NCBI RefSeq assembly: GCF_013127955.1
Contig: NZ_CP053435.1
Coordinates: forward strand, 3,943,001-4,007,000
Length of the DNA stretch: 64,000 bases
Direction: 5' to 3'
From: Spirosoma taeanense
GTDB lineage: Bacteria > Bacteroidota > Bacteroidia > Cytophagales > Spirosomataceae
This document shows, one piece after another, positions 1 through 64,000 of the stretch. Positions within the stretch are counted from its first letter, which is position 1. Every line of letters begins with the position of its first letter. A model generated the notes under the pieces. That model made no database searches. It saw nothing but the letters and a program-made list of their open reading frames with translations, and was not told the DNA's origin. Made by a program: the position numbers and the translations under genes.

Positions 1-1
1 C

Positions 2-745
2 ATCACCAACCTCGAAACCATTTTCAAAACCTCGGCTACCAACACCTGGTATGGGCACTACGGTGCGCGCATTGAGTTTGACAAAAACGGCCTGCTATAC
101 TTCAGCGTGGGCGAAGGCGGGCCGAGTAGTTATGGAGGGGCTTCGTCGCCCAATCAGAACGCGCAGAACGTAAAAACCGAATGGGGCAAGATTCACCGGA
201 TGACCGACTCGGGCCAGGTGCCCGCCGACAATCCAACCCTGCCCGGCAACACGACGCCGACCACCATTTTCTCGTATGGCCACCGAAATCCGCAGGGGCT
301 GGCGCTCAACCCGTTTACGGGCGATCTGTGGGAAACTGAACACGGACCGAAAGGCGGGGATGAGGTAAACATCATCCAGTCCGCAAAAAACTATGGCTGG
401 CCGCTCGTATCATACGGGATAAATTACGATGGCACCCCCATTTCGACCAGCCCGACCCGCGATGGTATTCAGGCACCCGTTCATACCTGGACACCTTCCA
501 TCGGTACCTGCGGACTGGCCTTTATCACCAGCGACAAGTTCAAAGACTGGAAGGGCAATCTGGTAACGGGCTCACTGCCGCTCAACTACCTGAGTCGCTG
601 CGCGATCAGCAACAATAAGGTTGTCAGCGAAGCGAAACTGCTCGAAAACCAGGGCCGCATCCGCAACGTCAAGCAGGGACCGGATGGCAGTCTGTACGTT
701 TCCATTGAAGGACCGGGGCGGATTGTGCAGCTCATTCCAGAATGA
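2..745 (+). CDS. PQQ-dependent glucose/sorbosone dehydrogenase family protein (5' end outside window)
   Basis: This is the C-terminal 247 residues of a protein whose start lies before the window; the frame is open from base 2. The block YGHRNPQGLALNP followed by WETEHGPKGGDEVN is the hallmark of the GSDH (soluble aldose sugar dehydrogenase) six-bladed propeller, where it lines the PQQ and calcium site. Members oxidise aldoses to lactones in the periplasm. The chain ends normally with a last blade of the type GPDGSLYVS. Whether it carries a signal peptide cannot be seen. Substrate is not predictable from this part. Confidence 0.88.
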   Translation: MTNLETIFKTSATNTWYGHYGARIEFDKNGLLYFSVGEGGPSSYGGASSPNQNAQNVKTEWGKIHRMTDSGQVPADNPTLPGNTTPTTIFSYGHRNPQGLALNPFTGDLWETEHGPKGGDEVNIIQSAKNYGWPLVSYGINYDGTPISTSPTRDGIQAPVHTWTPSIGTCGLAFITSDKFKDWKGNLVTGSLPLNYLSRCAISNNKVVSEAKLLENQGRIRNVKQGPDGSLYVSIEGPGRIVQLIPE

Positions 746-829
746 CCGTCGGCGGGATTCAGCCGCGCGCATAGTAGACTTATGGCTGGTCGCTGCTTTT
801 GTCGGGGTAACACGCCATCAAGCTGCCTC

Positions 830-1600
830 ATGCCTTATATCGCGCCTTTTTTCTGCTTTCTGCTGCTTTCGGTTATCAGCCCGTCCTGGCTGGAGCCGGT
901 TACGTCCGGCATTTACCGCTGGAACGAAGCGCCGGTAACCAAACAGGCCGCTTCTGAACAGCGAGTCCTGCTGGAAGGTAGCCTGACCGATTTCAGCCAC
1001 ATGAAAGTTCACGCGACGACCCTACCGGCCCATCAGGCTCCGCATCCGGCGCACAAGCACACCGACGAAGAACTTATTATCATTAAGGAAGGTGAACTGA
1101 CCGTAACGATTGCCGGAAAGACCAAAACCCTCAGTACCGGTAGCGTAGCTCTGATGATGCCCGGCGACGAGCATGGGTTTGAAAACAAAGGCGACCAGCC
1201 CGCCACCTATTACGTTATGCGCTACGAATCGAAGGAGCCGGTCGATCTGGAGCGTGGCCGCAAAGCCGGTGGGTCGTTCTGGATCGACTGGAAGGACGTA
1301 GCCTTTCATCCGCACGACAAGGGCGGTGTTCGCCGGATGTTCGACCGGGCTACGGCCATGACCAAACGTTTTGAAATGCACGTAACGACGCTGAATCAGG
1401 GACTGTGGAGCCACCCGCCCCACACCCACCGGGCTGCGGAAATCCTGCTTATGGTCGACAATAGCGCGCAGGAAAGCATCGACGGCCGGATGCACTCTGC
1501 CAAAGCGGGGGACCTGATCTTTCTGGAATCGAACGTTCCCCACGCCATCCAGAACACCAGCCCCGGAAGCTGTACGTACTACGCCTTTCAGTTTGAGTAA
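830..1600 (+). CDS. Secreted bicupin protein
   Basis: The protein has 256 residues and two cupin folds, each with a metal-binding motif: HKHTDEE in the first half and HTHRAAE in the second, both followed by a late histidine (DEHGFEN and NVPHAIQN). I chose the ATG at 830 over an in-frame ATG at 782 because it is directly followed by a hydrophobic signal peptide (FFCFLLLSVIS). The duplicated fold resembles ureidoglycine aminohydrolase and KdgF-like bicupins, but no purine or uronate genes are next to it, so the substrate is open. A strong hairpin follows the stop codon. Confidence 0.75.
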   Translation: MPYIAPFFCFLLLSVISPSWLEPVTSGIYRWNEAPVTKQAASEQRVLLEGSLTDFSHMKVHATTLPAHQAPHPAHKHTDEELIIIKEGELTVTIAGKTKTLSTGSVALMMPGDEHGFENKGDQPATYYVMRYESKEPVDLERGRKAGGSFWIDWKDVAFHPHDKGGVRRMFDRATAMTKRFEMHVTTLNQGLWSHPPHTHRAAEILLMVDNSAQESIDGRMHSAKAGDLIFLESNVPHAIQNTSPGSCTYYAFQFE

Positions 1601-1622
1601 CCTGTCAGCGTCATCATTCCTC

Positions 1623-1675
1623 AACCCAAGCCCGCAACGTAGGCCCTGTCTGGTCCTACGTTGCGGGCTTGGGTT
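1623..1675. terminator. Perfect 21-bp stem hairpin after the bicupin gene
   Basis: Bases 1623-1643 are exactly complementary to 1655-1675, with an 11-base loop. It begins 22 bases after the bicupin stop codon. There is no long T-run, so it may act as a transcription terminator, a 3' end stabiliser, or both. Confidence 0.55.
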
Positions 1676-1821
1676 ACCCGGCAGTATATAGACGTAACGG
1701 CAATCCACAGCCGAAACACTGAATCGTCAGCACTCATTTTCAGCCAAACAATCCACTAACCTTATGGGTAAACTTCCAAATAACCAATCCGGGCAGCCTG
1801 GCCCGTTAACCGATATTGGGT

Positions 1822-3020
1822 ATGGAGCAGTTACCATTCTCGCGTCGTGATTTCATCCACCGGCTGGGAACAGCTGCCTTATTCATGCCGACTCTGGCGA
1901 CTTTTTCAGGCCTGCAGGGATGCGGCAGTAAAAGCAGCTGTTCCTCCGCCGAATCGGCCTCCTCGACAACCACCGAGTCGGGTGCGGCGCGTAAGCTGGG
2001 GATTGCGCTGGTCGGACTTGGTAAATACAGCGAAGGCCAGTTAGCGCCCGCTCTGGAGAAAACCAAACGTTGCCGACTATCAGGCATCGTGACCGGCACG
2101 CCCGAAAAAGCCGAGAAGTGGAAGAAAAAATACAACATCCCCGACAAGAACGTCTACAACTACCAGACCTTCGACCAGATAGCCGACAATCCCGATATTG
2201 ATATTATTTACGTCGTGCTGCCCAATCCCATGCACGCCGAATATAGTATTCGGGCTGCGCAGGCTGGCAAGCACGTCATCTGCGAGAAGCCGATGGCGAT
2301 GAACCCGACCGAGTGCCGGCAGATGATTGAGGCCTGCCAGAAAGCCAACAAAAAACTGTCTATTGGTTACCGGCTTCATTTTGAGCCGCACAATCAGGAA
2401 ATGATGCGGCTGGGGCAGAAAGAGGTCTATGGCAAGGTCAATAAGATTGTTGCCGAGAATGGTCAGAATCAGGGATTTGACACACCCTGGCGTCTGGGCG
2501 AGGGCATTGGCGGGGCGGTCCGCTGCGCGATGTGGGTATCTATTGCATTCAGGGCGCGATTTACACGAAAGGCGAAGTTCCCGTTGCCGTAACGGCTAAA
2601 CTTCACCCCGTAACCGAGCCCAAAAAGTTTAGCAAGGTCGAGGAAGGCGTTGATTTTCAGCTGCACTTTGCCGATGGCTCCGTCGCCGACTGCAAAACCA
2701 GCTACAACGACAAACTCAATCAGCTACGGGCCGAAGCGGCTAAAGGCTGGTTTGAACTGTCACCCGCCTATGCCTATTCCGGTCTGGAAGGCAAAACCAG
2801 CCAGGGCGATATGAATATCGAGAATGTGCCCCAGCAGGCCCGCCAGATGGACGCCTTCGCCGATTGTATTCTGAACAACAAACCGACCTCCGTACCCGGC
2901 GAAATGGGTATGCGCGACGTGCAGCTGATCGAAGCCATTTTCCAGGCGGCTAAAACCGGCAAACGAGTATCCACGCAGGGCGCAAAGAAAGTGCTGGACT
3001 CAACAGCAGCCATGCGGTGA
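1822..3020 (+). pseudogene. Gfo/Idh/MocA family oxidoreductase, frameshifted
   Basis: Two adjacent frames together encode a roughly 399-residue glucose-fructose oxidoreductase-like protein. The start at 1822 gives a twin-arginine motif (SRRDFIHRLG) and a lipobox-like LQGC, so export to the periplasm is likely. The Rossmann part follows (GIALVGLGKYS), then the CEKPMAMN motif. After residue 231 the reading frame shifts by one base: the run of four G at 2512-2515 needs one more G to join GEGIGG to the family sequence GPLRDVGIYCIQGA. The second half runs intact to 3020. It may be a true frameshift or a homopolymer error. The family uses NAD(P) to oxidise or reduce sugars. Confidence 0.8.
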
Positions 3021-3037
3021 GCTAGGCAACTACCAAG

Positions 3038-3079
3038 CCGAAATGCGCATAACCAGGTAGCTGATTATGCGCGTTTCGG
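3038..3079. terminator. Bidirectional hairpin between convergent genes
   Basis: The arm at 3038-3052 pairs with 3065-3079 over 15 positions, one of them a G-U pair, around a 12-base loop. It lies between the stop of the oxidoreductase gene (3020) and the stop of the convergent minus-strand gene (3098). Confidence 0.55.
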
Positions 3080-3097
3080 TTTCTATTCAGGCCGATT

Positions 3098-3751
3098 TTA
3101 TTGCTGCTGGCAAAGCTGGTTGTACGTATCCACCATCGCGCCAAACACCTCCCAGTCCCGGCGTTTAGCAACCGGGTAGTTGCGGATGAACGACGGACAG
3201 TCACCAAACAGTCGCTCGTGAACGGTCTCCAGATCACCCCGTTTCGCAATCAGCGACTCGCTGCCATTCTTCAACACGATATAGCTCAAATCCTGCCGTT
3301 TGCTGATAGAGAAATTCCCGAACGAATATTCCGTCGTTTTCTTCCAGCCCGACACATCGAAATACAGCGCAATCCGTCCGCCATCGGGCGTCAGCCGTTC
3401 CAGCAGCATGGGTTTGCCATTGCGACGGGGGTTGGGGACACGCTCGAAGATGACCCATTCACGCTCACGCGGGATACTGCCGGTCGAATAGGCGAAACCG
3501 GGAATCCGCTGGGCAATCAGCCGCAGGTCGTCGCCTTTCAGCTTCACTTTCTTATCGTCGGGCAACCGGATAACGACGCCAGCCGGGGAGTCGTTGATGA
3601 ACGACCCAACCCGCACCTGCCCGCTAACCGTATCGTTCTGCATGGTCACGACGTAACCGTCGGTCCACATCGTAATGGCACCCACCGGATTGTATTGCGC
3701 CCTGGCAGCTACGCTGCTCAACAAAACGCCAAGTAAAACAAGGACTTTCAT
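3098..3751 (-). CDS. Secreted protein of unknown function
   Basis: The 217-residue product starts with a clear signal peptide (MKVLVLLGVLLSSVAARAQ) and continues as a beta-rich chain with repeated basic and acidic patches, for example the stretch around DDKKVKLKGDD. The C-terminal part has a helical look (HERLFGDCPSFIRNYPVAKRRDW) with two cysteines in the last third. I do not recognise the family. It stands alone on the minus strand, facing the frameshifted oxidoreductase gene, and its codon use matches its neighbours. Confidence 0.7.
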   Translation of the reverse strand: MKVLVLLGVLLSSVAARAQYNPVGAITMWTDGYVVTMQNDTVSGQVRVGSFINDSPAGVVIRLPDDKKVKLKGDDLRLIAQRIPGFAYSTGSIPREREWVIFERVPNPRRNGKPMLLERLTPDGGRIALYFDVSGWKKTTEYSFGNFSISKRQDLSYIVLKNGSESLIAKRGDLETVHERLFGDCPSFIRNYPVAKRRDWEVFGAMVDTYNQLCQQQ

Positions 3752-3967
3752 ATTCAGGAATCAGGAATTGATGCACCAAACCTATCTGGTGAATCCCGCC
3801 TTCCCAGCGGCCTTCCGCCTGAACCGTAAAATAGGCCGTATGAACTGGCTAAAAAGCCCGGTGCCTTCTTTGCCCGGCTATTAAATTCCTGAACCGGCCT
3901 ACCCGACATCAGTAAAATAAGGTGCTGGCTTCTTTTCTAGTCTGTATACAACCGACTAAACTTCCTG

Positions 3968-6436
3968 ATGCGCTTAACCGCTACTTCTTTTCTTTCCCGT
4001 TCCGCCCATAGCTCCCGAAACGTCAGTCTCCTTACCCTTTTTGCGCTGTTGCTGATGGCCGGATGCCCGCTTTACGCCCAGACCGGCGGCAAGCTGAAAC
4101 TGAGCGGGAAAATCCTGGATGGGCAGGCCAACACACCCCTGGTTTACGCCAACATCCGGCTCTTTAAACAGGCCGACAGCTCGTTCGTGACGGGCGCGGT
4201 AACCAACGACAACGGCGATTTTGTGATGGATGCGGCAGCGGGTAATTATTACGCCCTTCTGGAGTTCATGGGCTATAAAACGCAGAAAACCGCCCCGATC
4301 CAGCTGACCCGCGACAGTTCTCCGCACAGCCTGGGAACGCTCCGACTGCTGCCGTCGACGAATACGTTGAGCGAAGTAATCGTGCAGGGCGAGAAAAGCA
4401 CGATGGAGATGACCCTCGACAAAAAGATCTTTAACGTAGGTAAAGACCTCGCTAACCGGGGCGGCACGGCTGTTGATATTTTGCAGAACGTGCCTTCGGT
4501 AGCCGTCGACGGTGAGGGAAACGTCAGTCTGCGGGGGAGCGGCAGCGTACGCATCCTGATCGATGGAAAGCCGTCGGGTCTGGTGAGTCTGAAAGGTTCC
4601 AGCGGTCTGCAACAGTTGCAGGGCAGCAGCATCGAACGGATTGAAGTCATCACCAACCCGTCGGCCCGCTACGAAGCCGAAGGCATGGGCGGTATCATCA
4701 ACATCGTCCTGAAAAAGGAACGTAAAGAAGGCATCAATGGCTCCTTCGACCTCATCACGGGTTACCCGAGCAATTTCGGGGCGGCAGCCAACGTCAACTA
4801 CCGACGTAAGAACCTGAACTTCTTCATCAACTACAGCGCTTCGTACCGGAATACGCCCGGCCGCAGCAGCCAATATCAGGAACTGTACCGGAATGATTCG
4901 ACTTTCATTACCCGGCAGAACTCGACCAACCGCCTGAACGGGATGTACAACAACGCCCGGGCGGGAATCGACTATTATTTCAATCCCAAAAACATTCTGA
5001 CGGCGGCCTATACGTGGCGCATCAGCAAAGGCAAACGCTACGCCGATATTCAGTACCTGGACTACCAGCCCAACAGCACCACCCTGCAGCGGATTACCAA
5101 TCGCCAGCAGGACGAAACCGAAACCGAACCCAACTCGGAATATGCGCTGAGTTACAAACGGACGTTTGCCCGCGAAGGTCATGAGCTGACCGCCGACGTT
5201 CGGTATCTGGACAACTGGGAAAGCTCCGACCAGTTTTTTACCCAGCAGACCCTCCGGCCCGATGGTGGCGCTTCGGGCGTTCCGAACCTGCTGCAGCGCT
5301 CGCTCAACGACGAAACCGAAAAGCAGTTTCTGCTGCAGGTCGATTACGTCAAACCCTTTGGCAAGGAAGGAAAACTGGAAGCCGGTCTGCGCAGCAGCTC
5401 CCGCGACATGACCAACGATTACTCGGTTCGGGAGCAGGCGTCGGATGGTCTCTGGCGTCCCCTGCCGGGCCTGACCAACGATTTTCTGTACGAAGAGAAC
5501 ATCCACGCGGCCTACGGGATTCTGGGCAACAAGATGCGTAAATTCTCGTACCAGATGGGCGTTCGGGCCGAATGGACGGGCGTAACGACGACGCTGAAAC
5601 AGACCAACGACGTAAACCCGCGCCAGTACGCGAACCTGTTTCCGAGTGTGCACATGACCTACGACCTGCCCCGCCAGCACGCCCTTCAGGTGAGTTTCAG
5701 CCGCCGGGTCCGTCGGCCGCAGTACAACGACCTGAGTCCGTTCATGACCTTCAGCGACAGCCGTAACTTTTTCAGCGGCAACCCCGACCTGAACCCCGAA
5801 TTCACCAATTCGTTCGATCTGGGGCATATCAAGTACATGGGCAAAGGCTCGCTCAGTTCGTCGGTGTATTACCGCTATACCACCGGCAAGATTATCCGGA
5901 TTCGTCGCGTTGATGACCGGGGTTACTCGACCACCCGCCCCGAAAACCTGGCGACCGAAAACTCCTACGGGGCTGAATTCACCGGCTCGTATGCATTCGT
6001 GCAATGGTGGAAACTGGACGGCAGCCTGAACTTCTTTCGGGCCATCACCAACGGCAATAACCTTGATGCCAGCTACCAGAGCGATACGTATAGCTGGTTT
6101 GCCCGCACCACCTCGCGGTTTACCTTCTGGAGAACCACCGATCTTCAGATGCGGGCCAACTACGAAGCGCCCCAGAAAACCCCGCAGGGACGTCGGCAGG
6201 CCATCGCTACGCTCGACTTGTCGGTTAGCCGGGACATTCTCAACAAAAACGGGACGCTGACGCTCAACGTGCTCGACGTGTTTAACTCGCGCCGGTACCG
6301 GACCATTACGCAGGGCAGCAATTTCTACACGGAGAACAATTCGCAGGGACGGCTTCGCCAGATCAACCTGACGTTCAACTACCGGCTGCGGCAGGCCAAG
6401 AAGAAAGTGAAGGAATCAACCGAGGGCGAGTTTTAA
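3968..6436 (+). CDS. TonB-dependent outer membrane receptor (beta-barrel family with CarboxypepD-like N-terminus)
   Basis: This 822-residue protein has a signal peptide ending near LYAQ, a carboxypeptidase-D-regulatory-like domain (about residues 45-125, SGKILDGQANTPLVYANIRL), a plug domain with the block GSVRILIDGKPSG and ERIEVITNPSARYEAEGMGGIINI, and a long 22-strand type barrel ending in an aromatic-poor tail. This is the outer membrane protein beta-barrel family common in Bacteroidota and distinct from SusC. No SusD partner lies beside it, so it probably takes up something other than a glycan, or a peptide or siderophore. The ligand is unknown. Confidence 0.87.
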   Translation: MRLTATSFLSRSAHSSRNVSLLTLFALLLMAGCPLYAQTGGKLKLSGKILDGQANTPLVYANIRLFKQADSSFVTGAVTNDNGDFVMDAAAGNYYALLEFMGYKTQKTAPIQLTRDSSPHSLGTLRLLPSTNTLSEVIVQGEKSTMEMTLDKKIFNVGKDLANRGGTAVDILQNVPSVAVDGEGNVSLRGSGSVRILIDGKPSGLVSLKGSSGLQQLQGSSIERIEVITNPSARYEAEGMGGIINIVLKKERKEGINGSFDLITGYPSNFGAAANVNYRRKNLNFFINYSASYRNTPGRSSQYQELYRNDSTFITRQNSTNRLNGMYNNARAGIDYYFNPKNILTAAYTWRISKGKRYADIQYLDYQPNSTTLQRITNRQQDETETEPNSEYALSYKRTFAREGHELTADVRYLDNWESSDQFFTQQTLRPDGGASGVPNLLQRSLNDETEKQFLLQVDYVKPFGKEGKLEAGLRSSSRDMTNDYSVREQASDGLWRPLPGLTNDFLYEENIHAAYGILGNKMRKFSYQMGVRAEWTGVTTTLKQTNDVNPRQYANLFPSVHMTYDLPRQHALQVSFSRRVRRPQYNDLSPFMTFSDSRNFFSGNPDLNPEFTNSFDLGHIKYMGKGSLSSSVYYRYTTGKIIRIRRVDDRGYSTTRPENLATENSYGAEFTGSYAFVQWWKLDGSLNFFRAITNGNNLDASYQSDTYSWFARTTSRFTFWRTTDLQMRANYEAPQKTPQGRRQAIATLDLSVSRDILNKNGTLTLNVLDVFNSRRYRTITQGSNFYTENNSQGRLRQINLTFNYRLRQAKKKVKESTEGEF

Positions 6437-6452
6437 CCAGCCAGGCCTATGG

Positions 6453-6477
6453 GGCGCTACGTTGCGGACGTAGCGCC
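6453..6477. terminator. Hairpin between convergent receptor and hydrolase genes
   Basis: A 10-bp perfect stem (6453-6462 with 6468-6477) and 5-base loop sit 16 bases after the receptor stop. The stem overlaps the last codons of the minus-strand hydrolase gene, which stops at 6457. Confidence 0.5.
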
Positions 6478-7350
6478 GACCAGTTGAAGCAGATCGCGGT
6501 AGATTACGTTGTTTTTCCAGAACAGTTGCAGCACCATGGGAATATGCTTCTTGCCCGGCAAGAGTTTGAACTCGTGCTTGACGCCAAGCTCTTCAAGCCG
6601 ATCCCGGAATTTACGGGTGCTGCGGGCAATGCCGGGGTAGGTCCGCTCGCCCACGAACACCAGCATGGGCGGACTCCCGGCGTTGATGTGGTACAGGGCC
6701 GACATCGCGCGCCAGACGGCCGGTTCTTTGCCGAACGGCACCAGGTATTTCTGATCGTCGGGATATTCCATCTTGTTGAGGTAATCAAACATATCCAGCC
6801 CGGCCGGATCGTCGAGGATAGCGCCTTTGACCGGATTCTGCGTTACGCCCAGTTTCGAAAAGAACCGATTGTCGGCCGCCAACAGAGCCGCCAGTCCACC
6901 ACCCGCCGAGTGGCCCATTACAAAAATCCGGTTGGGGTCGCCCCCGTATTGGGCGATGTGCTGCTGCGTCCACAGTACGGCGCGGGCGCAGTCGTCGGCC
7001 ATCCTGGGAACCTCCACCGCCGGAGCCAGCCGGTAGTTGATGATGACGGCCACCACTCCCTGCTTCGCCAGCCGCCGACCAATGAACCCGTAGATGTTTT
7101 TGCTGCCGCTGTCCCAGCCGCCCCCGTGGATAAATACCACCACCGGATAAGGTACGTCGCCCTTTTTCTTCGGTTCGTACACATCGAGCCGGTTACGTTC
7201 GGCATCGAAACCGGCGGCATCCGGGGCGATATACGGAATGTCTTTCGTGCGTTTGCTGGAACAGGCCACGGCGCATTCGTTGATGATCAGGACAAACGAC
7301 AGGAGCAGGACGACGGCCAGAACGCCCCGGAATACTCTGGCTATGAACAT
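6457..7350 (-). CDS. Alpha/beta hydrolase (esterase/lipase type), exported
   Basis: The 297-residue protein begins with a hydrophobic leader with two cysteines near its end, so it may be a lipoprotein or a secreted enzyme. The oxyanion-hole motif HGGGW and the nucleophile elbow GHSAGGG place it in the carboxylesterase/acetyl-esterase family, and the histidine of the triad is probably in KKHIPMV. The usual acidic residue position reads VGERTYPG, where a glutamate appears instead of the more common aspartate. Substrates of this family are acyl esters, often acetylated sugars. It is divergent from the helicase gene only by a short gap. Confidence 0.8.
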   Translation of the reverse strand: MFIARVFRGVLAVVLLLSFVLIINECAVACSSKRTKDIPYIAPDAAGFDAERNRLDVYEPKKKGDVPYPVVVFIHGGGWDSGSKNIYGFIGRRLAKQGVVAVIINYRLAPAVEVPRMADDCARAVLWTQQHIAQYGGDPNRIFVMGHSAGGGLAALLAADNRFFSKLGVTQNPVKGAILDDPAGLDMFDYLNKMEYPDDQKYLVPFGKEPAVWRAMSALYHINAGSPPMLVFVGERTYPGIARSTRKFRDRLEELGVKHEFKLLPGKKHIPMVLQLFWKNNVIYRDLLQLVGATSAT

Positions 7351-7444
7351 AGTGCTGAAGAGTGAATAGGCGACAGTTCAGGCTTTATCAACGCAGCAAA
7401 CGCGACCGATGTTCAGTTCGACCGTACCAGACGGAAACGCTCCC

Positions 7445-8587
7445 TCAGAAACCGCTCAGGTCGATCTCTGCCGTTTCGATCAGGTCAACGCGCTTCTTCA
7501 TCTTTTTCTGGATGATGCGGAAATGGTGCTCATCGTCGGGCGTAATGAGCGAAATTGCCTGACCGGCAGCTTCGGCTCGACCCGTCCGGCCAATGCGGTG
7601 TACGTAATCTTTCGGGGAGCGGGGCAGTTCAAAATTAATGACGTACGGAAGAAACTGGATGTCAATACCCCGCGCAATCAGGTCAGTAGCCACCAAGACG
7701 TTGAGTTTGCCCGTCTTGAACGCGGCCAGCGCATCGGTACGGCCACCCTGCGTTTTTTTGCTGTGAATGCCCCCCGCCCGAATGCCGTTCTTGGTGAGTT
7801 TTACCACCAGATTGTCGGCCGTCCGGACCGACGACACAAACACCAGCACCTGCTGCATCTTCCCCGATTTGATCAGGTAGCGTAACAGCGGCCCTTTACG
7901 TTCGGCACTGACCCGATAGGCCGTCTGCGTAATCAAATCCAGATTGTCGGCTTCTTCCTCGACTTCGATCTTCACCGGATCGCGCAGCAGGTTTTCGCGA
8001 ATGTCCTGAATGGCGTCGCCCAGCGTGGCCGAGAACAGGACGGTCTGTCGCTTCGTGGGCAACTGGTCGAAGATGGCGTCCATTTCCTCGGCAAAGCCCA
8101 GTTCGAGCATCTTGTCGGCTTCGTCGAGCACCAGAATCTCAACCTTCGACAGCCGCAGCGCGTTGACCGATAGCAGTTCGAGCAACCGCCCCAGCGTAGC
8201 CACTACAATATCGGCCCCGTGAACGGCCACCATCTGCGGGTTGATGGACACCCCGCCGAACACGGCCACCGTTTTTACCGGTTTGGGCAACGCAGCGCCC
8301 AGCGTCTGGAACACCTCGGCTACCTGCGCAGCCAGTTCGCGGGTCGGCACCAGCACCAATACGCTGACACCCTTCGTTTTGGCCGACCGGGTGCGGTGGA
8401 ATAGTTCAAGAATGGGCAGCACGAAACTGGCCGTTTTACCCGACCCGGTTTTGGCTATACCCAGCACATCGCGCCCCACCAGAATAACCGGAATAGCCTC
8501 CTGCTGAATGGGATAGGGTTTGGCGTACTGCTGCTCCGCAACGGCCCGCAGCAGTGGCTCGGACAGACCGAGAGATGAAAACGACAT
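7445..8587 (-). CDS. DEAD-box RNA helicase (RhlE-like)
   Basis: This 380-residue protein holds the two RecA-like domains with little extension. Motifs in order are the Q motif near residue 20, AKTGSGKT, PTREL, TLGR (in place of the usual TPGR), DEAD, SAT, ATDLIARGID and HRIGRTGR. It unwinds short RNA duplexes using ATP and probably acts in ribosome assembly or RNA turnover. It lacks the basic C-terminal tail found in longer paralogues. Two further helicase genes lie at 37403 and 40163. Confidence 0.93.
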   Translation of the reverse strand: MSFSSLGLSEPLLRAVAEQQYAKPYPIQQEAIPVILVGRDVLGIAKTGSGKTASFVLPILELFHRTRSAKTKGVSVLVLVPTRELAAQVAEVFQTLGAALPKPVKTVAVFGGVSINPQMVAVHGADIVVATLGRLLELLSVNALRLSKVEILVLDEADKMLELGFAEEMDAIFDQLPTKRQTVLFSATLGDAIQDIRENLLRDPVKIEVEEEADNLDLITQTAYRVSAERKGPLLRYLIKSGKMQQVLVFVSSVRTADNLVVKLTKNGIRAGGIHSKKTQGGRTDALAAFKTGKLNVLVATDLIARGIDIQFLPYVINFELPRSPKDYVHRIGRTGRAEAAGQAISLITPDDEHHFRIIQKKMKKRVDLIETAEIDLSGF

Positions 8588-8622
8588 GGATTAGTTTGCT
8601 TTACGTGACGATAGACGCTCCG

Positions 8623-8630
8623 CAAAACTA
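8623..8630 (-). promoter_or_regulatory. Putative -7 box TAGTTTTG for the helicase gene
   Basis: The minus strand reads TAGTTTTG, an exact match to the Bacteroidota -7 consensus TAnnTTTG, 35 bases before the ATG at 8587. I see no convincing -33 TTTG upstream. Confidence 0.4.
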
Positions 8631-9033
8631 CGGATTAACCGGCTGGTTAATGCATGCAGATAATTATCTACAAATCCTGTGGCAAGTAGTAGAAGCCAAT
8701 TAAGCTTAACTTACCGCTCAGTAACACATTAGAATATGATTTGGAATTGCTTTGTCTAAGTAACTACTTTACTATTTTGCTGCTTTACAGACACCTAAAG
8801 CCAATACAAAAATGTGACACAAATTATACATAACAAAGATACAGTGTATACCTCAACTTGGCGTATAACATGACAACAGAACTCGCTTCTCATAGATAAA
8901 TAATTGGTCAATCAGACAAATTATTAAAAATATGAAAATTCTGCATCACACAGAATCAGCAAACAATAGTTAGCATCGTTTATTGTATGCTTATACTGTA
9001 AACACAACTTCCAATATCTTTAATTAATGTGCT
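8631..9033. other. AT-rich gap upstream of the Roco gene
   Basis: No gene is visible here. The sequence turns abruptly AT-rich near 8640, which marks the left edge of the island. It contains a 7-bp inverted repeat with a 4-base spacer (8634-8640 and 8645-8651) and a 12-bp perfect palindrome (8658-8669); both could bind a regulator. I found no direct repeat shared with the right edge, no tRNA and no integrase remnant. Confidence 0.5.
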
Positions 9034-11613
9034 ATGAGTTATAATATTGCTTTAACACGTATTCATCAAGCTGTAGAAGCAAAATCCTATTCTTTAGACT
9101 TAAGCTCTTTAAACCTAAGAGATGTACCATCTGAGATATCTGAGTTAACAAATTTGGTTGAACTTGATTTAAGCCATAATAGCTTAACAATTTTACCAAA
9201 AGAAATAAATCAATTATTAAACCTTAATTATTTAAATCTTAGTAATAATATATTTAATCATATTAGTGGTATAGGCTTTGAATTCCCATGCCCGCTACAG
9301 CTAAAATACCTAGATTTATCGCGAAACAATCTTTCTAAAATACCTAGTGATATTTTCAATTTAGACCTAAATTCTCTTGAGGATATTGACTTAACTGACA
9401 ATCCAGCGTTAAATGGTATACCTGAGAGTATTATAAAAGAAGGAATCTCAGCAATTGAAGCCTTTTTTGATGAATTACAAATCTCAAAATACACAGACAG
9501 TCTGTTAGAAGCTAAGTTAATATTTGTAGGACAAGGTGAAGTAGGAAAAACTTCACTAATGAAGAAATTAATTGATAATTATTTCAGATTGGTTGTAGGA
9601 GATGAGCTAACAACTCACGGTATTATTATTAAAGAATGGGATATAAATATACCTTTAACAACAGAAGAAGCGATTCATTATCATTTTATATCTCCTTATA
9701 AATATGAGGATGATATAGATTGTTCTGATTATTACCAGGATGAGAATAGATGGGAATACGAAGAAGAAAGCAATAACAATGGTTTATATAAAATTAGTGC
9801 AAAGCTAAATATCTGGGACTTTGGCGGTCAAGAAATATATTATTCTACTCATCAATTTTTCCTAACAAAGCGATCAATTTATGTATTTGTTTGGGATGCA
9901 AGGAAAGAAGAAGAGTATAGAGGTTTCGAATACTGGTTTAATACTATTAATGTTTTAAGTGAGAGTAGCCCAGTTATAATAGTAATGAATAAATCAGATG
10001 TAAGAGTCAAACATATAGATAAAAGTATATTAACAAAAAAATTTCCTAACATAAAAGCTTTTCATGAAACCAGTTGTTTAACCGGCAATGGCATCTACGA
10101 GTTAAAAAATAGTATTATAAAAACATTTACTTCATTACCTCATTTTGGAGAAAGATTACCAAAGGTTTGGGTTGATATTCGGAAACGGCTTTCACATTTA
10201 GAAACAAATTTTATAACATATGAAGAATATTTAGCTATATGTAATACCTATAATATTTTACCAAATAGAGCTAACTTTTTGAGCGATTACTTTCATGATT
10301 TAGGTGATATATTACATTTTCAAAATGATCCTATCTTAAGAAATATAGTGATATTAAACCCAGAATGGGCAACAAATGCTTTCTACAGCCTAATTGATAA
10401 CAGAATAATACAAGAGAACTACGGTCGCTTTTCTTTAAATCAGCTCAGTACTATTTGGGATATAAACCAATATCCTAATAAAATACATATAGAGCTAGTT
10501 AAATTAATGGAACGTTTTGAAATGTGCTTTAATTTACTAGGGTCTTACGACTACATTATTCCTGAATTATTACAAGCGCAAAGTGATTATGATTTTAGGC
10601 CCAAGTACATTAAACCAGATCTGAAATTTGAATACGAGTTTAAGTTTATGCCTGCAGGATTAATTCCAAGATTTATTTGCAGAAATTATATCAATATAGA
10701 AAAGGGTTCATTTTGGAAAAATGGTTTAGTCTACAAATTTGATGATTCATCAGCTTTAGTAATCAATGACCTACTAGATAAAAAAATAAAAATATTTGTT
10801 CAAGGCGAAGACAACGATATAGTTCTTGGGATAATTAGAAAAGAATTTAATGAGATATTCTCATCTCTTAAGCTGAGTAAAGAAAATGATTATTCCGAGA
10901 TGGTACCTTGTATTTGTGATGAATGTTCACCTAATCCAAATCCTTATTTTTACCCTTATGATGTTTTAAAGAAATTTATTAGAAAAGGCAAGAAGACAAT
11001 TACTTGCCAAAACAGTACAGACGAAGTTAATGTTAATTCCTTGCTTAAGGGGTACGATAGATTCAGAACAAATGATAGGATACTTGACAATATAATTATT
11101 GCATGTTCACAATTGCAAGGTATGCAAAAAAGCATATTTGCGAATGAAGATAGCAGAAACGGCTTTATAGCAAATGTACTAAATAATAAAGGAATAACCG
11201 CTAAAGACCAAACAAAATGGGGAAAATCCCCGTCTAAAAAATCTCAAGGAGAAATAGATATTAAAATTGAGAACAAGAATGGACTTACTATTAGTATTTT
11301 TGAAGGTTTAAACCTTACTTATTTAGATAGAAATAAGATACATTCACATATAGAAAAAATTTTCAACTATGACACTAATGGTTTGGAGAGTAATTACATA
11401 GTTGTATATGTCGACAACTCTGATTTTTCTAATATATGGCTTAAGTATCAAGAAGCGGCTGTAATGGCTAAATGTAAGTTTCCATTAACAGGAACTTTTG
11501 AAGATCTGTCAGATTCTTATTCATATGGAGCTCATTTTAAAGTGGGTCGAACAAATTACGATGTAAATGGCCAATCTAATTCGGTATATCACTTATTTCT
11601 TGACTTAAGTTGA
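9034..11613 (+). CDS. LRR-Roc-COR (Roco) GTPase with C-terminal restriction-endonuclease-like domain
   Basis: This 859-residue protein has about five leucine-rich repeats (residues 18-145), a Roc GTPase domain with the P-loop GQGEVGKTS at 166-174, switch motif DFGGQE at 262-267 and NKSD at 319-322, then a COR dimerisation domain to about residue 650 ending in a C-x-C-x2-C cluster at 626-631 with a further Cys at 658. The last 160 residues resemble a PD-(D/E)xK nuclease: Glu705, Asp742 in GEID and Glu757. Roco proteins are GTP-driven switches. The gene is far more AT-rich than its surroundings and uses AGA, ATA and TTA freely, which indicates transfer. The nuclease call is inference from the residue pattern. 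Confidence 0.85.
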   Translation: MSYNIALTRIHQAVEAKSYSLDLSSLNLRDVPSEISELTNLVELDLSHNSLTILPKEINQLLNLNYLNLSNNIFNHISGIGFEFPCPLQLKYLDLSRNNLSKIPSDIFNLDLNSLEDIDLTDNPALNGIPESIIKEGISAIEAFFDELQISKYTDSLLEAKLIFVGQGEVGKTSLMKKLIDNYFRLVVGDELTTHGIIIKEWDINIPLTTEEAIHYHFISPYKYEDDIDCSDYYQDENRWEYEEESNNNGLYKISAKLNIWDFGGQEIYYSTHQFFLTKRSIYVFVWDARKEEEYRGFEYWFNTINVLSESSPVIIVMNKSDVRVKHIDKSILTKKFPNIKAFHETSCLTGNGIYELKNSIIKTFTSLPHFGERLPKVWVDIRKRLSHLETNFITYEEYLAICNTYNILPNRANFLSDYFHDLGDILHFQNDPILRNIVILNPEWATNAFYSLIDNRIIQENYGRFSLNQLSTIWDINQYPNKIHIELVKLMERFEMCFNLLGSYDYIIPELLQAQSDYDFRPKYIKPDLKFEYEFKFMPAGLIPRFICRNYINIEKGSFWKNGLVYKFDDSSALVINDLLDKKIKIFVQGEDNDIVLGIIRKEFNEIFSSLKLSKENDYSEMVPCICDECSPNPNPYFYPYDVLKKFIRKGKKTITCQNSTDEVNVNSLLKGYDRFRTNDRILDNIIIACSQLQGMQKSIFANEDSRNGFIANVLNNKGITAKDQTKWGKSPSKKSQGEIDIKIENKNGLTISIFEGLNLTYLDRNKIHSHIEKIFNYDTNGLESNYIVVYVDNSDFSNIWLKYQEAAVMAKCKFPLTGTFEDLSDSYSYGAHFKVGRTNYDVNGQSNSVYHLFLDLS

Positions 11614-11863
11614 TAATTATGCAATATCCCTAAAACCTTGGTATATTAGTTATAAATATATCAACTAAAATTTTGTGTAAAAAACATAGTTGTAACAGCT
11701 AATTGAATAACTATAATCCTTTAGAAATATGGCATTAAACACTATTGTACTAAAAGTTTGGAAGTATATATCCAAAGCAAGTTGATTAGCCTAGTTATTA
11801 ACTTACTTAGGATTAATTTTAAATAATTTCTAATTTTTTTTTCAACTAATCGATTAACTTCAT
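11614..11863. promoter_or_regulatory. AT-rich spacer with a palindrome before the small membrane protein gene
   Basis: No gene is visible. A 10-bp perfect palindrome TAATCGATTA at 11847-11856 lies 7 bases before the ATG at 11864. It has the same core as the LacI-type operators near 33901 and 35056, but in such AT-rich DNA a chance match is possible. Confidence 0.3.
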
Positions 11864-12334
11864 ATGAGCCCAGATTATATTCAAGCTATTACAAGTATAG
11901 CATCCGTACTTGTAACACTTGCAGGCTTTATACTAATAAATCGTCAAATTAAGCAGGTTGACAAATCGACTCGAGGCCAAACGCATAGCTATTTGTACAC
12001 TCATCAAGATTCTATTACGCGGCTATTTATCGAAAAACCGGCTTTACGGGCGTTCTTTTATGACGATCTCACTCCTGATACTCGCCATAAAAATGATATT
12101 GTTATTAGAGCAGTGACGGAATTAGTTGCAGATTTTTGCGAGCACATATACTTACAGCTACCAAACCTACCTGATGATATTCGTAAAGGCTGGGACGGTT
12201 ATATGAAAAATCTTTACAACAATAGCCCATTATTAAGAGAACATTTTGAAAGGGGAAGTGGAGAATGGTACAGTAAAGAATTTATAGAAGCGCTTTCGCA
12301 TTCTTATGTACCAATGCAAAAGAAAACGCAGTAG
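11864..12334 (+). CDS. Small single-helix membrane protein of the AT-rich island
   Basis: The 156-residue protein has one transmembrane helix at the N-terminus (about residues 9-28, SIASVLVTLAGFILI) followed by a helical cytoplasmic domain with the pattern FCEHIYLQ and GWDGYMKNLYNNSPLLREHFE near the end. Proteins with this one-helix layout are widespread and lack a known function. It is the only other gene in the island, on the same strand as the Roco gene and 250 bases downstream, so a shared role is possible but unproven. Its base composition is intermediate between the island and the genome. Confidence 0.7.
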   Translation: MSPDYIQAITSIASVLVTLAGFILINRQIKQVDKSTRGQTHSYLYTHQDSITRLFIEKPALRAFFYDDLTPDTRHKNDIVIRAVTELVADFCEHIYLQLPNLPDDIRKGWDGYMKNLYNNSPLLREHFERGSGEWYSKEFIEALSHSYVPMQKKTQ

Positions 12335-12486
12335 ACTCCTTTATAAATATATACATTATAAGGCATATTCCAAGGGATATCGCCGTCAAATGAGTAGGAA
12401 TTGAGGTTATAAATATATTTATTTCTCCGAGTAGTTTCCTTTTCATTATCACTGTATGTATTAACCGAAGCCAACAAAGCCCCATA

Positions 12487-12741
12487 ATGACAGAATCGTT
12501 ACAGGTGAATGGGCATACTATAGAAATTTTTGGAAGTGCCTGGAATGGCAATGAAGTCGTTAAATATGACGGCGTTGAGGTTTCCAGCCGGCGGAATATC
12601 ACGACTTCCTTATCCACGCATTCGTTTACCGTGCAGGAGGCTGGTGAAAACATTGTGTATGAAGTTCAGATTTCGGGCGGCTTTGTCGGCACTGGGTACG
12701 TCGTTCGCCGGAACGGGATTGTACAGGGGCACAAGCCTTAA
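12487..12741 (+). CDS. Small beta-rich protein of unknown function
   Basis: The 84-residue product has no signal peptide and is predicted by eye to be mostly beta strand, with alternating hydrophobic residues (EVVKYDGVEVSS, FTVQEAGENIVYEVQI). The repeating ligand-free pattern weakly recalls FAIM-like beta domains, but I would not assign it. Its G+C content is back to the genome norm, so it marks the right side of the island. It runs in the same direction as the DinB genes that follow. Confidence 0.5.
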   Translation: MTESLQVNGHTIEIFGSAWNGNEVVKYDGVEVSSRRNITTSLSTHSFTVQEAGENIVYEVQISGGFVGTGYVVRRNGIVQGHKP

Positions 12742-12810
12742 TTTTCCGGCTGGGCGCAACAGGCATCCGCAGTTGGGACGTAATGCCGTATTTTCGCCCG
12801 TTCTAACCCA

Positions 12811-13398
12811 ATGCCATACGCTATGCAGAATTTACAGCCCGGCCCCGTAACGGGTCCCGTCACCGAGTCTGAACGTCTCTACGCAATTGACGCGCTCAAA
12901 ACGACGCAGGCCAACCTGCACCAGTCGCTGGTGGGGCTGTCGGCGGAGCAGCTTACGTTCAAACCCCTCCCCGATCGCTGGTCCATCGCCGAGTGCGTAG
13001 AACATATTGCGCTGGTGGAGAAAGGCATTTTCCGGGCGGTGCAGGCCAGCATGAATGCTCCCGCCGATGCCGACAGGCGCAGCCAGATTCGGGTATCGGA
13101 TGTTGACGTGATCAAGGCAGTACGCAGCCGGGTTGTTACCATGGCCGCGCCAACGCCCTTTGTTCCAACAGGCCGCTATGGCGATGCCGCCGGGGCCCTG
13201 CAGGTCTTTGATGAGCAGCGTCAGGCCGCCATCCGTTACGTAGAGACTGAGCAGGCCGATCTGCGCCTGCACTTTTTCGAGCACCCGGCGCTCGGCACTT
13301 TAGATGCTTTTCAGGCGGTTCTCCTGCTGGCTTCCCATGCCGAGCGGCACCGCAAACAGATCGAAGAAATCAAGGCCAGCCCCGGCTTTCCGCAATAA
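12811..13398 (+). CDS. DinB-family protein
   Basis: The 195-residue protein is a four-helix bundle of the DinB superfamily. The metal ligands are probably His in AECVEHIALVE (about residue 66) and the two His of SHAERHRKQIEEI near the C-terminus. The motif DRWSIAECVEHI is typical of the DinB_2 branch. Members bind nickel or zinc, and some are thiol-dependent transferases; the reaction here is unknown. An in-frame ATG at 12823 is an alternative start. A possible -7 box, TATTTTCG, lies about 15 bases upstream of 12811. Confidence 0.8.
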   Translation: MPYAMQNLQPGPVTGPVTESERLYAIDALKTTQANLHQSLVGLSAEQLTFKPLPDRWSIAECVEHIALVEKGIFRAVQASMNAPADADRRSQIRVSDVDVIKAVRSRVVTMAAPTPFVPTGRYGDAAGALQVFDEQRQAAIRYVETEQADLRLHFFEHPALGTLDAFQAVLLLASHAERHRKQIEEIKASPGFPQ

Positions 13399-13514
13399 AT
13401 TTTCAGCCCTCTCAAACCGGCAGAATATCTTTTTTGCAGTCGGCAAAACCTACTGACATAGGGCTGTCACCCCTCCGGCTTTACTTTGTCTCATCAACCA
13501 AACGCAATTGATTT

Positions 13515-14009
13515 ATGTCCATGATTGAGATGCTGACGAAGGAAATGGAGCAGGAAGCCAACACCACCCGCCGAATGCTCGAACGGATTCCGGACGATAA
13601 ACTCGACTGGCAGCCGCACCCGAAAAGCATGACTATCCGGCAACTGGCGACCCACATTGCCGAGCTGCCGAGCTGGGTTGCCCTGGCCCTGAACACCGAC
13701 GGCCTCGACTTTGCTACTGCTCCCTACGAGCCAACCCCCATCCACAATACAGCCGACCTGCTCGCTTTGCAGGAGCAATCGCTGAACGAGGCAAAAACTG
13801 CCCTCAGCCAGGCTACCGACGAGCAGCTCGAACCCATGTGGACGCTACGTAATGGCGACGAGATTTACAGCCATACGACCAAAGGCGAGGTGGTCCGAAT
13901 GAGTTACAGCCAGATTGTTCACCACCGGGCGCAACTGGGTGTAGACCTGCGCCTGCTGGATATTCCCATTCCCGGCAGCTACGGCCCCAGCGCCGACGAA
14001 CCGTTTTAA
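13515..14009 (+). CDS. DinB-family protein
   Basis: This 164-residue protein is a second DinB-type four-helix bundle, encoded 116 bases after the first. It contains the signature KLDWQPHPKSMTIRQLATHIAEL near the start, and the late histidine pair in IVHHRAQLGVDLR, which together form the usual three-His metal site. It ends with a short proline-rich loop (DIPIPGSYGPSADE) that is common in this branch. The two neighbours are only distantly similar, so they are not a recent duplication. Function beyond metal binding is unknown. Confidence 0.85.
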   Translation: MSMIEMLTKEMEQEANTTRRMLERIPDDKLDWQPHPKSMTIRQLATHIAELPSWVALALNTDGLDFATAPYEPTPIHNTADLLALQEQSLNEAKTALSQATDEQLEPMWTLRNGDEIYSHTTKGEVVRMSYSQIVHHRAQLGVDLRLLDIPIPGSYGPSADEPF

Positions 14010-14025
14010 TCCAGATCACAAACAA

Positions 14026-14050
14026 CGAGGCCAGCAACACGCTGGCCTCG
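14026..14050. terminator. Hairpin terminator between DinB gene and sugar-acid locus
   Basis: A perfect 10-bp stem (14026-14035 with 14041-14050) with a 5-base loop lies between two convergent genes and is followed by ATTATATTGT. It is expected to end transcription from the DinB side and from the long minus-strand locus. Confidence 0.6.
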
Positions 14051-14086
14051 ATTATATTGTACCATCCCGGTTGGTCTATTCAGGCG

Positions 14087-15409
14087 TTACGTTAGCTGAT
14101 CCATCGTTACGATTTTGGGCTTACGGGTCAGCAGGTGGATAATTGTCCAGGCAACCAGATACGTACAGCCGCAGACGGTGAACAGCACGTTATAGCCCCC
14201 CGACAGATTCCCGGCGGCTTTGTAGCTATCAAGCAGGCTCCCCACCAGAATCGGGAACAGAATCCCCCCGACGGCTCCGGCCATACCCGCAATCCCCACG
14301 GCGGAGCTGACGGCCTTTTTGGGAAACAGGTCGGATGCTAACGTAAACACGTTCGTTGCCCAGGCCTGGTGTACGGCCACCGCCAGACTAATCAAGCCCA
14401 CTGCCACCCAGACATCGGTCGCGAACTGCGCCAGAATGATTGACAGCTCCAGGCCCGCGAAGGCAATGAGCACTGTTTTCCGCGCTTTGAGCGTTGGCCA
14501 GCCCCGCTTAATCAGCCAGGACGACAGATACCCTCCGCCGATGCTGCCCACCGTAGTCGCCGTGTAAATCAGCATCAGTTCGAGGCTCGGCTTTTTCAGA
14601 TCGAGCTGAAACGTAGAGGAGAAATAGGACGGCAGCCAGAACAGGAAAAACCAGTAAATCGGGTCAATCAGTCCCTTGCCCGTAATGAGCGCCCAGGTCT
14701 GCGGCAACGTAAAGAGCTTCACCCACTTCACGGACTCAGTTTCTTCGGTTTTCGACTCCTGTCCGCTGATGATATACTCGTATTCCTCGCGGCTCAGGCG
14801 TTTCTGCCGGGCCGGAACATCATAGAAAATCAGCCAGAAAACTAACCAGATGAAACCGATCGCGCCGGTAATCCAGAACACTTCCTGCCAGCCGTAATGA
14901 TTCAGAATCCAGGGCACGACCAGCAACGCCACGACCACGCCAATGCTCGTTCCGGCGTTGAAGAGACCCGTTGCCAGCGCCCGCTCCTTCTGCGGAAACC
15001 ACTCAGCCACTGTCTTGACAGCCGCCGGATAGTTCCCCGCTTCGCCCAGACCCAGCCCAACCCTCGCTACGCCGAAGCCAAACGCGCTCCGGGCCAGAGC
15101 GTGCAGCATCCCGGCCACGCTCCACCAGATAATGGTGATCGAATAGCCCAGTTTCGTGCCGACCTTATCAATGAACCAGCCAAAGACCAGCAGACCCACG
15201 GCATAGGCCGCCGTAAAGGCCATCACGATCCGGGCAAAATCGGTTTCCGTCCAGCGGAATTCAATTTCGAGGATGGGTTTCAGCAGGCCGATGATCTGGC
15301 GGTCGAGGTAGTTGATGGTTGTCGCCGTAAACAACAGCACGACGATGCCCCATCGGTAACCGCTTACGTTCGTGCGGGTCGCGGGCTTGGGAGGTTGAGG
15401 AGTAATCAT
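14087..15409 (-). CDS. MFS sugar-acid transporter (ExuT/anion:cation symporter type)
   Basis: The 440-residue protein has twelve membrane segments and the family signature TTINYLDRQIIGLLKP in the first helix, followed by GWFIDKVGTKLG in the loop between helices 2 and 3. This branch of the major facilitator superfamily imports hexuronates, galactonate and related sugar acids with protons. It is the last gene of the locus, 24 bases after the aldolase gene, and most likely brings a 2-keto-3-deoxy acid or an aldonate through the inner membrane. Confidence 0.87.
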   Translation of the reverse strand: MITPQPPKPATRTNVSGYRWGIVVLLFTATTINYLDRQIIGLLKPILEIEFRWTETDFARIVMAFTAAYAVGLLVFGWFIDKVGTKLGYSITIIWWSVAGMLHALARSAFGFGVARVGLGLGEAGNYPAAVKTVAEWFPQKERALATGLFNAGTSIGVVVALLVVPWILNHYGWQEVFWITGAIGFIWLVFWLIFYDVPARQKRLSREEYEYIISGQESKTEETESVKWVKLFTLPQTWALITGKGLIDPIYWFFLFWLPSYFSSTFQLDLKKPSLELMLIYTATTVGSIGGGYLSSWLIKRGWPTLKARKTVLIAFAGLELSIILAQFATDVWVAVGLISLAVAVHQAWATNVFTLASDLFPKKAVSSAVGIAGMAGAVGGILFPILVGSLLDSYKAAGNLSGGYNVLFTVCGCTYLVAWTIIHLLTRKPKIVTMDQLT

Positions 15410-15433
15410 AGGAGATCGGTTAGGGTCGGTCGC

Positions 15434-16081
15434 TTACGGGTTTAGGTTGGGCAGGCGGCTCAGGAAATCCCGGAAATGGGCGTACAGGCCAGTCCAGTCT
15501 TTAGCGCGGATCAGGTTCCTGTCGAACAGATGGCTGCCTACCCCTACGCCATCGGCACCCGCTTTGAAAAAATGCGCCATAGTATCCAGACTCACCCCGC
15601 CGGTAGGCAGGAGCCGGATCTGGTTCAGGGGACCCTTCAGATCTCGGATGTAGTCGGGGCCGAGAGTCGTGGTCGGAAACACCTTCACCATTGGCGCGCC
15701 CAGCGACCAGACTTTGAACACTTCGGAGGGCGTAAAGGCGCCGGGAAAGATGGGAACGTTCCGCTGCAGGCAGGTGTGGATGACCTTCTCGTCGATGATC
15801 GGCGTAACGATGAACTGCGCTCCGGCCGCCAGCGCGCGCTCCAGATCATCGGGGGTGCAGACCGTACCGGCACCGATGTTCATTCCATCGGCAACGTGCA
15901 TCCGCGCGTACCGGATCAGGTCTTCGGCACCGGGTGTATTCATCGTAATTTCAATGGTCGTCAGCCCGGCATCGCGGTACACGGGCAGGATTTGCCGGAC
16001 ATCGGCAACGGACAGGTTCCGGACAATGCCAACGATAGGCGCTCTGGCGAACAGGTTCCAGGAGAATGCGTGCTGGTTCAT
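15434..16081 (-). CDS. dgoA: KDPG/KDPGal-type aldolase
   Basis: The 215-residue protein is a class I aldolase of the Eda/DgoA family. The catalytic glutamate lies in TIEITMNTPG, the phosphate-binding and substrate loops are IGAGTVC and PTGGVS, and the Schiff-base lysine is in MVKVFPTTTLG. It cleaves 2-keto-3-deoxy-6-phospho-sugar acids to pyruvate and glyceraldehyde 3-phosphate. Its start overlaps the stop of the kinase gene in an ATGA junction, so the two are translated together. I prefer the galactonate branch over KDPG because the partner kinase is of the DgoK type. Confidence 0.85.
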   Translation of the reverse strand: MNQHAFSWNLFARAPIVGIVRNLSVADVRQILPVYRDAGLTTIEITMNTPGAEDLIRYARMHVADGMNIGAGTVCTPDDLERALAAGAQFIVTPIIDEKVIHTCLQRNVPIFPGAFTPSEVFKVWSLGAPMVKVFPTTTLGPDYIRDLKGPLNQIRLLPTGGVSLDTMAHFFKAGADGVGVGSHLFDRNLIRAKDWTGLYAHFRDFLSRLPNLNP

Positions 16082-17088
16082 CGGGCAGTTACTTTTAGGG
16101 CCTGGTTCTGAAACAGGATGACCTGCCCCACACCGGCGGCTTTATCAATCAGTTCGGCCGGTACGAAGGTGGTCCGGGCCGACAGCTTCAGTTCGTCAAT
16201 GGCCAGTTTATAGAAAGCGGCTAACCGGCTGCCGCTGCACAGGACCAGGGGCCAGCGTTCTTCGGCCAGCAGATGGTTCAGCTCGGAGCCGATGAGCAAT
16301 CCGCTCAGGAAGAACGCATTCTCGGTTTTGGTGAATTTGCCGAATAGCTGATTCGTTCGAATCGTGAACAGGCCATTCAGGATACCCGTCGAAACCGACT
16401 GATGTACCCCCAGCCGGAACGCCCGAACGTTACCCTCCGAAAAATCGGTCAGGTGCGTCCGATCCACGGAGTCTTTCAGGATACTATGGCTCGCCATCAG
16501 CGCAAACAGCTCCCCGGTCATGTAGGTCGAGAAGCTGATCAGCCGTCCCTCCTGCATATAAATATGCTTGGAGTGAGTACCCGGAAAGATGAAAATGGCC
16601 TCCCGGTTTCCGTCGCCCGACAAGCCAAACAGGGTCACCAGCCCGATGAGCTGCGTTTCTTCGCCCCGCATGACGTCCTTTTCGCTGCGCACGCCGGAAA
16701 TCAGCATGATCTCGTGCGGGAAGTCGGGCTGCGGCTCGAAGTGTCGGACGCTCGACTGGCTGCCATTGACGGCAAAGGGCAGCGTTGCATAGGGCACCTC
16801 GTCCATACCGATGGAAGACGATGCCATACCCGAAATAACGACGGGAATATTGGCTAAGCTGATAGATAACTTCCGGGCCAGGACGTCGATCTGCCGCTTT
16901 AGCTGCTGCCGGAAAAAGTGTTTTTTGGCAATGCCCTTCGTTTCGCCGGTTTTCTGCCAGGCGTCGAACGTATCGGCAATGCCTTCGGGCGAAAACACCT
17001 CCCCGACGCACTGATAATCCGAAAGCTTGAGCAACTGTAATCGAAACAGCGAAGTCCCCCAGTCACAGCACAATAAATAATTCGTCAT
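16078..17088 (-). CDS. dgoK: 2-dehydro-3-deoxygalactonokinase
   Basis: The 336-residue protein has the DgoK family features: the ATP-binding opening LLCCDWGTSLFRLQLL, the block GMASSSIGMDEVPY, and FIFPGTHSKH. It phosphorylates 2-keto-3-deoxygalactonate at C6. I chose the ATG at 17088, because the upstream in-frame ATGs fall inside the end of the PQQ dehydrogenase gene and give a non-family extension. The gene lies 34 bases after that dehydrogenase and overlaps the aldolase gene by four bases. Confidence 0.88.
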   Translation of the reverse strand: MTNYLLCCDWGTSLFRLQLLKLSDYQCVGEVFSPEGIADTFDAWQKTGETKGIAKKHFFRQQLKRQIDVLARKLSISLANIPVVISGMASSSIGMDEVPYATLPFAVNGSQSSVRHFEPQPDFPHEIMLISGVRSEKDVMRGEETQLIGLVTLFGLSGDGNREAIFIFPGTHSKHIYMQEGRLISFSTYMTGELFALMASHSILKDSVDRTHLTDFSEGNVRAFRLGVHQSVSTGILNGLFTIRTNQLFGKFTKTENAFFLSGLLIGSELNHLLAEERWPLVLCSGSRLAAFYKLAIDELKLSARTTFVPAELIDKAAGVGQVILFQNQALKVTAR

Positions 17089-17122
17089 TGAACGTCTGTT
17101 GATACAGTTGAATAGCAGCTTT

Positions 17123-19372
17123 TTATTTACGTAACGCCGATTCGGGCAGCGCAAAGGCGACATATGACCCACCCGGCTTCAGCCCGTAGCGGGTTCCTCC
17201 GGCAGCCAGGGCGATGTACTGCCGACCGTTTACCTGATACGTAATGGGCGTGGCAAAGCCCCCCGCTGGCAGCTTAGATTCCCATATGACCTTACCGGTT
17301 TTCCGGTCAAACGCGCGTAGCTTCTCGTCGTAGGTCGCGGCAATGAAGAGTAGTCCGCCCGCCGTTACGATCGGGCCGCCATGGTTTTCCGTACCGGTGT
17401 TCCGCAGACCTTTGGCAGCCAGCTCCGGGTACTCGCCCAAGGGCACCTGCCAGACGTATTCACCCGTGTTCAGGTTGATGGCGTTCAGCGTTCCCCACGG
17501 TGGTTTGATGGCCGGGTAATTGTCCTGATCGCGGAACTGCGTGTTACCATTGTTCAGGTAGGGCGGCTGGTACGGGAAATCGGCACCTTCGGGCGTCCGG
17601 GTCGTTACCGTCGAATTGTGAATATCTACCGATGCCGACGCCACCGGCTGGGGCTTGGTGTCCAGATGGAGCAGGAAGTCAACAATAGCTTCGCGGTCTT
17701 CTTTGGCAATGTGCTGGAACGACGGCATCCGGCCCCGCCCGCTGGCCAGCAGGCTATGAATCTGCGCTTTATCCAGTCGCTTGCCCACGTCGGTCAGGTC
17801 GGGGTACGCCTGTGCGGTTTTTGTTTCGGGCTTGTCTTTCCCGCTGATGCCATGGCAGACCGAACAGTTGGTGTTGAACAGATACGAGCCCCGCGTCTGG
17901 GCTACGCCTTTACTTTGCACCCGGCTGTCGCGCATCTTCAGCCACCAGAGCATATTGTTGGCATTTACGTAAAAAACCCCCGACGGATCGGCTGCGGTTC
18001 CGCCCCACTCGGCTCCTCCACCAAAGCCGAACACCAGCGACCCTTCCTCATTGGGCAGAACATACTTGCCGCCCTGCTGACTGTTCCGGTAGCGCTCCAG
18101 CACATAGGCCCGCGCTTCGGGCGTGCGGTTGGTGATGGTCGCTTCGCTCAGTTCCTGCAGGGCAAACGGAGCCGGTTTGCTCGGTACGGGCTGCGTCGGC
18201 CAGGGGTGTTCGCCCGGCAGCGCGGGTGCGGTCGGTACGGGCACTTCCTTCACCGGAAAGAGCGGCTTACCCGTATCCCGATCGAACACAAACACGTACC
18301 CATCTTTGGTCGCCTGCGCTACGGCCTCCACCAGCCGGCCATTGTGCCGGACGGTCATCAGGTTGGGCGGACAGGGCAGATCGCGGTCCCAGAGGTCGTG
18401 GTGAACGGTCTGAAAATGCCAGATGCGCTTGCCGGTGGTGGCGTTCAGCGCGATTACGCAGTTGGCAAACAGGTTCTGGCCTTCACGCGCGCCCCCATAA
18501 AAATCAACCGAAGGCGAGCCGGTTCCGGCATAGACCACGCCCCGCTTTTCGTCGATAACCATGCCCGCCCAGCAGTTAGCTCCGCCGAGTTTTTTATATG
18601 CGTCTTTCGACCAGGTTTCGTAGCCATACTCGCCCGGCAGCGGAAAGGTGTGAAACACCCAGGCCAGCTTGCCGGTGCGCACGTTGAACGCCCGGATATA
18701 CCCCGGCGGGGCGTCGCCCCCTTCCGAAACACTGGAGCCCGTAATCAGTAGATCTTTATAGATAACCCCGGGCGTAGTCATCCGAATGGACAGGTTCGCT
18801 ACGTCGTGGCCAAGGGTTTCTTTGTCGCCCAGCCCTTCGTGCAGATCGACTTCGCCGTTTTTGCCGAAGCTGGAAATTGGCTCGCCGGTCTGCGCATTGA
18901 TGGCGTAAAGCGACGAACCGACCGAATACAGGATGCGCTTGTCATCCCCGTCTTCCCAGTACACCACCCCCCGGAGCGGATGGAAGCGGGGCCTCTTCTG
19001 CGGATCGGCGAAGGGGTCGAATTTCCAGCGCTGCTTTCCGGTGGCTGCATCTACGGCGAACAGTTTCATGCGGGGGGTCGTACCGTAAAGGACGCCCTTC
19101 ACCACAATCGGCTGGCACTGAATGTCCATGCCCCGTTCGGCGGGATTGTTGTTCTCGCCCGTATCGAACGACCAGGCTAATTGCAGGTCTTTGACCGTCT
19201 GGGTGTTGATCTGGGTCAGGGGCGAATAGCGATTCCCCGCCGGGTTGCCGCCATACGTCGCCCAGTCCTCATTATTCGGATCATCGTCGCCGGGATTCAG
19301 CTCAGGGGTAAGCCGCATGCCGAAGTTCGGCAGGAGGGCACACGCGAGCAGAAGAAGATAAACTCGTTTCAT
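17123..19372 (-). CDS. PQQ-dependent dehydrogenase with inserted cytochrome c domain
   Basis: The 749-residue protein has a signal peptide and an eight-bladed quinoprotein propeller (WATYGGNPAGNRYSPL at the start). A heme-binding domain is inserted, with C503-x2-C506-H507 and a likely axial Met in GRGRMPSF. After the insert the propeller closes with GGPIVTAGGLLFIAATYD. The protein should oxidise a sugar in the periplasm and pass electrons to its own heme and then to the respiratory chain. The start overlaps the previous gene in an ATGA junction. It resembles membrane-type glucose dehydrogenase without the membrane helices. Confidence 0.88.
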   Translation of the reverse strand: MKRVYLLLLACALLPNFGMRLTPELNPGDDDPNNEDWATYGGNPAGNRYSPLTQINTQTVKDLQLAWSFDTGENNNPAERGMDIQCQPIVVKGVLYGTTPRMKLFAVDAATGKQRWKFDPFADPQKRPRFHPLRGVVYWEDGDDKRILYSVGSSLYAINAQTGEPISSFGKNGEVDLHEGLGDKETLGHDVANLSIRMTTPGVIYKDLLITGSSVSEGGDAPPGYIRAFNVRTGKLAWVFHTFPLPGEYGYETWSKDAYKKLGGANCWAGMVIDEKRGVVYAGTGSPSVDFYGGAREGQNLFANCVIALNATTGKRIWHFQTVHHDLWDRDLPCPPNLMTVRHNGRLVEAVAQATKDGYVFVFDRDTGKPLFPVKEVPVPTAPALPGEHPWPTQPVPSKPAPFALQELSEATITNRTPEARAYVLERYRNSQQGGKYVLPNEEGSLVFGFGGGAEWGGTAADPSGVFYVNANNMLWWLKMRDSRVQSKGVAQTRGSYLFNTNCSVCHGISGKDKPETKTAQAYPDLTDVGKRLDKAQIHSLLASGRGRMPSFQHIAKEDREAIVDFLLHLDTKPQPVASASVDIHNSTVTTRTPEGADFPYQPPYLNNGNTQFRDQDNYPAIKPPWGTLNAINLNTGEYVWQVPLGEYPELAAKGLRNTGTENHGGPIVTAGGLLFIAATYDEKLRAFDRKTGKVIWESKLPAGGFATPITYQVNGRQYIALAAGGTRYGLKPGGSYVAFALPESALRK

Positions 19373-20346
19373 GGAGTGGGGTTCTGGTAAAACGTATAGG
19401 TAATCGTCCACTTCACTTCCTGGCCGGGCTCGGCCCGCAGGTGGATATACGGCTCCGGGCAGGAGGTGGTTGAGCAGGCCCAGAACACCAGCTTTTCCAG
19501 CGGCTGATCGGAAGTGGCCCGCACCCCTGCGCCGGTCTTCAGGTTTTCAATCCGGATGTCGTAGTCGCTGGACGTTGGCCCGAAGCCTTTCAGCCCCGCG
19601 CTGTACACCTGTTCTCCTTTTTTGAGCTCGTCCGAATACATCAGGCTGCTGCCCCGCGCGTGAATGATCGAGCCAAAGCCTTTGCCTTCGGCTTTTACGT
19701 CGAAGGGAAACCGAACAGCGATCTGAGGACCGGTGGGTTCTTTATCAATTACGAAGAAATTGTGGTTATATACGCTGGTTTCGATGAGCTTCTGACCGGT
19801 GTTTTTCAGCCGATGCTCCAGCACGAGTTCGGGCTTGCCTTTGGTCAGCCGAACGGTTTTGGTGTAGTCGTAGCCATAGCCGCCGGCATCGGCCAGTTCG
19901 TGCCGGAATTCAACCCGGTCTTTCCGCGTTTTAACCCGCCATTGGCCATAATCCGCTACGTCGTAGGGCGCGGCAAAGGCATAGGGTTTGTCACTCGCTT
20001 TCCGAAGTGCGCCCACACCGATCTTCACAAACAGATCGCCGGGTTTGGCGTCGGCATAGCCCAGGGGCGTAAACTCCTCTACCGGCCCGTTAATGGCGTC
20101 GTGGGTTTTGGGGTTATAATTCTCAAACCACTGGTCCACATAGCTGTGCCCTTGGTGAGAAAGGCTCTTAAACGCCCCCGACCAGTCGAAGCGGGTGCCT
20201 TGGTAATAGCCCTGCCGGGCATCAGGCAGATACAGGATCGTCTGAATAAGCCCATTGGACAGCTCCGCCTGCGGCCATTCGGCCAGGGGCTGGATGCTGC
20301 CGCATAGGCCCCAGACGACGCTGAGGGCAAGCAGTGTTTTTTTCAA
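19369..20346 (-). CDS. DUF4861-like/galactose mutarotase-like secreted protein
   Basis: The 325-residue protein begins with a signal peptide and looks all-beta. Blocks such as GLIQTILYLPDARQGYYQGTRFDWSG and YNHNFFVIDKEPTG resemble secreted aldose-epimerase-like folds, which bind sugars in a wide beta-sandwich. A role in anomer interconversion or lactone handling beside the PQQ dehydrogenase would fit, and the two genes overlap by four bases. The exact family is uncertain to me. Confidence 0.6.
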   Translation of the reverse strand: MKKTLLALSVVWGLCGSIQPLAEWPQAELSNGLIQTILYLPDARQGYYQGTRFDWSGAFKSLSHQGHSYVDQWFENYNPKTHDAINGPVEEFTPLGYADAKPGDLFVKIGVGALRKASDKPYAFAAPYDVADYGQWRVKTRKDRVEFRHELADAGGYGYDYTKTVRLTKGKPELVLEHRLKNTGQKLIETSVYNHNFFVIDKEPTGPQIAVRFPFDVKAEGKGFGSIIHARGSSLMYSDELKKGEQVYSAGLKGFGPTSSDYDIRIENLKTGAGVRATSDQPLEKLVFWACSTTSCPEPYIHLRAEPGQEVKWTITYTFYQNPTP

Positions 20347-20441
20347 GGTTGTAGCCGGTTAAGAGCGTGTATTCCGGTCGGTCGTTGTTGTGACCAACTT
20401 CTGTTTGGCGCATGCCGGATAAAGAATGAAGCGTTAAGTTT

Positions 20442-20471
20442 GGGTGCTGGCCCCGCGTGAGACCGGCACCC
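20442..20471 (-). other. Intra-locus hairpin after SusD
   Basis: A 9-bp stem with one G-U pair (20442-20450 with 20463-20471) lies in the 140-base gap between the SusD gene and the mutarotase-like gene. It lacks a T-run and may protect the 3' end of the SusCD message. Confidence 0.35.
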
Positions 20472-20486
20472 GAACGACGGTTCCGC

Positions 20487-21962
20487 TTAATTCAGATTGG
20501 GGTTGATGGACGTATCGATGTAGGGCAGCGGGAACCAGTAGTTGGCCTTGGTGATCGGCTTGATGGGCTGTAGATCTTCGGGGCTCTTTCTGGCGTTCGC
20601 TTCTTCTACTTTTTCGAGCCGGATCAGGTCGAACCAGCGCGTCCGCTCGCAGGCAAATTCCCAGGCTCGCTCCTGCACCACTTCGTCGGCAAACTGAGCG
20701 GCCGTCAGCCCATCGGCGGGCGACAGCGCTTTCGTGCCTGCTGCCCGGCCCCGTAACCGAACCTGATTCAGGGCGTCGTAGGCCGCCTGATCGGGGCCGC
20801 CCGTTCCGCGCGCTTTGGCTTCGGCATAGATGGTCAGTACGTGCGGGTAGCGCATCATGACTGAAGGCAGCGAAATGCTGGAGGTGACGATATTCCCCTT
20901 GATATACCATTTTTTATAGTACGGGTGTTTGGTCAGGCTCTGCTGCCAGGGGATTTTGGTAGCACCCAGCCCAAACTCCGTGCGGAACGTAGCGTCTTTA
21001 CGCGGCCCCGCCGGGAAGTCCCGGAAGAAAAAGAGTTCGGCAAACATATCGTCCCAGCCGCCTTCTTCGCCGGGCATCGTGGTGTTGCCATAGGTCGCGT
21101 TGGCCGTACCGCTGCCGCCCGTAAAGCCGTTGATCTGGAACACCGACTCCGGAATGATCGCCACCGCCGGGTCGTTATCGAACACGGCCGCGAACGTCGG
21201 CAGCAACTGAAAGCCGTAGCGGGCGCTGTTGTCAATGACTTCCTTCGCCTTAGCCGCAGCCAGGTCGTACTTGTCGGTCTGCTTCAGCGGCCAGCCCGCC
21301 ATGGTCAGGTACACATCGGCGAGATACGCCTTTGCCGAACCGGCGTTGGGCCGACCCGGATCGCGTCGGGTGTTGGGCAGCATGGTTTCAGCTTTTTTCA
21401 GATCCGAAACAATCAGGTCATACACCTGGGCGGGCGTTGACTTTTTGATCGTCAGCAAACTGTCGGAATATTCCCCCGACATCACCAGCGGAATGTTGCC
21501 GTAGAACCGCGTCAGCCAGAAGTACGAGAACGCCCGGATGAAGTGTGCTTCGCCCGCAATGATGTCGATGGTCGCTTTTGTACCGGTCGTCTTCTGGTAA
21601 TTATTGATGACGTTGTTGGCGCCCTGAATAGCTTTGTAGCAACCATTGTAGACCGCACCAGACCGCTGATTCGTGGTCGATACGTTGAACTGATCGAATT
21701 CGCGCCAGTCGGCTTTGTTACTGGCCGGGTGGGTCGTTACGTCGTCGGCGCCGATGGTGGCGGCATTGGCCGAAGGATGCAGAAAACCATAGGACCACTG
21801 GGCACCCAGACCCCGGTAAGCGCCCGTCAGCGCCGACTCCAGACCTTCCTGGGTCGAGAGAACGTTCGGGCCATAGAGCAGGCCGGTGGTATCTTCTTCC
21901 AGGTAGCCCTTGCAGCCTGCTCCCAGCACAGCTATGAATGAATATAAGAGTAATTTTTTCAT
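20487..21962 (-). CDS. SusD/RagB-family glycan-binding lipoprotein
   Basis: The 491-residue protein has a lipoprotein signal with the lipobox LGAGC and the family pattern GYLEEDTTG. The tetratricopeptide-rich core contains AIQGANNVINNY and EAHFIRAFSYFWLTRFYGNIPLV, and the C-terminus has the RagB block VVQERAWEFACERTRWFDLIRL. It is held on the outer surface and forms a lid on its SusC partner, which lies 11 bases upstream. The gene uses PF07980-type features, unlike the second SusD of the locus. Confidence 0.93.
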   Translation of the reverse strand: MKKLLLYSFIAVLGAGCKGYLEEDTTGLLYGPNVLSTQEGLESALTGAYRGLGAQWSYGFLHPSANAATIGADDVTTHPASNKADWREFDQFNVSTTNQRSGAVYNGCYKAIQGANNVINNYQKTTGTKATIDIIAGEAHFIRAFSYFWLTRFYGNIPLVMSGEYSDSLLTIKKSTPAQVYDLIVSDLKKAETMLPNTRRDPGRPNAGSAKAYLADVYLTMAGWPLKQTDKYDLAAAKAKEVIDNSARYGFQLLPTFAAVFDNDPAVAIIPESVFQINGFTGGSGTANATYGNTTMPGEEGGWDDMFAELFFFRDFPAGPRKDATFRTEFGLGATKIPWQQSLTKHPYYKKWYIKGNIVTSSISLPSVMMRYPHVLTIYAEAKARGTGGPDQAAYDALNQVRLRGRAAGTKALSPADGLTAAQFADEVVQERAWEFACERTRWFDLIRLEKVEEANARKSPEDLQPIKPITKANYWFPLPYIDTSINPNLN

Positions 21963-21973
21963 GATTAAGGAGT

Positions 21974-24964
21974 TTAGAAGCCCAGATTCAGACCCAGCGT
22001 GTAGGTTTTGGCGTTTGGATAGGAACCGTAATCGATGCCAATGGCCGTATCGGTGGCTGAGCCTACCCGCGCCGACTCCGGATCGGGCCCTTTATAGTCC
22101 GTGAACGTCAGCAGGTTGGTTGCGCTGGCAAACACCCGGATGCTGGCTTTGTTGCGGATGAAACCGGTGGGCACCGAGTACGACAGGGTTACGTTCTTCA
22201 ACCGAATGAAGCTGCCGTCTTCCAGAAACCGGCTCGACTGCGTAAAGGGCTGATAGGTTTTCGTGAAGGCCGGAATGTTGGAGGTTTCGTTGCCGGGCCG
22301 GTAGTAATCCCGGATTTCGGCCAGAATGAACTGCCGCGCATCGCCCGAACCCGATAGGGCAGCCGCCCGCGTGTAGTTGAGCTTGTCGACGCCAAACACG
22401 CCGTTGAAGAACACGTTCAGGGTCAATCCTTTGTACGTAAACGTATTGTTCCAGCCACCGGTTGCTTTCGGGAAAGCCCGGCCAATAATCTGAAAATCGT
22501 CGGTTGTGATGGTGTTGTCGCCGTTACGATCTTCGTAGTGCGGGTCGCCCGGTACGCGGCCAAATCTGGCGGCCAGATCGGCTTCGTTGGGTTTGAAGGT
22601 GCCCAGGTATTTCAGGCCCCAGTATGAACCCAGCGGTTCGCCCGGCATGAGCATAAACTCGTTGGTGGTCGACATCCCGGCGCCTACACCCGTGCCCGTG
22701 CCCAGCCGGGGCAGCCCGCCCAGACTGAGTACCTGGTTCCGTAAGGTCGAAAAGTTCAGGTTTGTCTCCCAGCGGAATCCGGCTTTGTCGATTGGCGTCC
22801 CGCCGAGGGAGAACTCAAACCCTTTGTTTTCAACCTCGCCCACGTTTCGGGTTTGCGTACCGCCACCGGCATAGCTCGGAATGGCTACGTTCAGCAGCAG
22901 GTCGGTCGTGTTTTTCTTGAAGTAATCCGCTTCCACCCGAACCCGGCCGTTCAGGAACTCCATTTCCAGACCCACGTCGACCTGACGGGTTGTTTCCCAG
23001 CGCAGATTGGTGTTGCCGGGATTGCCCAGAATGACCCCCGCCGTAGCCGCCGTGTTGTTGAAGGCCGAAACAGCGGTGTTGTACAGCGACAACGTAGCGT
23101 AGGGATTGATCGCCTGGCTACCTGTCATGCCCCAGCTACCCCGCAGTTTCAGGTTGCTGAATACGTTGAGTTTTTTGATAAACTCTTCCTCCGACAATCG
23201 CCAGCCCAGCGCTACTGATGGAAAGATACTATTCCGGTTTGCCGCGCTGAACTTGGACGAACCATCGCGCCGGACGGCCGCCGTTACTAGATACTTGTCT
23301 TTATAGCCATAGTTAACCCGGCCCAGCAGCGACAGCAGCGTCCATTTCTGATACCCTGACGCCACCGACGCGGCTGCATTCGGCCCGATGTTGTCGTAGC
23401 CCAGTTGCGGGAAACGGAGCCCGGAAGCGCTGGCCGTAAAGTTCCGGTCGGTGAACTGCTGCGTCTCCAGAACGGCAACGGCATTAATGGAGTGATCGCC
23501 CAGCTTCAGGTCGTAGTTCAGCGTGTTGGTGTTTTGCAGGGTTAGCTGCTCCGCCGAAAACCGGCTGGCCGTCGGGTTGTTGTTCGATAAGCGTCGGCCC
23601 GTAAAGTTCAGGTTCTGCGCGTTCAGGTAATTGACGGCATACTGCAGATCGAGGGAAAGACCTTTTACGGGCAGTTTGTAATTCAACCCACCGTTGACGT
23701 TCAGGCTCGACCGGTTCGCGTCAATAGACTGATCGTAGAGATAGTCCAGCGGATTCCGGTAGACGGAGCCAATCGGGTCCGTAAAAGTAGGCTGTCCGTC
23801 AGCGCCGTAAGCCGGCGTTGTGGGTGCCCAGGCCAAAGACTGCGTAATAGCGCCCCCGTCGAGGGTGTTGTGGTTTCGGGACTGCGTTCCCCACAGGTTC
23901 AGCCGAAAGGACAGCTTATCGTTAACCTGCGTATTGAGATTGGTTCGCAGAATGTATCGTTTGAAACCGCTGTTATTGACGATGCCGCTCTGGTTCAGGT
24001 AGTTGCCCGAAATCAAGAAGGTGGTTTTATCGCCCCCACCTGACACCGTTACCTGGTGCTGCTGTCCGCTGCCGGTCCGGAACACCAGACTCTGCCAGTC
24101 GGTACCGCCTTTTTGCCTGAACTGGGCAATCTGATCGGCAGTAAACGGCAGATTCGAGCCGGTGGCAGTCGCGCGGGCATTCACAATCTCGGCGAACTCC
24201 CCAGCCGGTAATACGTCGTATCGCTTGATAATCTCCGAGACGCTGCCCTGTCCTTCGTAGTTGACTTTCAACCCCCTTGCGCCTTTCCGGGTCGTAATGA
24301 TGACGACCCCGTTTGCTCCGCGACTCCCGTAAATCGACGTCGAAGCCGCGTCTTTCAGGACCTGGATAGTCTCAATGTCGCTCGGGTTGACAAAGTTGAA
24401 GTTAGCGCCCACGTAACCATCGACCACATACAGCGGGTCGTTGTTGCCGAGTACCGAATTGGCGCCCCGAATCCGGATGCGGGCGTCGCCACCGGGTGCG
24501 CCGTTGGTTTGCGTGACCTGCACGCCCGCGGCCCGGCCCTGCAGCACCTGATCCAGGCGAGTAACTGGCTGCTGGGCAAACTCCTTGGTCGAAATCGAGG
24601 TCAGAGCGCCCGTTACGTCGGTTTTGCGCTGGGTCCCGTAGCCAACCACCACTACTTCGTTGAGGGTTTTCTGATCTTCGGCTAACTGAACGTTAAGAAC
24701 CGAACGTCCATCCACCGGCACGGTCTGACTGACGTAACCAATGTTGGAAAACACCAGCGACGCATTCCGACCCGCATTCAGCGAGAAATTACCCGACGCA
24801 TCGGTAGCGGTACCGAGCGTCGTGCCGCTCACCTGCACGTTTACGCCGGGTAGGCCCTGGTTGTCGGGACCGGTCACTTTGCCGGTAATCCGGCTGCTCT
24901 GCGCAAAGGCCAGACTCTGGCCAAGCAGCAGAAGCAGGGAAAAGAATTTGACATAGTTTTTCAT
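21974..24964 (-). CDS. SusC/RagA-family TonB-linked outer membrane protein
   Basis: This 996-residue protein starts with a signal peptide, then a carboxypeptidase-D-like domain (residues about 25-100), a TonB-box-like VVVVGYG, a plug with RIRGANSVLGNNDPLYVVDG and a long barrel ending in LGLNLGF. With its SusD it forms a pedal-bin importer for oligosaccharides or other medium-sized ligands. The first 60 codons share a long identical DNA run with the second SusC gene at 32578. The 121-base gap upstream has no clear terminator. Confidence 0.95.
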   Translation of the reverse strand: MKNYVKFFSLLLLLGQSLAFAQSSRITGKVTGPDNQGLPGVNVQVSGTTLGTATDASGNFSLNAGRNASLVFSNIGYVSQTVPVDGRSVLNVQLAEDQKTLNEVVVVGYGTQRKTDVTGALTSISTKEFAQQPVTRLDQVLQGRAAGVQVTQTNGAPGGDARIRIRGANSVLGNNDPLYVVDGYVGANFNFVNPSDIETIQVLKDAASTSIYGSRGANGVVIITTRKGARGLKVNYEGQGSVSEIIKRYDVLPAGEFAEIVNARATATGSNLPFTADQIAQFRQKGGTDWQSLVFRTGSGQQHQVTVSGGGDKTTFLISGNYLNQSGIVNNSGFKRYILRTNLNTQVNDKLSFRLNLWGTQSRNHNTLDGGAITQSLAWAPTTPAYGADGQPTFTDPIGSVYRNPLDYLYDQSIDANRSSLNVNGGLNYKLPVKGLSLDLQYAVNYLNAQNLNFTGRRLSNNNPTASRFSAEQLTLQNTNTLNYDLKLGDHSINAVAVLETQQFTDRNFTASASGLRFPQLGYDNIGPNAAASVASGYQKWTLLSLLGRVNYGYKDKYLVTAAVRRDGSSKFSAANRNSIFPSVALGWRLSEEEFIKKLNVFSNLKLRGSWGMTGSQAINPYATLSLYNTAVSAFNNTAATAGVILGNPGNTNLRWETTRQVDVGLEMEFLNGRVRVEADYFKKNTTDLLLNVAIPSYAGGGTQTRNVGEVENKGFEFSLGGTPIDKAGFRWETNLNFSTLRNQVLSLGGLPRLGTGTGVGAGMSTTNEFMLMPGEPLGSYWGLKYLGTFKPNEADLAARFGRVPGDPHYEDRNGDNTITTDDFQIIGRAFPKATGGWNNTFTYKGLTLNVFFNGVFGVDKLNYTRAAALSGSGDARQFILAEIRDYYRPGNETSNIPAFTKTYQPFTQSSRFLEDGSFIRLKNVTLSYSVPTGFIRNKASIRVFASATNLLTFTDYKGPDPESARVGSATDTAIGIDYGSYPNAKTYTLGLNLGF

Positions 24965-25085
24965 GTAGAGGGTTTATTTAGGATTGACACTTTAGAGTTA
25001 TTAGTCATCCATTGTCGGCTGTCGGGGCCCGATTGCGGTCGATGACAACTTATGACGACCATTGCCTATCAATGACTAAGAGCTT

Positions 25086-26333
25086 TTACCAGTCGACGAC
25101 GGAGCCATCGAGCGCGTTATAGGATTCAGGATTCTTCCAGTCGTGACCGATTTTTCCCTTCATCTGGTCTTCGTCCAGCTCGATGCCCAGCCCCGGTCCT
25201 TTTGGAATCATCACCGTCCCGTCTTTCTGCAGCTTAAAGGGGTTCTTCAGATAGCCTTCGCCCAGCGTGACCTGCTCCTGCACAAGGAAGTTGGGCACAC
25301 TGGCGGCCAGGTTCAGGCCCACCGCCAGCGAAATCGGCCCCATTGGATTGTGGGGGGCAATGGGAACGTAATAAGCCTCGGCCATACCGGCGATGATGCG
25401 CCCTTCGGTAATGCCCCCGGCATGGCAGAGGTCGGGCTGTACGATGCTGGCGGCCCGTTTTTCGAGGATTTCGCGGAAGCCCCACTTCGTAAAAATCCGT
25501 TCGCCGGTGGCTATCGGCAGGTGCGTTCCCCGTGCAATGTCGACCAGCACGTCTACGTTCTGGGCCTGCACCGGCTCCTCCACGAACATCGGTTTATACG
25601 GCTCCAGCTCTTTGATAAGTAGCTTGGACGTCTGGGGCGGAATGCTGCCGTGGAAATCAATGGCAATGTCCATGTCGTCGCCACCGGCTTCGCGCAGTGA
25701 TGCGAAGTTGTCAATGGCGTATTTGATGAACTTCGGGTTCTCGACGAAATCGGACGGGTTCTTTTTGGCAACGCCCGTCTTGATCACCGTAAACCCTTCG
25801 GCCTTCCGTTTCTTCATGTCCTCGGCATTGCTGGCGCGGCCGTAAACCCGCACCCGGTCGCGCGTGGGGCCACCGAGCAGTTCATACACCGGTACGTTCA
25901 GCAGCTTGCCCTTAATATCCCACAGCGCATGGTCGATGCCGCTCAGCGCACTCGTCAGGATGGGGCCTCCCCGGTAAAAGGCGTGGCGATAAATGGCCTG
26001 CCAGTGGTGCACCACCGCCCGGGGGTCCTTGCCAATCAGATACGGTTCAATCTCCTTAATGGCCGTCTGAATCGTGAGCGCACGACCTTCGAGCAGGGGT
26101 TCGCCCAGCCCGACAATGCCTACGTCGGTGTGAATTTTGAGGAAAATCCAGCGGGGTTTGACCAGGAAGGTTTCGAGTTTGGTAATCTTCACCTTGCTGT
26201 AGTCCCGAAAGGGAGCGGGATTGGCGGCATAGGACGATTCGGGCAGCACCATCGTGCTCGCTCCGGCCAGACCCAGCACCGACTGTATGGCCGAGCGCCG
26301 GGAAATACCCGATTGTTTGGAGGATGATTTCAT
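25086..26333 (-). CDS. Tat-exported enolase-superfamily sugar-acid dehydratase (galactonate dehydratase-like)
   Basis: The 415-residue protein has a twin-arginine leader (SRRSAIQSVLGLAG) in front of a mandelate racemase/muconate lactonizing fold. Acid-base and metal ligands match galactonate dehydratase: D and H in AIDFHGS, glutamates in FVEEPV and ATGERIF, and the second catalytic His in APHNPMGP. The expected reaction is dehydration of an aldonate to a 2-keto-3-deoxy acid. E. coli DgoD is cytoplasmic and has no Tat signal, so export is unusual. It is one of three dehydratases in the locus. Confidence 0.88.
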   Translation of the reverse strand: MKSSSKQSGISRRSAIQSVLGLAGASTMVLPESSYAANPAPFRDYSKVKITKLETFLVKPRWIFLKIHTDVGIVGLGEPLLEGRALTIQTAIKEIEPYLIGKDPRAVVHHWQAIYRHAFYRGGPILTSALSGIDHALWDIKGKLLNVPVYELLGGPTRDRVRVYGRASNAEDMKKRKAEGFTVIKTGVAKKNPSDFVENPKFIKYAIDNFASLREAGGDDMDIAIDFHGSIPPQTSKLLIKELEPYKPMFVEEPVQAQNVDVLVDIARGTHLPIATGERIFTKWGFREILEKRAASIVQPDLCHAGGITEGRIIAGMAEAYYVPIAPHNPMGPISLAVGLNLAASVPNFLVQEQVTLGEGYLKNPFKLQKDGTVMIPKGPGLGIELDEDQMKGKIGHDWKNPESYNALDGSVVDW

Positions 26334-26412
26334 AAAGGAAGAAGGTTAAGGAAGATGATAGGGACTGAGGGAGCGAAGACCGAGAGCCATTCCTCCTGCA
26401 ATCCCGTACTAC

Positions 26413-27768
26413 TCAGGGCCGGATCAGGGTGCCGTCCATTTTCCGCACCTGCCAGTTAGACCTGGTACCGATAGGATACTTGGCGGCTTCTTTTTCGTTG
26501 ATATCCACCCCTAATCCCGGCACTTCGTTGACCGACATATAGCCCTTATTCATAGTTGGGCAACCGCTGAAGACCTCCTGCATTTTATCGGAGAACTGCA
26601 CGGCCTCCTGAATACCGAAGTTCCACACTGCCAGGTCGACGTGTGCATGGGCCGCGTGCCCCACCGGCGAAACGTCGCCCGGCCCGTGCCAGGCAGTGCG
26701 AATGTTGAAGAACTCGCCCAGCCGGGCTATTTTCATGGCCGGCGAGAGACCGCCAATCTGCGAAACATGGCACCGGATAAAATCGAACAGGCGGTTCACC
26801 ATGGGCTCTTTAAACTCGTTAATGTTATTGAATAGCTCACCCATAGCAATAGGCACCGTAGTCGACTGGCGGAGTTGTCGGAACCACTCCATGTTTTCGG
26901 GCGAGAAGGGGTCTTCGATAAAGAAAGGCCGGTACTCTTCCAGTTTCTTAATCATGTTGATGGCTTCCATGGGCTGCACCCGCTCGTGGATGTCGTGAAG
27001 CAGTTCTACCTCGTCGCCACAGGCTTTCCGGACCACCTCAAACATCTTCGGTACCGATTTCAGGTAGAGCGGCACGTTCATGTAATTGTCGGTTTCGCCC
27101 CCAAATCCGGCCGCCTTAAAGTCGGGTTTGTCGGCGGTGGCCCCAACAGCCCCGTACCCGCCCTGCTGAATGCGGATGTGCCGGAACCCACGTTCCATGA
27201 ATTTCTTCACGTCCTCGGCAACGGCTTCGGGCGTGTTTCCATTCGCATGCGTATAGCACGGAATGGCGAAACGGACTTTACCGCCCAGCAACTGATAAAC
27301 CGGCATCCCCGCCCGCTTGCCTTTAATGTCCCAGAGCGCCTGGTCCAGTCCGCTGAGGGCGTTGTTGAGTACGGGGCCGTTTCGCCAGTATGAACTGACA
27401 TACGCGCCATTCCATATATCCTCGATGTTGTCCACATCCTTGCCCACGCAGAAATCATTGAGGTAGGCGTTGATAGCCGTAACCACGGCAACTGCTCGTT
27501 GCGTGAAGGTAGCGCAGCCCAGACCGTAGAGCCCCGGCTCGGTTGTTTCGACTTTCACCACGATCAGGTTCGACCCCTGGGGTGCCGTAGCGATGGCCTT
27601 TACACTCTTGATCTTGACGGGCGCCATGCCTTTTGCATACTGCGGAGTGCCCTGCTGTTCGCGGGCCTCGGCATTGGAAATACCACCAAACAGGCCCAGC
27701 ATTCCGGCCGAAGAGCCGAAGCCCAGCATTTTCAACGTCTCACGACGACTTTGATCAGGTTTATTCAT
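26413..27768 (-). CDS. Tat-exported mannonate dehydratase-type (RspA/ManD) enolase-superfamily protein
   Basis: The 451-residue protein starts with a twin-arginine leader (QSRRETLKMLGFG). I chose the ATG at 27768 because the longer reading begins with non-family sequence. The active site has the ManD features LLHDIHERVQP, FIEDPF, AMGELFNN and WHGPGDVSPVGHAAH. Known members dehydrate mannonate or gluconate to 2-keto-3-deoxygluconate, although many are slow or of unknown role. The gene follows SusD2 by 77 bases and precedes the galactonate dehydratase-like gene by 79. Confidence 0.87.
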   Translation of the reverse strand: MNKPDQSRRETLKMLGFGSSAGMLGLFGGISNAEAREQQGTPQYAKGMAPVKIKSVKAIATAPQGSNLIVVKVETTEPGLYGLGCATFTQRAVAVVTAINAYLNDFCVGKDVDNIEDIWNGAYVSSYWRNGPVLNNALSGLDQALWDIKGKRAGMPVYQLLGGKVRFAIPCYTHANGNTPEAVAEDVKKFMERGFRHIRIQQGGYGAVGATADKPDFKAAGFGGETDNYMNVPLYLKSVPKMFEVVRKACGDEVELLHDIHERVQPMEAINMIKKLEEYRPFFIEDPFSPENMEWFRQLRQSTTVPIAMGELFNNINEFKEPMVNRLFDFIRCHVSQIGGLSPAMKIARLGEFFNIRTAWHGPGDVSPVGHAAHAHVDLAVWNFGIQEAVQFSDKMQEVFSGCPTMNKGYMSVNEVPGLGVDINEKEAAKYPIGTRSNWQVRKMDGTLIRP

Positions 27769-27806
27769 GAGTAAGAAGTAGGTATTTAGGTAAATGATTG
27801 GGGGAT

Positions 27807-27834
27807 GGGTCCCCCCGGTTAACCGGGGAGACCC
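27807..27834 (-). other. GC-rich palindrome between SusD2 and dehydratase genes
   Basis: A perfect 16-bp palindrome (27813-27828) extended by five more pairs after one mismatch (27807-27811 with 27830-27834) lies in the gap after the SusD stop. No T-run follows on the minus strand. It may set the 3' end of the SusCD transcript, leaving lower expression downstream. Confidence 0.45.
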
Positions 27835-27845
27835 GAACACTCGTA

Positions 27846-29381
27846 TTATTTCTTATCCCACCAGACGCGGGTGTCCAGGGTGTTAGGCCCCTGCCGCGAG
27901 ATCGCTTCGTTCAGGCTGCCCGAATTGACGACAATCTCACTGTCTGGATACGGCAAGCGCCGGATAAAGTCGCCCTTCACTTCCGAGCCGGGATAAGGGT
28001 TCTTCTTCAGGGCCGGGTAGCCGCTGCGCCGGAAATTGGCGAAGGCTTCGTTGCCGTCGAGGAAGCTGGCCACCCAGTACTGCGTATTGATCTGCTCCAG
28101 CGCCTTGCTTGTATCCAGCGGGTGGGCATCCAGATAAGCCTTGATACTCGCTTCCGGAATGAGGGAACCATACGCAGCCATCTGCTCCAGATTGGCCCGG
28201 ATACCTTTTGCGTAATAATCAGCCGCCGAGCCGGACACCCAGCCGCGCACGGCGGCTTCGGCCAGCAGCAGCAGCGTCTGCGCATACGTCACGTGAAATT
28301 CGGGTGCGTCGAGCTTGAGTACGGTGTTCAGGTTTACCTGCGAGAAATCCCACAGACTGGCTACGCCGTTCTGCGCCAGCACCGACGTAATGGACACGTC
28401 ATTGTAGCCCATGGGCATGCCGATCTGTACCTTCGGATCGGACGAAGCCCGCGCGGCTACCTGCTCCTGCCCGCCTTTGGCACCGACGTAACGCACGGCA
28501 AAAATGGGCAGCCGGGGGTCGTCGTTTGCCTTGAGGTAATCCACAAAGGGGGCCGCGAGGTAAAAATTGGTTTTCTCCCGGGCCGCTAAGTGGTTGGCGA
28601 TAAAGTTATTATACGTAGACGTATGCCGGAGAATCGAGTTATCGGCGTTGGATTGCAGGACTCCACCCGCTACCGCCTTTTTTACGTAGGCTTCGGCCAT
28701 TGCCGGATCGACTTTCGTCAGGCGCATGCCCGCCCGCAGCATAAAGGAATACCCCAGCTTTTTCCATTTGGCAACGTCGCCCCCGTACAGGATATCGGTA
28801 GTTACCGGAGTCTGCGCGGTCGTCAGAGCTGCCGAGGCCTCATCCAGTTCCTTCAGGATATCTTTATAGATGGCCTGCTGCGGGTCGTATTTGGGCGTAA
28901 TGACCTCCGTGGTATAGCCCTGACCCGCTTCGAAATACGGAATGTCGCCGTAGGTGTCGGTCAGGATCATAAAGACATAGGCTTTCCAGATTCGGGCCGC
29001 GTTATACGTGTTCGACTGCTGCGGATCGGCCTTGGTCTGCTCCAGCACGGCCACCAGTTGCTTGAGCACGTTGCGGTAAAAATTCTGCCAGACCAGGGGC
29101 GTGTTGCTGTTGTTCACCTGATCGTAGTTTGCGCCCGACAGCGAGCTGCCGTAGGGCGTAATGATCTGCTGCACAATCCCGAAGTTGTAGGTCAGCATAC
29201 CCAGTGTACCGAACCCGTCGAGGTAGTTGGTGTTGATAATGGCCTTGTTGAGCACCATCGAAGGAGCCAGATAGGTCGGGTCTACCTTATTGGTGTTCAA
29301 CTCCGTAAAGCCTTTATCGCAACCCGTCAGCAGGCCCAGCGAGAGGCCCAGCGTAAGGGAGTATTTCAAATAGATGTTCAT
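27846..29381 (-). CDS. SusD-family lipoprotein (SusD-like_2 branch)
   Basis: The 511-residue protein has a lipobox (LLTGC) and opens with DKGFTELNTNKVDPTYLAPS, characteristic of the SusD-like_2 branch. The core contains ARIWKAYVFMILTDTYGDIPYFEA and LLLAEAAVRGWVSG, and the end reads TLDTRVWWDKK. It should cap the SusC encoded just upstream (62-base gap). The different subtype from the other SusD suggests that the two pairs import different ligands. Confidence 0.92.
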   Translation of the reverse strand: MNIYLKYSLTLGLSLGLLTGCDKGFTELNTNKVDPTYLAPSMVLNKAIINTNYLDGFGTLGMLTYNFGIVQQIITPYGSSLSGANYDQVNNSNTPLVWQNFYRNVLKQLVAVLEQTKADPQQSNTYNAARIWKAYVFMILTDTYGDIPYFEAGQGYTTEVITPKYDPQQAIYKDILKELDEASAALTTAQTPVTTDILYGGDVAKWKKLGYSFMLRAGMRLTKVDPAMAEAYVKKAVAGGVLQSNADNSILRHTSTYNNFIANHLAAREKTNFYLAAPFVDYLKANDDPRLPIFAVRYVGAKGGQEQVAARASSDPKVQIGMPMGYNDVSITSVLAQNGVASLWDFSQVNLNTVLKLDAPEFHVTYAQTLLLLAEAAVRGWVSGSAADYYAKGIRANLEQMAAYGSLIPEASIKAYLDAHPLDTSKALEQINTQYWVASFLDGNEAFANFRRSGYPALKKNPYPGSEVKGDFIRRLPYPDSEIVVNSGSLNEAISRQGPNTLDTRVWWDKK

Positions 29382-29443
29382 GATCTCGTTTCGGTTTAAA
29401 AGGGTCTTTTTCTGCCGTTGAATTGCCTGACGACAACGGTAAA

Positions 29444-32400
29444 TCAGAAGCGAACGTTGAGGTTGAAGCCGATACTGCGGGTAGGCGGCAGGCCCGGCCA
29501 GAAGTCCAGTCCCACGGCGTTATCCGACGAAACCAGGGCTTCTTCGGGGTCCATGTTCTCGGTCCATTTTTTCAGCACCAGGACGTTGTTGGCAACGGCG
29601 TTCAGGCGCAGTCCTTTGATGAACAGCCGTTCGGGCAGCAGCTTCGTGAAATCATAGCCCAGCGTAACCTGCCGCAGTTTCCAGAAACCGGCGTTGAAGA
29701 CAAAGTCTTCATTGATACCCAGCGGATTCAGGGATTCGTAGTAGGGTTGCACGGCGGCTTTGGTCTTGTTGACCTCCCCGTTCGGGTTTACCCCGTTGCC
29801 AATCACGTAGCCGACATCCCGGCCCGGCAGCGTCCGCTTCGACAGCCCATGCCGCATGTAGTTGATGTTCCGGCCAGCAATCAGTTTGTGCCCCAGCTTG
29901 AAATCAATCAGCGCCGACAGCGATATGCCCCTGAACGTAAACGTGTTGGTAATACCCCCGAAGTAGGTTGGGAGCGCGTTGCCCACGTTTTTCAGCGTGT
30001 TGTTGCGTAGTGGTAGGCCGCTGTTAGCGTCGAATACCTGCCGGCCCTGCGCGTCCCGCATATATGTAAAGGTGTAGAGCTGACCAATGGGTTTGCCTAC
30101 AACCTGGTGCAGGTTCCGACCACCTCCCGAGCTGACCGTGATGACGGTATCGTTTGGCGACAGACCCAGCCGCAGAACTTTCGAGGTGTTGTAGGAAACG
30201 TTGGCGCTCACATCCCAGCGGAACGATTTGGTCATCAGGGGCGAGAAGGTCAGCAGCATCTCAAGGCCCTGGTTCATACTGCGCCCGACGTTAATCAGCT
30301 TGCTGGTGTACGAGGAAGCATCGGAAATCTGAGCAGCCAGAATCTGATCGTCGGTGGTTTTGTGGTAGTAGGTAAAGTCAAAGCCTATTTTGTTGTCGAA
30401 CAGCTTCAGTTCCACCCCTACTTCGGCTTCCTGAATGCGGAGGGGGCGCAGGTTCTTGTTTGGAACGACCGACGCGTTGATACCACCAACGGGGACTAGC
30501 TGCCCCGTCGGGTTCGGGAACGAGTTGTTATCTACCTGGTAATACAGCGCATTGGAATACGGGTTTACATTGTCCGACCCTACCTGCGCGTAGGCCGCCC
30601 GCAACTTACCGAAGGATATCCAGGTCGGTAGTTTTTCGAACGCCTGTGAGAACACAAAGCTACCCGTAACGGATGGGTACAGAATGCTCCGGTTCGAGGG
30701 GGCCAGCGTCGAGAACCAGTCGTTCCGGGCCGTCATGTTCAGAAACAGGTAATCCCGGTACGAAATCGTTGCCGCGCCGAACAGGGAGTTGATTTTCTTC
30801 TCCGACAGGGCGTAAATCGGATTTTTAATTCGCCCGTTGGCTACCGTATACAGACCCGGCACGATAAAATCCTGCACCGTAACGCTGTTGTAGTCGTTGC
30901 GGGCGTAGCGGGCGTTACCGCCTAACGTAATGTCGACGCCAATTTTCCCGAACGTTTTATTACCGCCCAGGAAGAAGTCGATGTTCCGCTCGGTATTCTG
31001 CCGCACGTCCTGCGTGTAGGAACCATTCACGTAGCCCACGGGGGCTCTGGCAATGGGTGCGTAACCGTTGGGAATGTTGTAATCCTGATTCCGGATATAG
31101 TAATCCTGCGCAATCCGGCCCTGCAGATACAGCCAGTCGGTAAACTGATACCGAAGAGCAATGTTGCCGAAAATCCGGTCCCGGTTAATATTCTCGAAGT
31201 GTTTATTCATCGAATAATACGGGTTGTTCCGGACCAGAAAGCGCGAGAACACAAACTCATCGCCATTGGGCAGGGTCTGGTTCTGCTGCAGCGCTTCGAA
31301 GGGCATGGAGTTGGCCAGCGTGAATACCACCGTTGACACCGAAAAATCCTGCGTGTTCAACTGGGGCGGGTTGATGTTGTTCTCCTTCGAATAGTTAATG
31401 TTTCCCGAGGCCGTCAGTTTGCTGGTGATGTTCTGGGTAAAGCCCAGGTTGATCACTTTGCGGTTGAACGTGTTGTTCTGCATGATGCCTTTGTTGTCGG
31501 TGTTCCCGAACGACAGGCTGAACCCACCATTCTGGCCGTTATTTGATACGGTCACGGTATTGGTGAAGTTGGTCCCGACGCGGTAGAACTTCCTGACGCG
31601 GTTAAAGACCGGTTCATACGGCCAGGTTTCGTTGTCGAACAGAACCTGCGTCATGCCCGGCTGGAACTTCTCGCCGAAGCTCCATACGCCCGAGGTCGGG
31701 TTTGGCGTCGTGGGTCGTTTACCACCTTCGCCCTGCCCGTATTCATACTGAAAATCCGTAAAATCGAGCGGGGTATCGGTCGTAAAGTTGGTGTTGTAGG
31801 TTACGCCGAAGCCTTTGCCCGTCCCCCGGTTTTTGGTCGTGATCATCACCACGCCATCTTTGGCGCGGGAGCCATACAGAGCGGCTGCTGTCGCTCCTTT
31901 CAGCACGGTCATGGTTTCAATATCGTCGGGGTTGATGCTGCTCAGGCCGTCGCCACCGTCGGAGCTGTTGGCCGCTCGTGAGCCAAAATCACCACCGAGG
32001 GAGTAGTTGGAGTTGTCGATCGGTACGCCGTTCACTACAATCAGCGGGTTGTTCTGACCGCTGAACGACGACTGCCCACGAATCCGGATTTTAGCGGTTC
32101 CGGCGGGACCCGTACCCATGCTCGTGATATTCACCCCGGCCATTTTGCCCTGCAGTCCGCTCACAAAATTGGGCGTGCGGTTAACGGAAATCTGATCGGC
32201 ATTGACCGTAGCGGTGGCATACCCCAGCGTCTTGGCTTCTTTCCTGATACCCAGCGCGGTCACGATTACCTCGTTGATGTTTTTCGCATCCTCCACCAGC
32301 TGCACGTTAATAATTGAGCGGTTGTTGACCGGCACCGTCTGAGTTACGTAGCTGATGTACGAAAAGACCAGCGAGGCATTCGCCGGCGCGTTAATTGCAT

Positions 32401-32578
32401 AGTTCCCCGACGCATCGGTAGCGGTACCGAGCGTCGTACCGCTGACCACCACGTTCACCCCAGGCAGACCCTGGTTGTCTGGACCGGTTACTTTACCGGT
32501 TACCCGGCTGCTCTGGGCAAAGGCATAACCCTGCCACAGAAACAGGAGGATGAAAAGCACGTTTACAGGTTTTTTCAT
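29444..32578 (-). CDS. SusC/RagA-family TonB-linked outer membrane protein
   Basis: The 1044-residue protein has a signal peptide, a carboxypeptidase-D-like domain, the TonB-box-like INEVIVTALGI, a plug with RIRGQSSFSGQNNPLIVVNG and a barrel ending in SIGFNLNVRF. The sequence EAKTLGYATATV after the TonB box is typical of SusC proteins that pair with SusD-like_2. Its N-terminal domain is nearly the same as that of the other SusC at 24964, while the barrels differ. It is 44 bases downstream of the first dehydratase gene. Confidence 0.95.
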   Translation of the reverse strand: MKKPVNVLFILLFLWQGYAFAQSSRVTGKVTGPDNQGLPGVNVVVSGTTLGTATDASGNYAINAPANASLVFSYISYVTQTVPVNNRSIINVQLVEDAKNINEVIVTALGIRKEAKTLGYATATVNADQISVNRTPNFVSGLQGKMAGVNITSMGTGPAGTAKIRIRGQSSFSGQNNPLIVVNGVPIDNSNYSLGGDFGSRAANSSDGGDGLSSINPDDIETMTVLKGATAAALYGSRAKDGVVMITTKNRGTGKGFGVTYNTNFTTDTPLDFTDFQYEYGQGEGGKRPTTPNPTSGVWSFGEKFQPGMTQVLFDNETWPYEPVFNRVRKFYRVGTNFTNTVTVSNNGQNGGFSLSFGNTDNKGIMQNNTFNRKVINLGFTQNITSKLTASGNINYSKENNINPPQLNTQDFSVSTVVFTLANSMPFEALQQNQTLPNGDEFVFSRFLVRNNPYYSMNKHFENINRDRIFGNIALRYQFTDWLYLQGRIAQDYYIRNQDYNIPNGYAPIARAPVGYVNGSYTQDVRQNTERNIDFFLGGNKTFGKIGVDITLGGNARYARNDYNSVTVQDFIVPGLYTVANGRIKNPIYALSEKKINSLFGAATISYRDYLFLNMTARNDWFSTLAPSNRSILYPSVTGSFVFSQAFEKLPTWISFGKLRAAYAQVGSDNVNPYSNALYYQVDNNSFPNPTGQLVPVGGINASVVPNKNLRPLRIQEAEVGVELKLFDNKIGFDFTYYHKTTDDQILAAQISDASSYTSKLINVGRSMNQGLEMLLTFSPLMTKSFRWDVSANVSYNTSKVLRLGLSPNDTVITVSSGGGRNLHQVVGKPIGQLYTFTYMRDAQGRQVFDANSGLPLRNNTLKNVGNALPTYFGGITNTFTFRGISLSALIDFKLGHKLIAGRNINYMRHGLSKRTLPGRDVGYVIGNGVNPNGEVNKTKAAVQPYYESLNPLGINEDFVFNAGFWKLRQVTLGYDFTKLLPERLFIKGLRLNAVANNVLVLKKWTENMDPEEALVSSDNAVGLDFWPGLPPTRSIGFNLNVRF

Positions 32579-32622
32579 GATTTAGGAATAGTTAAACGTG
32601 ATAGGCACTACAAGCACTGAAC

Positions 32623-33867
32623 TCACCAGTTGTGAATTGCCCCATCTGGGCTTTTCAGAATCGGATGCGGGAATTGCGTATTGGATGCCACTTCCATGAC
32701 GAACGTGGCTTTCTTCGGGTCGAACTTTACGCCCAGGCCGGGTTCGGGATTCAGGTAGAGCTTCCCGTTTTTGAAGTTGACGAGGTCTTCGTTAAAATAG
32801 GCGGGACGTTCGGGTTCGCCCCCGCCCAGCTCCATCAAACAGCGGGTTGGGCTGCTCGAACCCAGCACATGCACCAGCGTAGCCGTAGCCAGCGGCCCCG
32901 TGAAGTGCGGGATCATACCCACGTAATGTGTCTCGCACATGGACGCGATTTTCTTCATTTCGGAGATTCCGCCGGTGTTGGGCAGGGTAACGCGGGTGTA
33001 ATCGATCAGGTGCTGCTCAATAAGGGGGTTAATGTCCCAGCGGTCGCCAAACTGTTCGCCTACGGCAATGGGCACCGTCGTCATCGGCCGCAACGTTTTA
33101 TACACATCCGGATTTTCGGACCGAACGATGTCTTCGACGAAGTATGGCTCGGTCTCTTCGAGCGCCTTGCAGATTTTTAACCCTTCTGTCGTGTCGAAAC
33201 GGGTGTGCAGATCAACGGCCCATTTACCGCCCCCACCTACGGCCGCATCGATTCGTTTGCAGAATTCAATCGTCTTTTTAGCGTTGTCGTAGAAGTCAAA
33301 GGCAACATCGCCGTTGCCCCCGGTTGGGCCAATCCGGTAGGCGCGTAAACCGGCCTCGATGCAGTCCCGGGCACGCTCCTCTTCTGTTTTCGCCTTGGAG
33401 GCCCGGAAACCCGTGGCGTAACATTCGACGTAATCGCGGGTTGCTCCGCCGAGCAGTTCATACACCGGCACGCCCAGGGCCTTGCCTTTGATGTCCCAGA
33501 GCGCCATATCCAGCGCCCCCTGCGCGTGGAGTTTTTCGCGACCCGGCGGGTAGAACATGCCCCGGTACAGATTTTGCCAGATGTGCTCGATCCGGAATGG
33601 ATTCTGCCCAATTATCATCTGGGCGCACTGCTCAATGGTATCTTTGGACCCACCTTCTCCGATGCCGATGATGCCGCCATCCGTTTCGATCTCAACGATG
33701 CCGCGAGCCTGGTTGAACAGGGGTTTGTTGTAGCCCGGCGCGTTGTAATACCGGACTTTGGTAATCTTTAATTTAGGCACGGCGGCCTCTGAATCTGCAA
33801 ATGGAAACCCGGCCATTACGGCGGTTGAGCCAAGTACGGCAGATTTCAGAAAATTTCTTCGTTGCAT
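32623..33867 (-). CDS. Exported enolase-superfamily dehydratase, first gene behind the LacI operator
   Basis: The 414-residue protein begins with a leader of Tat type (MQRRNFLKSAVLGSTAVMAG), starting at the ATG at 33867. The fold is mandelate racemase/muconate lactonizing; the active site reads AVDLHTRF, FVEDIV, AVGEQFGDRW and IPHFTGPLA, which gives the acid-sugar dehydratase set with a catalytic His on each side. It is a paralogue of, but clearly different from, the one at 26333. Substrate is unknown; galactonate, fuconate or related aldonates are all possible. Confidence 0.85.
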   Translation of the reverse strand: MQRRNFLKSAVLGSTAVMAGFPFADSEAAVPKLKITKVRYYNAPGYNKPLFNQARGIVEIETDGGIIGIGEGGSKDTIEQCAQMIIGQNPFRIEHIWQNLYRGMFYPPGREKLHAQGALDMALWDIKGKALGVPVYELLGGATRDYVECYATGFRASKAKTEEERARDCIEAGLRAYRIGPTGGNGDVAFDFYDNAKKTIEFCKRIDAAVGGGGKWAVDLHTRFDTTEGLKICKALEETEPYFVEDIVRSENPDVYKTLRPMTTVPIAVGEQFGDRWDINPLIEQHLIDYTRVTLPNTGGISEMKKIASMCETHYVGMIPHFTGPLATATLVHVLGSSSPTRCLMELGGGEPERPAYFNEDLVNFKNGKLYLNPEPGLGVKFDPKKATFVMEVASNTQFPHPILKSPDGAIHNW

Positions 33868-33890
33868 AAAATTAGGTATAGGGTTCAGAG

Positions 33891-33922
33891 AAGGAGTAAA
33901 TTTGCTTAAACGATTAAGCAAA
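33891..33922 (-). promoter_or_regulatory. LacI-type operator between -33 and -7 like boxes, before the first dehydratase
   Basis: Bases 33901-33909 (TTTGCTTAA) are exactly complementary to 33914-33922 (TTAAGCAAA) around the spacer ACGA. On the minus strand the palindrome is preceded by a TTTG at 33922-33919 and followed after 20 bases by a weak TA box at 33898-33891, so a bound repressor would block the promoter. It lies 34-55 bases before the ATG at 33867. Confidence 0.65.
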
Positions 33923-33939
33923 AGATTAAAAATGATGGT

Positions 33940-34977
33940 CTAACTAACGGCTGCTTTTATTTTTGAGGAATTCCGGGCAATTAATCTGGCTTCCATCCGA
34001 ATCTGCCGGGGTTCGGCCTGTGGGTCTTTCAGTTTGCTCACCAACAGTTCGACGGCTGCTTTGCCCAAGTCTTCCATCGGCTGCTGCAGATAGGTGATTG
34101 GACAGTAATACAGATCAAATGCTTCGGCCTGCCCAAAACTAACAATCGCCAGATCATCCGGCACCTTCAGGCCAAGTTCGTTGATGTATTTCAACCCGCT
34201 GATCGCCAGCCGGTAAGTTGCAAAAATCAAAGCGTCGACGGTGTTGTCTGACGCCAGCATGGCATCGATACCCGCCCGAATCTCTGATTCAATCCGGTTA
34301 AACTCTACCTCGGTCAGCCATTCGGGCCGGAACGTAACCCTGTTCGCCTGCAGGGAATCCAGATAGCCCTGTATCCGCTCCCGCATATGAAACAACTGCG
34401 ACCGGTAGGCAATCATGCCGATGTTTCTGTAGCCGCTTTCGATCAGATGCGTCCCGGCTTCAAAGGAAGCCTTCCGGTTATCCAGCACGACGAAATCCGT
34501 CGGAATCTGGGGAAAGTGACGATCCAGCAGGACAAATGATACGTTTTTACTATTCAGGTATTCAATCTGATCTTCGGAACTCTCCGACGAAACGATGATA
34601 AAGCCGTCAACCTGACGATTCAGCAACACATTGATCAGGTCCCAAGACTTATCGGCATCTTCGTCGGAGCTGCCAATGATGACCGTATAGCCATGTTTTT
34701 TTGCTTCATCTTCCACAATCCGGGCAATGTTCGCAAAAAAAGGGTTAGATATATCTGCAATAATCAACCCGATGGTCTGGGTTTTGCCACTCCGCAGGCT
34801 CTTGGCCAAATAATTCGGCTGGTAGCTTAGTTCACTGGCTATCTGCCGGACTTTTGCCGCAATATCCGGCCCAACCCGGCTTTCCTTCTCTTTCCCGTTT
34901 AGTACGTATGATACCAGCGCCGTTGAAACGCCTGCTTTCTGCGCTATGTCCTTCATTGACACCTTTTTCTTATTCAT
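33940..34977 (-). CDS. LacI-family transcriptional regulator
   Basis: The 345-residue protein has a LacI helix-turn-helix at residues 5-30 (SMKDIAQKAGVSTALVSYVLNG), the hinge YLAKSLRSGKTQTIGL, and a periplasmic-binding-protein-like effector domain (ADISNPFFANIARIVED). The start at 34977 skips six residues of an upstream ATG. Such proteins bind a sugar or sugar acid and control catabolic operons. It is divergent from nothing and leads the thirteen-gene minus-strand locus. Palindromes with a shared core stand before it and after it, which implies self-control and control of the locus. Confidence 0.93.
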   Translation of the reverse strand: MNKKKVSMKDIAQKAGVSTALVSYVLNGKEKESRVGPDIAAKVRQIASELSYQPNYLAKSLRSGKTQTIGLIIADISNPFFANIARIVEDEAKKHGYTVIIGSSDEDADKSWDLINVLLNRQVDGFIIVSSESSEDQIEYLNSKNVSFVLLDRHFPQIPTDFVVLDNRKASFEAGTHLIESGYRNIGMIAYRSQLFHMRERIQGYLDSLQANRVTFRPEWLTEVEFNRIESEIRAGIDAMLASDNTVDALIFATYRLAISGLKYINELGLKVPDDLAIVSFGQAEAFDLYYCPITYLQQPMEDLGKAAVELLVSKLKDPQAEPRQIRMEARLIARNSSKIKAAVS

Positions 34978-35044
34978 AGTGGAATGGACAGGCAAGCGGG
35001 TAGGCTGGTTACATACGACTAATGCACTATAAGATTATGGCGCT

Positions 35045-35073
35045 AAAATGTAAGCTTAATCGATTAAATGCAA
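35045..35073 (-). promoter_or_regulatory. Putative promoter and LacI-type operator of the regulator gene
   Basis: The perfect palindrome TTAATCGATTAA (35056-35067) sits between a -33-like TTG (35073-35071) and a -7-like TACATTTT (35052-35045), with 18 bases between them. The core matches the operator at 33901-33922. This suggests that the regulator represses itself. Confidence 0.6.
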
Positions 35074-35210
35074 GGATAAATTGATAAATTTTTCTATTTA
35101 CTTTCATTATATCAAGAAGACTCAATGAGCAGCACTTTCCATTCGTACTTAAACCCGATAACAATTCTGAATCAGACCCCGCCTGATTGCATTGTCGTTC
35201 CTGAACCTGC

Positions 35211-35813
35211 TTAGCTGAACTTTGGAGCCAGTTCACTCAGGCGGTTAATGAACCGGATCAGTTCCGGCACATCCAACACATAATCGACCGGTGCACTCAG
35301 AATAGCCTGTTGGGGCATGAACCCGACCTGCGCGGTTTCGGGCTGCTGAGCCACAAGAACCCCACCGGCTTTCTTAATGGCTCTCAGCCCCGCGGTTCCG
35401 TCGGCATTGGCGCCCGACAGCAGAACACCAACCAACGCCGGGCCGTAGACATCGGCGGCCGACTCAAAGGTTACGTCAATCGACGGTCGGCTATAGTTAA
35501 CCTTTTCAGAATCGTCAAGCGAAAACGTGCCGTCCTGTTCGAGCAGCAGATGGTAATCGGCGGGTGCCAGATAGATATTCCCCGGCAGCATAGGGTCTTT
35601 GTCGTCGACTTCCCGGAGCGGAAGGTTTGTTTTGAAGCTGAGCAGATTCGCCAGCGTGGAGTCGGCCGTGTTTTTACGGTGTACGACAATAATCAAGGCG
35701 AACGAAAGCGGAGGACGTAAAGCAGGCAGCAATTGCAGTAATACGTCGATACTGCCGGTTGAGCCGCCAATCAATACAGCTTTATATTTCTCCATTAACC
35801 GATTTTCCGCCAT
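35211..35813 (-). CDS. Stand-alone CheB methylesterase domain
   Basis: The 200-residue protein is only the catalytic domain of CheB. The triad is visible as Ser in IGGSTGSID, His in VVHRKNTADS and Asp in GANADGTAGL. CheB removes methyl groups from chemoreceptor glutamates, normally under control of a receiver domain, which is missing here. In Cytophagales such orphan CheB proteins often occur with CheR and sensor kinases rather than chemotaxis operons. No CheR is visible in the window; a sensor kinase gene lies 168 bases upstream. Confidence 0.87.
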   Translation of the reverse strand: MAENRLMEKYKAVLIGGSTGSIDVLLQLLPALRPPLSFALIIVVHRKNTADSTLANLLSFKTNLPLREVDDKDPMLPGNIYLAPADYHLLLEQDGTFSLDDSEKVNYSRPSIDVTFESAADVYGPALVGVLLSGANADGTAGLRAIKKAGGVLVAQQPETAQVGFMPQQAILSAPVDYVLDVPELIRFINRLSELAPKFS

Positions 35814-35868
35814 ATTTTTCGTTAGCTACCTGTTTAAATCTGGATTGTGTGGGTGAAAATTTCAGCGT

Positions 35869-35893
35869 TTCCCTGGCGCTCGGCGCCAGGGAA
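35869..35893. terminator. Hairpin between sensor kinase and CheB genes
   Basis: A perfect 11-bp stem (35869-35879 with 35883-35893) with a 3-base loop lies downstream of the sensor kinase stop at 35981, on the minus strand. There is no T-run, so it may be a weak terminator. Confidence 0.45.
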
Positions 35894-35980
35894 CTGAGCG
35901 GCCCGAGACTTTCGTCGAACAGGCCAAGGACAGATCAGGTTCTGAAAACCTGCCGGATAATTATCAATCGTTTATTTACT

Positions 35981-37306
35981 TCATACAGATTGCTCAATCA
36001 GAGGCAGCGTAACCAGAAACTGCCCGTCGGCCTCCCAAATGACCGGCTTCTTCTGACCCAGCATCTGGTATTTGGCCAGAATATTGGATAACCCCACCCC
36101 GTTGGATGCGACCCGACTGGTCTTGCGCTGGATGTTATTGCGCACCAGCAGCCGGGCCTCAGCATCCGTCGCAATATCAATCTGGAGCGGCTGGTCGGGC
36201 AGTACCACATTGTGCTTTACGGCGTTTTCGACCAGCAGCTGCAGCGTCAGCGGGGGCAACTGGTAGTTCAGGTAGTGCTCATCGACCCGCAGAAAAAGCT
36301 GTACGCCATTCCCGTGGCGGGTCCGCAGAAGCTGGTAATAGGACTGAATAAAGGCCAGTTCGTCGGCGAGCTCGGTGAGGGGTTGCTCATTGGCACGCAG
36401 CAGATACCGATAAACCGAACTCAGTTCATCCAAGAAAACGTGGGCCTGTTCGGGGTCGTCTTCGATGAGTGAGTCGAGTACATTCAGGCTGTTAAACAGA
36501 AAATGCGGATTAACCTGCCCCTGCAACGCCCGGATGTGGGCCTCCGCTTTTTCCTGCTCCAGCCGCTGCACCGACAGTTCGGCCTCCAGGTGTTCGCGAT
36601 GACGCTGTTCGCGCTCGCGGTCCAGTTCCTGCTCCATCATGGCATGACGAACGGCAATCTGGCGCTGCTCGTAACTCAGGCCCAGCGAAAAGCAGATCAG
36701 TTCCAGAATGACGCCCAGCTGCAGATACGCCAGCGAAATGGTCCAGAGCGGTCCCGACAGATCGTCCATGGGCCGAACCAGCGACAGCCCCTGGCTAACT
36801 AGCGAACCGACCTGCACAAACAGCGTTCCGGCCAGAAAATACCGTGACAGCGTGTCCTTCAGCTTCACCAACTGAACGACCGCATAAAAGCCGCCGATAG
36901 CCAGCAGGGCTCGTACAACCCCGAAAGCGGCCTCGTATAGCCGGGGGTGCCAGTCGGGCAATACAAAACAAAGGATTACCTGAATGGCAATGTAAACCAG
37001 AATAATCCCTTTCGCGTAGGGAAACAGCCGATACAGCGCGGGCAGGCGCCGACGAAGCTCCAGAGCAGCATCGGCAAAATCGAAATAAACGTAGAAGGCC
37101 ATCATGGACGCCGTAGTCCGCACGAAATGAAACGCATTCGGCGAAAGCCAGTCCGGAAAGGTCTGCACCCGCAGTAGCCAGGCCAGCATATAGAGCGTAT
37201 ACAACCCATAGATGCGCGTCCGGTAGGTAATCCACTGAATAATGTTTAACAGCAGAATGGAGGCCACCATACCTGTGAAGACGAAACCCCACATCTGGAA
37301 GGTCAT
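35981..37306 (-). CDS. Membrane sensor histidine kinase (LytS type)
   Basis: The 441-residue protein has about seven membrane helices in residues 5-215, then a coiled coil (EQELDREREQRHREHLEAEL) and a His_kinase domain of the LytS/YehU type with the phospho-accepting block NPHFLFNSLN, an N box (LLVENAVKHN) and a G box (NGVGLSNIL). It probably phosphorylates a LytTR-type regulator, but none is adjacent. A -7-like box TAGATTCG lies at 37341-37334 on the minus strand. Confidence 0.9.
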   Translation of the reverse strand: MTFQMWGFVFTGMVASILLLNIIQWITYRTRIYGLYTLYMLAWLLRVQTFPDWLSPNAFHFVRTTASMMAFYVYFDFADAALELRRRLPALYRLFPYAKGIILVYIAIQVILCFVLPDWHPRLYEAAFGVVRALLAIGGFYAVVQLVKLKDTLSRYFLAGTLFVQVGSLVSQGLSLVRPMDDLSGPLWTISLAYLQLGVILELICFSLGLSYEQRQIAVRHAMMEQELDREREQRHREHLEAELSVQRLEQEKAEAHIRALQGQVNPHFLFNSLNVLDSLIEDDPEQAHVFLDELSSVYRYLLRANEQPLTELADELAFIQSYYQLLRTRHGNGVQLFLRVDEHYLNYQLPPLTLQLLVENAVKHNVVLPDQPLQIDIATDAEARLLVRNNIQRKTSRVASNGVGLSNILAKYQMLGQKKPVIWEADGQFLVTLPLIEQSV

Positions 37307-37333
37307 AACGATACTGAGCTTAGGAATCCGAAA

Positions 37334-37341
37334 CGAATCTA
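37334..37341 (-). promoter_or_regulatory. Putative -7 box for the sensor kinase gene
   Basis: The minus strand reads TAGATTCG, a one-base variant of TAnnTTTG, 27 bases before the ATG at 37306. Confidence 0.3.
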
Positions 37342-37402
37342 GCGAAAACCTCTTACTTCAACCACAAGCTCGACTGCCTATTATATGTAAGGCTGCTGGC
37401 TC

Positions 37403-38731
37403 TTATTTCTTTCCACCCCGCTTGATCGGCCGACCGTATTTAGCCCATTTTTCGGCTGCGTGATCCCGACGCACATTTACCTTCTGGTTCTTGGCGATCT
37501 TTTCGTGAAAAGCCGGGCCTACCTCCTCCCGTTTAGGGACTTTTACGGTCGGGATTTTCATGTGTACCTTCGGCTTCTCATCCTCGGTCAGTTCCTCCGA
37601 AATAACCAGATTCTCAGGCAAAGGCAGCATGGGAATCGAATAATTCATCAGCTGCTCGATGGCCGCCTGATTTTCCTGCTCTTTCCCGGTAATGAACGTA
37701 ATGGCGATACCCTGCCGGTCGGCCCGCCCGGTTCGACCAATGCGATGGATATAGATCTCGGGCACGTCGGGCGTATCGAAATTGATGACATGCGATACTT
37801 CGGCTACGTCCAGTCCCCGCGCAATAATGTCGGTGGCAATCAGGATGCGAGACGTACCGTCCTGAAACCGATTGACGGCTTCGAAGCGGTGGTTCTGCGC
37901 CTTGTTGGAGTGGATAACGCCAACCTGATCCGGAAAGTCAGCGGCCAGCTGCTCATATAACTGGTCGGCCAGTTGTTTGGTCGCCACGAATACCAGCACC
38001 TTCGTCATGTCGGCGTTCCGGTTGAGCAGCAGTTCGAGCAGGTTTACTTTCGTGTAGAAATTCGGGACGGCATAGGCCGACTGGGCGATGTTCTCCAGCG
38101 GGGTTCCGACGGGGGCGGCCTCAACCCGAACCGGATTCGCAAAATACGTATCGATGATCTGCTCGACCTCGTCGGTCAGCGTGGCCGAAAACAGCAGGTT
38201 CTGCCGCCGGGGCGGCAACAGATCGAGAATCATCTTCAACTGAGTCCGGAAACCCAGATTCAGCATTTCGTCCACTTCGTCGATGACAAGTTTCTTGATA
38301 GCCTTTGTCTTCATAGCTCCGCTCGACAGCAGATCGACCAGCCGACCGGGCGTAGCAACCACAATGTCGGCCCCCTGCTGAACCTCAGCCACCTGCGGTT
38401 TCAGGTTGACACCACCATATAGCCCCACCACCGCCAGATTCATATAGGTTGTCAGACTTTTGACCGTTTCGACCACCTGCACGACCAGTTCACGCGTGGG
38501 TACAAGGACTAAAATCTGGGGGAGCTTCTCGCTGGCAAACTGGTACTGTCGCAGACAGGGCAGCAGATACGCCAGGGTTTTGCCCGTTCCGGTCTGCGCA
38601 ATGCCGCACACATCCCGCCCCGACATAACCACCGAAAACACGTTCTGCTGAATGAGCGTGGGGGTCGTATAGCCCAGATCAGTCAGGGCATTGATCAGCG
38701 GTTTATTCAAATTCAGTTCTTCAAACGTCAT
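37403..38731 (-). CDS. DEAD-box-family RNA helicase with DEVD motif II
   Basis: The 442-residue protein has the Q motif (YTTPTLIQQNVF), AQTGTGKT, PTREL, TPGR, a variant motif II DEVD, SAT, ATDIIARGLD and HRIGRTGR, followed by a lysine-rich tail of about 75 residues (for example KRGGKK at the end) that may bind RNA. The start at 38731 excludes five residues read from an upstream TTG. Two -7-like boxes lie directly upstream. It likely acts in RNA remodelling or cold tolerance. Confidence 0.92.
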   Translation of the reverse strand: MTFEELNLNKPLINALTDLGYTTPTLIQQNVFSVVMSGRDVCGIAQTGTGKTLAYLLPCLRQYQFASEKLPQILVLVPTRELVVQVVETVKSLTTYMNLAVVGLYGGVNLKPQVAEVQQGADIVVATPGRLVDLLSSGAMKTKAIKKLVIDEVDEMLNLGFRTQLKMILDLLPPRRQNLLFSATLTDEVEQIIDTYFANPVRVEAAPVGTPLENIAQSAYAVPNFYTKVNLLELLLNRNADMTKVLVFVATKQLADQLYEQLAADFPDQVGVIHSNKAQNHRFEAVNRFQDGTSRILIATDIIARGLDVAEVSHVINFDTPDVPEIYIHRIGRTGRADRQGIAITFITGKEQENQAAIEQLMNYSIPMLPLPENLVISEELTEDEKPKVHMKIPTVKVPKREEVGPAFHEKIAKNQKVNVRRDHAAEKWAKYGRPIKRGGKK

Positions 38732-38747
38732 AGCAAGGCTGTTCAAA

Positions 38748-38763
38748 CGAAACTACGAAGGTA
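38748..38763 (-). promoter_or_regulatory. Two overlapping-type -7 boxes before the helicase gene
   Basis: The minus strand carries TACCTTCG (38763-38756) directly followed by TAGTTTCG (38755-38748), both one base from TAnnTTTG, 16-32 bases upstream of the ATG at 38731. Confidence 0.3.
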
Positions 38764-38927
38764 CGGCGAATTAACAGAACCTCTCATCATCAGCGGTTAA
38801 GTCCAGACGTTTGTCAATAAACGTGCTCTATCAAGCATGTTTGACTGCTGTCTTTATACAGTAACCGGATTGGCGAATTAACGTTGACCGATTATCTTTC
38901 AACAACAAACTAATCACGCGTACAGAT

Positions 38928-39251
38928 ATGGATGCCCGCCCACGAAAAGTCGCTGATGATGTCAAACAAGCTATGCAATCACTTTATGGTCATCGTCTCG
39001 ACCGCGTTGTCCTGTTTGGCTCCCATGCTCGGGGTGATTATCGCGCCGACTCAGACATTGACTTCCTCGTTGTTCTCAATGATGAACGAATCTCGCGCTT
39101 AGAGGAAATCAATCGATTTTTAAGTGCACAATCGGAGATCAGTCTGAAGCATGACATAACCCTATCCATTTTACCTGTCAGCCGCAAGAAATATATAGAA
39201 TCTGCAATGCCAGTTTACTACTTTGCACGTATGGAGGGAATTACACTATGA
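38928..39251 (+). CDS. MNT-type nucleotidyltransferase (antitoxin of a MNT/HEPN module)
   Basis: The 107-residue protein has the minimal nucleotidyltransferase motif GSHARGDYRADSDIDFLV, with the two catalytic aspartates in DIDF and a third acidic position (HDITLSI). In related modules the enzyme adds AMP to a HEPN toxin and blocks it. Its stop overlaps the start of the HEPN reading frame in an ATGA junction. The partner is broken, as described in the next entry, while this gene appears intact. Confidence 0.85.
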   Translation: MDARPRKVADDVKQAMQSLYGHRLDRVVLFGSHARGDYRADSDIDFLVVLNDERISRLEEINRFLSAQSEISLKHDITLSILPVSRKKYIESAMPVYYFARMEGITL

Positions 39252-39645
39252 AGGAGATTAGCCGACCGGTTTGGGAACGTGCCCTTGAAAGTTTAGTGAT
39301 GCAGCCGCCAACTAGCAGGATGATCGGTATCTCGTCACAATAAACCGAAGCTATTATGCTGTTTTCTATGTCCTTATCACGCTGCTTTACGAAAAAGAAT
39401 ATTTATATACCAAAAGCCATTCGGGTGCACATGCCAAGTTTCGAGAGCTATATGTCAAAACCGGCTTACTCCCCAAAGAAGTGAGTTATTGGTTAGATAA
39501 AACCTGGGAACTTCGACAGGCTGGTGATTATGATTTTGAAGACAGGGTCACGACAGAGGAAGCGGCTGAAGCGCTTGAAAGTGCCCAGCAATTTATCAGA
39601 GCGGTTGCCGATTATCTGCAAGACAACGAATTATTTAATCCTTAG
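39248..39645 (+). pseudogene. HEPN-domain gene, disrupted by a frameshift and a stop codon
   Basis: The start MKEISRPVWERALESL matches the HEPN family, but the frame then fails: one base is missing after the TTA codon at 39293-39295. In the restored frame there is also a TAG at 39313-39315 where a leucine TTG is likely. From 39316 the frame is open and gives family sequence (NRSYYAVFYVL, EVSYWLDKTWELRQAGDYDF) to 39645. Two independent lesions make a sequencing artefact less likely for at least one of them. It once encoded the probable partner of the preceding MNT gene. Confidence 0.82.
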
Positions 39646-39667
39646 TAATACCCCAATCTCCCTCTTC

Positions 39668-39965
39668 TTAAGCTACCTGAACGTTTACCCCGTAATAGTC
39701 AATGGTTGGCTGTCCGGCGAAATAGTTGCCCATGTTTTTAAGGAACATCCTGCAGAAAACCGTTGCTTTCGGCGGCCTGCCGATGCTGCTCAGTCTCCCA
39801 CAGCGTTACCATCAGGCCTTTACCGGTTGAGGAGTCGGTGAGGAAACGGCTGTTTTTAAAACCGTCCTGCTGTTTGAGTGCTGGCCCGACCGAATCGCGG
39901 AAATAATCGATGGCGTCGGTTACGTGTTCGGGCTTTAGAGGGACCTGGATGATTCGGGCGTACAT
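39668..39965 (-). pseudogene. Antibiotic-biosynthesis-monooxygenase-like gene, frameshifted near its end
   Basis: The first 75 codons (39965 to 39738) encode a dimeric alpha-beta barrel protein (IIQVPLKPEHVTDAIDYF, GKGLMVTLWETEQHRQAAE) but stop early after FLQDVP. In the neighbouring frame the minus strand continues with FLKNMGNYFAGQPTIDYYG and ends at 39668, which looks like the true C-terminus. The total span is one base more than a multiple of three, so an inserted base near 39742-39755 is the simplest reading. The family includes small heme-free monooxygenases; function here is unknown. Confidence 0.65.
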
Positions 39966-40130
39966 TGGGCGGCAAAGGTTTACGGGTCAACCTGATCAGG
40001 AGCAGAGCGTATGATCGCTGGGCAAAAGAATGAATAATACCTGCTCTATCAACCAGAACAACCGGACTCTTATTTAAAGGATAGAACCGAACTTGCCACC
40101 TATCGTATCAGGTTCCGGGCAGGTAAAAGA

Positions 40131-40158
40131 TTGTATCCGGACTTTCGGCGTACTTTTG
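40131..40158 (+). promoter_or_regulatory. Promoter adjoining the start codon of the helicase gene
   Basis: TACTTTTG (40151-40158) is an exact TAnnTTTG box, and a TTG lies 17 bases upstream (40131-40133). The box ends only four bases before the ATG at 40163, so transcription would begin at or near the start codon and the mRNA may be leaderless. Confidence 0.5.
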
Positions 40159-40162
40159 TCAA

Positions 40163-41485
40163 ATGATAACGCCCGAACAACAGGACCAGATTCTCGCCAA
40201 CCTGGGGATTGCCGCTCTTAACCCCATGCAGGAAGCTGCGCAATCGGCCATTTTGCAGGATACCGACCTGTTTTTGATTGCACCCACCGGCTCCGGCAAA
40301 ACTCTGGGTTTTCTTTTGCCTGTTCTGCAACTGCTTACTCCTGAACAAAACGCCGTGCAGTGCCTGATACTAACACCGTCGCGGGAGCTGGCTCTGCAGA
40401 TTGAGCAGGTCTGGAAAAAGATGGCGACGGGCTACAAGGTCAACGTGTGCTACGGTGGGCATTCGATGGAAACCGAAATCAAAAACCTGAGCAATCCACC
40501 TGCGCTGCTGATTGGAACGCCCGGCCGCATCACCGATCACATCAGCCGCCAGACATTCGCCCTCGATGGCATCCATACGTTGGTGCTCGACGAGTTCGAC
40601 AAGTCGCTGACGCTGGGTTTTCACGAGGAAATGGCGTTCATTATTGAGCAGTTACAAAACCTCAGCAAGCGGGTGCTGGTATCGGCTACGGCAGGCATTT
40701 CCATTCCTGAGTTTATCCGGCTCAATAGGCCTGTCCGGCTGGTATTTAACGCCAGCGACGACGCGCCGGGCGGGCTGACCCTGAAGCTGGTTCATTCGGA
40801 AGCGAAGGATAAAATCGACACGCTGATTCAGTTGCTGTGTTCGCTGCATTCGGAACCGGCGCTGATCTTCTGCAACCACCGCGATGCCGCTGAGCGCACC
40901 AGTACGCTGCTGGGTGAACACGGCATTCATTCGCTTGTCTATCATGGGGGACTGGAGCAGGATGCCCGCGAACGCGCGCTGATTCAGTTTCGCAACGGCA
41001 GTGTTCGCTACCTGATTACGACCGATCTGGCGGCCCGCGGCCTGGATATTCCCGAAATGAAGCACGTCATTCATTACCACCTGCCGGCTCACGAACACGA
41101 GTTTACGCACCGTAACGGCCGCACCGCCCGCATGCAGGCGTCCGGCACGGCTTACGTCATCCTGCACGCAACCGACCCTCGCCCACATTGGCTGCCGGAC
41201 TCCCTCGATAAACTGCTCCTGCCCAGCGACCAGCCCCTGCCTGAACCACCTGAATTTCAGACGCTGTACATCAGTGGCGGCCGAAAAAACAAGCTGAATA
41301 AAGTAGATATCGTCGGGTTCCTCTCCCAAAAGGGTAAACTCGGCCCCGGCGATCTCGGCCTGATTGAAGTCAAGGATTTTATGTCCTTTGCCGCCGTCAA
41401 AACAGGTAAAGTCCCGGCATTGCTGACGCAAATCCGGGATGAGAAAATGAAAGGTAAAAAGTATAAAATTGAAGTGGCCCGGTGA
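40163..41485 (+). CDS. DEAD-box-like RNA helicase with DEFD motif II
   Basis: The 440-residue protein has both RecA-like domains, but several motifs deviate: motif II is DEFD instead of DEAD, motif Ia is TPSREL, and motif VI is HRNGRTAR instead of HRIGRTGR. The ATP-binding loop APTGSGKT is normal, as is ATAG in place of SAT with a preceding Ser. The C-terminal 90 residues have a conserved-looking block VDIVGFLSQKGKL and KDFMSFAAV. This is a divergent subgroup seen in Bacteroidota. A DUF3820 gene lies 50 bases downstream on the same strand. Confidence 0.9.
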   Translation: MITPEQQDQILANLGIAALNPMQEAAQSAILQDTDLFLIAPTGSGKTLGFLLPVLQLLTPEQNAVQCLILTPSRELALQIEQVWKKMATGYKVNVCYGGHSMETEIKNLSNPPALLIGTPGRITDHISRQTFALDGIHTLVLDEFDKSLTLGFHEEMAFIIEQLQNLSKRVLVSATAGISIPEFIRLNRPVRLVFNASDDAPGGLTLKLVHSEAKDKIDTLIQLLCSLHSEPALIFCNHRDAAERTSTLLGEHGIHSLVYHGGLEQDARERALIQFRNGSVRYLITTDLAARGLDIPEMKHVIHYHLPAHEHEFTHRNGRTARMQASGTAYVILHATDPRPHWLPDSLDKLLLPSDQPLPEPPEFQTLYISGGRKNKLNKVDIVGFLSQKGKLGPGDLGLIEVKDFMSFAAVKTGKVPALLTQIRDEKMKGKKYKIEVAR

Positions 41486-41535
41486 ACTGTCAGCCAAACA
41501 GACTTACCCGTACTCAGCACTGAATCCTCTTCCTC

Positions 41536-41775
41536 ATGGCCGAAGAATTACCCCTGGGCAATCCTGCCTTACTGACCGAGTTAATCCAATATTCAATGCC
41601 GTTTGGCAAGTACAAAGACCGTCTGCTTACCGAACTCCCGATTTCGTATCTGGAATGGTTTGCACAAAAAGGCTTTCCGCCGGGCAAGCTGGGTATGCTG
41701 CTGCAAACGCTCTACGAAATCCGGCTGAACGGACTCGACTATCTGCTCGACACCTTAAGAAAGCAGCAGCGGTAA
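41536..41775 (+). CDS. DUF3820-family small protein
   Basis: The 79-residue protein has the family core MPFGKYKDRLLTELPISYLEWF followed by a helical second half. The domain also occurs at the C-terminus of exodeoxyribonuclease X-like proteins, which suggests nucleic-acid binding, though its role is not known. It sits directly after the DEFD helicase gene and is closed by a strong hairpin, so the two probably form one transcript. Confidence 0.85.
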   Translation: MAEELPLGNPALLTELIQYSMPFGKYKDRLLTELPISYLEWFAQKGFPPGKLGMLLQTLYEIRLNGLDYLLDTLRKQQR

Positions 41776-41798
41776 GCCCCAATGGGCTTACCGCTGCT
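41765..41798. terminator. Hairpin terminator after the DUF3820 gene
   Basis: A perfect 15-bp stem (41765-41779 with 41784-41798) with a 4-base loop is followed by TT. It overlaps the last codons of the DUF3820 gene and also lies 27 bases beyond the stop of the convergent gene at 41825. Confidence 0.7.
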
Positions 41799-41824
41799 TT
41801 TACGTCAACGTTGTACGTTAAGTC

Positions 41825-42238
41825 TTACTCCTCAGCGGAGCCGTATTTGGCTTCACGAATCGCCATCCACTCGCGGGCGGTGCCCCCGGCCGAGAAATGA
41901 TCATCCTCGTCCTGAATCTCCTGATCCCAGCTGAACTCGGTCGTAAACTGCCCCTGCACGGTCAGATCCATTTGCAGGTAGTTCGCCCTGGGGTTGCCTT
42001 CGTTCTTATGCCGCAGGTATAACTCCAGAACGGCCTCAGTTACCTCGTCCGGGAAGTCGGTGTTGAGCGGTTCGGCCTCGCCCGTTGGCGTCAGATACGT
42101 ACCATCGAATTCAATATCCTGTCCGTCGGTCAGAATCTGAACATTCAGGCGGGCAATCGTCCACTCGTCGGGAATAGCCCGACTAATCGCATCCGTGAGT
42201 ACGTCAAAAATTTCGTTGGTTGTCATTCGGCCAGGCAT
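41825..42238 (-). CDS. Acidic cytoplasmic protein of unknown function
   Basis: The 137-residue protein is acidic and has no signal peptide or membrane segment. It opens with a helix (EIFDVLTDAISRAIPDEW) followed by beta strands with spaced acidic residues (GQDIEFDGTYL), and ends in an aromatic-acidic motif (EFSWDQEIQDEDDHF). The layout faintly recalls the YezG/DUF600 immunity family, but I would not assign it. A second in-frame ATG four codons on is an alternative start. Confidence 0.6.
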   Translation of the reverse strand: MPGRMTTNEIFDVLTDAISRAIPDEWTIARLNVQILTDGQDIEFDGTYLTPTGEAEPLNTDFPDEVTEAVLELYLRHKNEGNPRANYLQMDLTVQGQFTTEFSWDQEIQDEDDHFSAGGTAREWMAIREAKYGSAEE

Positions 42239-42431
42239 TTAACCTCTTACTGATATGTTCAATAACCTGTTTAAGCGAGTTTCGGGTTCATACTGGCGAG
42301 TTTATTCCTTCTCGGTTGGGTATGTGATTGGTAGGCAATTCAGGCTCAAAACCGAAGATCGTTATCCGCTGCTGGATACTTACGTCCGATCAAACCATAC
42401 GGGTTGTGTAGCGATTCGGTAATTCGTAATT

Positions 42432-44372
42432 ATGTTGGTCTCTTTTCAATCATCTCATAAACCCGCAACGCTTGTGGTAAAGACGCATTCGCACAGAGTA
42501 AAACTCATTTTATTGCTTTGCATACTGGCATTGGGAGCCGGAGCCGCGCAGGCTCAGAGCCTTTACATGCCGCGCAACATCAAAAAAGCTTACCAGCAGG
42601 GTACGCGCTCAATGAATGGCCGGCCCGGCCCGAAGTACTGGCAGAATACGGCCCGCTACAACATCACCCTGACGGCTACGCCCCCGAGCCGCACCATCCG
42701 GGGCACCGAAGAGATTACGTATATCAATAACAGCCCCGACACGCTCCGGGCGCTTACGTTCAAGCTGTTTCTGAACAGTCATAAACCGGGCGCGGCCCGG
42801 CAGGGTGCCGTTTCGGAGAACTACCTGACCTCCGGTATCCACATCGACAAATACACCGAAAATAACGCGGCCGTGAATTGGCGGGACGCAGGTGCTGCGA
42901 CGGTCAGACAGACGGCGCTGAGGAAACCCCTGCTGCCCCGCGACTCGGTTAAGCTGTCATTCGACTGGCATTTTGACCTTTCGCTGGAAAGCGGCCGCGA
43001 GGGCGTACTCGATTCAACAACCTTTTTCCTGGCCTACTTCTATCCCCGCGTGGCGGTGTATGACGATTATTACGGCTGGGATCGAATGCCGTTTACCGAG
43101 GCTCAGGAGTTTTACAGCGATTTCAACGATTACGTCTTCACGGTCAATGTACCCAAAGATTATATCGTCTGGGCCACCGGCGATCTAAAGAACGCCGACG
43201 AGGTGCTGCAGCCAACGTATGCCCGGCGTCTGGCCGAGTCCATGCGAACCGATTCGCTCGTTCACGTCGCGACGCTTCAGGAGCTAAACGCCCGCAACGT
43301 AACCCGGCAGCAGCCCACAAACAGCTGGCGGTGGCAGGCTGGTTACGTTCCCGACATTGCCCTGTGCATCAGCAATCATTACGTCTGGGATGCATCGAGC
43401 GTGGTAGTTGATAAGAAAACAGGTCGGCGGGCGAGTGTGCAGGCCGCCTTTCTGGACAATGCCAACGACTTCCATCAGATGGTCAGTTTTGGGCGTCATT
43501 CGCTGGACTGGTTTTCCAACAACTGGCCCGGCATTCCCTATCCTTATCCCAAAACCACCGTCGTGCAGGGCTTTGCCGATATGGAATACCCCATGATGGT
43601 GAACGACGCCACGACGCAGGATCTGAATTTTTCGCGCTTTGTGGCCGAGCACGAGATTGCGCATACCTGGTTTCCATTCTATATGGGTATCAACGAAACC
43701 CGCTACGGGTTCATGGACGAGGGCTGGGCCACGGCGCTCGAATACCTGATCAGTCAGGCCGATCTGGGCAACGAAACGGCTACGAAGAACTTCCAGCAGT
43801 TTCGGGTAGACTACTGGAGCAAAGACCCATCGGCCGAGCAGGACCTGCCCATCGTAACGCCCGCCAACGTGCTGAGTGGGGCGGCTCTGGGTAATAATGA
43901 ATACGGCAAAGCAGCCATCGGGTATCTGGCCCTGAAAGACCTGCTGGGCGACGCACTGTTCAAAAAGTCACTCCACGAGTTTATGAACCGCTGGAACGGC
44001 AAGCACCCGACGCCCTGGGATATGTTCTATAGCTTCAATGACGCGTCGGGCCGGAATCTGAACTGGTTCTGGAACAACTGGTTCTTCAGCAACAACTATA
44101 TCGATCTGGCCATTCAGCAGGTTACGTCTTCGGCTACCCAGACAACAATCACGCTCCAGAACATTGGCGGTTACGTAGCGCCCGTCGACGTAGTTGTACA
44201 GTTTGCGGATGGCACGAAAGAAACGCATCACCAGACGCCGGCGATCTGGCAAACCAACCCAACGCAGGCCGTAGTAAAAATTCCCACCCGGAAGACAGTC
44301 CAGTCGATTACCCTGGAGGGCGGAATTTTCATGGACGCCGACGAAAGCAATAATAACTGGAAAGCGAAGTAA
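42432..44372 (+). CDS. M1-family metallopeptidase, exported
   Basis: The 646-residue protein begins with a signal peptide ending near AQAQ (about residue 43). The zinc site is complete: H407-E408-x2-H411 in AEHEIAHTW and Glu430 in MDEGWAT, 18 residues further. The usual exopeptidase motif GxMEN appears as FADMEYPMM, with tyrosine replacing asparagine, so specificity may differ from classic aminopeptidase N. The N-terminal beta domain (about 60-290) is normal and the large C-terminal helical domain is short. It probably digests peptides in the periplasm or at the surface. Confidence 0.92.
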   Translation: MLVSFQSSHKPATLVVKTHSHRVKLILLLCILALGAGAAQAQSLYMPRNIKKAYQQGTRSMNGRPGPKYWQNTARYNITLTATPPSRTIRGTEEITYINNSPDTLRALTFKLFLNSHKPGAARQGAVSENYLTSGIHIDKYTENNAAVNWRDAGAATVRQTALRKPLLPRDSVKLSFDWHFDLSLESGREGVLDSTTFFLAYFYPRVAVYDDYYGWDRMPFTEAQEFYSDFNDYVFTVNVPKDYIVWATGDLKNADEVLQPTYARRLAESMRTDSLVHVATLQELNARNVTRQQPTNSWRWQAGYVPDIALCISNHYVWDASSVVVDKKTGRRASVQAAFLDNANDFHQMVSFGRHSLDWFSNNWPGIPYPYPKTTVVQGFADMEYPMMVNDATTQDLNFSRFVAEHEIAHTWFPFYMGINETRYGFMDEGWATALEYLISQADLGNETATKNFQQFRVDYWSKDPSAEQDLPIVTPANVLSGAALGNNEYGKAAIGYLALKDLLGDALFKKSLHEFMNRWNGKHPTPWDMFYSFNDASGRNLNWFWNNWFFSNNYIDLAIQQVTSSATQTTITLQNIGGYVAPVDVVVQFADGTKETHHQTPAIWQTNPTQAVVKIPTRKTVQSITLEGGIFMDADESNNNWKAK

Positions 44373-45449
44373 CGCATTAACCAATAATAGAAACTCCGTA
44401 CCTCTAACTCATAACGCGCCGAGCTAGGGATACGGGGTTTTTCTTTATGATATAACGAAACATAACATAGAATAAGTATCGTAATACCTTGTGCACAAGA
44501 AGTATAGTTGCTACTTTTTCTCCCTTGGTCTAGCTGGAATATATGGCGGTTCTGGCAGATCTCGCTTTAAGCGATCAGGGTCTTGACGCTCAGGTACATT
44601 AGTTTCTCGCCAACGTTCTGGCTGGGTAGGAGTAGGTCGTTTAGGCTCATCATGTCGTTCTCGTTCCCTCTGTGGTTGTTCCATTGTTACTAGTTTTGAG
44701 ATTTAAGAATTTTTGGTAATCGGGTAAAGTTCGTTTTTCTAGAAAGTTAGGTTTCCAACTCGTTATAGAAGCGTCTAGCCTTTTGATCTCCTGCTCACAC
44801 TTTTTAAAATCAACAAAAAGGATTTTTGATGCTTTTTTTTCCTCTTTGATATGGCCTAGTAAACAATCATAATATAGCTTTTCAACTCGGTCAAAATGCT
44901 CTTTTAACTTCGCCTGAAGATCCAATAACTTCTCAAATCCCTCATCAGAAAGAACAATATTATTTTCAATAAGTGATATTAATTGTACAATACTGGTAAT
45001 GACGTAGGATGCTAGCAAAAATTTACCCTCTTTCCAAATTCCCCATCCTAAAATCCCCCTGTCGAAAAAACAAGAGTTATTAGCTTTACAGCCTTTCTAA
45101 GGCCCTTTTGCCAAGCAAGATTAACGCATGTATACTTATATTGATACTGATATCGGCACAAGTCCTCCCAAATACGATCTAAAATAGTCTCCATCAATAA
45201 GTCAGGAACTGGATAGCTTATATAAGTCAAATTTACTCTATATCCTTATTAGTAGCCCAAAAGAGCTATTTTAAAGACTGGCGAAATGTGTTTCTTCACT
45301 TTGAGGTTTGTCATTAATCAAAAAACACAAAGCAGATTTCGGGGAATTGCTTACTGTTTTGCAACTCTAAAAAATTTTATGTGCATTCTTGGTTTGTTTT
45401 TATTACTTATTTTCAGGATAATAGTCTGATTGATCGGATCCAATAAACC
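44373..45449. other. Gene-poor AT-rich gap
   Basis: A hairpin-like repeat with imperfect arms (44393-44405 and 44425-44437) followed by a T-rich run to about 44445 probably terminates the M1 peptidase transcript. Beyond it the DNA is visibly AT-rich. One 122-codon minus-strand frame is listed separately. A second, 60-codon frame at 45048-45230 lies upstream of it but shows no recognisable domain, and I do not list it as a gene. Confidence 0.45.
44650..45018 (-). CDS. Possible small helical protein of unknown function
   Basis: The 122-residue frame starts with a hydrophobic stretch (SYVITSIVQLISLIENNIVL) and continues as amphipathic helices with coiled-coil character (LLDLQAKLKEHFDRVEKLYYDCLLGHIKEEKK), then a polar tail rich in Thr and Asn. 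It lies in AT-rich DNA and I see no family. Codon use is plausible for an acquired gene, but coding status is uncertain. Confidence 0.35.
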   Translation of the reverse strand: MLASYVITSIVQLISLIENNIVLSDEGFEKLLDLQAKLKEHFDRVEKLYYDCLLGHIKEEKKASKILFVDFKKCEQEIKRLDASITSWKPNFLEKRTLPDYQKFLNLKTSNNGTTTEGTRTT

Positions 45450-46754
45450 TCAATTATCTACATCCCGGATTACCGGGCGAGAATCGTTGAGCCGTGTTTC
45501 GTAGATCATTCGAAACTCGCTCAGATCGGGCGCATACTGCCGTTTACGCTTCAGTTCATATTGGTAGATCGTCTGCCCTAACTGGTACAGAAACGGGTGA
45601 CCCACGCTTTCGTATTCATACTTGTCGTCGTTCAGGATGCCGTCGCGGTTGACGTAAATTGTGGCCGTCAGCATATACTCAACCTTGTTGGTAAAGTCGG
45701 CCACGTACGACGCATCGGTCAGAAAGCCGTAGGCCCAGCCAACTTTATTGAATACCCGCACGCACGCCGGCAACTGATGGTGTAGGCTATCCAGAAAGAA
45801 GAACTTTACGTAACTGTCATAGTACTGAGCCGCATCGTACTTGGGGTAATTTGTTTCGCCCGGAAACTGGGACAGGTATTGACGCACGAACTGGTAGTCA
45901 GCCTGGGTCAGCGCGAACCGCTGCACGGGTAGAACCGAGAGCGGAAACATCACCGATTGCAGTATCTGCTGAAAAGACTCCAGCGGAAGCTTATTACGGC
46001 CCGTAAAGTCAAACGGCTTGCGCACCAGACTGTCTTTCCCCACGACATACCCCCTCCCCAGCGTATCAATACGTCGCGCATCGAATGGGTCGGGGTTATA
46101 AGCTGGTGGCTGAGCGTAAAGAAGCTGGCCGGACGGACTTATGAACCGAACGGCATTGGTATGCCGGTTTTCGTCGGGGCTCATCCGCACGAACCGGTGC
46201 GTAATGCGCGTATCCCGGTAGCCTTTGGCGTGCAGCGACCGGTTGATTTCCTGCTGACCCACAAACTCATACATTCGGCTGTAGGCATCATTATCGCTCA
46301 CCAGAAATGCTTTTTTGATGAAATGGGCAATAGATGGATACCCACTCTGCGCCGTCGTATCGGTCCATTCTTTGGTCTGCTTTGCGTAGGAACTGTCGAA
46401 CTGCATCGCCGTAAATTTGTCTACCTGCGGCCGGTTCAGGCGATTCAGCTTTTCGAGGGCGAGCAGTGCCAGCGGCAGTTTCACCGTTGACGCCGGGTTG
46501 AAATACTGCGTGCTGTCGACGTTAACATAATAATTCCGGAATGATGGCCGATTTTGCCGGTCGCGATTGATCTGGGTGTAGATGATCTGGAGCCGATAAA
46601 TCTCCGGATGCTGAATGACATTCTGAAAAATGGGGTTTTGGTTGTTCGCAAACAGTTTGGTCAGGAAGCTGTCCGTTCGGGCCTGGCCGTAACCCGTTGT
46701 TGCCAATACACCGACCAGCAACACGCCAGCCAGGTAGTTTAGAAAGTTCTGCAT
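45450..46754 (-). CDS. Beta-lactamase-like serine hydrolase, exported
   Basis: The 434-residue protein has a signal peptide (ending near GYGQA) and a penicillin-binding-like SxxK motif, S89-T-V-K92, in NPASTVKLPLALLALEKL. A likely SxN-type element is in the SDNDAYSRMYEF block. The class A beta-lactamase domain is followed by an unusually long C-terminal part. True beta-lactamase activity should not be assumed: such proteins in Bacteroidota often act on cell-wall peptides. The ATG at 46754 is used; the upstream TTG start is less likely. A minus-strand TATCTTG box lies six bases before the ATG. Confidence 0.82.
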   Translation of the reverse strand: MQNFLNYLAGVLLVGVLATTGYGQARTDSFLTKLFANNQNPIFQNVIQHPEIYRLQIIYTQINRDRQNRPSFRNYYVNVDSTQYFNPASTVKLPLALLALEKLNRLNRPQVDKFTAMQFDSSYAKQTKEWTDTTAQSGYPSIAHFIKKAFLVSDNDAYSRMYEFVGQQEINRSLHAKGYRDTRITHRFVRMSPDENRHTNAVRFISPSGQLLYAQPPAYNPDPFDARRIDTLGRGYVVGKDSLVRKPFDFTGRNKLPLESFQQILQSVMFPLSVLPVQRFALTQADYQFVRQYLSQFPGETNYPKYDAAQYYDSYVKFFFLDSLHHQLPACVRVFNKVGWAYGFLTDASYVADFTNKVEYMLTATIYVNRDGILNDDKYEYESVGHPFLYQLGQTIYQYELKRKRQYAPDLSEFRMIYETRLNDSRPVIRDVDN

Positions 46755-46770
46755 GGCCAACAAGATACAA

Positions 46771-46801
46771 AAAAGGGCTTCACTGCACGTAAAGCCCTTT
46801 T
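46771..46801 (-). terminator. Rho-independent terminator of the M61 peptidase gene
   Basis: On the minus strand a 10-bp stem (46801-46792 with 46780-46771) and an 11-base loop is followed by a run of T. It lies 24 bases after the M61 stop at 46825 and just before the start of the serine hydrolase gene. Confidence 0.75.
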
Positions 46802-46824
46802 CCAGAGTAACAGAAACGTCCTGC

Positions 46825-48621
46825 TTATAAATTCTTCATCCAGATTTCCCGAAGCTGTAACTGCTGCGGACTGGCCTGCGGATCAGGCTCGAACTTGTAG
46901 CGCAGAACAAGCTCTTTTTCCAGAACGGGCGTTTTTACGACCATCTCCTTGCCATTCCGGCGAACGGTCAGGTCGTAGGTATCGCCCGGTTTCAGCTGCA
47001 TCAGTTCGCCCTGAATGGTACGTATACCCTCCATCGTTACGGGCTGCTGGTTATAGGCCACCCATTCGTCGTTTTCCTGCAAACCGGCTTTGACTAAGGC
47101 CGAATCCAGTTTGGTCAGATAAAATTTGTTGTCGTTAAACGCTGGCCGCATTCCAATCGTCGGTGTTTTCTGGCCCGTATTCACCGCCGGGGTGTACATA
47201 ATACCGAGTTTACCGTAATACTCCTTAAACGGCAGCGGCTCGGTTGCTTTTACGTACCGGTTGAAGAAATCGCCAATCTCCGGGTACGTCTTCTGAGTGA
47301 AGATGGTGAAGAACTCTTTCTCCGGAAACGCTTTGTTCGGTCCATACAGAGAGGCCAGTTCGTTGATGACTTCCCGCAGCCCCCGTTTGCCATTCGAGAG
47401 TTCGAGCAGACGAATATCCAGCAAACTAGCTACCAGGGCCCCACGTGCGTAGATGTTGCCGTACTGCCGCTGGCCCTCGTCGGTATAACAGGTCAGGCCC
47501 AGGTTGCTCAGGCTGTAGGTGGTATCCAAGCTTTTATCGTAAGCAATTTTTTGGGTCAGCTCGTCGAGATACGTAGGCAGGTCCATAATCTTGCCACGCA
47601 ACTGCATGGCGTCGCTGGCCCATTCGGTTACGCCTTCGTAAAGCCACAGGTGCTCCGACGGCGTTGGCGTTACGAAGTTAAACTGCTCAATCACTTCGCT
47701 GTGAATGTTCAGTGGCGTAACGACGTGGAAGAATTCATGCGCGGCAATCGACGTAATGTTGTCGGCCAGTTTCTTCGTAAACTCATCCTCCCGCATGACG
47801 TACTCCGAGCTATAGGAATGCTCCCAGGCACCCCAGTCCTGATCTTCGAAATGGTACAGGAACGTATAGCGCTTGACGGGCAACTGTTTTAGAAATTGAC
47901 CGGCCGCGTTGAGCATGGCCTGCATATTATCGAGCAGTTGGTTCGACTTCACCTTATCGCTCTTGGAATAGGTGTAGACGTCAATCTGAGCCCCGGCAAC
48001 GGTGGTGCTGGCTTTGGTCAGCCGACCCAGCAGGATGGGCGAATCAACAATCCGGTCGTAGTTGGCCGCGGAGAAATTGCCTTTCGCATTTTTGTCCAGG
48101 GCCGTACCAACGGTCCACTCCATCGGGTAATTCAGCTTCACTTCAATGGGAGCCGCCTGCATTCCGCTCGGGAAACCAAACACGCCCTGACCGTTGATGA
48201 GGACATGGTCGTTTTCGATGGACGTACCGCACATGTTATACGGCTTGTGTTCGTTCACGGGCGTGTCCCAGGTTTCGGCGATACTGTATTGAATCGTCCT
48301 GACGGCCTGGGGCTGATCCAGCTTCCACTGGTTGGTTGACACCTGCTGGGTTTTGAGTTCGCGGCCTTTGGCGTCGAGCGCTTTGAAGGAACGGACGTAA
48401 CGGCCAATGTCCATGATCTGATACGTACCGGGTGCCGTAGCGGCAAACTGGTAAACGGCATTGTCGGCCGTCAGGCCGTTGACCCGTAAGGTTACCTTAA
48501 ACTGGTCGTCGGCGCGGTCGTTGAGGTTTACTTCATACACCAGGGGCGTAGTGGGCTTCGCCACCACGGCTGGCGAAACAAAGGCAGTGGCGGCTAAAAA
48601 AAGAAGGTGTGCTATCTTCAT
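46825..48621 (-). CDS. M61-family peptidase (glycyl aminopeptidase-like) with PDZ domain
   Basis: The 598-residue protein has a signal peptide (ending near VVAKP), an N-terminal beta domain, a zinc site H295-E296-x2-H299 in AAHEFFHVVTP with the third ligand Glu in the LYEGVTEW block, and a C-terminal PDZ-like domain (GLQENDEWVAYNQQPVTMEGI). M61 enzymes prefer glycine or alanine at the N-terminus of peptides. It is exported, so it probably acts on periplasmic peptides. It ends at a clear terminator. Confidence 0.9.
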   Translation of the reverse strand: MKIAHLLFLAATAFVSPAVVAKPTTPLVYEVNLNDRADDQFKVTLRVNGLTADNAVYQFAATAPGTYQIMDIGRYVRSFKALDAKGRELKTQQVSTNQWKLDQPQAVRTIQYSIAETWDTPVNEHKPYNMCGTSIENDHVLINGQGVFGFPSGMQAAPIEVKLNYPMEWTVGTALDKNAKGNFSAANYDRIVDSPILLGRLTKASTTVAGAQIDVYTYSKSDKVKSNQLLDNMQAMLNAAGQFLKQLPVKRYTFLYHFEDQDWGAWEHSYSSEYVMREDEFTKKLADNITSIAAHEFFHVVTPLNIHSEVIEQFNFVTPTPSEHLWLYEGVTEWASDAMQLRGKIMDLPTYLDELTQKIAYDKSLDTTYSLSNLGLTCYTDEGQRQYGNIYARGALVASLLDIRLLELSNGKRGLREVINELASLYGPNKAFPEKEFFTIFTQKTYPEIGDFFNRYVKATEPLPFKEYYGKLGIMYTPAVNTGQKTPTIGMRPAFNDNKFYLTKLDSALVKAGLQENDEWVAYNQQPVTMEGIRTIQGELMQLKPGDTYDLTVRRNGKEMVVKTPVLEKELVLRYKFEPDPQASPQQLQLREIWMKNL

Positions 48622-48764
48622 AAAGACGTTTCGGATCGAATGAAAGACAATAAGATAGTTGATTCTGGTATACTACCGAACGCAGATGGTGTTTACGGAA
48701 GTATTCAGGGATAAGCGGTACGTAACGGTTTTTCTGTATTCCTTTTTGGCAGTAATCGGCAACC

Positions 48765-49790
48765 CTAACTCGATAGACTCAGCACGATTTTGGCATGTTG
48801 ACCGCGACAGGCCATTTCCAGCGCATTGGGCAGCCGATCGAAGGATTCTTTCGCCGAAATGATCTGGCCGGGCCTCAGAAAGCCCGATTCAATCAGAGCA
48901 ATTGTACGCCGGAAGTCAACGGGATGGTCGTAAATGATTGAGGTCAGGATGGTAATTCCTTGACGGGTAATGCTGAATTCGGAGAGGTTGCTTAACCCAT
49001 CGGCCAGCCCCGCCACAACCACGTAAGAGCCGCGCGGAGCCGCTTCCAGAGCCATTGTGAAGGCCGGTGCCGCGCCCGCACATTCAAAGACGGTATGCAC
49101 CGAGGCATCTTTCCAGATTTGCGCTATCTGCGCGGTCGTCGTGCTGGCGTCAACCGGCACCGCGCCCAACTCAACGGCCCGGTCCACTTTTTCCTGCACC
49201 CGGTCATAGGCCAGCACCTTGTAGCCCATCCGCACGGCCAGATAGGCCACCAGCAACCCGATAGCGCCCATGCCAACCACGGCAACTGGATCGCCCGGCC
49301 GGGCCGGCGACGTAAACAAGGTATGCAGGGCTACGGCCGTTGGCTCTATGACCACCGCGTCATCATCACTGACCGCGTCGGGAACGCGCCACACAAAGTG
49401 TTCCGGTGCCAGAGCGTAATCGGCAAAGCAGCCCGTCTCGCGTACGCCAAAAATGCGCTTGTTCGGGCAGATATTCCCACGTCCCTGCCAGCAGAAATCG
49501 CAGTGACCACAGGGAAAATTAGGTTCGATAACCACCCGATCACCAACCTGGAGCTGGCTGACACCTTCGCCCGTTTTATCGACGTAACCCAACCCTTCGT
49601 GCCCAATCACCAACGGAAAAAGCAGGTCAGGCCGGTGACCCTGAAAAATCGATACATCGGAGCCACAGATACCTACCGCTTTCATGCGGATTCTGACTTC
49701 GCCGGGGCCGGGCTCCGGTATGGTCTGCTGTCGAATAGCAATTGCTCCGGGGGCCGTCAGGACACCCGCCCGCATATAACCTTCACTCAT
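48765..49790 (-). CDS. Zinc-dependent medium-chain alcohol dehydrogenase (sorbitol/idonate type)
   Basis: The 341-residue protein has the catalytic zinc ligands C and H in ICGSDVSIFQGH and IGHEGLGYV, the structural zinc cysteines in CGHCDFCWQGRGNIC, and a Rossmann NAD-binding fold (VVGMGAIGLLVAYLAV). This subfamily oxidises polyols and sugar acids such as sorbitol, L-idonate and L-fucose-derived substrates. It is last in a three-gene minus-strand group with an ExuT-like transporter and a GH95 enzyme, which suggests a role in catabolising the sugar released by the latter. Confidence 0.88.
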   Translation of the reverse strand: MSEGYMRAGVLTAPGAIAIRQQTIPEPGPGEVRIRMKAVGICGSDVSIFQGHRPDLLFPLVIGHEGLGYVDKTGEGVSQLQVGDRVVIEPNFPCGHCDFCWQGRGNICPNKRIFGVRETGCFADYALAPEHFVWRVPDAVSDDDAVVIEPTAVALHTLFTSPARPGDPVAVVGMGAIGLLVAYLAVRMGYKVLAYDRVQEKVDRAVELGAVPVDASTTTAQIAQIWKDASVHTVFECAGAAPAFTMALEAAPRGSYVVVAGLADGLSNLSEFSITRQGITILTSIIYDHPVDFRRTIALIESGFLRPGQIISAKESFDRLPNALEMACRGQHAKIVLSLSS

Positions 49791-49842
49791 TAAAATTCAA
49801 TCATTTAACTATATGTCTGGTAGCTTTATCTAACCATTCGGT

Positions 49843-51198
49843 TCAAATCGGCAGGGCAGCCTCGTTGGGCTGATCGGCGGGGAGTTTCACCGGTTTGAGA
49901 ACGGGTAAAACAACATGAATGACAAGCAGACCAATCAGATACGAACAACTGGCAAAGATAAACATGGGCCGGTAGCCAAACAGCGCCACAATATAACCCG
50001 TTGCTGCGGCAACGCCCATGCTGGTTATACCGCCGAAAAAACTGCCCAGGCCCGTCGCCATAGCAACCGAATTACTCGGAAACAGGGTAGCGGCCATGGC
50101 GAATACGTTCGTCGACCAGCCCTGATGGGCAGCCATCGCCAGCGCCAGTAGCGTCACCATCAGCGTAAAACTGTGCATCGACGAGGTCAGGTAAACAGGC
50201 GTAATGGCGAGCGCACAGGTCAGTAGGGTTAGTTTGCGCGCCCGATTCTCGCTCCAGCCGTACCTGATCAGTCGCGTCGCCATCCAGCCAAAGAAGATGC
50301 TGCCCAGATCAGATGCCACGTAAATGATGAGGAAAGTCAGGCCGAAGTTTTTAAGATCCAGCTTGTGATCCAGCAGACTGTTGGTACTCAGAAAATCAGG
50401 TAGCCAGGTCAGGTAAAAGAACCAGACCGGATCGGCGAAGATTTTCCCAAAGATGAACACCCAGGTTTGCCGGTAGCGAAGCAGTTCTTTCCACGAAAGC
50501 CGGTTTGTTTCGCCGGTTGGCGCGTCGTCCGACTGGTCCTGTGAAATATACGCATACTCAGCTGGTGTCAGCGTCCGCTTTTCTTCGGGTCGGGCATAGC
50601 TCGCCCACCAGAGAACAAACATCAGGACGCCCAGAACAGCCGACACCAGAAACGATACCCGCCAGCCGTATTGCTGCACCAGCACCGGAATCAGCAGGGC
50701 CGTAACGATGACGCCCATGTTTGAGCCCGCGTTCAGAATACCGGTAGCGGTGGAGCGCTCGGCTTTCGGGAACCACTCCGAAATGGCTTTTATAGCCGAG
50801 GGGAAATTGGCTGATTCGCCAAGTCCAAGCAGCGCCCGAACGAGTTTGAACTGACCTACCGTTGACACAAAGGCGGAGGCAATACTGGCCACGCTCCAGA
50901 CCGCAATGCCTACCGCAAAGCCTTTCTTGGTTCCAATCCGGTCAATCAGCCAGCCAACAACCAGAAAGCCAATGGCGTAAGCGGCTTTGAACGCCGAGTC
51001 GATCAGGCCCATCTGAATACGAAACAGCTTCAGGTGCTCATCCGTCAGGAGCGTATCCGGGGCCAAGCCGAGCAGGGTTTTCTTGAACCCTTCATCCGTC
51101 ATGACGAACGACAGAGCCTGCCGGTCTACGTAATTAATCGTCGTGACCAGAAACAGGAGAGCAATGATTCTCCACCGATAATTTTCTTTCATCAGCAT
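49843..51198 (-). CDS. MFS sugar-acid transporter (ExuT-like)
   Basis: The 451-residue protein has twelve membrane segments and the ACS-family opening TTINYVDRQALSFVM followed by GWLIDRIGTKKG. It is a paralogue of the transporter at 14087. It lies between the GH95 gene and the dehydrogenase gene, with gaps of 85 and 52 bases, so it likely imports the product of that pathway, possibly a deoxy sugar or its acid. The ligand cannot be predicted from sequence. Confidence 0.87.
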   Translation of the reverse strand: MLMKENYRWRIIALLFLVTTINYVDRQALSFVMTDEGFKKTLLGLAPDTLLTDEHLKLFRIQMGLIDSAFKAAYAIGFLVVGWLIDRIGTKKGFAVGIAVWSVASIASAFVSTVGQFKLVRALLGLGESANFPSAIKAISEWFPKAERSTATGILNAGSNMGVIVTALLIPVLVQQYGWRVSFLVSAVLGVLMFVLWWASYARPEEKRTLTPAEYAYISQDQSDDAPTGETNRLSWKELLRYRQTWVFIFGKIFADPVWFFYLTWLPDFLSTNSLLDHKLDLKNFGLTFLIIYVASDLGSIFFGWMATRLIRYGWSENRARKLTLLTCALAITPVYLTSSMHSFTLMVTLLALAMAAHQGWSTNVFAMAATLFPSNSVAMATGLGSFFGGITSMGVAAATGYIVALFGYRPMFIFASCSYLIGLLVIHVVLPVLKPVKLPADQPNEAALPI

Positions 51199-51283
51199 AC
51201 GCTGTTCTATATTCCGCTAGCGTTAAAAGCCCGCCGTTCCTGACATTACGCAGTACTACAGAAGGAGGCCAACGTAAGGATTT

Positions 51284-53614
51284 CTACTCAACCACCTTCA
51301 GGCCGCTATCCAGCCGGTAGCGTTTACCGGCCTGCGTCTGGAGCGTAATCACCTGATCGCCGTAACGAATCTGGCAGGGCTTGCCGAGTTTGGAGAGTAC
51401 GCTGACCTGCCTGAGTTTTCCGTTCTCCCAGTCGAGGTCCAGTTCGTAGCCGCCCCGCGCGCAGATGCCGTGGATATGACCCGTTGGCCAGGCAATCGGC
51501 AGGGCCGGAAGCAGATGCAGTTCACCCGCATGGCTTTGCAGCAGCATTTCGGTAATGCCCGCCGTTGCGCCGAAGTTACCATCGATCTGGAACGGGGGGT
51601 GATTGTCGAACAGGTTGGGCAGGGTTGATTTACGTAAGAGCGCCAGCAGGTTCTGGTGAGCCGCTTCGCCGTCCTGCAGACGCGCGAAAAAGTTGACAAT
51701 CCAGGCACGGCTCCAGCCCGTATGCCCGCCCCCGTGCGACAGCCGGTAGTCAATCGTTTTGCGGGCGGCTGCCAGCAGCTCGGGCGTCTGGCGGGTAATC
51801 TGGCGACCGGGGTGCAGACCAAACAGCTGCGAAATATGCCGGTGGCCGGGTTCCGGCTCCTCAAACTCCTCGGTCCACTCCATAATCCGTCCGTCTTTTC
51901 CGATGCGGGTCGGTGCTAAGCGGGTCAGGGTTGTTTCGAGCTGCCGCCGGAAAGCCGCGTCGGTGTTCAGGACCTTGCTGGCTTCGATGGTGTTGGTCAG
52001 CAGATCGCGGATAATCATGTGGTCCATGGTGGGGCCCATGACCATCGTAGCGACCTCGCCCGTTGGTGTTTTGAACGTATTCTCCGGCGAAATCGAAGGA
52101 CCTGATACCAGCTGCTTCGTCGTTGGGTTGGCAACCAGCCAGTTGACACAGAACTGGGCGGTTTCTTTCAGAATCGGATAGGCCGACTCCTGCAAAAACT
52201 TCCGATCTTCGGTAAAAAGATAGTGTTCCCACAGATGCTGCACGCTCCAGGCCATCCCCATCGGCCACATGGCCCACTGCGGGCGGCCGTAGGTTTCGGT
52301 AAAATGCCAGGGGTCGGTGGTGAAATGCGCGACCGTCCCCGTCAGGCCATACATGTCCTTCGCTGTCTTGCGGGCATCGGGCCGCAGTTCATCCAGAAAC
52401 GTCAGAAACGGCTGGTGCATCTCTGATAGGTTCGTGACCTCGGCGGGCCAGTAGTTCATCTGAATGTTGATGTTGATGTGATAATCGGCGCTCCAGGGCG
52501 GGGTCAGGCCATCGGCCCAGATGCCCTGCAGGTTAGCGGGCAGACTCGGCACACCGTTCAGGTTCGGCCGTGAACTGCTGATGAGCAGATACCGCCCAAA
52601 CTGGTAGTACAGGCGAAGCAGTTGCGGGTCAACGTTGCCGTTCTGCAGAGCGGTCAGGCGGGCATCGGTCGGGAAGTAAGCCGCGTCGGAGGTTCCCAGA
52701 TCCAGATCAACCCGTTTAAAGTACTGCTGGTAGTCGGCGATGTGTGCCTGCTTCAGGGCGTCATACGCCTGCGTTTCAACAGCCGCCATCTGCTGTCCGG
52801 AAATTGCCAGCGGATCGCCCGGACGATAGTCGGTGGCCGCCGTTAGCAGCAACGTAACGGCATCGGCTTTCTCAACCCGAATGGTTTCGCCCGCTACGGC
52901 CACCGTCCCACCCTGATTGAGCACTCGGGTACGCGCCACCATAGTGACTCCTACCCCATTGCCCACATGCTCCCGCATCATGATTTCATTACCGGCTGCA
53001 TTGATTGTGGCTTTATTACCGGGACGGCTCAGTTTCAGGGCAAACGTGAGTGAACCGGGTTTGCTAGCGGTGAGCCGCACAACCAGCGCCTGACCGGGCG
53101 CACTGGAGAAAATCTCGCGGGTAAACGTCGTCTGTCCGACGCGGTAGCTTACCCGGGCAACGGCCGTTTCGATATCCAGCTCCCGGCGGTAGTCGGCAAC
53201 CTCCTGACTCGGCAGGTTAAAATCCAGGTTCAGATCGCCGAGGGTCTGGTAGTTACTCTCAACGGTTTTATTGCCCATCATTTTCTCCTGCGCCATCTCC
53301 TGAGCTTCAGCATACTTTCCGGCAAACAGCAACGCCCGGATCTTAGGCAGGGCCGCTTTGGCTCCGGGATTTACGAAATCGACGTCCTTCCCGGTCCAGA
53401 CGGTTTTCTCGTTCAGTTGCAGACGTTCGGAGGTTACGTTACCAAACACCATGGCCCCGAGCCGTCCATTGCCTACCGGCAGGGCTTCGTTCCAGGTCGC
53501 AGCCGGGTGGGTGAACCACAGTTTCAGGTCATTGGGGCGTTGCGTCTGGGCATTGGCAACAACGGATACGGTAAAACAAAAAAGTAACAGCAGGTAGCGG
53601 TTCAGGCGATTCAT
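51284..53614 (-). CDS. GH95-family alpha-L-fucosidase/alpha-L-galactosidase
   Basis: The 776-residue protein begins with a signal peptide (ATG at 53614; ends near VANAQ) and shows GH95 features: the N-terminal beta domain (PAATWNEALPVGNGRLGAMVFG), the asparagine pair in QMNYWPAEVT, the acid in EEPEPGHRHISQLFGLHPG, and the base-site Asp in FQIDGNFGATA. The family inverts configuration at alpha-1,2-linked L-fucose or L-galactose. It is the first gene in an operon with the transporter and dehydrogenase. Location is probably the periplasm. Confidence 0.92.
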   Translation of the reverse strand: MNRLNRYLLLLFCFTVSVVANAQTQRPNDLKLWFTHPAATWNEALPVGNGRLGAMVFGNVTSERLQLNEKTVWTGKDVDFVNPGAKAALPKIRALLFAGKYAEAQEMAQEKMMGNKTVESNYQTLGDLNLDFNLPSQEVADYRRELDIETAVARVSYRVGQTTFTREIFSSAPGQALVVRLTASKPGSLTFALKLSRPGNKATINAAGNEIMMREHVGNGVGVTMVARTRVLNQGGTVAVAGETIRVEKADAVTLLLTAATDYRPGDPLAISGQQMAAVETQAYDALKQAHIADYQQYFKRVDLDLGTSDAAYFPTDARLTALQNGNVDPQLLRLYYQFGRYLLISSSRPNLNGVPSLPANLQGIWADGLTPPWSADYHININIQMNYWPAEVTNLSEMHQPFLTFLDELRPDARKTAKDMYGLTGTVAHFTTDPWHFTETYGRPQWAMWPMGMAWSVQHLWEHYLFTEDRKFLQESAYPILKETAQFCVNWLVANPTTKQLVSGPSISPENTFKTPTGEVATMVMGPTMDHMIIRDLLTNTIEASKVLNTDAAFRRQLETTLTRLAPTRIGKDGRIMEWTEEFEEPEPGHRHISQLFGLHPGRQITRQTPELLAAARKTIDYRLSHGGGHTGWSRAWIVNFFARLQDGEAAHQNLLALLRKSTLPNLFDNHPPFQIDGNFGATAGITEMLLQSHAGELHLLPALPIAWPTGHIHGICARGGYELDLDWENGKLRQVSVLSKLGKPCQIRYGDQVITLQTQAGKRYRLDSGLKVVE

Positions 53615-53794
53615 TCGGTAGATCAGCATTACAGCAGGAAGTCGTTGGCTTATACGTCGGTTTGTGCCATTTGCGGCCAAAGGTCGGAAATTATAAAAGC
53701 GCTGCCTTCGGCCCGGTTACTATTTTCAGTCGTACGTCAATGAAACACGGTGTCAGTCGGCTTGGCCTTCGGCTCGAACAAGACGCTATTTTGC

Positions 53795-53802
53795 TACCTT
53801 CG
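53795..53802 (+). promoter_or_regulatory. -7 like box adjoining the start codon
   Basis: TACCTTCG is one base from TAnnTTTG and ends five bases before the ATG at 53808, as in the helicase gene at 40163. It may give a leaderless transcript. Confidence 0.35.
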
Positions 53803-53807
53803 TCCGC

Positions 53808-54932
53808 ATGATAACCGCAACGCAAGTAGCTACGCAACGCCTAATCAGTCAGCAGTTAGTCAACGCAAGCTGTCCATCGGCAGCCAGGGTTGTTCAGTGG
53901 ATGGGTGCGATGCAGGCGCAGGATTACGACATGGCCAGGTGGGCCATTGGCATACGGCTGCCGGGCAGCACTGAAACGCTGGTCGAAGACGCCCTTGACC
54001 GGGGTGACATTCTCCGTACGCACCTGCTCCGGCCAACCTGGCATTTCGTGGCGGCAACGGATATTCACTGGCTGCTCGCCCTGACGGCTCCTCAAGTTAA
54101 GAAATGCATGACCAGCATGAACCGGAAGCTCGAACTGGATGAGCGCGTATTCCGCAAAAGCAATGCGGTGATCGAAAAAGCGCTGGAAGGTCACACCTAT
54201 CTGACGCGCGAAGAGTTGATGACCCGACTGCAGGAGGTGGGTATCCAGACCGACGGGATACGTTCGGCGCATATTATGATGAATGCTGAACTGGATGGAG
54301 TCGTCTGCAATGGTCCTCGTCGTGAATACGACCGTCGTGGATACGATCGTCGTGAATACGATCGTCGGGCTAAGCAGTTTACGTATGCTTTGCTGCCGGA
54401 ACGCGTTCCAATTCGCCAGAGCCTCAGCCGTGAGGAAGCGCTGGCCGAACTCGCCAGGCGCTATTTTACAAGCCACGGACCCGCTACATTGAAAGATTTC
54501 GCCTGGTGGTCGGGCCTGAACGCCACGGACGTAAAGCAGGCGATTGAAGGCGCAAAACCCTATTTGCACTCCATGCCCGCCGATACACAGACATACTGGC
54601 TGGGGGCAACCTTCGCTGGGCCTGAGTCCGTTTCCGAACAAATCCATTTTCTGCCCGCGTTCGATGAGTTCATGGTGAGCTACTGCGACCGAACGGCCTC
54701 GCTGCAACCGGAGTTCGCCCGGCAGACGAATACCGGAAACGGCATTTTCTATCCCATCATCGTGGTTAATGGACAGGTAGTCGGTGTATGGAAACGAACC
54801 GTAAAACCGAAGGAATTAGCTATGGCGCTGACGTTCTTCTATCCCCTACCCGACGATCTGACGGAGCGTATCCGGGAGAAAGCCAACCTGTACGCCACCT
54901 ATACGCAGTGTAAACAGTTCGTGATTACGTAA
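53808..54932 (+). CDS. YcaQ-like winged-helix protein (HTH_42) with in-frame repeat
   Basis: The 374-residue protein has the HTH_42 signature: QWMGAMQAQDYDMARWAIGIRLP near residue 32 and HLLRPTWHFVAATDIHWLL near residue 72. Relatives (YcaQ/AlkX) excise or unhook DNA crosslinks; the catalytic QxQ-like motif here reads QAQDY. At residues 171-187 a 15-base unit is repeated three times, so the expected GPRRGKQF junction contains REYDRRGYDRRE. This adds a charged loop to the domain. It is followed by a convergent VOC gene. Confidence 0.85.
   Translation: MITATQVATQRLISQQLVNASCPSAARVVQWMGAMQAQDYDMARWAIGIRLPGSTETLVEDALDRGDILRTHLLRPTWHFVAATDIHWLLALTAPQVKKCMTSMNRKLELDERVFRKSNAVIEKALEGHTYLTREELMTRLQEVGIQTDGIRSAHIMMNAELDGVVCNGPRREYDRRGYDRREYDRRAKQFTYALLPERVPIRQSLSREEALAELARRYFTSHGPATLKDFAWWSGLNATDVKQAIEGAKPYLHSMPADTQTYWLGATFAGPESVSEQIHFLPAFDEFMVSYCDRTASLQPEFARQTNTGNGIFYPIIVVNGQVVGVWKRTVKPKELAMALTFFYPLPDDLTERIREKANLYATYTQCKQFVIT
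54318..54368 (+). repeat. 15-base minisatellite inside the winged-helix gene
   Basis: Three complete copies (54318-54332, 54333-54347, 54348-54362) and a 6-base partial copy stay in frame and encode five residues each (RREYD type). The copies differ at one or two bases. Confidence 0.85.
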
Positions 54933-54970
54933 TCCGCAACGTCATGGTTACGCTTATCTCAAAAGCAAAA

Positions 54971-55000
54971 CCGGTGGCCGATTACGTAATCGGCCACCGG
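54971..55000. terminator. 30-bp perfect palindrome between convergent genes
   Basis: Bases 54971-55000 are perfectly self-complementary. They lie 38 bases after the winged-helix stop and 18 before the stop of the convergent VOC gene, so they are probably a bidirectional terminator. Confidence 0.6.
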
Positions 55001-55017
55001 CTTATTAAGCAGATCTT

Positions 55018-55479
55018 TTATGCTTCCTCCAGCTCTTTGATGTTGAGCTTGCCCATTTTCATCATGGCCGCCATGACGCGTTTGGCTTTTTCCCGGTCTT
55101 TGTCCTGCAAAAGCCGGCTCAGCGCCGAGGGGACAATCTGCCACGATACGCCAAATTTATCTTTGAGCCAGCCGCACGGTCCTTTCTGGCCGCCTTCCGA
55201 AAGTTTCTCCCAGTAGCGATCCACTTCTTCCTGCGTTTCGCAGTTGACAAACAGGGAGATACCTTCCGAAAAAGAAAAGTACGAGCCGCCGTTCAGGGCG
55301 AAATACTCCTGTCCTTCGAGCTGAAAGATAACCGACATGACGGTGCCTGCCGGCATGGGACCGCCCTCCTGGTAGCGGCTGACACTAAGGATTTTCGAGT
55401 TATTAAAAATGGAGGTGTACAAATTTACAGCCTCCTCCGCCTGATCGTTAAAGGCTAGAAATGTGGTGATCTTCTGCAT
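55018..55479 (-). CDS. VOC-family protein (PhnB/3-demethylubiquinone methyltransferase-like fold)
   Basis: The 153-residue protein has two beta-alpha-beta-beta-beta modules of the vicinal oxygen chelate superfamily. It opens with KITTFLAFNDQAEEAVNLYTSIFNNSKIL and contains GPCGWLKDKFGVSWQIVP, typical of the PhnB-like branch. The family includes dioxygenases, isomerases and resistance proteins, so the reaction is unknown. It is encoded 35 bases after a second VOC gene. Confidence 0.88.
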   Translation of the reverse strand: MQKITTFLAFNDQAEEAVNLYTSIFNNSKILSVSRYQEGGPMPAGTVMSVIFQLEGQEYFALNGGSYFSFSEGISLFVNCETQEEVDRYWEKLSEGGQKGPCGWLKDKFGVSWQIVPSALSRLLQDKDREKAKRVMAAMMKMGKLNIKELEEA

Positions 55480-55514
55480 TTCACTTACTGGTCTGGCTGT
55501 TGATTTAAAATTAT

Positions 55515-55955
55515 TTAGGCGGCAGAGGATGCATCCTGCGAAACCTGCTCCGGATTAACGGCGCTCGGGTCCATGTACATAACTTCCCACAGGTGTCCGT
55601 CCGGGTCCTGAAAACTACGGCCATACATAAAGCCCTGGTCGATGGGATCATACGAAAAACTTCCACCCGACGCCAACGCCTTGTCGGCCAGTTCATCTAC
55701 TTTTTCCCGGCTGTCGGCCGAAAGGCAGATGATTGATTCGGTGGTCTTTGTCGCATCGGCAATTTCCTTGGACGTAAATGTCTTGAAGAACTTCTCGACC
55801 AGCAGCATGACATAGATGCTGTTTTCGCTCACGACCATGCAGGTAGCGTCCTCGTTGGTAAACCGGGCATCGAAGCTAAAGCCAAGCTGGGTGAAAAATT
55901 CGACCGACCGGTTGAGGTCTTTGACGGGCAGGTTTACAAAGATCATGGTTGCCAT
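55515..55955 (-). CDS. VOC-family glyoxalase-like protein
   Basis: The 146-residue protein is a VOC fold of the glyoxalase/bleomycin resistance type (IFVNLPVKDLNRSVEFFTQLGF; FQDPDGHLWEVMYMDPSA). It probably forms a dimer. It lies upstream of the other VOC gene and the two are likely co-transcribed, with an exact TACCTTTG box before this one. The reaction is unknown. Confidence 0.87.
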   Translation of the reverse strand: MATMIFVNLPVKDLNRSVEFFTQLGFSFDARFTNEDATCMVVSENSIYVMLLVEKFFKTFTSKEIADATKTTESIICLSADSREKVDELADKALASGGSFSYDPIDQGFMYGRSFQDPDGHLWEVMYMDPSAVNPEQVSQDASSAA

Positions 55956-55983
55956 TTGTATTTGTGTTTTAGTGTTTACTTAA

Positions 55984-55991
55984 CAAAGGTA
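55984..55991 (-). promoter_or_regulatory. Putative -7 box TACCTTTG for the VOC pair
   Basis: The minus strand reads TACCTTTG, an exact match to TAnnTTTG, 28 bases before the ATG at 55955. No clear -33 box is seen. Confidence 0.45.
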
Positions 55992-56230
55992 CCCCCGGCA
56001 GGGCGACGGGCAGATGGGTAAATGCGGCAAGATACGGGGCAGATTGCGGCAATTTTCATCAGGCAAAATTCCCCTGTTGTTAACCCATAAACAGGCTAAA
56101 TACCGGGCTCTGCCTCTCCTTCTTTTTGTCATCTTCAGGCGCGTCAGAAACGGCAGCGGAGATAATAATTCGGTCGTTTGCCGAACAAAGTAAACCGGTA
56201 GCAGGTCTTCCTGACAATAGAAACCCAGAT

Positions 56231-56971
56231 ATGAATTTAGCAGCAAACACCGTCCTGATTACGGGCGGAGCGTCCGGCATCGGCTGGGCATTGGCCGAAC
56301 GATTTCTTCAGGCGGGCAGCCAGGTCGTGCTTTGTGGGCGACGCGCCGACAAGCTTCAGGAACGACAGCAGCAGTATCCTCAACTTCGCGTTCGGGCAGG
56401 CGACGTCGGGCGGGCATCCGAACGTGTGGACCTGTTTGAATGGGTCCGTAACGAGGTCCCGCAGGTCAACGTATTGATCAACAACGCTGGTATTCAGCGT
56501 CGGATGAAACTGACTGACAACACGGAAGACTGGAGCCAGACGCAGCAGGAAATCGCCATTAATCTGGATGCGCCCATTCATCTCTCTACGCTGTTCATTC
56601 CGCATCTGAAGCAGCAGCCAAACCCCGCCATCATCAACGTAACGTCCGGACTGGCCTATGTACCGGGGGCCTTTGCGCCTGTTTACAGCGCCACCAAAGC
56701 GGCCCTGCACTCGTTCACGATGTCTTTACGGTATCAATTACGCGAGACGCCAATCAAGGTAATTGAGCTGGTGCCGCCCGCCGTCAACACCGATCTGGGC
56801 GGTACGGGTCTGCATACGTTTGGTGTACCAGTCGGCGATTTTGCCGATGCGATGATGCAGGGTCTGGAGGCTGATGCACTGGAAATTGGCTATGGCACGT
56901 CTGAGCGTAACCGAATGGCCTCCCGTCAGGAAATCGACGAAATCTTTCAGCAGATGAACAGTCGATTTTAG
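56231..56971 (+). CDS. Short-chain dehydrogenase/reductase (DltE-like)
   Basis: The 246-residue protein has the NAD(P) motif TGGASGIG, the NNAG motif and the catalytic YSATKAAL pair, with Ser in NVTSG. I used the ATG at 56231 because the frame from 56126 adds a non-family stretch. The C-terminus contains VPPAVNTDLGG and GYGTSERNRMASRQEID, as in DltE-type enzymes. Substrate is not known. A GDSL hydrolase gene follows on the same strand. Confidence 0.9.
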   Translation: MNLAANTVLITGGASGIGWALAERFLQAGSQVVLCGRRADKLQERQQQYPQLRVRAGDVGRASERVDLFEWVRNEVPQVNVLINNAGIQRRMKLTDNTEDWSQTQQEIAINLDAPIHLSTLFIPHLKQQPNPAIINVTSGLAYVPGAFAPVYSATKAALHSFTMSLRYQLRETPIKVIELVPPAVNTDLGGTGLHTFGVPVGDFADAMMQGLEADALEIGYGTSERNRMASRQEIDEIFQQMNSRF

Positions 56972-57028
56972 AGAGTAAGCCCTTTTAGAGGTAACCGCCT
57001 GTGAGGATATAGGCGACTACCGTTCGTG

Positions 57029-57967
57029 ATGAAAACGTTACCCCTTACGCTCTTTTTACTGGCCAGTGCTCTTGTGTGTTTGCAGGCCGGCCCGTTTCCG
57101 AAGCGCACCAGACGCGTGCTGTTTCTCGGCAACAGCATTACCTACGCCGGTGCTTACGTCTCGGCTATCGAGGCTTACCTGATTACGCATTACCCCAAAC
57201 AGCATTACGAATTCATCAATGTCGGATTGCCGAGCGAGACCGTTTCGGGGCTGAGCGAACCGAACCACGCCGACGGACGATTTCCCCGCCCCGATCTGCA
57301 CGAACGACTCGACCGAGTGCTGGCGCAAACCCGGCCAGACGTCGTGTTCGCCTGCTACGGCATGAACGATGGGATCAGTATGCCGCTGGCGGAAGAACGG
57401 TTCAGGCCCTATCGGGAGGGAATGAAATGGCTGCATACCGAACTAGAGAAAGCCGGGGCGAAGCGGATCATTTTCCTGACCCCGCCCGTGCATGACCACC
57501 CGGAGCTGGGCACGCAGGGCTACAACCGAACCTTGGATGCCTATTCGGAATGGTTGCTGGCCCAGAGAGACACGCTCAAGTGGGAAGTGGCCGACATTCA
57601 TTTCCCCATGACCCGTTATCTGGAAGAAAAGCGGCAGACCGATTCCCTGTTTAAGTTGGCGAAAGACGGCGTGCATCCCGGCGAGTTAGGGCATTGGCTG
57701 ATGGCCAAACCGGTTCTGCTGTACCTGGGCGAAAAGGTTGACGCAGCCGAGTCGATTGAGCAGGCTTTAGCCGATCAGCCGCAGGGCGAAGCCATTCTGA
57801 AGTTAGTGAGCCAACGCCAGAACGTCATGAAAAATGCCTGGCTCAAAGCGACAGGCCACAAACGACCCGAGATGCCTTCCGGCGTCTCAATGACCGAAGC
57901 CCGCCAAACCTACAATACAATTGAAAACCAGATACGGGCGCTTCTTCGGGAGAGAAAGGGGCAGTAG
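57029..57967 (+). CDS. SGNH/GDSL-family esterase, exported
   Basis: The 312-residue protein has a signal peptide, the nucleophile block VLFLGNSITYAG, GLPSETVSGLS, the NDG block GMNDGISM and the catalytic DGVHPGELGHWLMA. This is the SGNH hydrolase arrangement of Ser, Gly, Asn and His-Asp. Such enzymes deacylate glycans or lipids. The ATG at 57029 is preferred over the GTG at 57026. It is next to the SDR gene and before the broken HEPN module. Confidence 0.88.
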   Translation: MKTLPLTLFLLASALVCLQAGPFPKRTRRVLFLGNSITYAGAYVSAIEAYLITHYPKQHYEFINVGLPSETVSGLSEPNHADGRFPRPDLHERLDRVLAQTRPDVVFACYGMNDGISMPLAEERFRPYREGMKWLHTELEKAGAKRIIFLTPPVHDHPELGTQGYNRTLDAYSEWLLAQRDTLKWEVADIHFPMTRYLEEKRQTDSLFKLAKDGVHPGELGHWLMAKPVLLYLGEKVDAAESIEQALADQPQGEAILKLVSQRQNVMKNAWLKATGHKRPEMPSGVSMTEARQTYNTIENQIRALLRERKGQ

Positions 57968-58006
57968 ACTCTACTTCTGGTTATTTGAACTGGCGATAAA
58001 ATCATG

Positions 58007-58359
58007 CTATTCTGCAAAATACTCAGATAGCAGTCGTTCAACGCACAGCCTCAGCGGTTCTAGTCTCTGTGTAATAATATCCAAAAGCAGTTCAAGGTCG
58101 ATACCAAAATACTCATGAGTTACAAAGTTGCGAAAGGCAACAATTTTCCGTAATTCAGTTTCCGGTGCAGCCTCTTTAAGCGTGTCAGACAGATGATTAG
58201 CTGCTTCACCGATGATTTCTATTGGCGTTCAACCGCAAACCGAAACATAGGCTCATCGAAAAGCGCTGCTTTGGAGCGGCTCTCTAAAAATGTGTCAATG
58301 TAGGCAATGGCTTGTAAAATGTGGAGTAAGCGAGCTTTGTCGTCAAGCAGCCTTTTCAT
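58007..58359 (-). pseudogene. DUF86/HepT-type HEPN gene, frameshifted
   Basis: From the ATG at 58359 the frame reads MKRLLDDKARLLHILQAIAYIDTFLE and stops at a TAG at 58219-58221. In the adjacent frame the family sequence continues with EIIGEAANHLSDTLKEA, the R-x4-H ribonuclease motif in VAFRNFVTHEYFGIDLEL and a natural end at 58007. One missing base at the CAATAG site, where CAATTAG would restore the frame, explains this. The start overlaps the preceding MNT gene by 17 bases. The protein would have been the probable toxin or RNase of that module. Confidence 0.83.
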
Positions 58360-58627
58360 AAATTAGTTGCTTTTCGCTATCAATATAAGGCTTGATATAC
58401 GGAGAAAGTCCGTTTGCACTCACCAAATCTACAGGTCTGTTCAGCAATGCCGATAACTGCTCCTGCATGGTAAGGAATTGATAAAAGTCAGCCCCCTGCT
58501 CGTAGTCAAGTTCAACAAGTATATCGATATCACTATCTGAAGTTTGTTCGCCCCCAGCTACCGACCCGAACACATAGGCCCGTTTTACCGGCTGCCCCTG
58601 AAAGTACGTAACGAGTTGTGGAAACAT
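58343..58627 (-). CDS. MNT-type nucleotidyltransferase (MntA-like antitoxin)
   Basis: The 94-residue protein has the nucleotidyltransferase motif FGSVAGGEQTSDSDIDILVEL and a third acidic residue in PVDLVSANG. In MntA/HepT modules it adds AMP to the HEPN partner and neutralises it. It appears intact, and its stop codon overlaps the start of the frameshifted HEPN frame. It is the second MNT gene of the window with a disrupted partner. Confidence 0.88.
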   Translation of the reverse strand: MFPQLVTYFQGQPVKRAYVFGSVAGGEQTSDSDIDILVELDYEQGADFYQFLTMQEQLSALLNRPVDLVSANGLSPYIKPYIDSEKQLIYEKAA

Positions 58628-58687
58628 ACAAATTCAGTTAAATCTTTAGAAAGTTACTCAAAAGCTGCGAACATTGTTTTCGCTCCA

Positions 58688-59698
58688 TCAATTCTTCCCC
58701 GAATACGTCTGCAGGGCTTTCCTGAAATAGCGTCCCTGCCGGGTGGGCGTATAGTTCCAGTCGCTGAACAGCGACGGAGCCCACTGTGGGTCGAACACCC
58801 AGACGACGTATGAGATGCCGTTCGTGTCGCAGTAGCGGGTGATGGCGTCGCCGTAGGACTCGTCGCTGATGACGGGTACGTGCGCCCCTTTGTCGTCGGG
58901 TCCGCAGAAGCCGATTTCGGTTAAAATCACCGGGTATTTCTGCGCGACGTAACCCCAGTCGGCGGTCCATTTGTCTTCCCAGGGCTTTTCGCGTTTCATC
59001 GGATACGGGTGACTGACGTAAGCAATCCCTTCGGCGTTGATGGGGTTCTGAGCCACCTCGCGCAGATCATACGCCCAGTTGAAACCGGCCACCAGCGGAA
59101 TCCCTTTACCGCCGTTGGCCCGAATGATGGTGATGGTTTCCTCCATCAGCTTCTTCCACTCGGCCCAGCTGCATGTACCCAGTTTACCGCCCATGACGGT
59201 CGGTTCGTTGAACAGTTCGAAGAACGCTACAGTCGAGTTGTCTTTGTAATGATCGGCTATCGTCCGCCAGAACTCAAACGACTCCTTCTGGGTAGTCTCG
59301 TACATGGGGCTCTGGTACATTTCGTTTTTGAGGTTGCCGATGCTGTGCCAGTCGATGATCACGTACAGGCCCAGCTCACCTGCCCAGGCAACACCTTTGT
59401 CGAGCAGTTGGAGATACTGGTCCTTGCCCCGGCTGCGCCAGGCCGTCGGGTGAACCGGAAACCGGACAAGCGTAGCGCCCCAGCGTTTCATTTCCTCAAA
59501 GTACGCCTTATCCCAATGGCCGCTTTTTTCGAGCCGATCGGGGTCGCTGGCATTCAGGCCGCGAAAAACCAGCGTTTTGCCTTCGGCCGTAACAAATTTA
59601 TTACCCTGAACCTGTACCGGACCCAGTTTGGTCGTCTGCGCAGACGCCTGAAAGAACACAAAAAGAACTAGGAATAGACTCGATAAAGAAGCTTTCAT
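58688..59698 (-). CDS. GH5-family glycoside hydrolase (cellulase/mannanase type)
   Basis: The 336-residue protein has a signal peptide (ending near ASAQ) and a TIM-barrel GH5 domain. The acid/base is in ELFNEPTV and the nucleophile Glu in VILTEIGF; other GH5 marks are FPVHPTAW and YVIIDWHS. The family acts on beta-glucans, mannans or related polymers. It is encoded on the same strand as a heparinase-like gene and a DUF1080 gene, but gaps between them are up to 182 bases. Confidence 0.9.
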   Translation of the reverse strand: MKASLSSLFLVLFVFFQASAQTTKLGPVQVQGNKFVTAEGKTLVFRGLNASDPDRLEKSGHWDKAYFEEMKRWGATLVRFPVHPTAWRSRGKDQYLQLLDKGVAWAGELGLYVIIDWHSIGNLKNEMYQSPMYETTQKESFEFWRTIADHYKDNSTVAFFELFNEPTVMGGKLGTCSWAEWKKLMEETITIIRANGGKGIPLVAGFNWAYDLREVAQNPINAEGIAYVSHPYPMKREKPWEDKWTADWGYVAQKYPVILTEIGFCGPDDKGAHVPVISDESYGDAITRYCDTNGISYVVWVFDPQWAPSLFSDWNYTPTRQGRYFRKALQTYSGKN

Positions 59699-59880
59699 TA
59701 ACTAAACCAGACTGATTTTTAGCCAGAAACCGATCTCCGTAAACCCAATGAGCATCCTCTCAACTAGTACCATCAACAGGCGAAGGGCAACTGGTAGACA
59801 GATTGATTCGCAACCTAGCGTGATTTGTTCAGTTTACCAACTCCACCTAACTGCTGATGAAGGCAGGACGGATTCCATTT

Positions 59881-61767
59881 TTAGCGCGGCCATTTGTCCA
59901 GCGGCAGCACTGGTTTTGTCGCCTGCTGAATGGCTTTTTCGGGGATCAGCATTACGGTCAGGTTCCCTTTCGTGTTAGCGGGCATCGTCACCTCAAAGCC
60001 AACCAGCTGCGTACCGGGATTGGGCGCGTCGTAGTCATGGGGCGGGTCGGTTGGCCAGGTTTTCAGCGTAACGTCTGCGGGTTCCTGAACCTGAAGAATA
60101 AGCTTCTTGCCATCTTTAGTCAGTTCAGCCCGGTTCCTGCCTGTCAGGTTTACGGTGGCTCCCGTCAGCATCGTCCAGCGAACAGTCGCGTTTTTGGCGG
60201 CAGTTTCCAGCTCATCGCGCACTACGACGTACGCCTGATCGACGATAGCAATGCCCCGGTTGGCGCTCGCCAGTGAGCCTTCATACAGGCCCGTCAGGTT
60301 AGTGGCCGCGCTCATAAAGGGAGGTTTTTTCGAGGCATGGGTGATGGTGGCGTTTCCGTTAACCCGCTGCGCTTCGTTGTTCACGGTAAGCGTATTGTGT
60401 ACCTGATTGGAATACCGGTACACCTGCCACCGCTGCGAGTTCTGCTCCTTATCCCACAGCTTTACGCCTTTGGATTCGAGCGAGTTATAATCCTGCATGC
60501 CAAAATCCATCGCCCACCGAACGCCATCGGCTTCCATCACGAACGAGCCAACGTCCATGTGCGCGTGATTAACCGAGGGCGAACCGGCTTTCAGGCCCAC
60601 GAACAGCGCATCCGGATCGGTCCAGGAGGTTCGCATCAGGGCCACAGGGCTTTTTCCTTCGCCAACCCATACCGTTGCCTTCGGCTCGGGTATGCTGTTT
60701 ACCCGGATGCCTCCGCTCCATAACATGATGGCCGGCATCAGCCGATCCCGGACGTGGCTTTGGGCGTCGCTGTTCAGCAGGCGATTTCGTTCTACCCACA
60801 GCAGCGAGGGGTCTTTTAGCTTATTGGCAAACCAGAACATAGCCGGTTGCAGACTACCGCCCGTTCCGGCATCGGAATAGTTGAACGAATTGCCCGACGG
60901 TCCGGTCATATTGGCCAGATACCCGGCGGTTTTCAAAAAACCGGGCTGATTCGACAGACCAAAATCCTGACCAAACGCTTTCTCCAGGGCGCTGATTAGC
61001 ATTACGTTGAAACTGGTTCCGTACCCCCAGTAGCTATACCCCTCGGGGTAAGCGCCATCCGGTGCGTAATCGGCCATGGGCAGCACCACGCTTTCGATAG
61101 CCCGATTGATAACCGTTCGGGCGAGTTCGGGCTGGTCTTCAGAGATCGCCAGTGCGCCATAGGTCATGCCCGCGTTGCACACCTGATTCCAGTTGTGCGA
61201 GGCTTTCAGCCAGCTGTTGTACCGCGTATCGAATGAGGGTTCAATCCCTTTTTTCAGAATAGCGTCTTTGATGGCCGAGCGGGCAGCGGGCGACAGATCG
61301 TTGTACAGCCAATCGTACCCAATGGCGACGGCCATGGTCATTTCGGCCACGTCCAGAAAGTGCGACGGGTTCCAGTCGCTGAATGCCGACACGGCCAGTA
61401 GTTCCTTTTCCGCTCGCTGCAGATACGTTGGCTGCCGGGTCATCCGCCAGGCGTAGGACAGAAAAAACAGCCGACGTAACGCTTCCCGCGATTTGTCCAG
61501 CAACCGACGCCCAATCTGGATGCGTTCGACCGGCGCAACGGCCAGCATTCGGTCGCATTCGGCCAGGATGGCCTGATGAACGTTCTGCCAGGCGTTGTCG
61601 GCAGCAATGGTTTTCCGGATGGCCTGCTCCTCGCCCTGACGTAACAGAATCCGGGGGTGGGCTGACAGTGGGGTCGTGGGCCCGATGGGGTTGTTCTGCG
61701 CCTGTACGCCAACCTTGGATAACACCAGAAACGTAACGCAGACCAGGAGCGAAAAAAGAGGGTTCAT
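59881..61767 (-). CDS. Heparinase II/III-like polysaccharide lyase, exported
   Basis: The 628-residue protein has a signal peptide (ending near VQAQ). The alpha-toroid part is seen at about residues 90-330, with LKASHNWNQVCNAGMTYGALA and DGAYPEGYSYWGYGTS, and a beta-sandwich part follows from about residue 360 (VNHAHMDVGSFVMEADGVRW). The likely catalytic residues are His and Tyr in these blocks. Family members cleave uronic-acid polysaccharides such as alginate or heparin-like chains. The substrate is not determined. Confidence 0.87.
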   Translation of the reverse strand: MNPLFSLLVCVTFLVLSKVGVQAQNNPIGPTTPLSAHPRILLRQGEEQAIRKTIAADNAWQNVHQAILAECDRMLAVAPVERIQIGRRLLDKSREALRRLFFLSYAWRMTRQPTYLQRAEKELLAVSAFSDWNPSHFLDVAEMTMAVAIGYDWLYNDLSPAARSAIKDAILKKGIEPSFDTRYNSWLKASHNWNQVCNAGMTYGALAISEDQPELARTVINRAIESVVLPMADYAPDGAYPEGYSYWGYGTSFNVMLISALEKAFGQDFGLSNQPGFLKTAGYLANMTGPSGNSFNYSDAGTGGSLQPAMFWFANKLKDPSLLWVERNRLLNSDAQSHVRDRLMPAIMLWSGGIRVNSIPEPKATVWVGEGKSPVALMRTSWTDPDALFVGLKAGSPSVNHAHMDVGSFVMEADGVRWAMDFGMQDYNSLESKGVKLWDKEQNSQRWQVYRYSNQVHNTLTVNNEAQRVNGNATITHASKKPPFMSAATNLTGLYEGSLASANRGIAIVDQAYVVVRDELETAAKNATVRWTMLTGATVNLTGRNRAELTKDGKKLILQVQEPADVTLKTWPTDPPHDYDAPNPGTQLVGFEVTMPANTKGNLTVMLIPEKAIQQATKPVLPLDKWPR

Positions 61768-61842
61768 AAAAAGCCGATTTATTGAAAAAGCCGCCCGCTG
61801 GAGGCCAGCCGCAGCCAGGTCGGGCGGCTTTGTTTCGCAGCC

Positions 61843-62634
61843 TTAGAAATCCGTGTCGGCCTGGTTAAAATCCATCTCCTTAATCCAGATGTTCCGATAC
61901 AGCACATCATGCCCTTCGGCCTGTAGTTTAAGCCCGCCGGGCGCATCGGTAATGCCTTTGCCGCCGTCGTTACCGCCGTCCATGCCGGAGTTTGGTCCGC
62001 CCCAGACCTGATTAATCGTCTGGTTCGTGTGCACTTTCTTGCCGTTGAAATACATCGTCATCATCGCGGGTTCGGTGCGTTTGCCGTCCTGAAAACGAGC
62101 CGCCCGGAATTGAATGTCGTAGGCATTCCACTTGCCGATACCGTTGTAGGCGTAATAGGGCGAGGGCGATTCGTTGATCACGGCTCCCAGTCCGTGCCGG
62201 GTGGTGTCGCCGTCGAATATCTGAATCTCGTAGCGGTTCTGCAGGTACACGCCACTGTTGCCACCGGACTTGCTGACGTAAAACTCGACGTGCAGCCGGA
62301 AATCGCGGTACGGTTTCTTGGTCACAATGTCGGCGGCTCCGTATTTGCCGCCCGCAGCTGAGGGGTCATTGCTGTTCAGGGCCATACCGCTCCCAGCCGG
62401 ATCATTCTCAACCGTCCACTTGATGGGCAGCGTAGCGGCCAGTCGCGGCCCCTGCCAGTACGTCCACTTTTCGTCGAGCGTTTTGCGGGAACCATCAAAC
62501 AGCACCTCAGCCCCTTTGGGCGCTTTGACGCCAATGCCTACGTCGGGCTTACTGACGGAGATCATGCCAGCGCTGACTACCAGCAGCAGTAAGGCAGGCA
62601 ATACGATACTTGGATTACGGATGAACGCGATCAT
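61843..62634 (-). CDS. DUF1080 (3-keto-disaccharide hydrolase-type) secreted protein
   Basis: The 263-residue protein has a signal peptide and a single concanavalin-like DUF1080 domain. Marks include GGKYGAADIVTKKPYRDF, NSGVYLQNRYEIQIFD and AYDIQFRAARFQDGK. Some members cleave 3-keto-glycosides in the periplasm; others only bind carbohydrate. It is the first gene of a three-gene group with the lyase and the GH5 enzyme. A Bcr/CflA transporter gene is divergent from it. Confidence 0.88.
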   Translation of the reverse strand: MIAFIRNPSIVLPALLLLVVSAGMISVSKPDVGIGVKAPKGAEVLFDGSRKTLDEKWTYWQGPRLAATLPIKWTVENDPAGSGMALNSNDPSAAGGKYGAADIVTKKPYRDFRLHVEFYVSKSGGNSGVYLQNRYEIQIFDGDTTRHGLGAVINESPSPYYAYNGIGKWNAYDIQFRAARFQDGKRTEPAMMTMYFNGKKVHTNQTINQVWGGPNSGMDGGNDGGKGITDAPGGLKLQAEGHDVLYRNIWIKEMDFNQADTDF

Positions 62635-62821
62635 GAGGTCGTGACTGGTTAGATTAAATTAACGAAACGATACACTTACGTAAGAATATCCGTCGCCACA
62701 TCTACCGGTGTCGAACGACCATAGCTTATTACCGAAACCTAAAGTTATCAGACTAGATTATCTGGATTGGAACAAACGCGCAGGTGTAAACGTCTTTTCA
62801 AAGAAGCTCCGTCCTGAACGC

Positions 62822-64000
62822 ATGACACGCCGACAGCATTTTATAATTATTTTGATCCTGGGGACGCTCTCCACGATCAGTCCCTTTTCGATTGATATGT
62901 ATCTGCCGGGCTTTCCGGCCATTGCCCAAAGTCTTCACACAACCATTGCGCAGGTTCAGTTATCGCTGACGGCTTACCTGATTGGTATTTCGGTGGGGCA
63001 GCTTCTTTACGGACCCCTGCTTGACCGTTACGGCCGGAAACTGCCGCTGTATGCAGGTCTGGTTATTTATCTGCTGGCTTCGATTGGCTGCGCGACCACC
63101 ACCTCCATTGAAACCCTGATTCTGATGCGGCTTTTGCAGGCCCTGGGTGGCTGTGTGGGTCTGGTGGCAGCTCAGGCGCTGGTGCGCGACATCTTTCCGG
63201 TTAATGAAATTGCGCAGGTCTTTTCGCTGCTGACGCTGGTTGTGGCCGTCTCCCCCATGATTGCCCCAACAATTGGCGGCTATGCCACTGTCGCTTTCGG
63301 CTGGCACTCCATCTTCCTGATTCTGGCCGGTATTACGGCTCTGATTCTGGTCAGCATTTATTTTCTTCTGCCGGATGGTAAAGCGCCTGATCCTTCGCTG
63401 TCGCTACGTCCGAAAGCCGTTCTGGGTAGTTTCTGGATGGTGTTGAAGCAGCCGCAATTTCTGACGTATGCGCTGGTGGGCGGCATCGCTACGTCGGCCC
63501 CCTTCGCCTATATCTCCGGCTCGCCCGATGTGTTCATGAACATCTATAAAGTTAGCGAGCAGGAATACGGCTGGATTTTTGCCTTCCTGGCCATTGCCAT
63601 CATCGCCCCAACCCAATTGAACCGTATTCTCCTGAAACGATTCACCAGCGAGCAAATCATCCAGACCGTCCTGATCTATCAGTCTCTTGTCGGGGTGCTG
63701 CTGGTGGGGGGAACCTGGGCGGGCTGGTATGGGCAATACGGCCTGATTGGTATGCTGTTTCTGTTCCTGGCCGGGCAGGGGCTGACCGGACCAAACGCGT
63801 CGGCGCTTTCACTGGCTCCGTTTGTCCGGCACGCGGGCAGCGCTGCGGCCCTGATGGGCAGCTTTCGGATGGGGTTTGGCGCGCTGGTATCGGCTACCGT
63901 GAGCCTGCTGCACAACAACACGGCCGTTCCGATGGTGGGTGTCATGACGTTCTGCGCCGTCAGTGCCCTACTCATTCTCCTCATTGGCCAACGCGCTATT
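62822..64000 (+). CDS. Bcr/CflA-family multidrug MFS transporter (3' end outside window)
   Basis: The frame is open from the ATG at 62822 to the end of the window (393 codons). The product has repeated membrane helices and the Bcr/CflA marks PFSIDMYLPGFPAIA, GQLLYGPLLDRYGRK and ALVRDIFP. These proteins export drugs, sulfonamides or cysteine with proton exchange. The gene is divergent from the DUF1080 gene, with a 187-base intergenic region. Confidence 0.9.
   Translation, partial: MTRRQHFIIILILGTLSTISPFSIDMYLPGFPAIAQSLHTTIAQVQLSLTAYLIGISVGQLLYGPLLDRYGRKLPLYAGLVIYLLASIGCATTTSIETLILMRLLQALGGCVGLVAAQALVRDIFPVNEIAQVFSLLTLVVAVSPMIAPTIGGYATVAFGWHSIFLILAGITALILVSIYFLLPDGKAPDPSLSLRPKAVLGSFWMVLKQPQFLTYALVGGIATSAPFAYISGSPDVFMNIYKVSEQEYGWIFAFLAIAIIAPTQLNRILLKRFTSEQIIQTVLIYQSLVGVLLVGGTWAGWYGQYGLIGMLFLFLAGQGLTGPNASALSLAPFVRHAGSAAALMGSFRMGFGALVSATVSLLHNNTAVPMVGVMTFCAVSALLILLIGQRAI

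Follow-up and report, generated by a model that had tools for sequence, protein, structure and literature searches.

Organization and conservation of the locus

The window analysed here is a 64,000-nt stretch of the genome of the soil-type Bacteroidota Spirosoma taeanense (GCF_013127955.1, NZ_CP053435.1), and it carries 13 minus-strand genes in one run (14087..34977); all features given below lie on this strand. The run comprises a LacI-family regulator, three enolase-family dehydratases with Tat leaders, two SusCD pairs, a mutarotase-fold protein, a heme-bearing PQQ dehydrogenase, a 2-keto-3-deoxygalactonate (KDGal)-type kinase, a KDPG/KDPGal-type aldolase and a DgoT-like MFS carrier. A sequence-only reading of this DNA had proposed a 13-gene locus for periplasmic sugar oxidation and dehydration, and its gene content is confirmed, the arrangement being real and conserved. 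Chance clustering and mis-called open reading frames were also considered and are ruled out, since the synteny holds in several genera.

The comparison covers 80 related loci, with co-occurrence counted in the 52 that span at least 21 kb (28 shorter loci being left out). A kinase and/or aldolase is found in 35 of these 52 long loci, and in 17 the exported galactonate-dehydratase-family enzyme (GalD, see below) occurs with neither nearby. A sulfatase-like cluster is found in 15/80 loci (one member checked by Pfam). Structure alignment A1 took in one row, from locus L045 (17% identical), that proved to be DUF4380.

The regulator gene (33940..34995; PF00356, PF13377) has its likely start, by eye, at 34977. 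Upstream of it is an operator-like palindrome, ATTTAATCGATTAAGC (35054..35069), and a second one, GCTTAATCGTTTAAGC (33904..33919), lies 36 bases before the likely ATG of the first dehydratase gene, enoA, at 33867. The palindrome recurs in 39/39 relatives bearing the LacI gene, with 87 sites observed against 1.25 expected, and 25 of these 39 loci played no part in its discovery. Such conservation favours joint control of the gene set, which the LacI protein would exert by binding the palindrome.

The first SusC-type TonB-dependent receptor (29444..32578; Plug, CarbopepD_reg_2) adjoins in relatives the first SusD lipoprotein (27846..29381; SusD-like_2, PF12771, 288.6 bits), and the second pair consists of a receptor at 21974..24964 (TonB_dep_Rec_b-barrel, Plug, CarbopepD_reg_2) and a SusD lipoprotein at 20487..21962 (PF14322, PF07980). 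The gene at 19369..20346 encodes a predicted secreted protein of galactose-mutarotase fold, as judged from an AlphaFold model and fold matches, with no family assignment; a hydrophobic N-terminus is seen in 14/15 relatives by a lax test. Profile searches of the 13 genes turned up no lactonase family. One Pedosphaera contig (L087) has an SMP-30 lactonase close to its exported GalD, which is too little to build on.

Dehydratases and their leaders

The three dehydratases differ in how closely they match known families. GalD (25086..26333; leader SRRSAIQ) scores 440 bits with NF010624, above the cut-off of 311, being thus predicted by profile to be a galactonate dehydratase, and is 47% identical (171/364) to E. 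coli DgoD. The best NCBIfam model for enoA (32623..33921; PF13378/PF02746; leader MQRRNFLK from 33867) is also galactonate dehydratase, at 208.5 bits against the same cut-off of 311, and this protein passes no model's cut-off. The third, enoB (26413..27840; Tat leader, likely start by eye 27768), is ManD-related, with 401.4 bits for the ManD model (cut-off 550) and 471.6 bits for PDB 4ihc. All three proteins retain six DgoD active-site positions, and among the positions checked GalD departs from E. coli DgoD at 46, 146, 147 and 260. Since its 440 bits are far under those of leaderless DgoDs from the same class (675-693), the substrate of GalD may have shifted relative to these. The gene set appears to act on a galactose-like sugar; galactose itself, as in the sequence-only reading, is less well supported.

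We have analysed the N-termini of related ORFs (at least 40% identity, more than 70% coverage) by an RR search combined with hydropathy, rather than by SignalP. A Tat-like leader is present in 76/80 GalD, 53/53 enoA and 46/49 enoB sequences, the background being 32/444 among unassigned neighbouring ORFs, some of which are probably real Tat proteins. In contrast, a Tat-like or hydrophobic N-terminus is found in 0/35 DgoK-type kinases and 0/36 Eda-type aldolases. Among the LacI proteins 1/39 passes the Tat test and 30/39 pass the separate hydrophobic N-terminus test, which is lax. The 80 GalD rows derive from 79 of the 80 loci, none coming from L050, where several genes are split into pieces. 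As to the four GalD failures, one contig starts within the leader (L074), two starts are called off the true start (L039, L052) and the last is a second copy in L069 (46%), which is a leaderless DgoD; the N-termini of the three enoB failures (L073, L052, L016) point to start-call or truncation errors.

These conserved leaders, set against their absence from kinase and aldolase, are the main support by prediction for the compartment split that had been proposed, in which the dehydratases lie outside and the kinase and aldolase inside, and the leaders on all three dehydratases would place dehydration outside the cytoplasm, in disagreement with a location as in E. coli. Also, TatC is found in the host, and a genome-wide search returned the exported GalD as the only protein over the NCBI galactonate-dehydratase cut-off. 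Eight enolase homologues were found in the host genome, and the best NCBIfam model is a dehydratase for the five with RR leaders. A cytoplasmic galactonate dehydratase encoded elsewhere in the genome was considered and rejected, as none exceeds the cut-off and the three leaderless homologues better fit epimerase/racemase or OSBS models.

A tree was built from 25 GalD rows, taken from 24 loci chosen among the 80, and nine other sequences. In it the leaderless DgoDs from E. coli and three Bacteroidota genomes separate from the exported proteins with a support of 92/86, just under the tool's 95/80 mark. Only this grouping was used, because the branches leading to enoA, enoB and several paralogues are very long. 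By contig label, exported GalD relatives occur in Bacteroidota, Planctomycetota, Acidobacteriota, Verrucomicrobiota and Omnitrophota, those outside Bacteroidota being mostly metagenome bins. This distribution over five phyla, apart from the leaderless DgoDs, suggests that an outside location of acid-sugar dehydration may be a strategy of general use. A search across the class at E 1e-95 returned 3/149 genomes, namely the host and two whose best matches are leaderless DgoDs, a poor estimate of the frequency of the exported form because the threshold is strict.

Kinase, aldolase and carrier

The kinase (16078..17172; likely start by eye 17088), of DgoK type and predicted to be cytoplasmic, matches PF05035 with 194.5 bits (cut-off 25), by which it is a predicted KDGal kinase, has no NCBIfam match and is 32% identical to E. 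coli DgoK. The adjacent aldolase (15434..16081; PF01081), also predicted to be cytoplasmic, passes the eda model TIGR01182 (177.7 bits, cut-off 156.05) and falls under the DgoA model PRK09140 (146.3 bits, cut-off 207). Its nearest solved relatives are KDPG aldolases, the T. maritima enzyme (1vlw) scoring 131 bits versus 95 for DgoA. That the protein is a KDPGal aldolase, as the sequence-only reading had proposed, is less well supported. The inner-membrane MFS anion carrier (14087..15409; TIGR00893, PF07690) scores 245.5 bits with TIGR00893, under the cut-off of 395, and is nearest to DgoT (PDB 6e9n, 152 bits), to which its Y-x-D-R and E-A residues align. It could carry an aldonate instead of a 2-keto-3-deoxy acid.

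PQQ dehydrogenase and PQQ supply

The PQQ dehydrogenase (17123..19411; PF01011, PF13442; likely start by eye 19372), predicted to be exported, is of the glucose-dehydrogenase type and is 37% identical (241/654) to E. coli Gcd. It contains an inserted cytochrome c domain, and the N-terminal membrane domain of Gcd has no counterpart in the alignment; in agreement, the best stretch with TIGR03074 begins at profile position 149, the score of 469.5 bits being under the cut-off of 832.65. Twelve Gcd positions were checked. The CxxCH motif and Gcd residues R266, W404, D466 and K493 are kept in 29/29 PQQ dehydrogenases and D327 in 26/29, whereas positions 201, 262, 326, 354, 424 and 494 differ and 607 aligns poorly.

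The PQQ gene is present in 28/52 long loci, every one with a kinase and/or aldolase. It is absent from six Larkinella loci, which also lack the second SusCD pair and the mutarotase gene and retain LacI, enoA, the first SusCD pair, GalD, DgoK, Eda and the MFS carrier, and from Adhaeribacter L053, where the other genes are kept. Short loci, which contig ends may cut short, include four with the PQQ gene and no kinase or aldolase (L021, L023, L038 and L055; L038 and L055 extend over about 14.6 kb each) and three with a kinase and/or aldolase and no PQQ gene (L064, L065, L084). PQQ-linked oxidation had been proposed as the first step of the pathway: the enzyme is indeed there, but an integral role is less well supported, since the Larkinella and Adhaeribacter loci persist without it. 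The dehydrogenase appears to be an add-on, so that the core has the look of a route for sugar acids.

The sequence-only reading missed a further point: the host is apparently incapable of PQQ synthesis. No PqqC match was found in any of 23 genomes, the host included (control pSymB, 428 bits), and PqqE exceeded the cut-off of 381 in 0/16 genomes, again with the host among them (control 609.8 bits), 15/16 giving weak matches of at most 67.3 bits; the host thus probably scavenges the cofactor. This agrees with passages of PMC12124388 that describe PqqU in 206 Bacteroidota lacking PQQ biosynthesis genes, and according to which Bacteroidota PqqU comes mainly from aquatic isolates; for members without PqqU they suggest either PQQ synthesis or dependence on its diffusion.

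Proposed route and alternatives

We consider it likely that these genes specify a catabolic route for sugar acids, with the early chemistry taking place in the periplasm. Outer-membrane import of a sugar or of its acid would fall to the SusCD pairs, and the PQQ dehydrogenase with its own heme would, in most kinase-bearing relatives, convert the aldose to the aldonolactone or aldonate. Still in the periplasm, the Tat-exported dehydratases would then dehydrate aldonates to 2-keto-3-deoxy acids, the DgoT-like carrier would move these across the inner membrane, and kinase and aldolase would complete the final steps in the cytoplasm, with the LacI regulator and its conserved operator governing the set. 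The stronger version, a widespread outside-in De Ley-Doudoroff route in which oxidation with a borrowed cofactor and dehydration are both periplasmic and only the 2-keto-3-deoxy acid crosses the inner membrane, we favour by a little.

Within the same compartment split, the natural substrate might be an aldonic acid, imported either unmodified or in glycosidic form, with the PQQ dehydrogenase, second SusCD pair and mutarotase-fold gene forming an optional module that extends the diet to the parent sugar. The reduced Larkinella loci, Adhaeribacter L053, and two Spirosoma loci and one Runella locus in which the second SusCD pair is not seen (L013, L016 and L017) speak for this reading, to which we give somewhat less than an even chance. 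Against it, the PQQ gene in 28/35 long kinase- or aldolase-bearing loci indicates that oxidation is usual. Less probable, and put forward tentatively, is that the layout serves another sugar series (e.g. L-arabinose, D-fucose, or gluco- or manno-configured acids), the three dehydratases acting on different epimers: the relation of the aldolase to KDPG aldolases and of enoB to ManD, the lack of any passing model for enoA and the four departures of GalD from DgoD all agree with it, yet GalD exceeds the galactonate-dehydratase cut-off, the kinase belongs to the KDGal family PF05035 and the carrier is nearest to DgoT.

A classical cytoplasmic dgo pathway, with non-functional leaders and galactonate imported by the MFS carrier, would fit the residues that the carrier has in common with DgoT, and in E. 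coli the dehydratase, aldolase, kinase and carrier genes adjoin and the enzymes are cytoplasmic. We find this improbable, given that three separate dehydratases have retained their RR leaders through deep divergence, that kinase and aldolase carry none, and that the leaderless DgoDs group apart. Hardly better are the prospects of a route in which quinoprotein and dehydratases act on the reducing ends of imported oligosaccharides and not on monosaccharides; oligosaccharides are the usual cargo of SusCD pairs and a sulfatase-like cluster accompanies some of the loci, but none of the 13 proteins matches a glycoside hydrolase or lyase in Pfam, and acid-sugar dehydratases of the enolase family use free acids.

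Relation to known systems and significance

The periplasmic route proposed here resembles the lower part of the De Ley-Doudoroff pathway (E. coli dgoRKADT) in its dehydratase, KDGal kinase, aldolase and DgoT-like carrier (47, 32, 32 and 29% identity). It differs in the Tat-like leaders of the three dehydratases, dehydration in the textbook pathway occurring inside the cell, in SusCD outer-membrane import, in oxidation by a predicted exported quinohemoprotein, in a regulator of the LacI family in place of the E. coli DgoR, and in an aldolase nearer to KDPG aldolases. Relative to Gcd (TIGR03074), the dehydrogenase lacks the N-terminal membrane domain, has gained a cytochrome c domain and is changed at several positions. 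In pseudomonads the aldonate or 2-keto acid is imported after periplasmic glucose oxidation, whereas here the periplasmic chemistry would go on to dehydration. Acetic acid bacteria have a periplasmic 3-dehydroquinate dehydratase. Passages of PMC9171043 describe how they convert quinate to 3-dehydroquinate and 3-dehydroshikimate, the enzymes being first a quinate dehydrogenase independent of NAD(P) and then a dehydratase; the order of oxidation and dehydration is in common, whereas substrate and enzyme families are different. Polysaccharide utilisation loci resemble the present one in having SusC/SusD pairs, here two, and a regulator of their own, and differ in carrying glycan-degrading enzymes. 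No description of this arrangement was found among the matches listed in full-text literature, so that this variant, combining known parts with predicted periplasmic dehydration, appears to be new.

Sugar-acid dehydration is treated as cytoplasmic, and a periplasmic location would alter the problem of import. A single carrier for the common 2-keto-3-deoxy acid could then serve several sugars and their epimers, and the respiratory chain would receive electrons from oxidation with no need to import the sugar. Carbon use in these bacteria would be tied to PQQ from their neighbours, and a function would be suggested for other Tat-leader 'mandelate racemase' proteins in Bacteroidota and other phyla.

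Gene content and catalytic residues of the dehydratases

ORF calls on the window confirm the thirteen minus-strand genes in the order given by the sequence-only reading, spanning 34995 to 14087, and Pfam and NCBIfam models back the labels of the regulator, the three enolase-family enzymes, the SusC/SusD proteins, the kinase, the aldolase and the MFS carrier, as well as that of the PQQ dehydrogenase with its cytochrome c insert. Several of these calls are too long at the 5' end, and likelier starts, picked by eye on the minus strand, lie at 34977 (LacI), 33867 (enoA), 27768 (enoB), 19372 (PQQ dehydrogenase) and 17088 (kinase). The host genome has 5.72 Mb in two contigs. Elsewhere in the window, 9034-11613 encodes a large protein, Roco-like by eye, in which leucine-rich repeats precede a Ras-like GTPase region.

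GalD (25086-26333, minus strand) reaches 440 bits with the NCBI galactonate dehydratase model (cut-off 311), being 47% identical to E. coli DgoD and 93% to GalD of Spirosoma profusum. EnoB is ManD-related (401.4 bits with the ManD model, cut-off 550), and enoA passes no NCBIfam cut-off in the profile search. The DgoD active-site positions D183, H185, E209, E235, H285 and E310 are identical in GalD, enoA and enoB in the alignment, and for this reason all three are likely to be capable of catalysis. The 440 bits of GalD compare with 675-693 for DgoDs of the same class that lack a leader, a warning that its substrate may have shifted.

Predicted location of the dehydratases

Dehydration had been proposed to occur in the periplasm, and the N-terminal extension of each of the three dehydratases, which carries twin arginines along with a hydrophobic segment, is consistent with this. 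Applying a simple leader test (RR search and hydropathy) to 80 loci fetched by GalD similarity, we obtained Tat-like leaders in 76/80 GalD, 53/53 enoA and 46/49 enoB ORFs, and in none of the 35 kinases, 36 aldolases and 22 MFS carriers; the background rate among unassigned ORFs nearby was 32/444. At the level of prediction, these leaders support the proposal. The same test found no Tat motif in the PQQ dehydrogenases of the 80 loci; all 29 have a hydrophobic N-terminus, a lax criterion that 30 of 39 LacI regulators pass as well. TatC is encoded in the host genome, where GalD, predicted to be exported, is the only one of eight enolase homologues to pass the galactonate dehydratase cut-off. A dehydratase is the best NCBIfam model for the five homologues with an RR leader; epimerase/racemase or OSBS models fit the three leaderless ones.

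A 34-row tree places the leaderless DgoDs, from E. coli and from three genomes of Bacteroidota, in one cluster (92/86), with exported forms from several phyla outside it. A Segetibacter contig (L069) carries both a leaderless (7108-8256) and an exported (10004-11245) galactonate dehydratase relative, which makes the two well suited to a comparison of location. On L040, L043, L046, L047 and L071, contigs of Sphingobacteriales type and of other Bacteroidota, as many as six enolase-family dehydratase relatives stand in tandem, mostly with Tat-like leaders (16 of 18 distant paralogues across loci).

A probable acid-sugar route and its oxidation module

Kinase and/or aldolase are present in 35 of the 52 loci that span 21 kb or more, and 28 of these 35 also have the PQQ gene, which is never found without kinase or aldolase in this sample; two loci of ~14.6 kb each (L038 and L055) have a PQQ gene and no kinase or aldolase within that stretch. 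The seven kinase/aldolase loci devoid of a PQQ gene are six from Larkinella and one from Adhaeribacter (L053). The remaining 17 long loci have an exported GalD and no kinase or aldolase nearby; 12 of them have enoA and 12 have enoB. Because of this distribution of the PQQ gene, the core of the locus appears to be an acid-sugar route, to which the oxidation module is an addition; oxidation, placed in the pathway by the sequence-only reading, is a frequent partner, and the seven loci leave its standing as an integral first step less well supported. A sulfatase-like cluster, one member being Pfam-confirmed, occurs in 15/80 loci (L012, L028 and 13 more), including Larkinella and Cyclobacterium, hinting at sulfated sugar sources. 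In a Catalimonadaceae locus (L045:15775-18084), a TIM-barrel protein and an Nramp-type transporter occupy the usual aldolase/MFS place.

In respect to the cofactor, PqqC had no match in the host genome nor in any of 23 genomes searched (control pSymB, 428 bits), and PqqE exceeded its cut-off in 0/16 genomes (control 609.8 bits), with weak matches of at most 67.3 bits in 15. A 2025 study reports the PQQ transporter PqqU in 206 Bacteroidota, mostly aquatic isolates, none with PQQ biosynthesis genes (PMC12124388). The locus dehydrogenase therefore probably uses scavenged PQQ. Two more PQQ_2 proteins are encoded in the host genome (C1:1779474-1781354 and C1:5171387-5173192), though PQQ synthesis appears absent.

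The kinase belongs to family PF05035 (32% identity to E. coli DgoK), in line with the proposed KDGal kinase. The companion KDPGal aldolase is less specifically backed: the protein scores over the general Eda cut-off and under that of DgoA, and among solved structures is closer to KDPG than to KDPGal aldolases. The closest PDB match of the carrier is DgoT (29% identity to the E. coli protein).

Operator-like palindromes

The LacI gene and enoA each have a palindrome near GYTTAAWCGWTTAARC upstream, at 35054-35069 and 33904-33919 respectively. The motif was first found in 14 loci and then counted across all: at least one TTAANCGNTTAA site is present in 39/39 loci with a LacI gene, 25 of them outside the discovery set, amounting to 87 sites versus 1.25 expected from shuffles, and the 41 loci devoid of a LacI gene hold six. 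The next assigned plus-strand gene after the 87 sites is SusC1 in 37 cases, enoA in 26, LacI in 16 and GalD in 8, at distances of up to 150 bases for 49 and up to 600 for 86. Allowing one mismatch, the window has 3 matches versus 0.39 expected, and 2 of 100 dinucleotide shuffles reach 3. A stricter pattern occurs at four places in the host genome: two at the locus, a third (C1:2812556-2812567) directly upstream of where a paralogous LacI gene probably starts, and a fourth inside a respiratory-looking gene cluster, which may be chance. The conservation of these putative operators favours joint control of the locus genes; induction by a particular sugar is not proved by them.

Relation to known pathways

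In its enzymes the locus matches the De Ley-Doudoroff pathway outlined in PMC6927180; PMC5507952 assigns this pathway to Rhodobacteriaceae and Halomonas genomes, and describes in the Bacteroidetes isolate HL-49 an incomplete galactose route lacking GalT. The enzymes themselves are known; among the full-text literature matches listed, no description of such a compartment split and no paper on exported acid-sugar dehydratases appeared, most subscription journals being outside coverage. The host genome encodes a galactokinase and no TIGR00209-type GalT was found in it (the control was positive in 5 of 14 genomes, the Bacteroides one not among them), so that this organism could benefit from a non-Leloir galactose route. 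Overall, the locus comprises known enzymes in a new, predicted placement that is conserved, and probably co-regulated.
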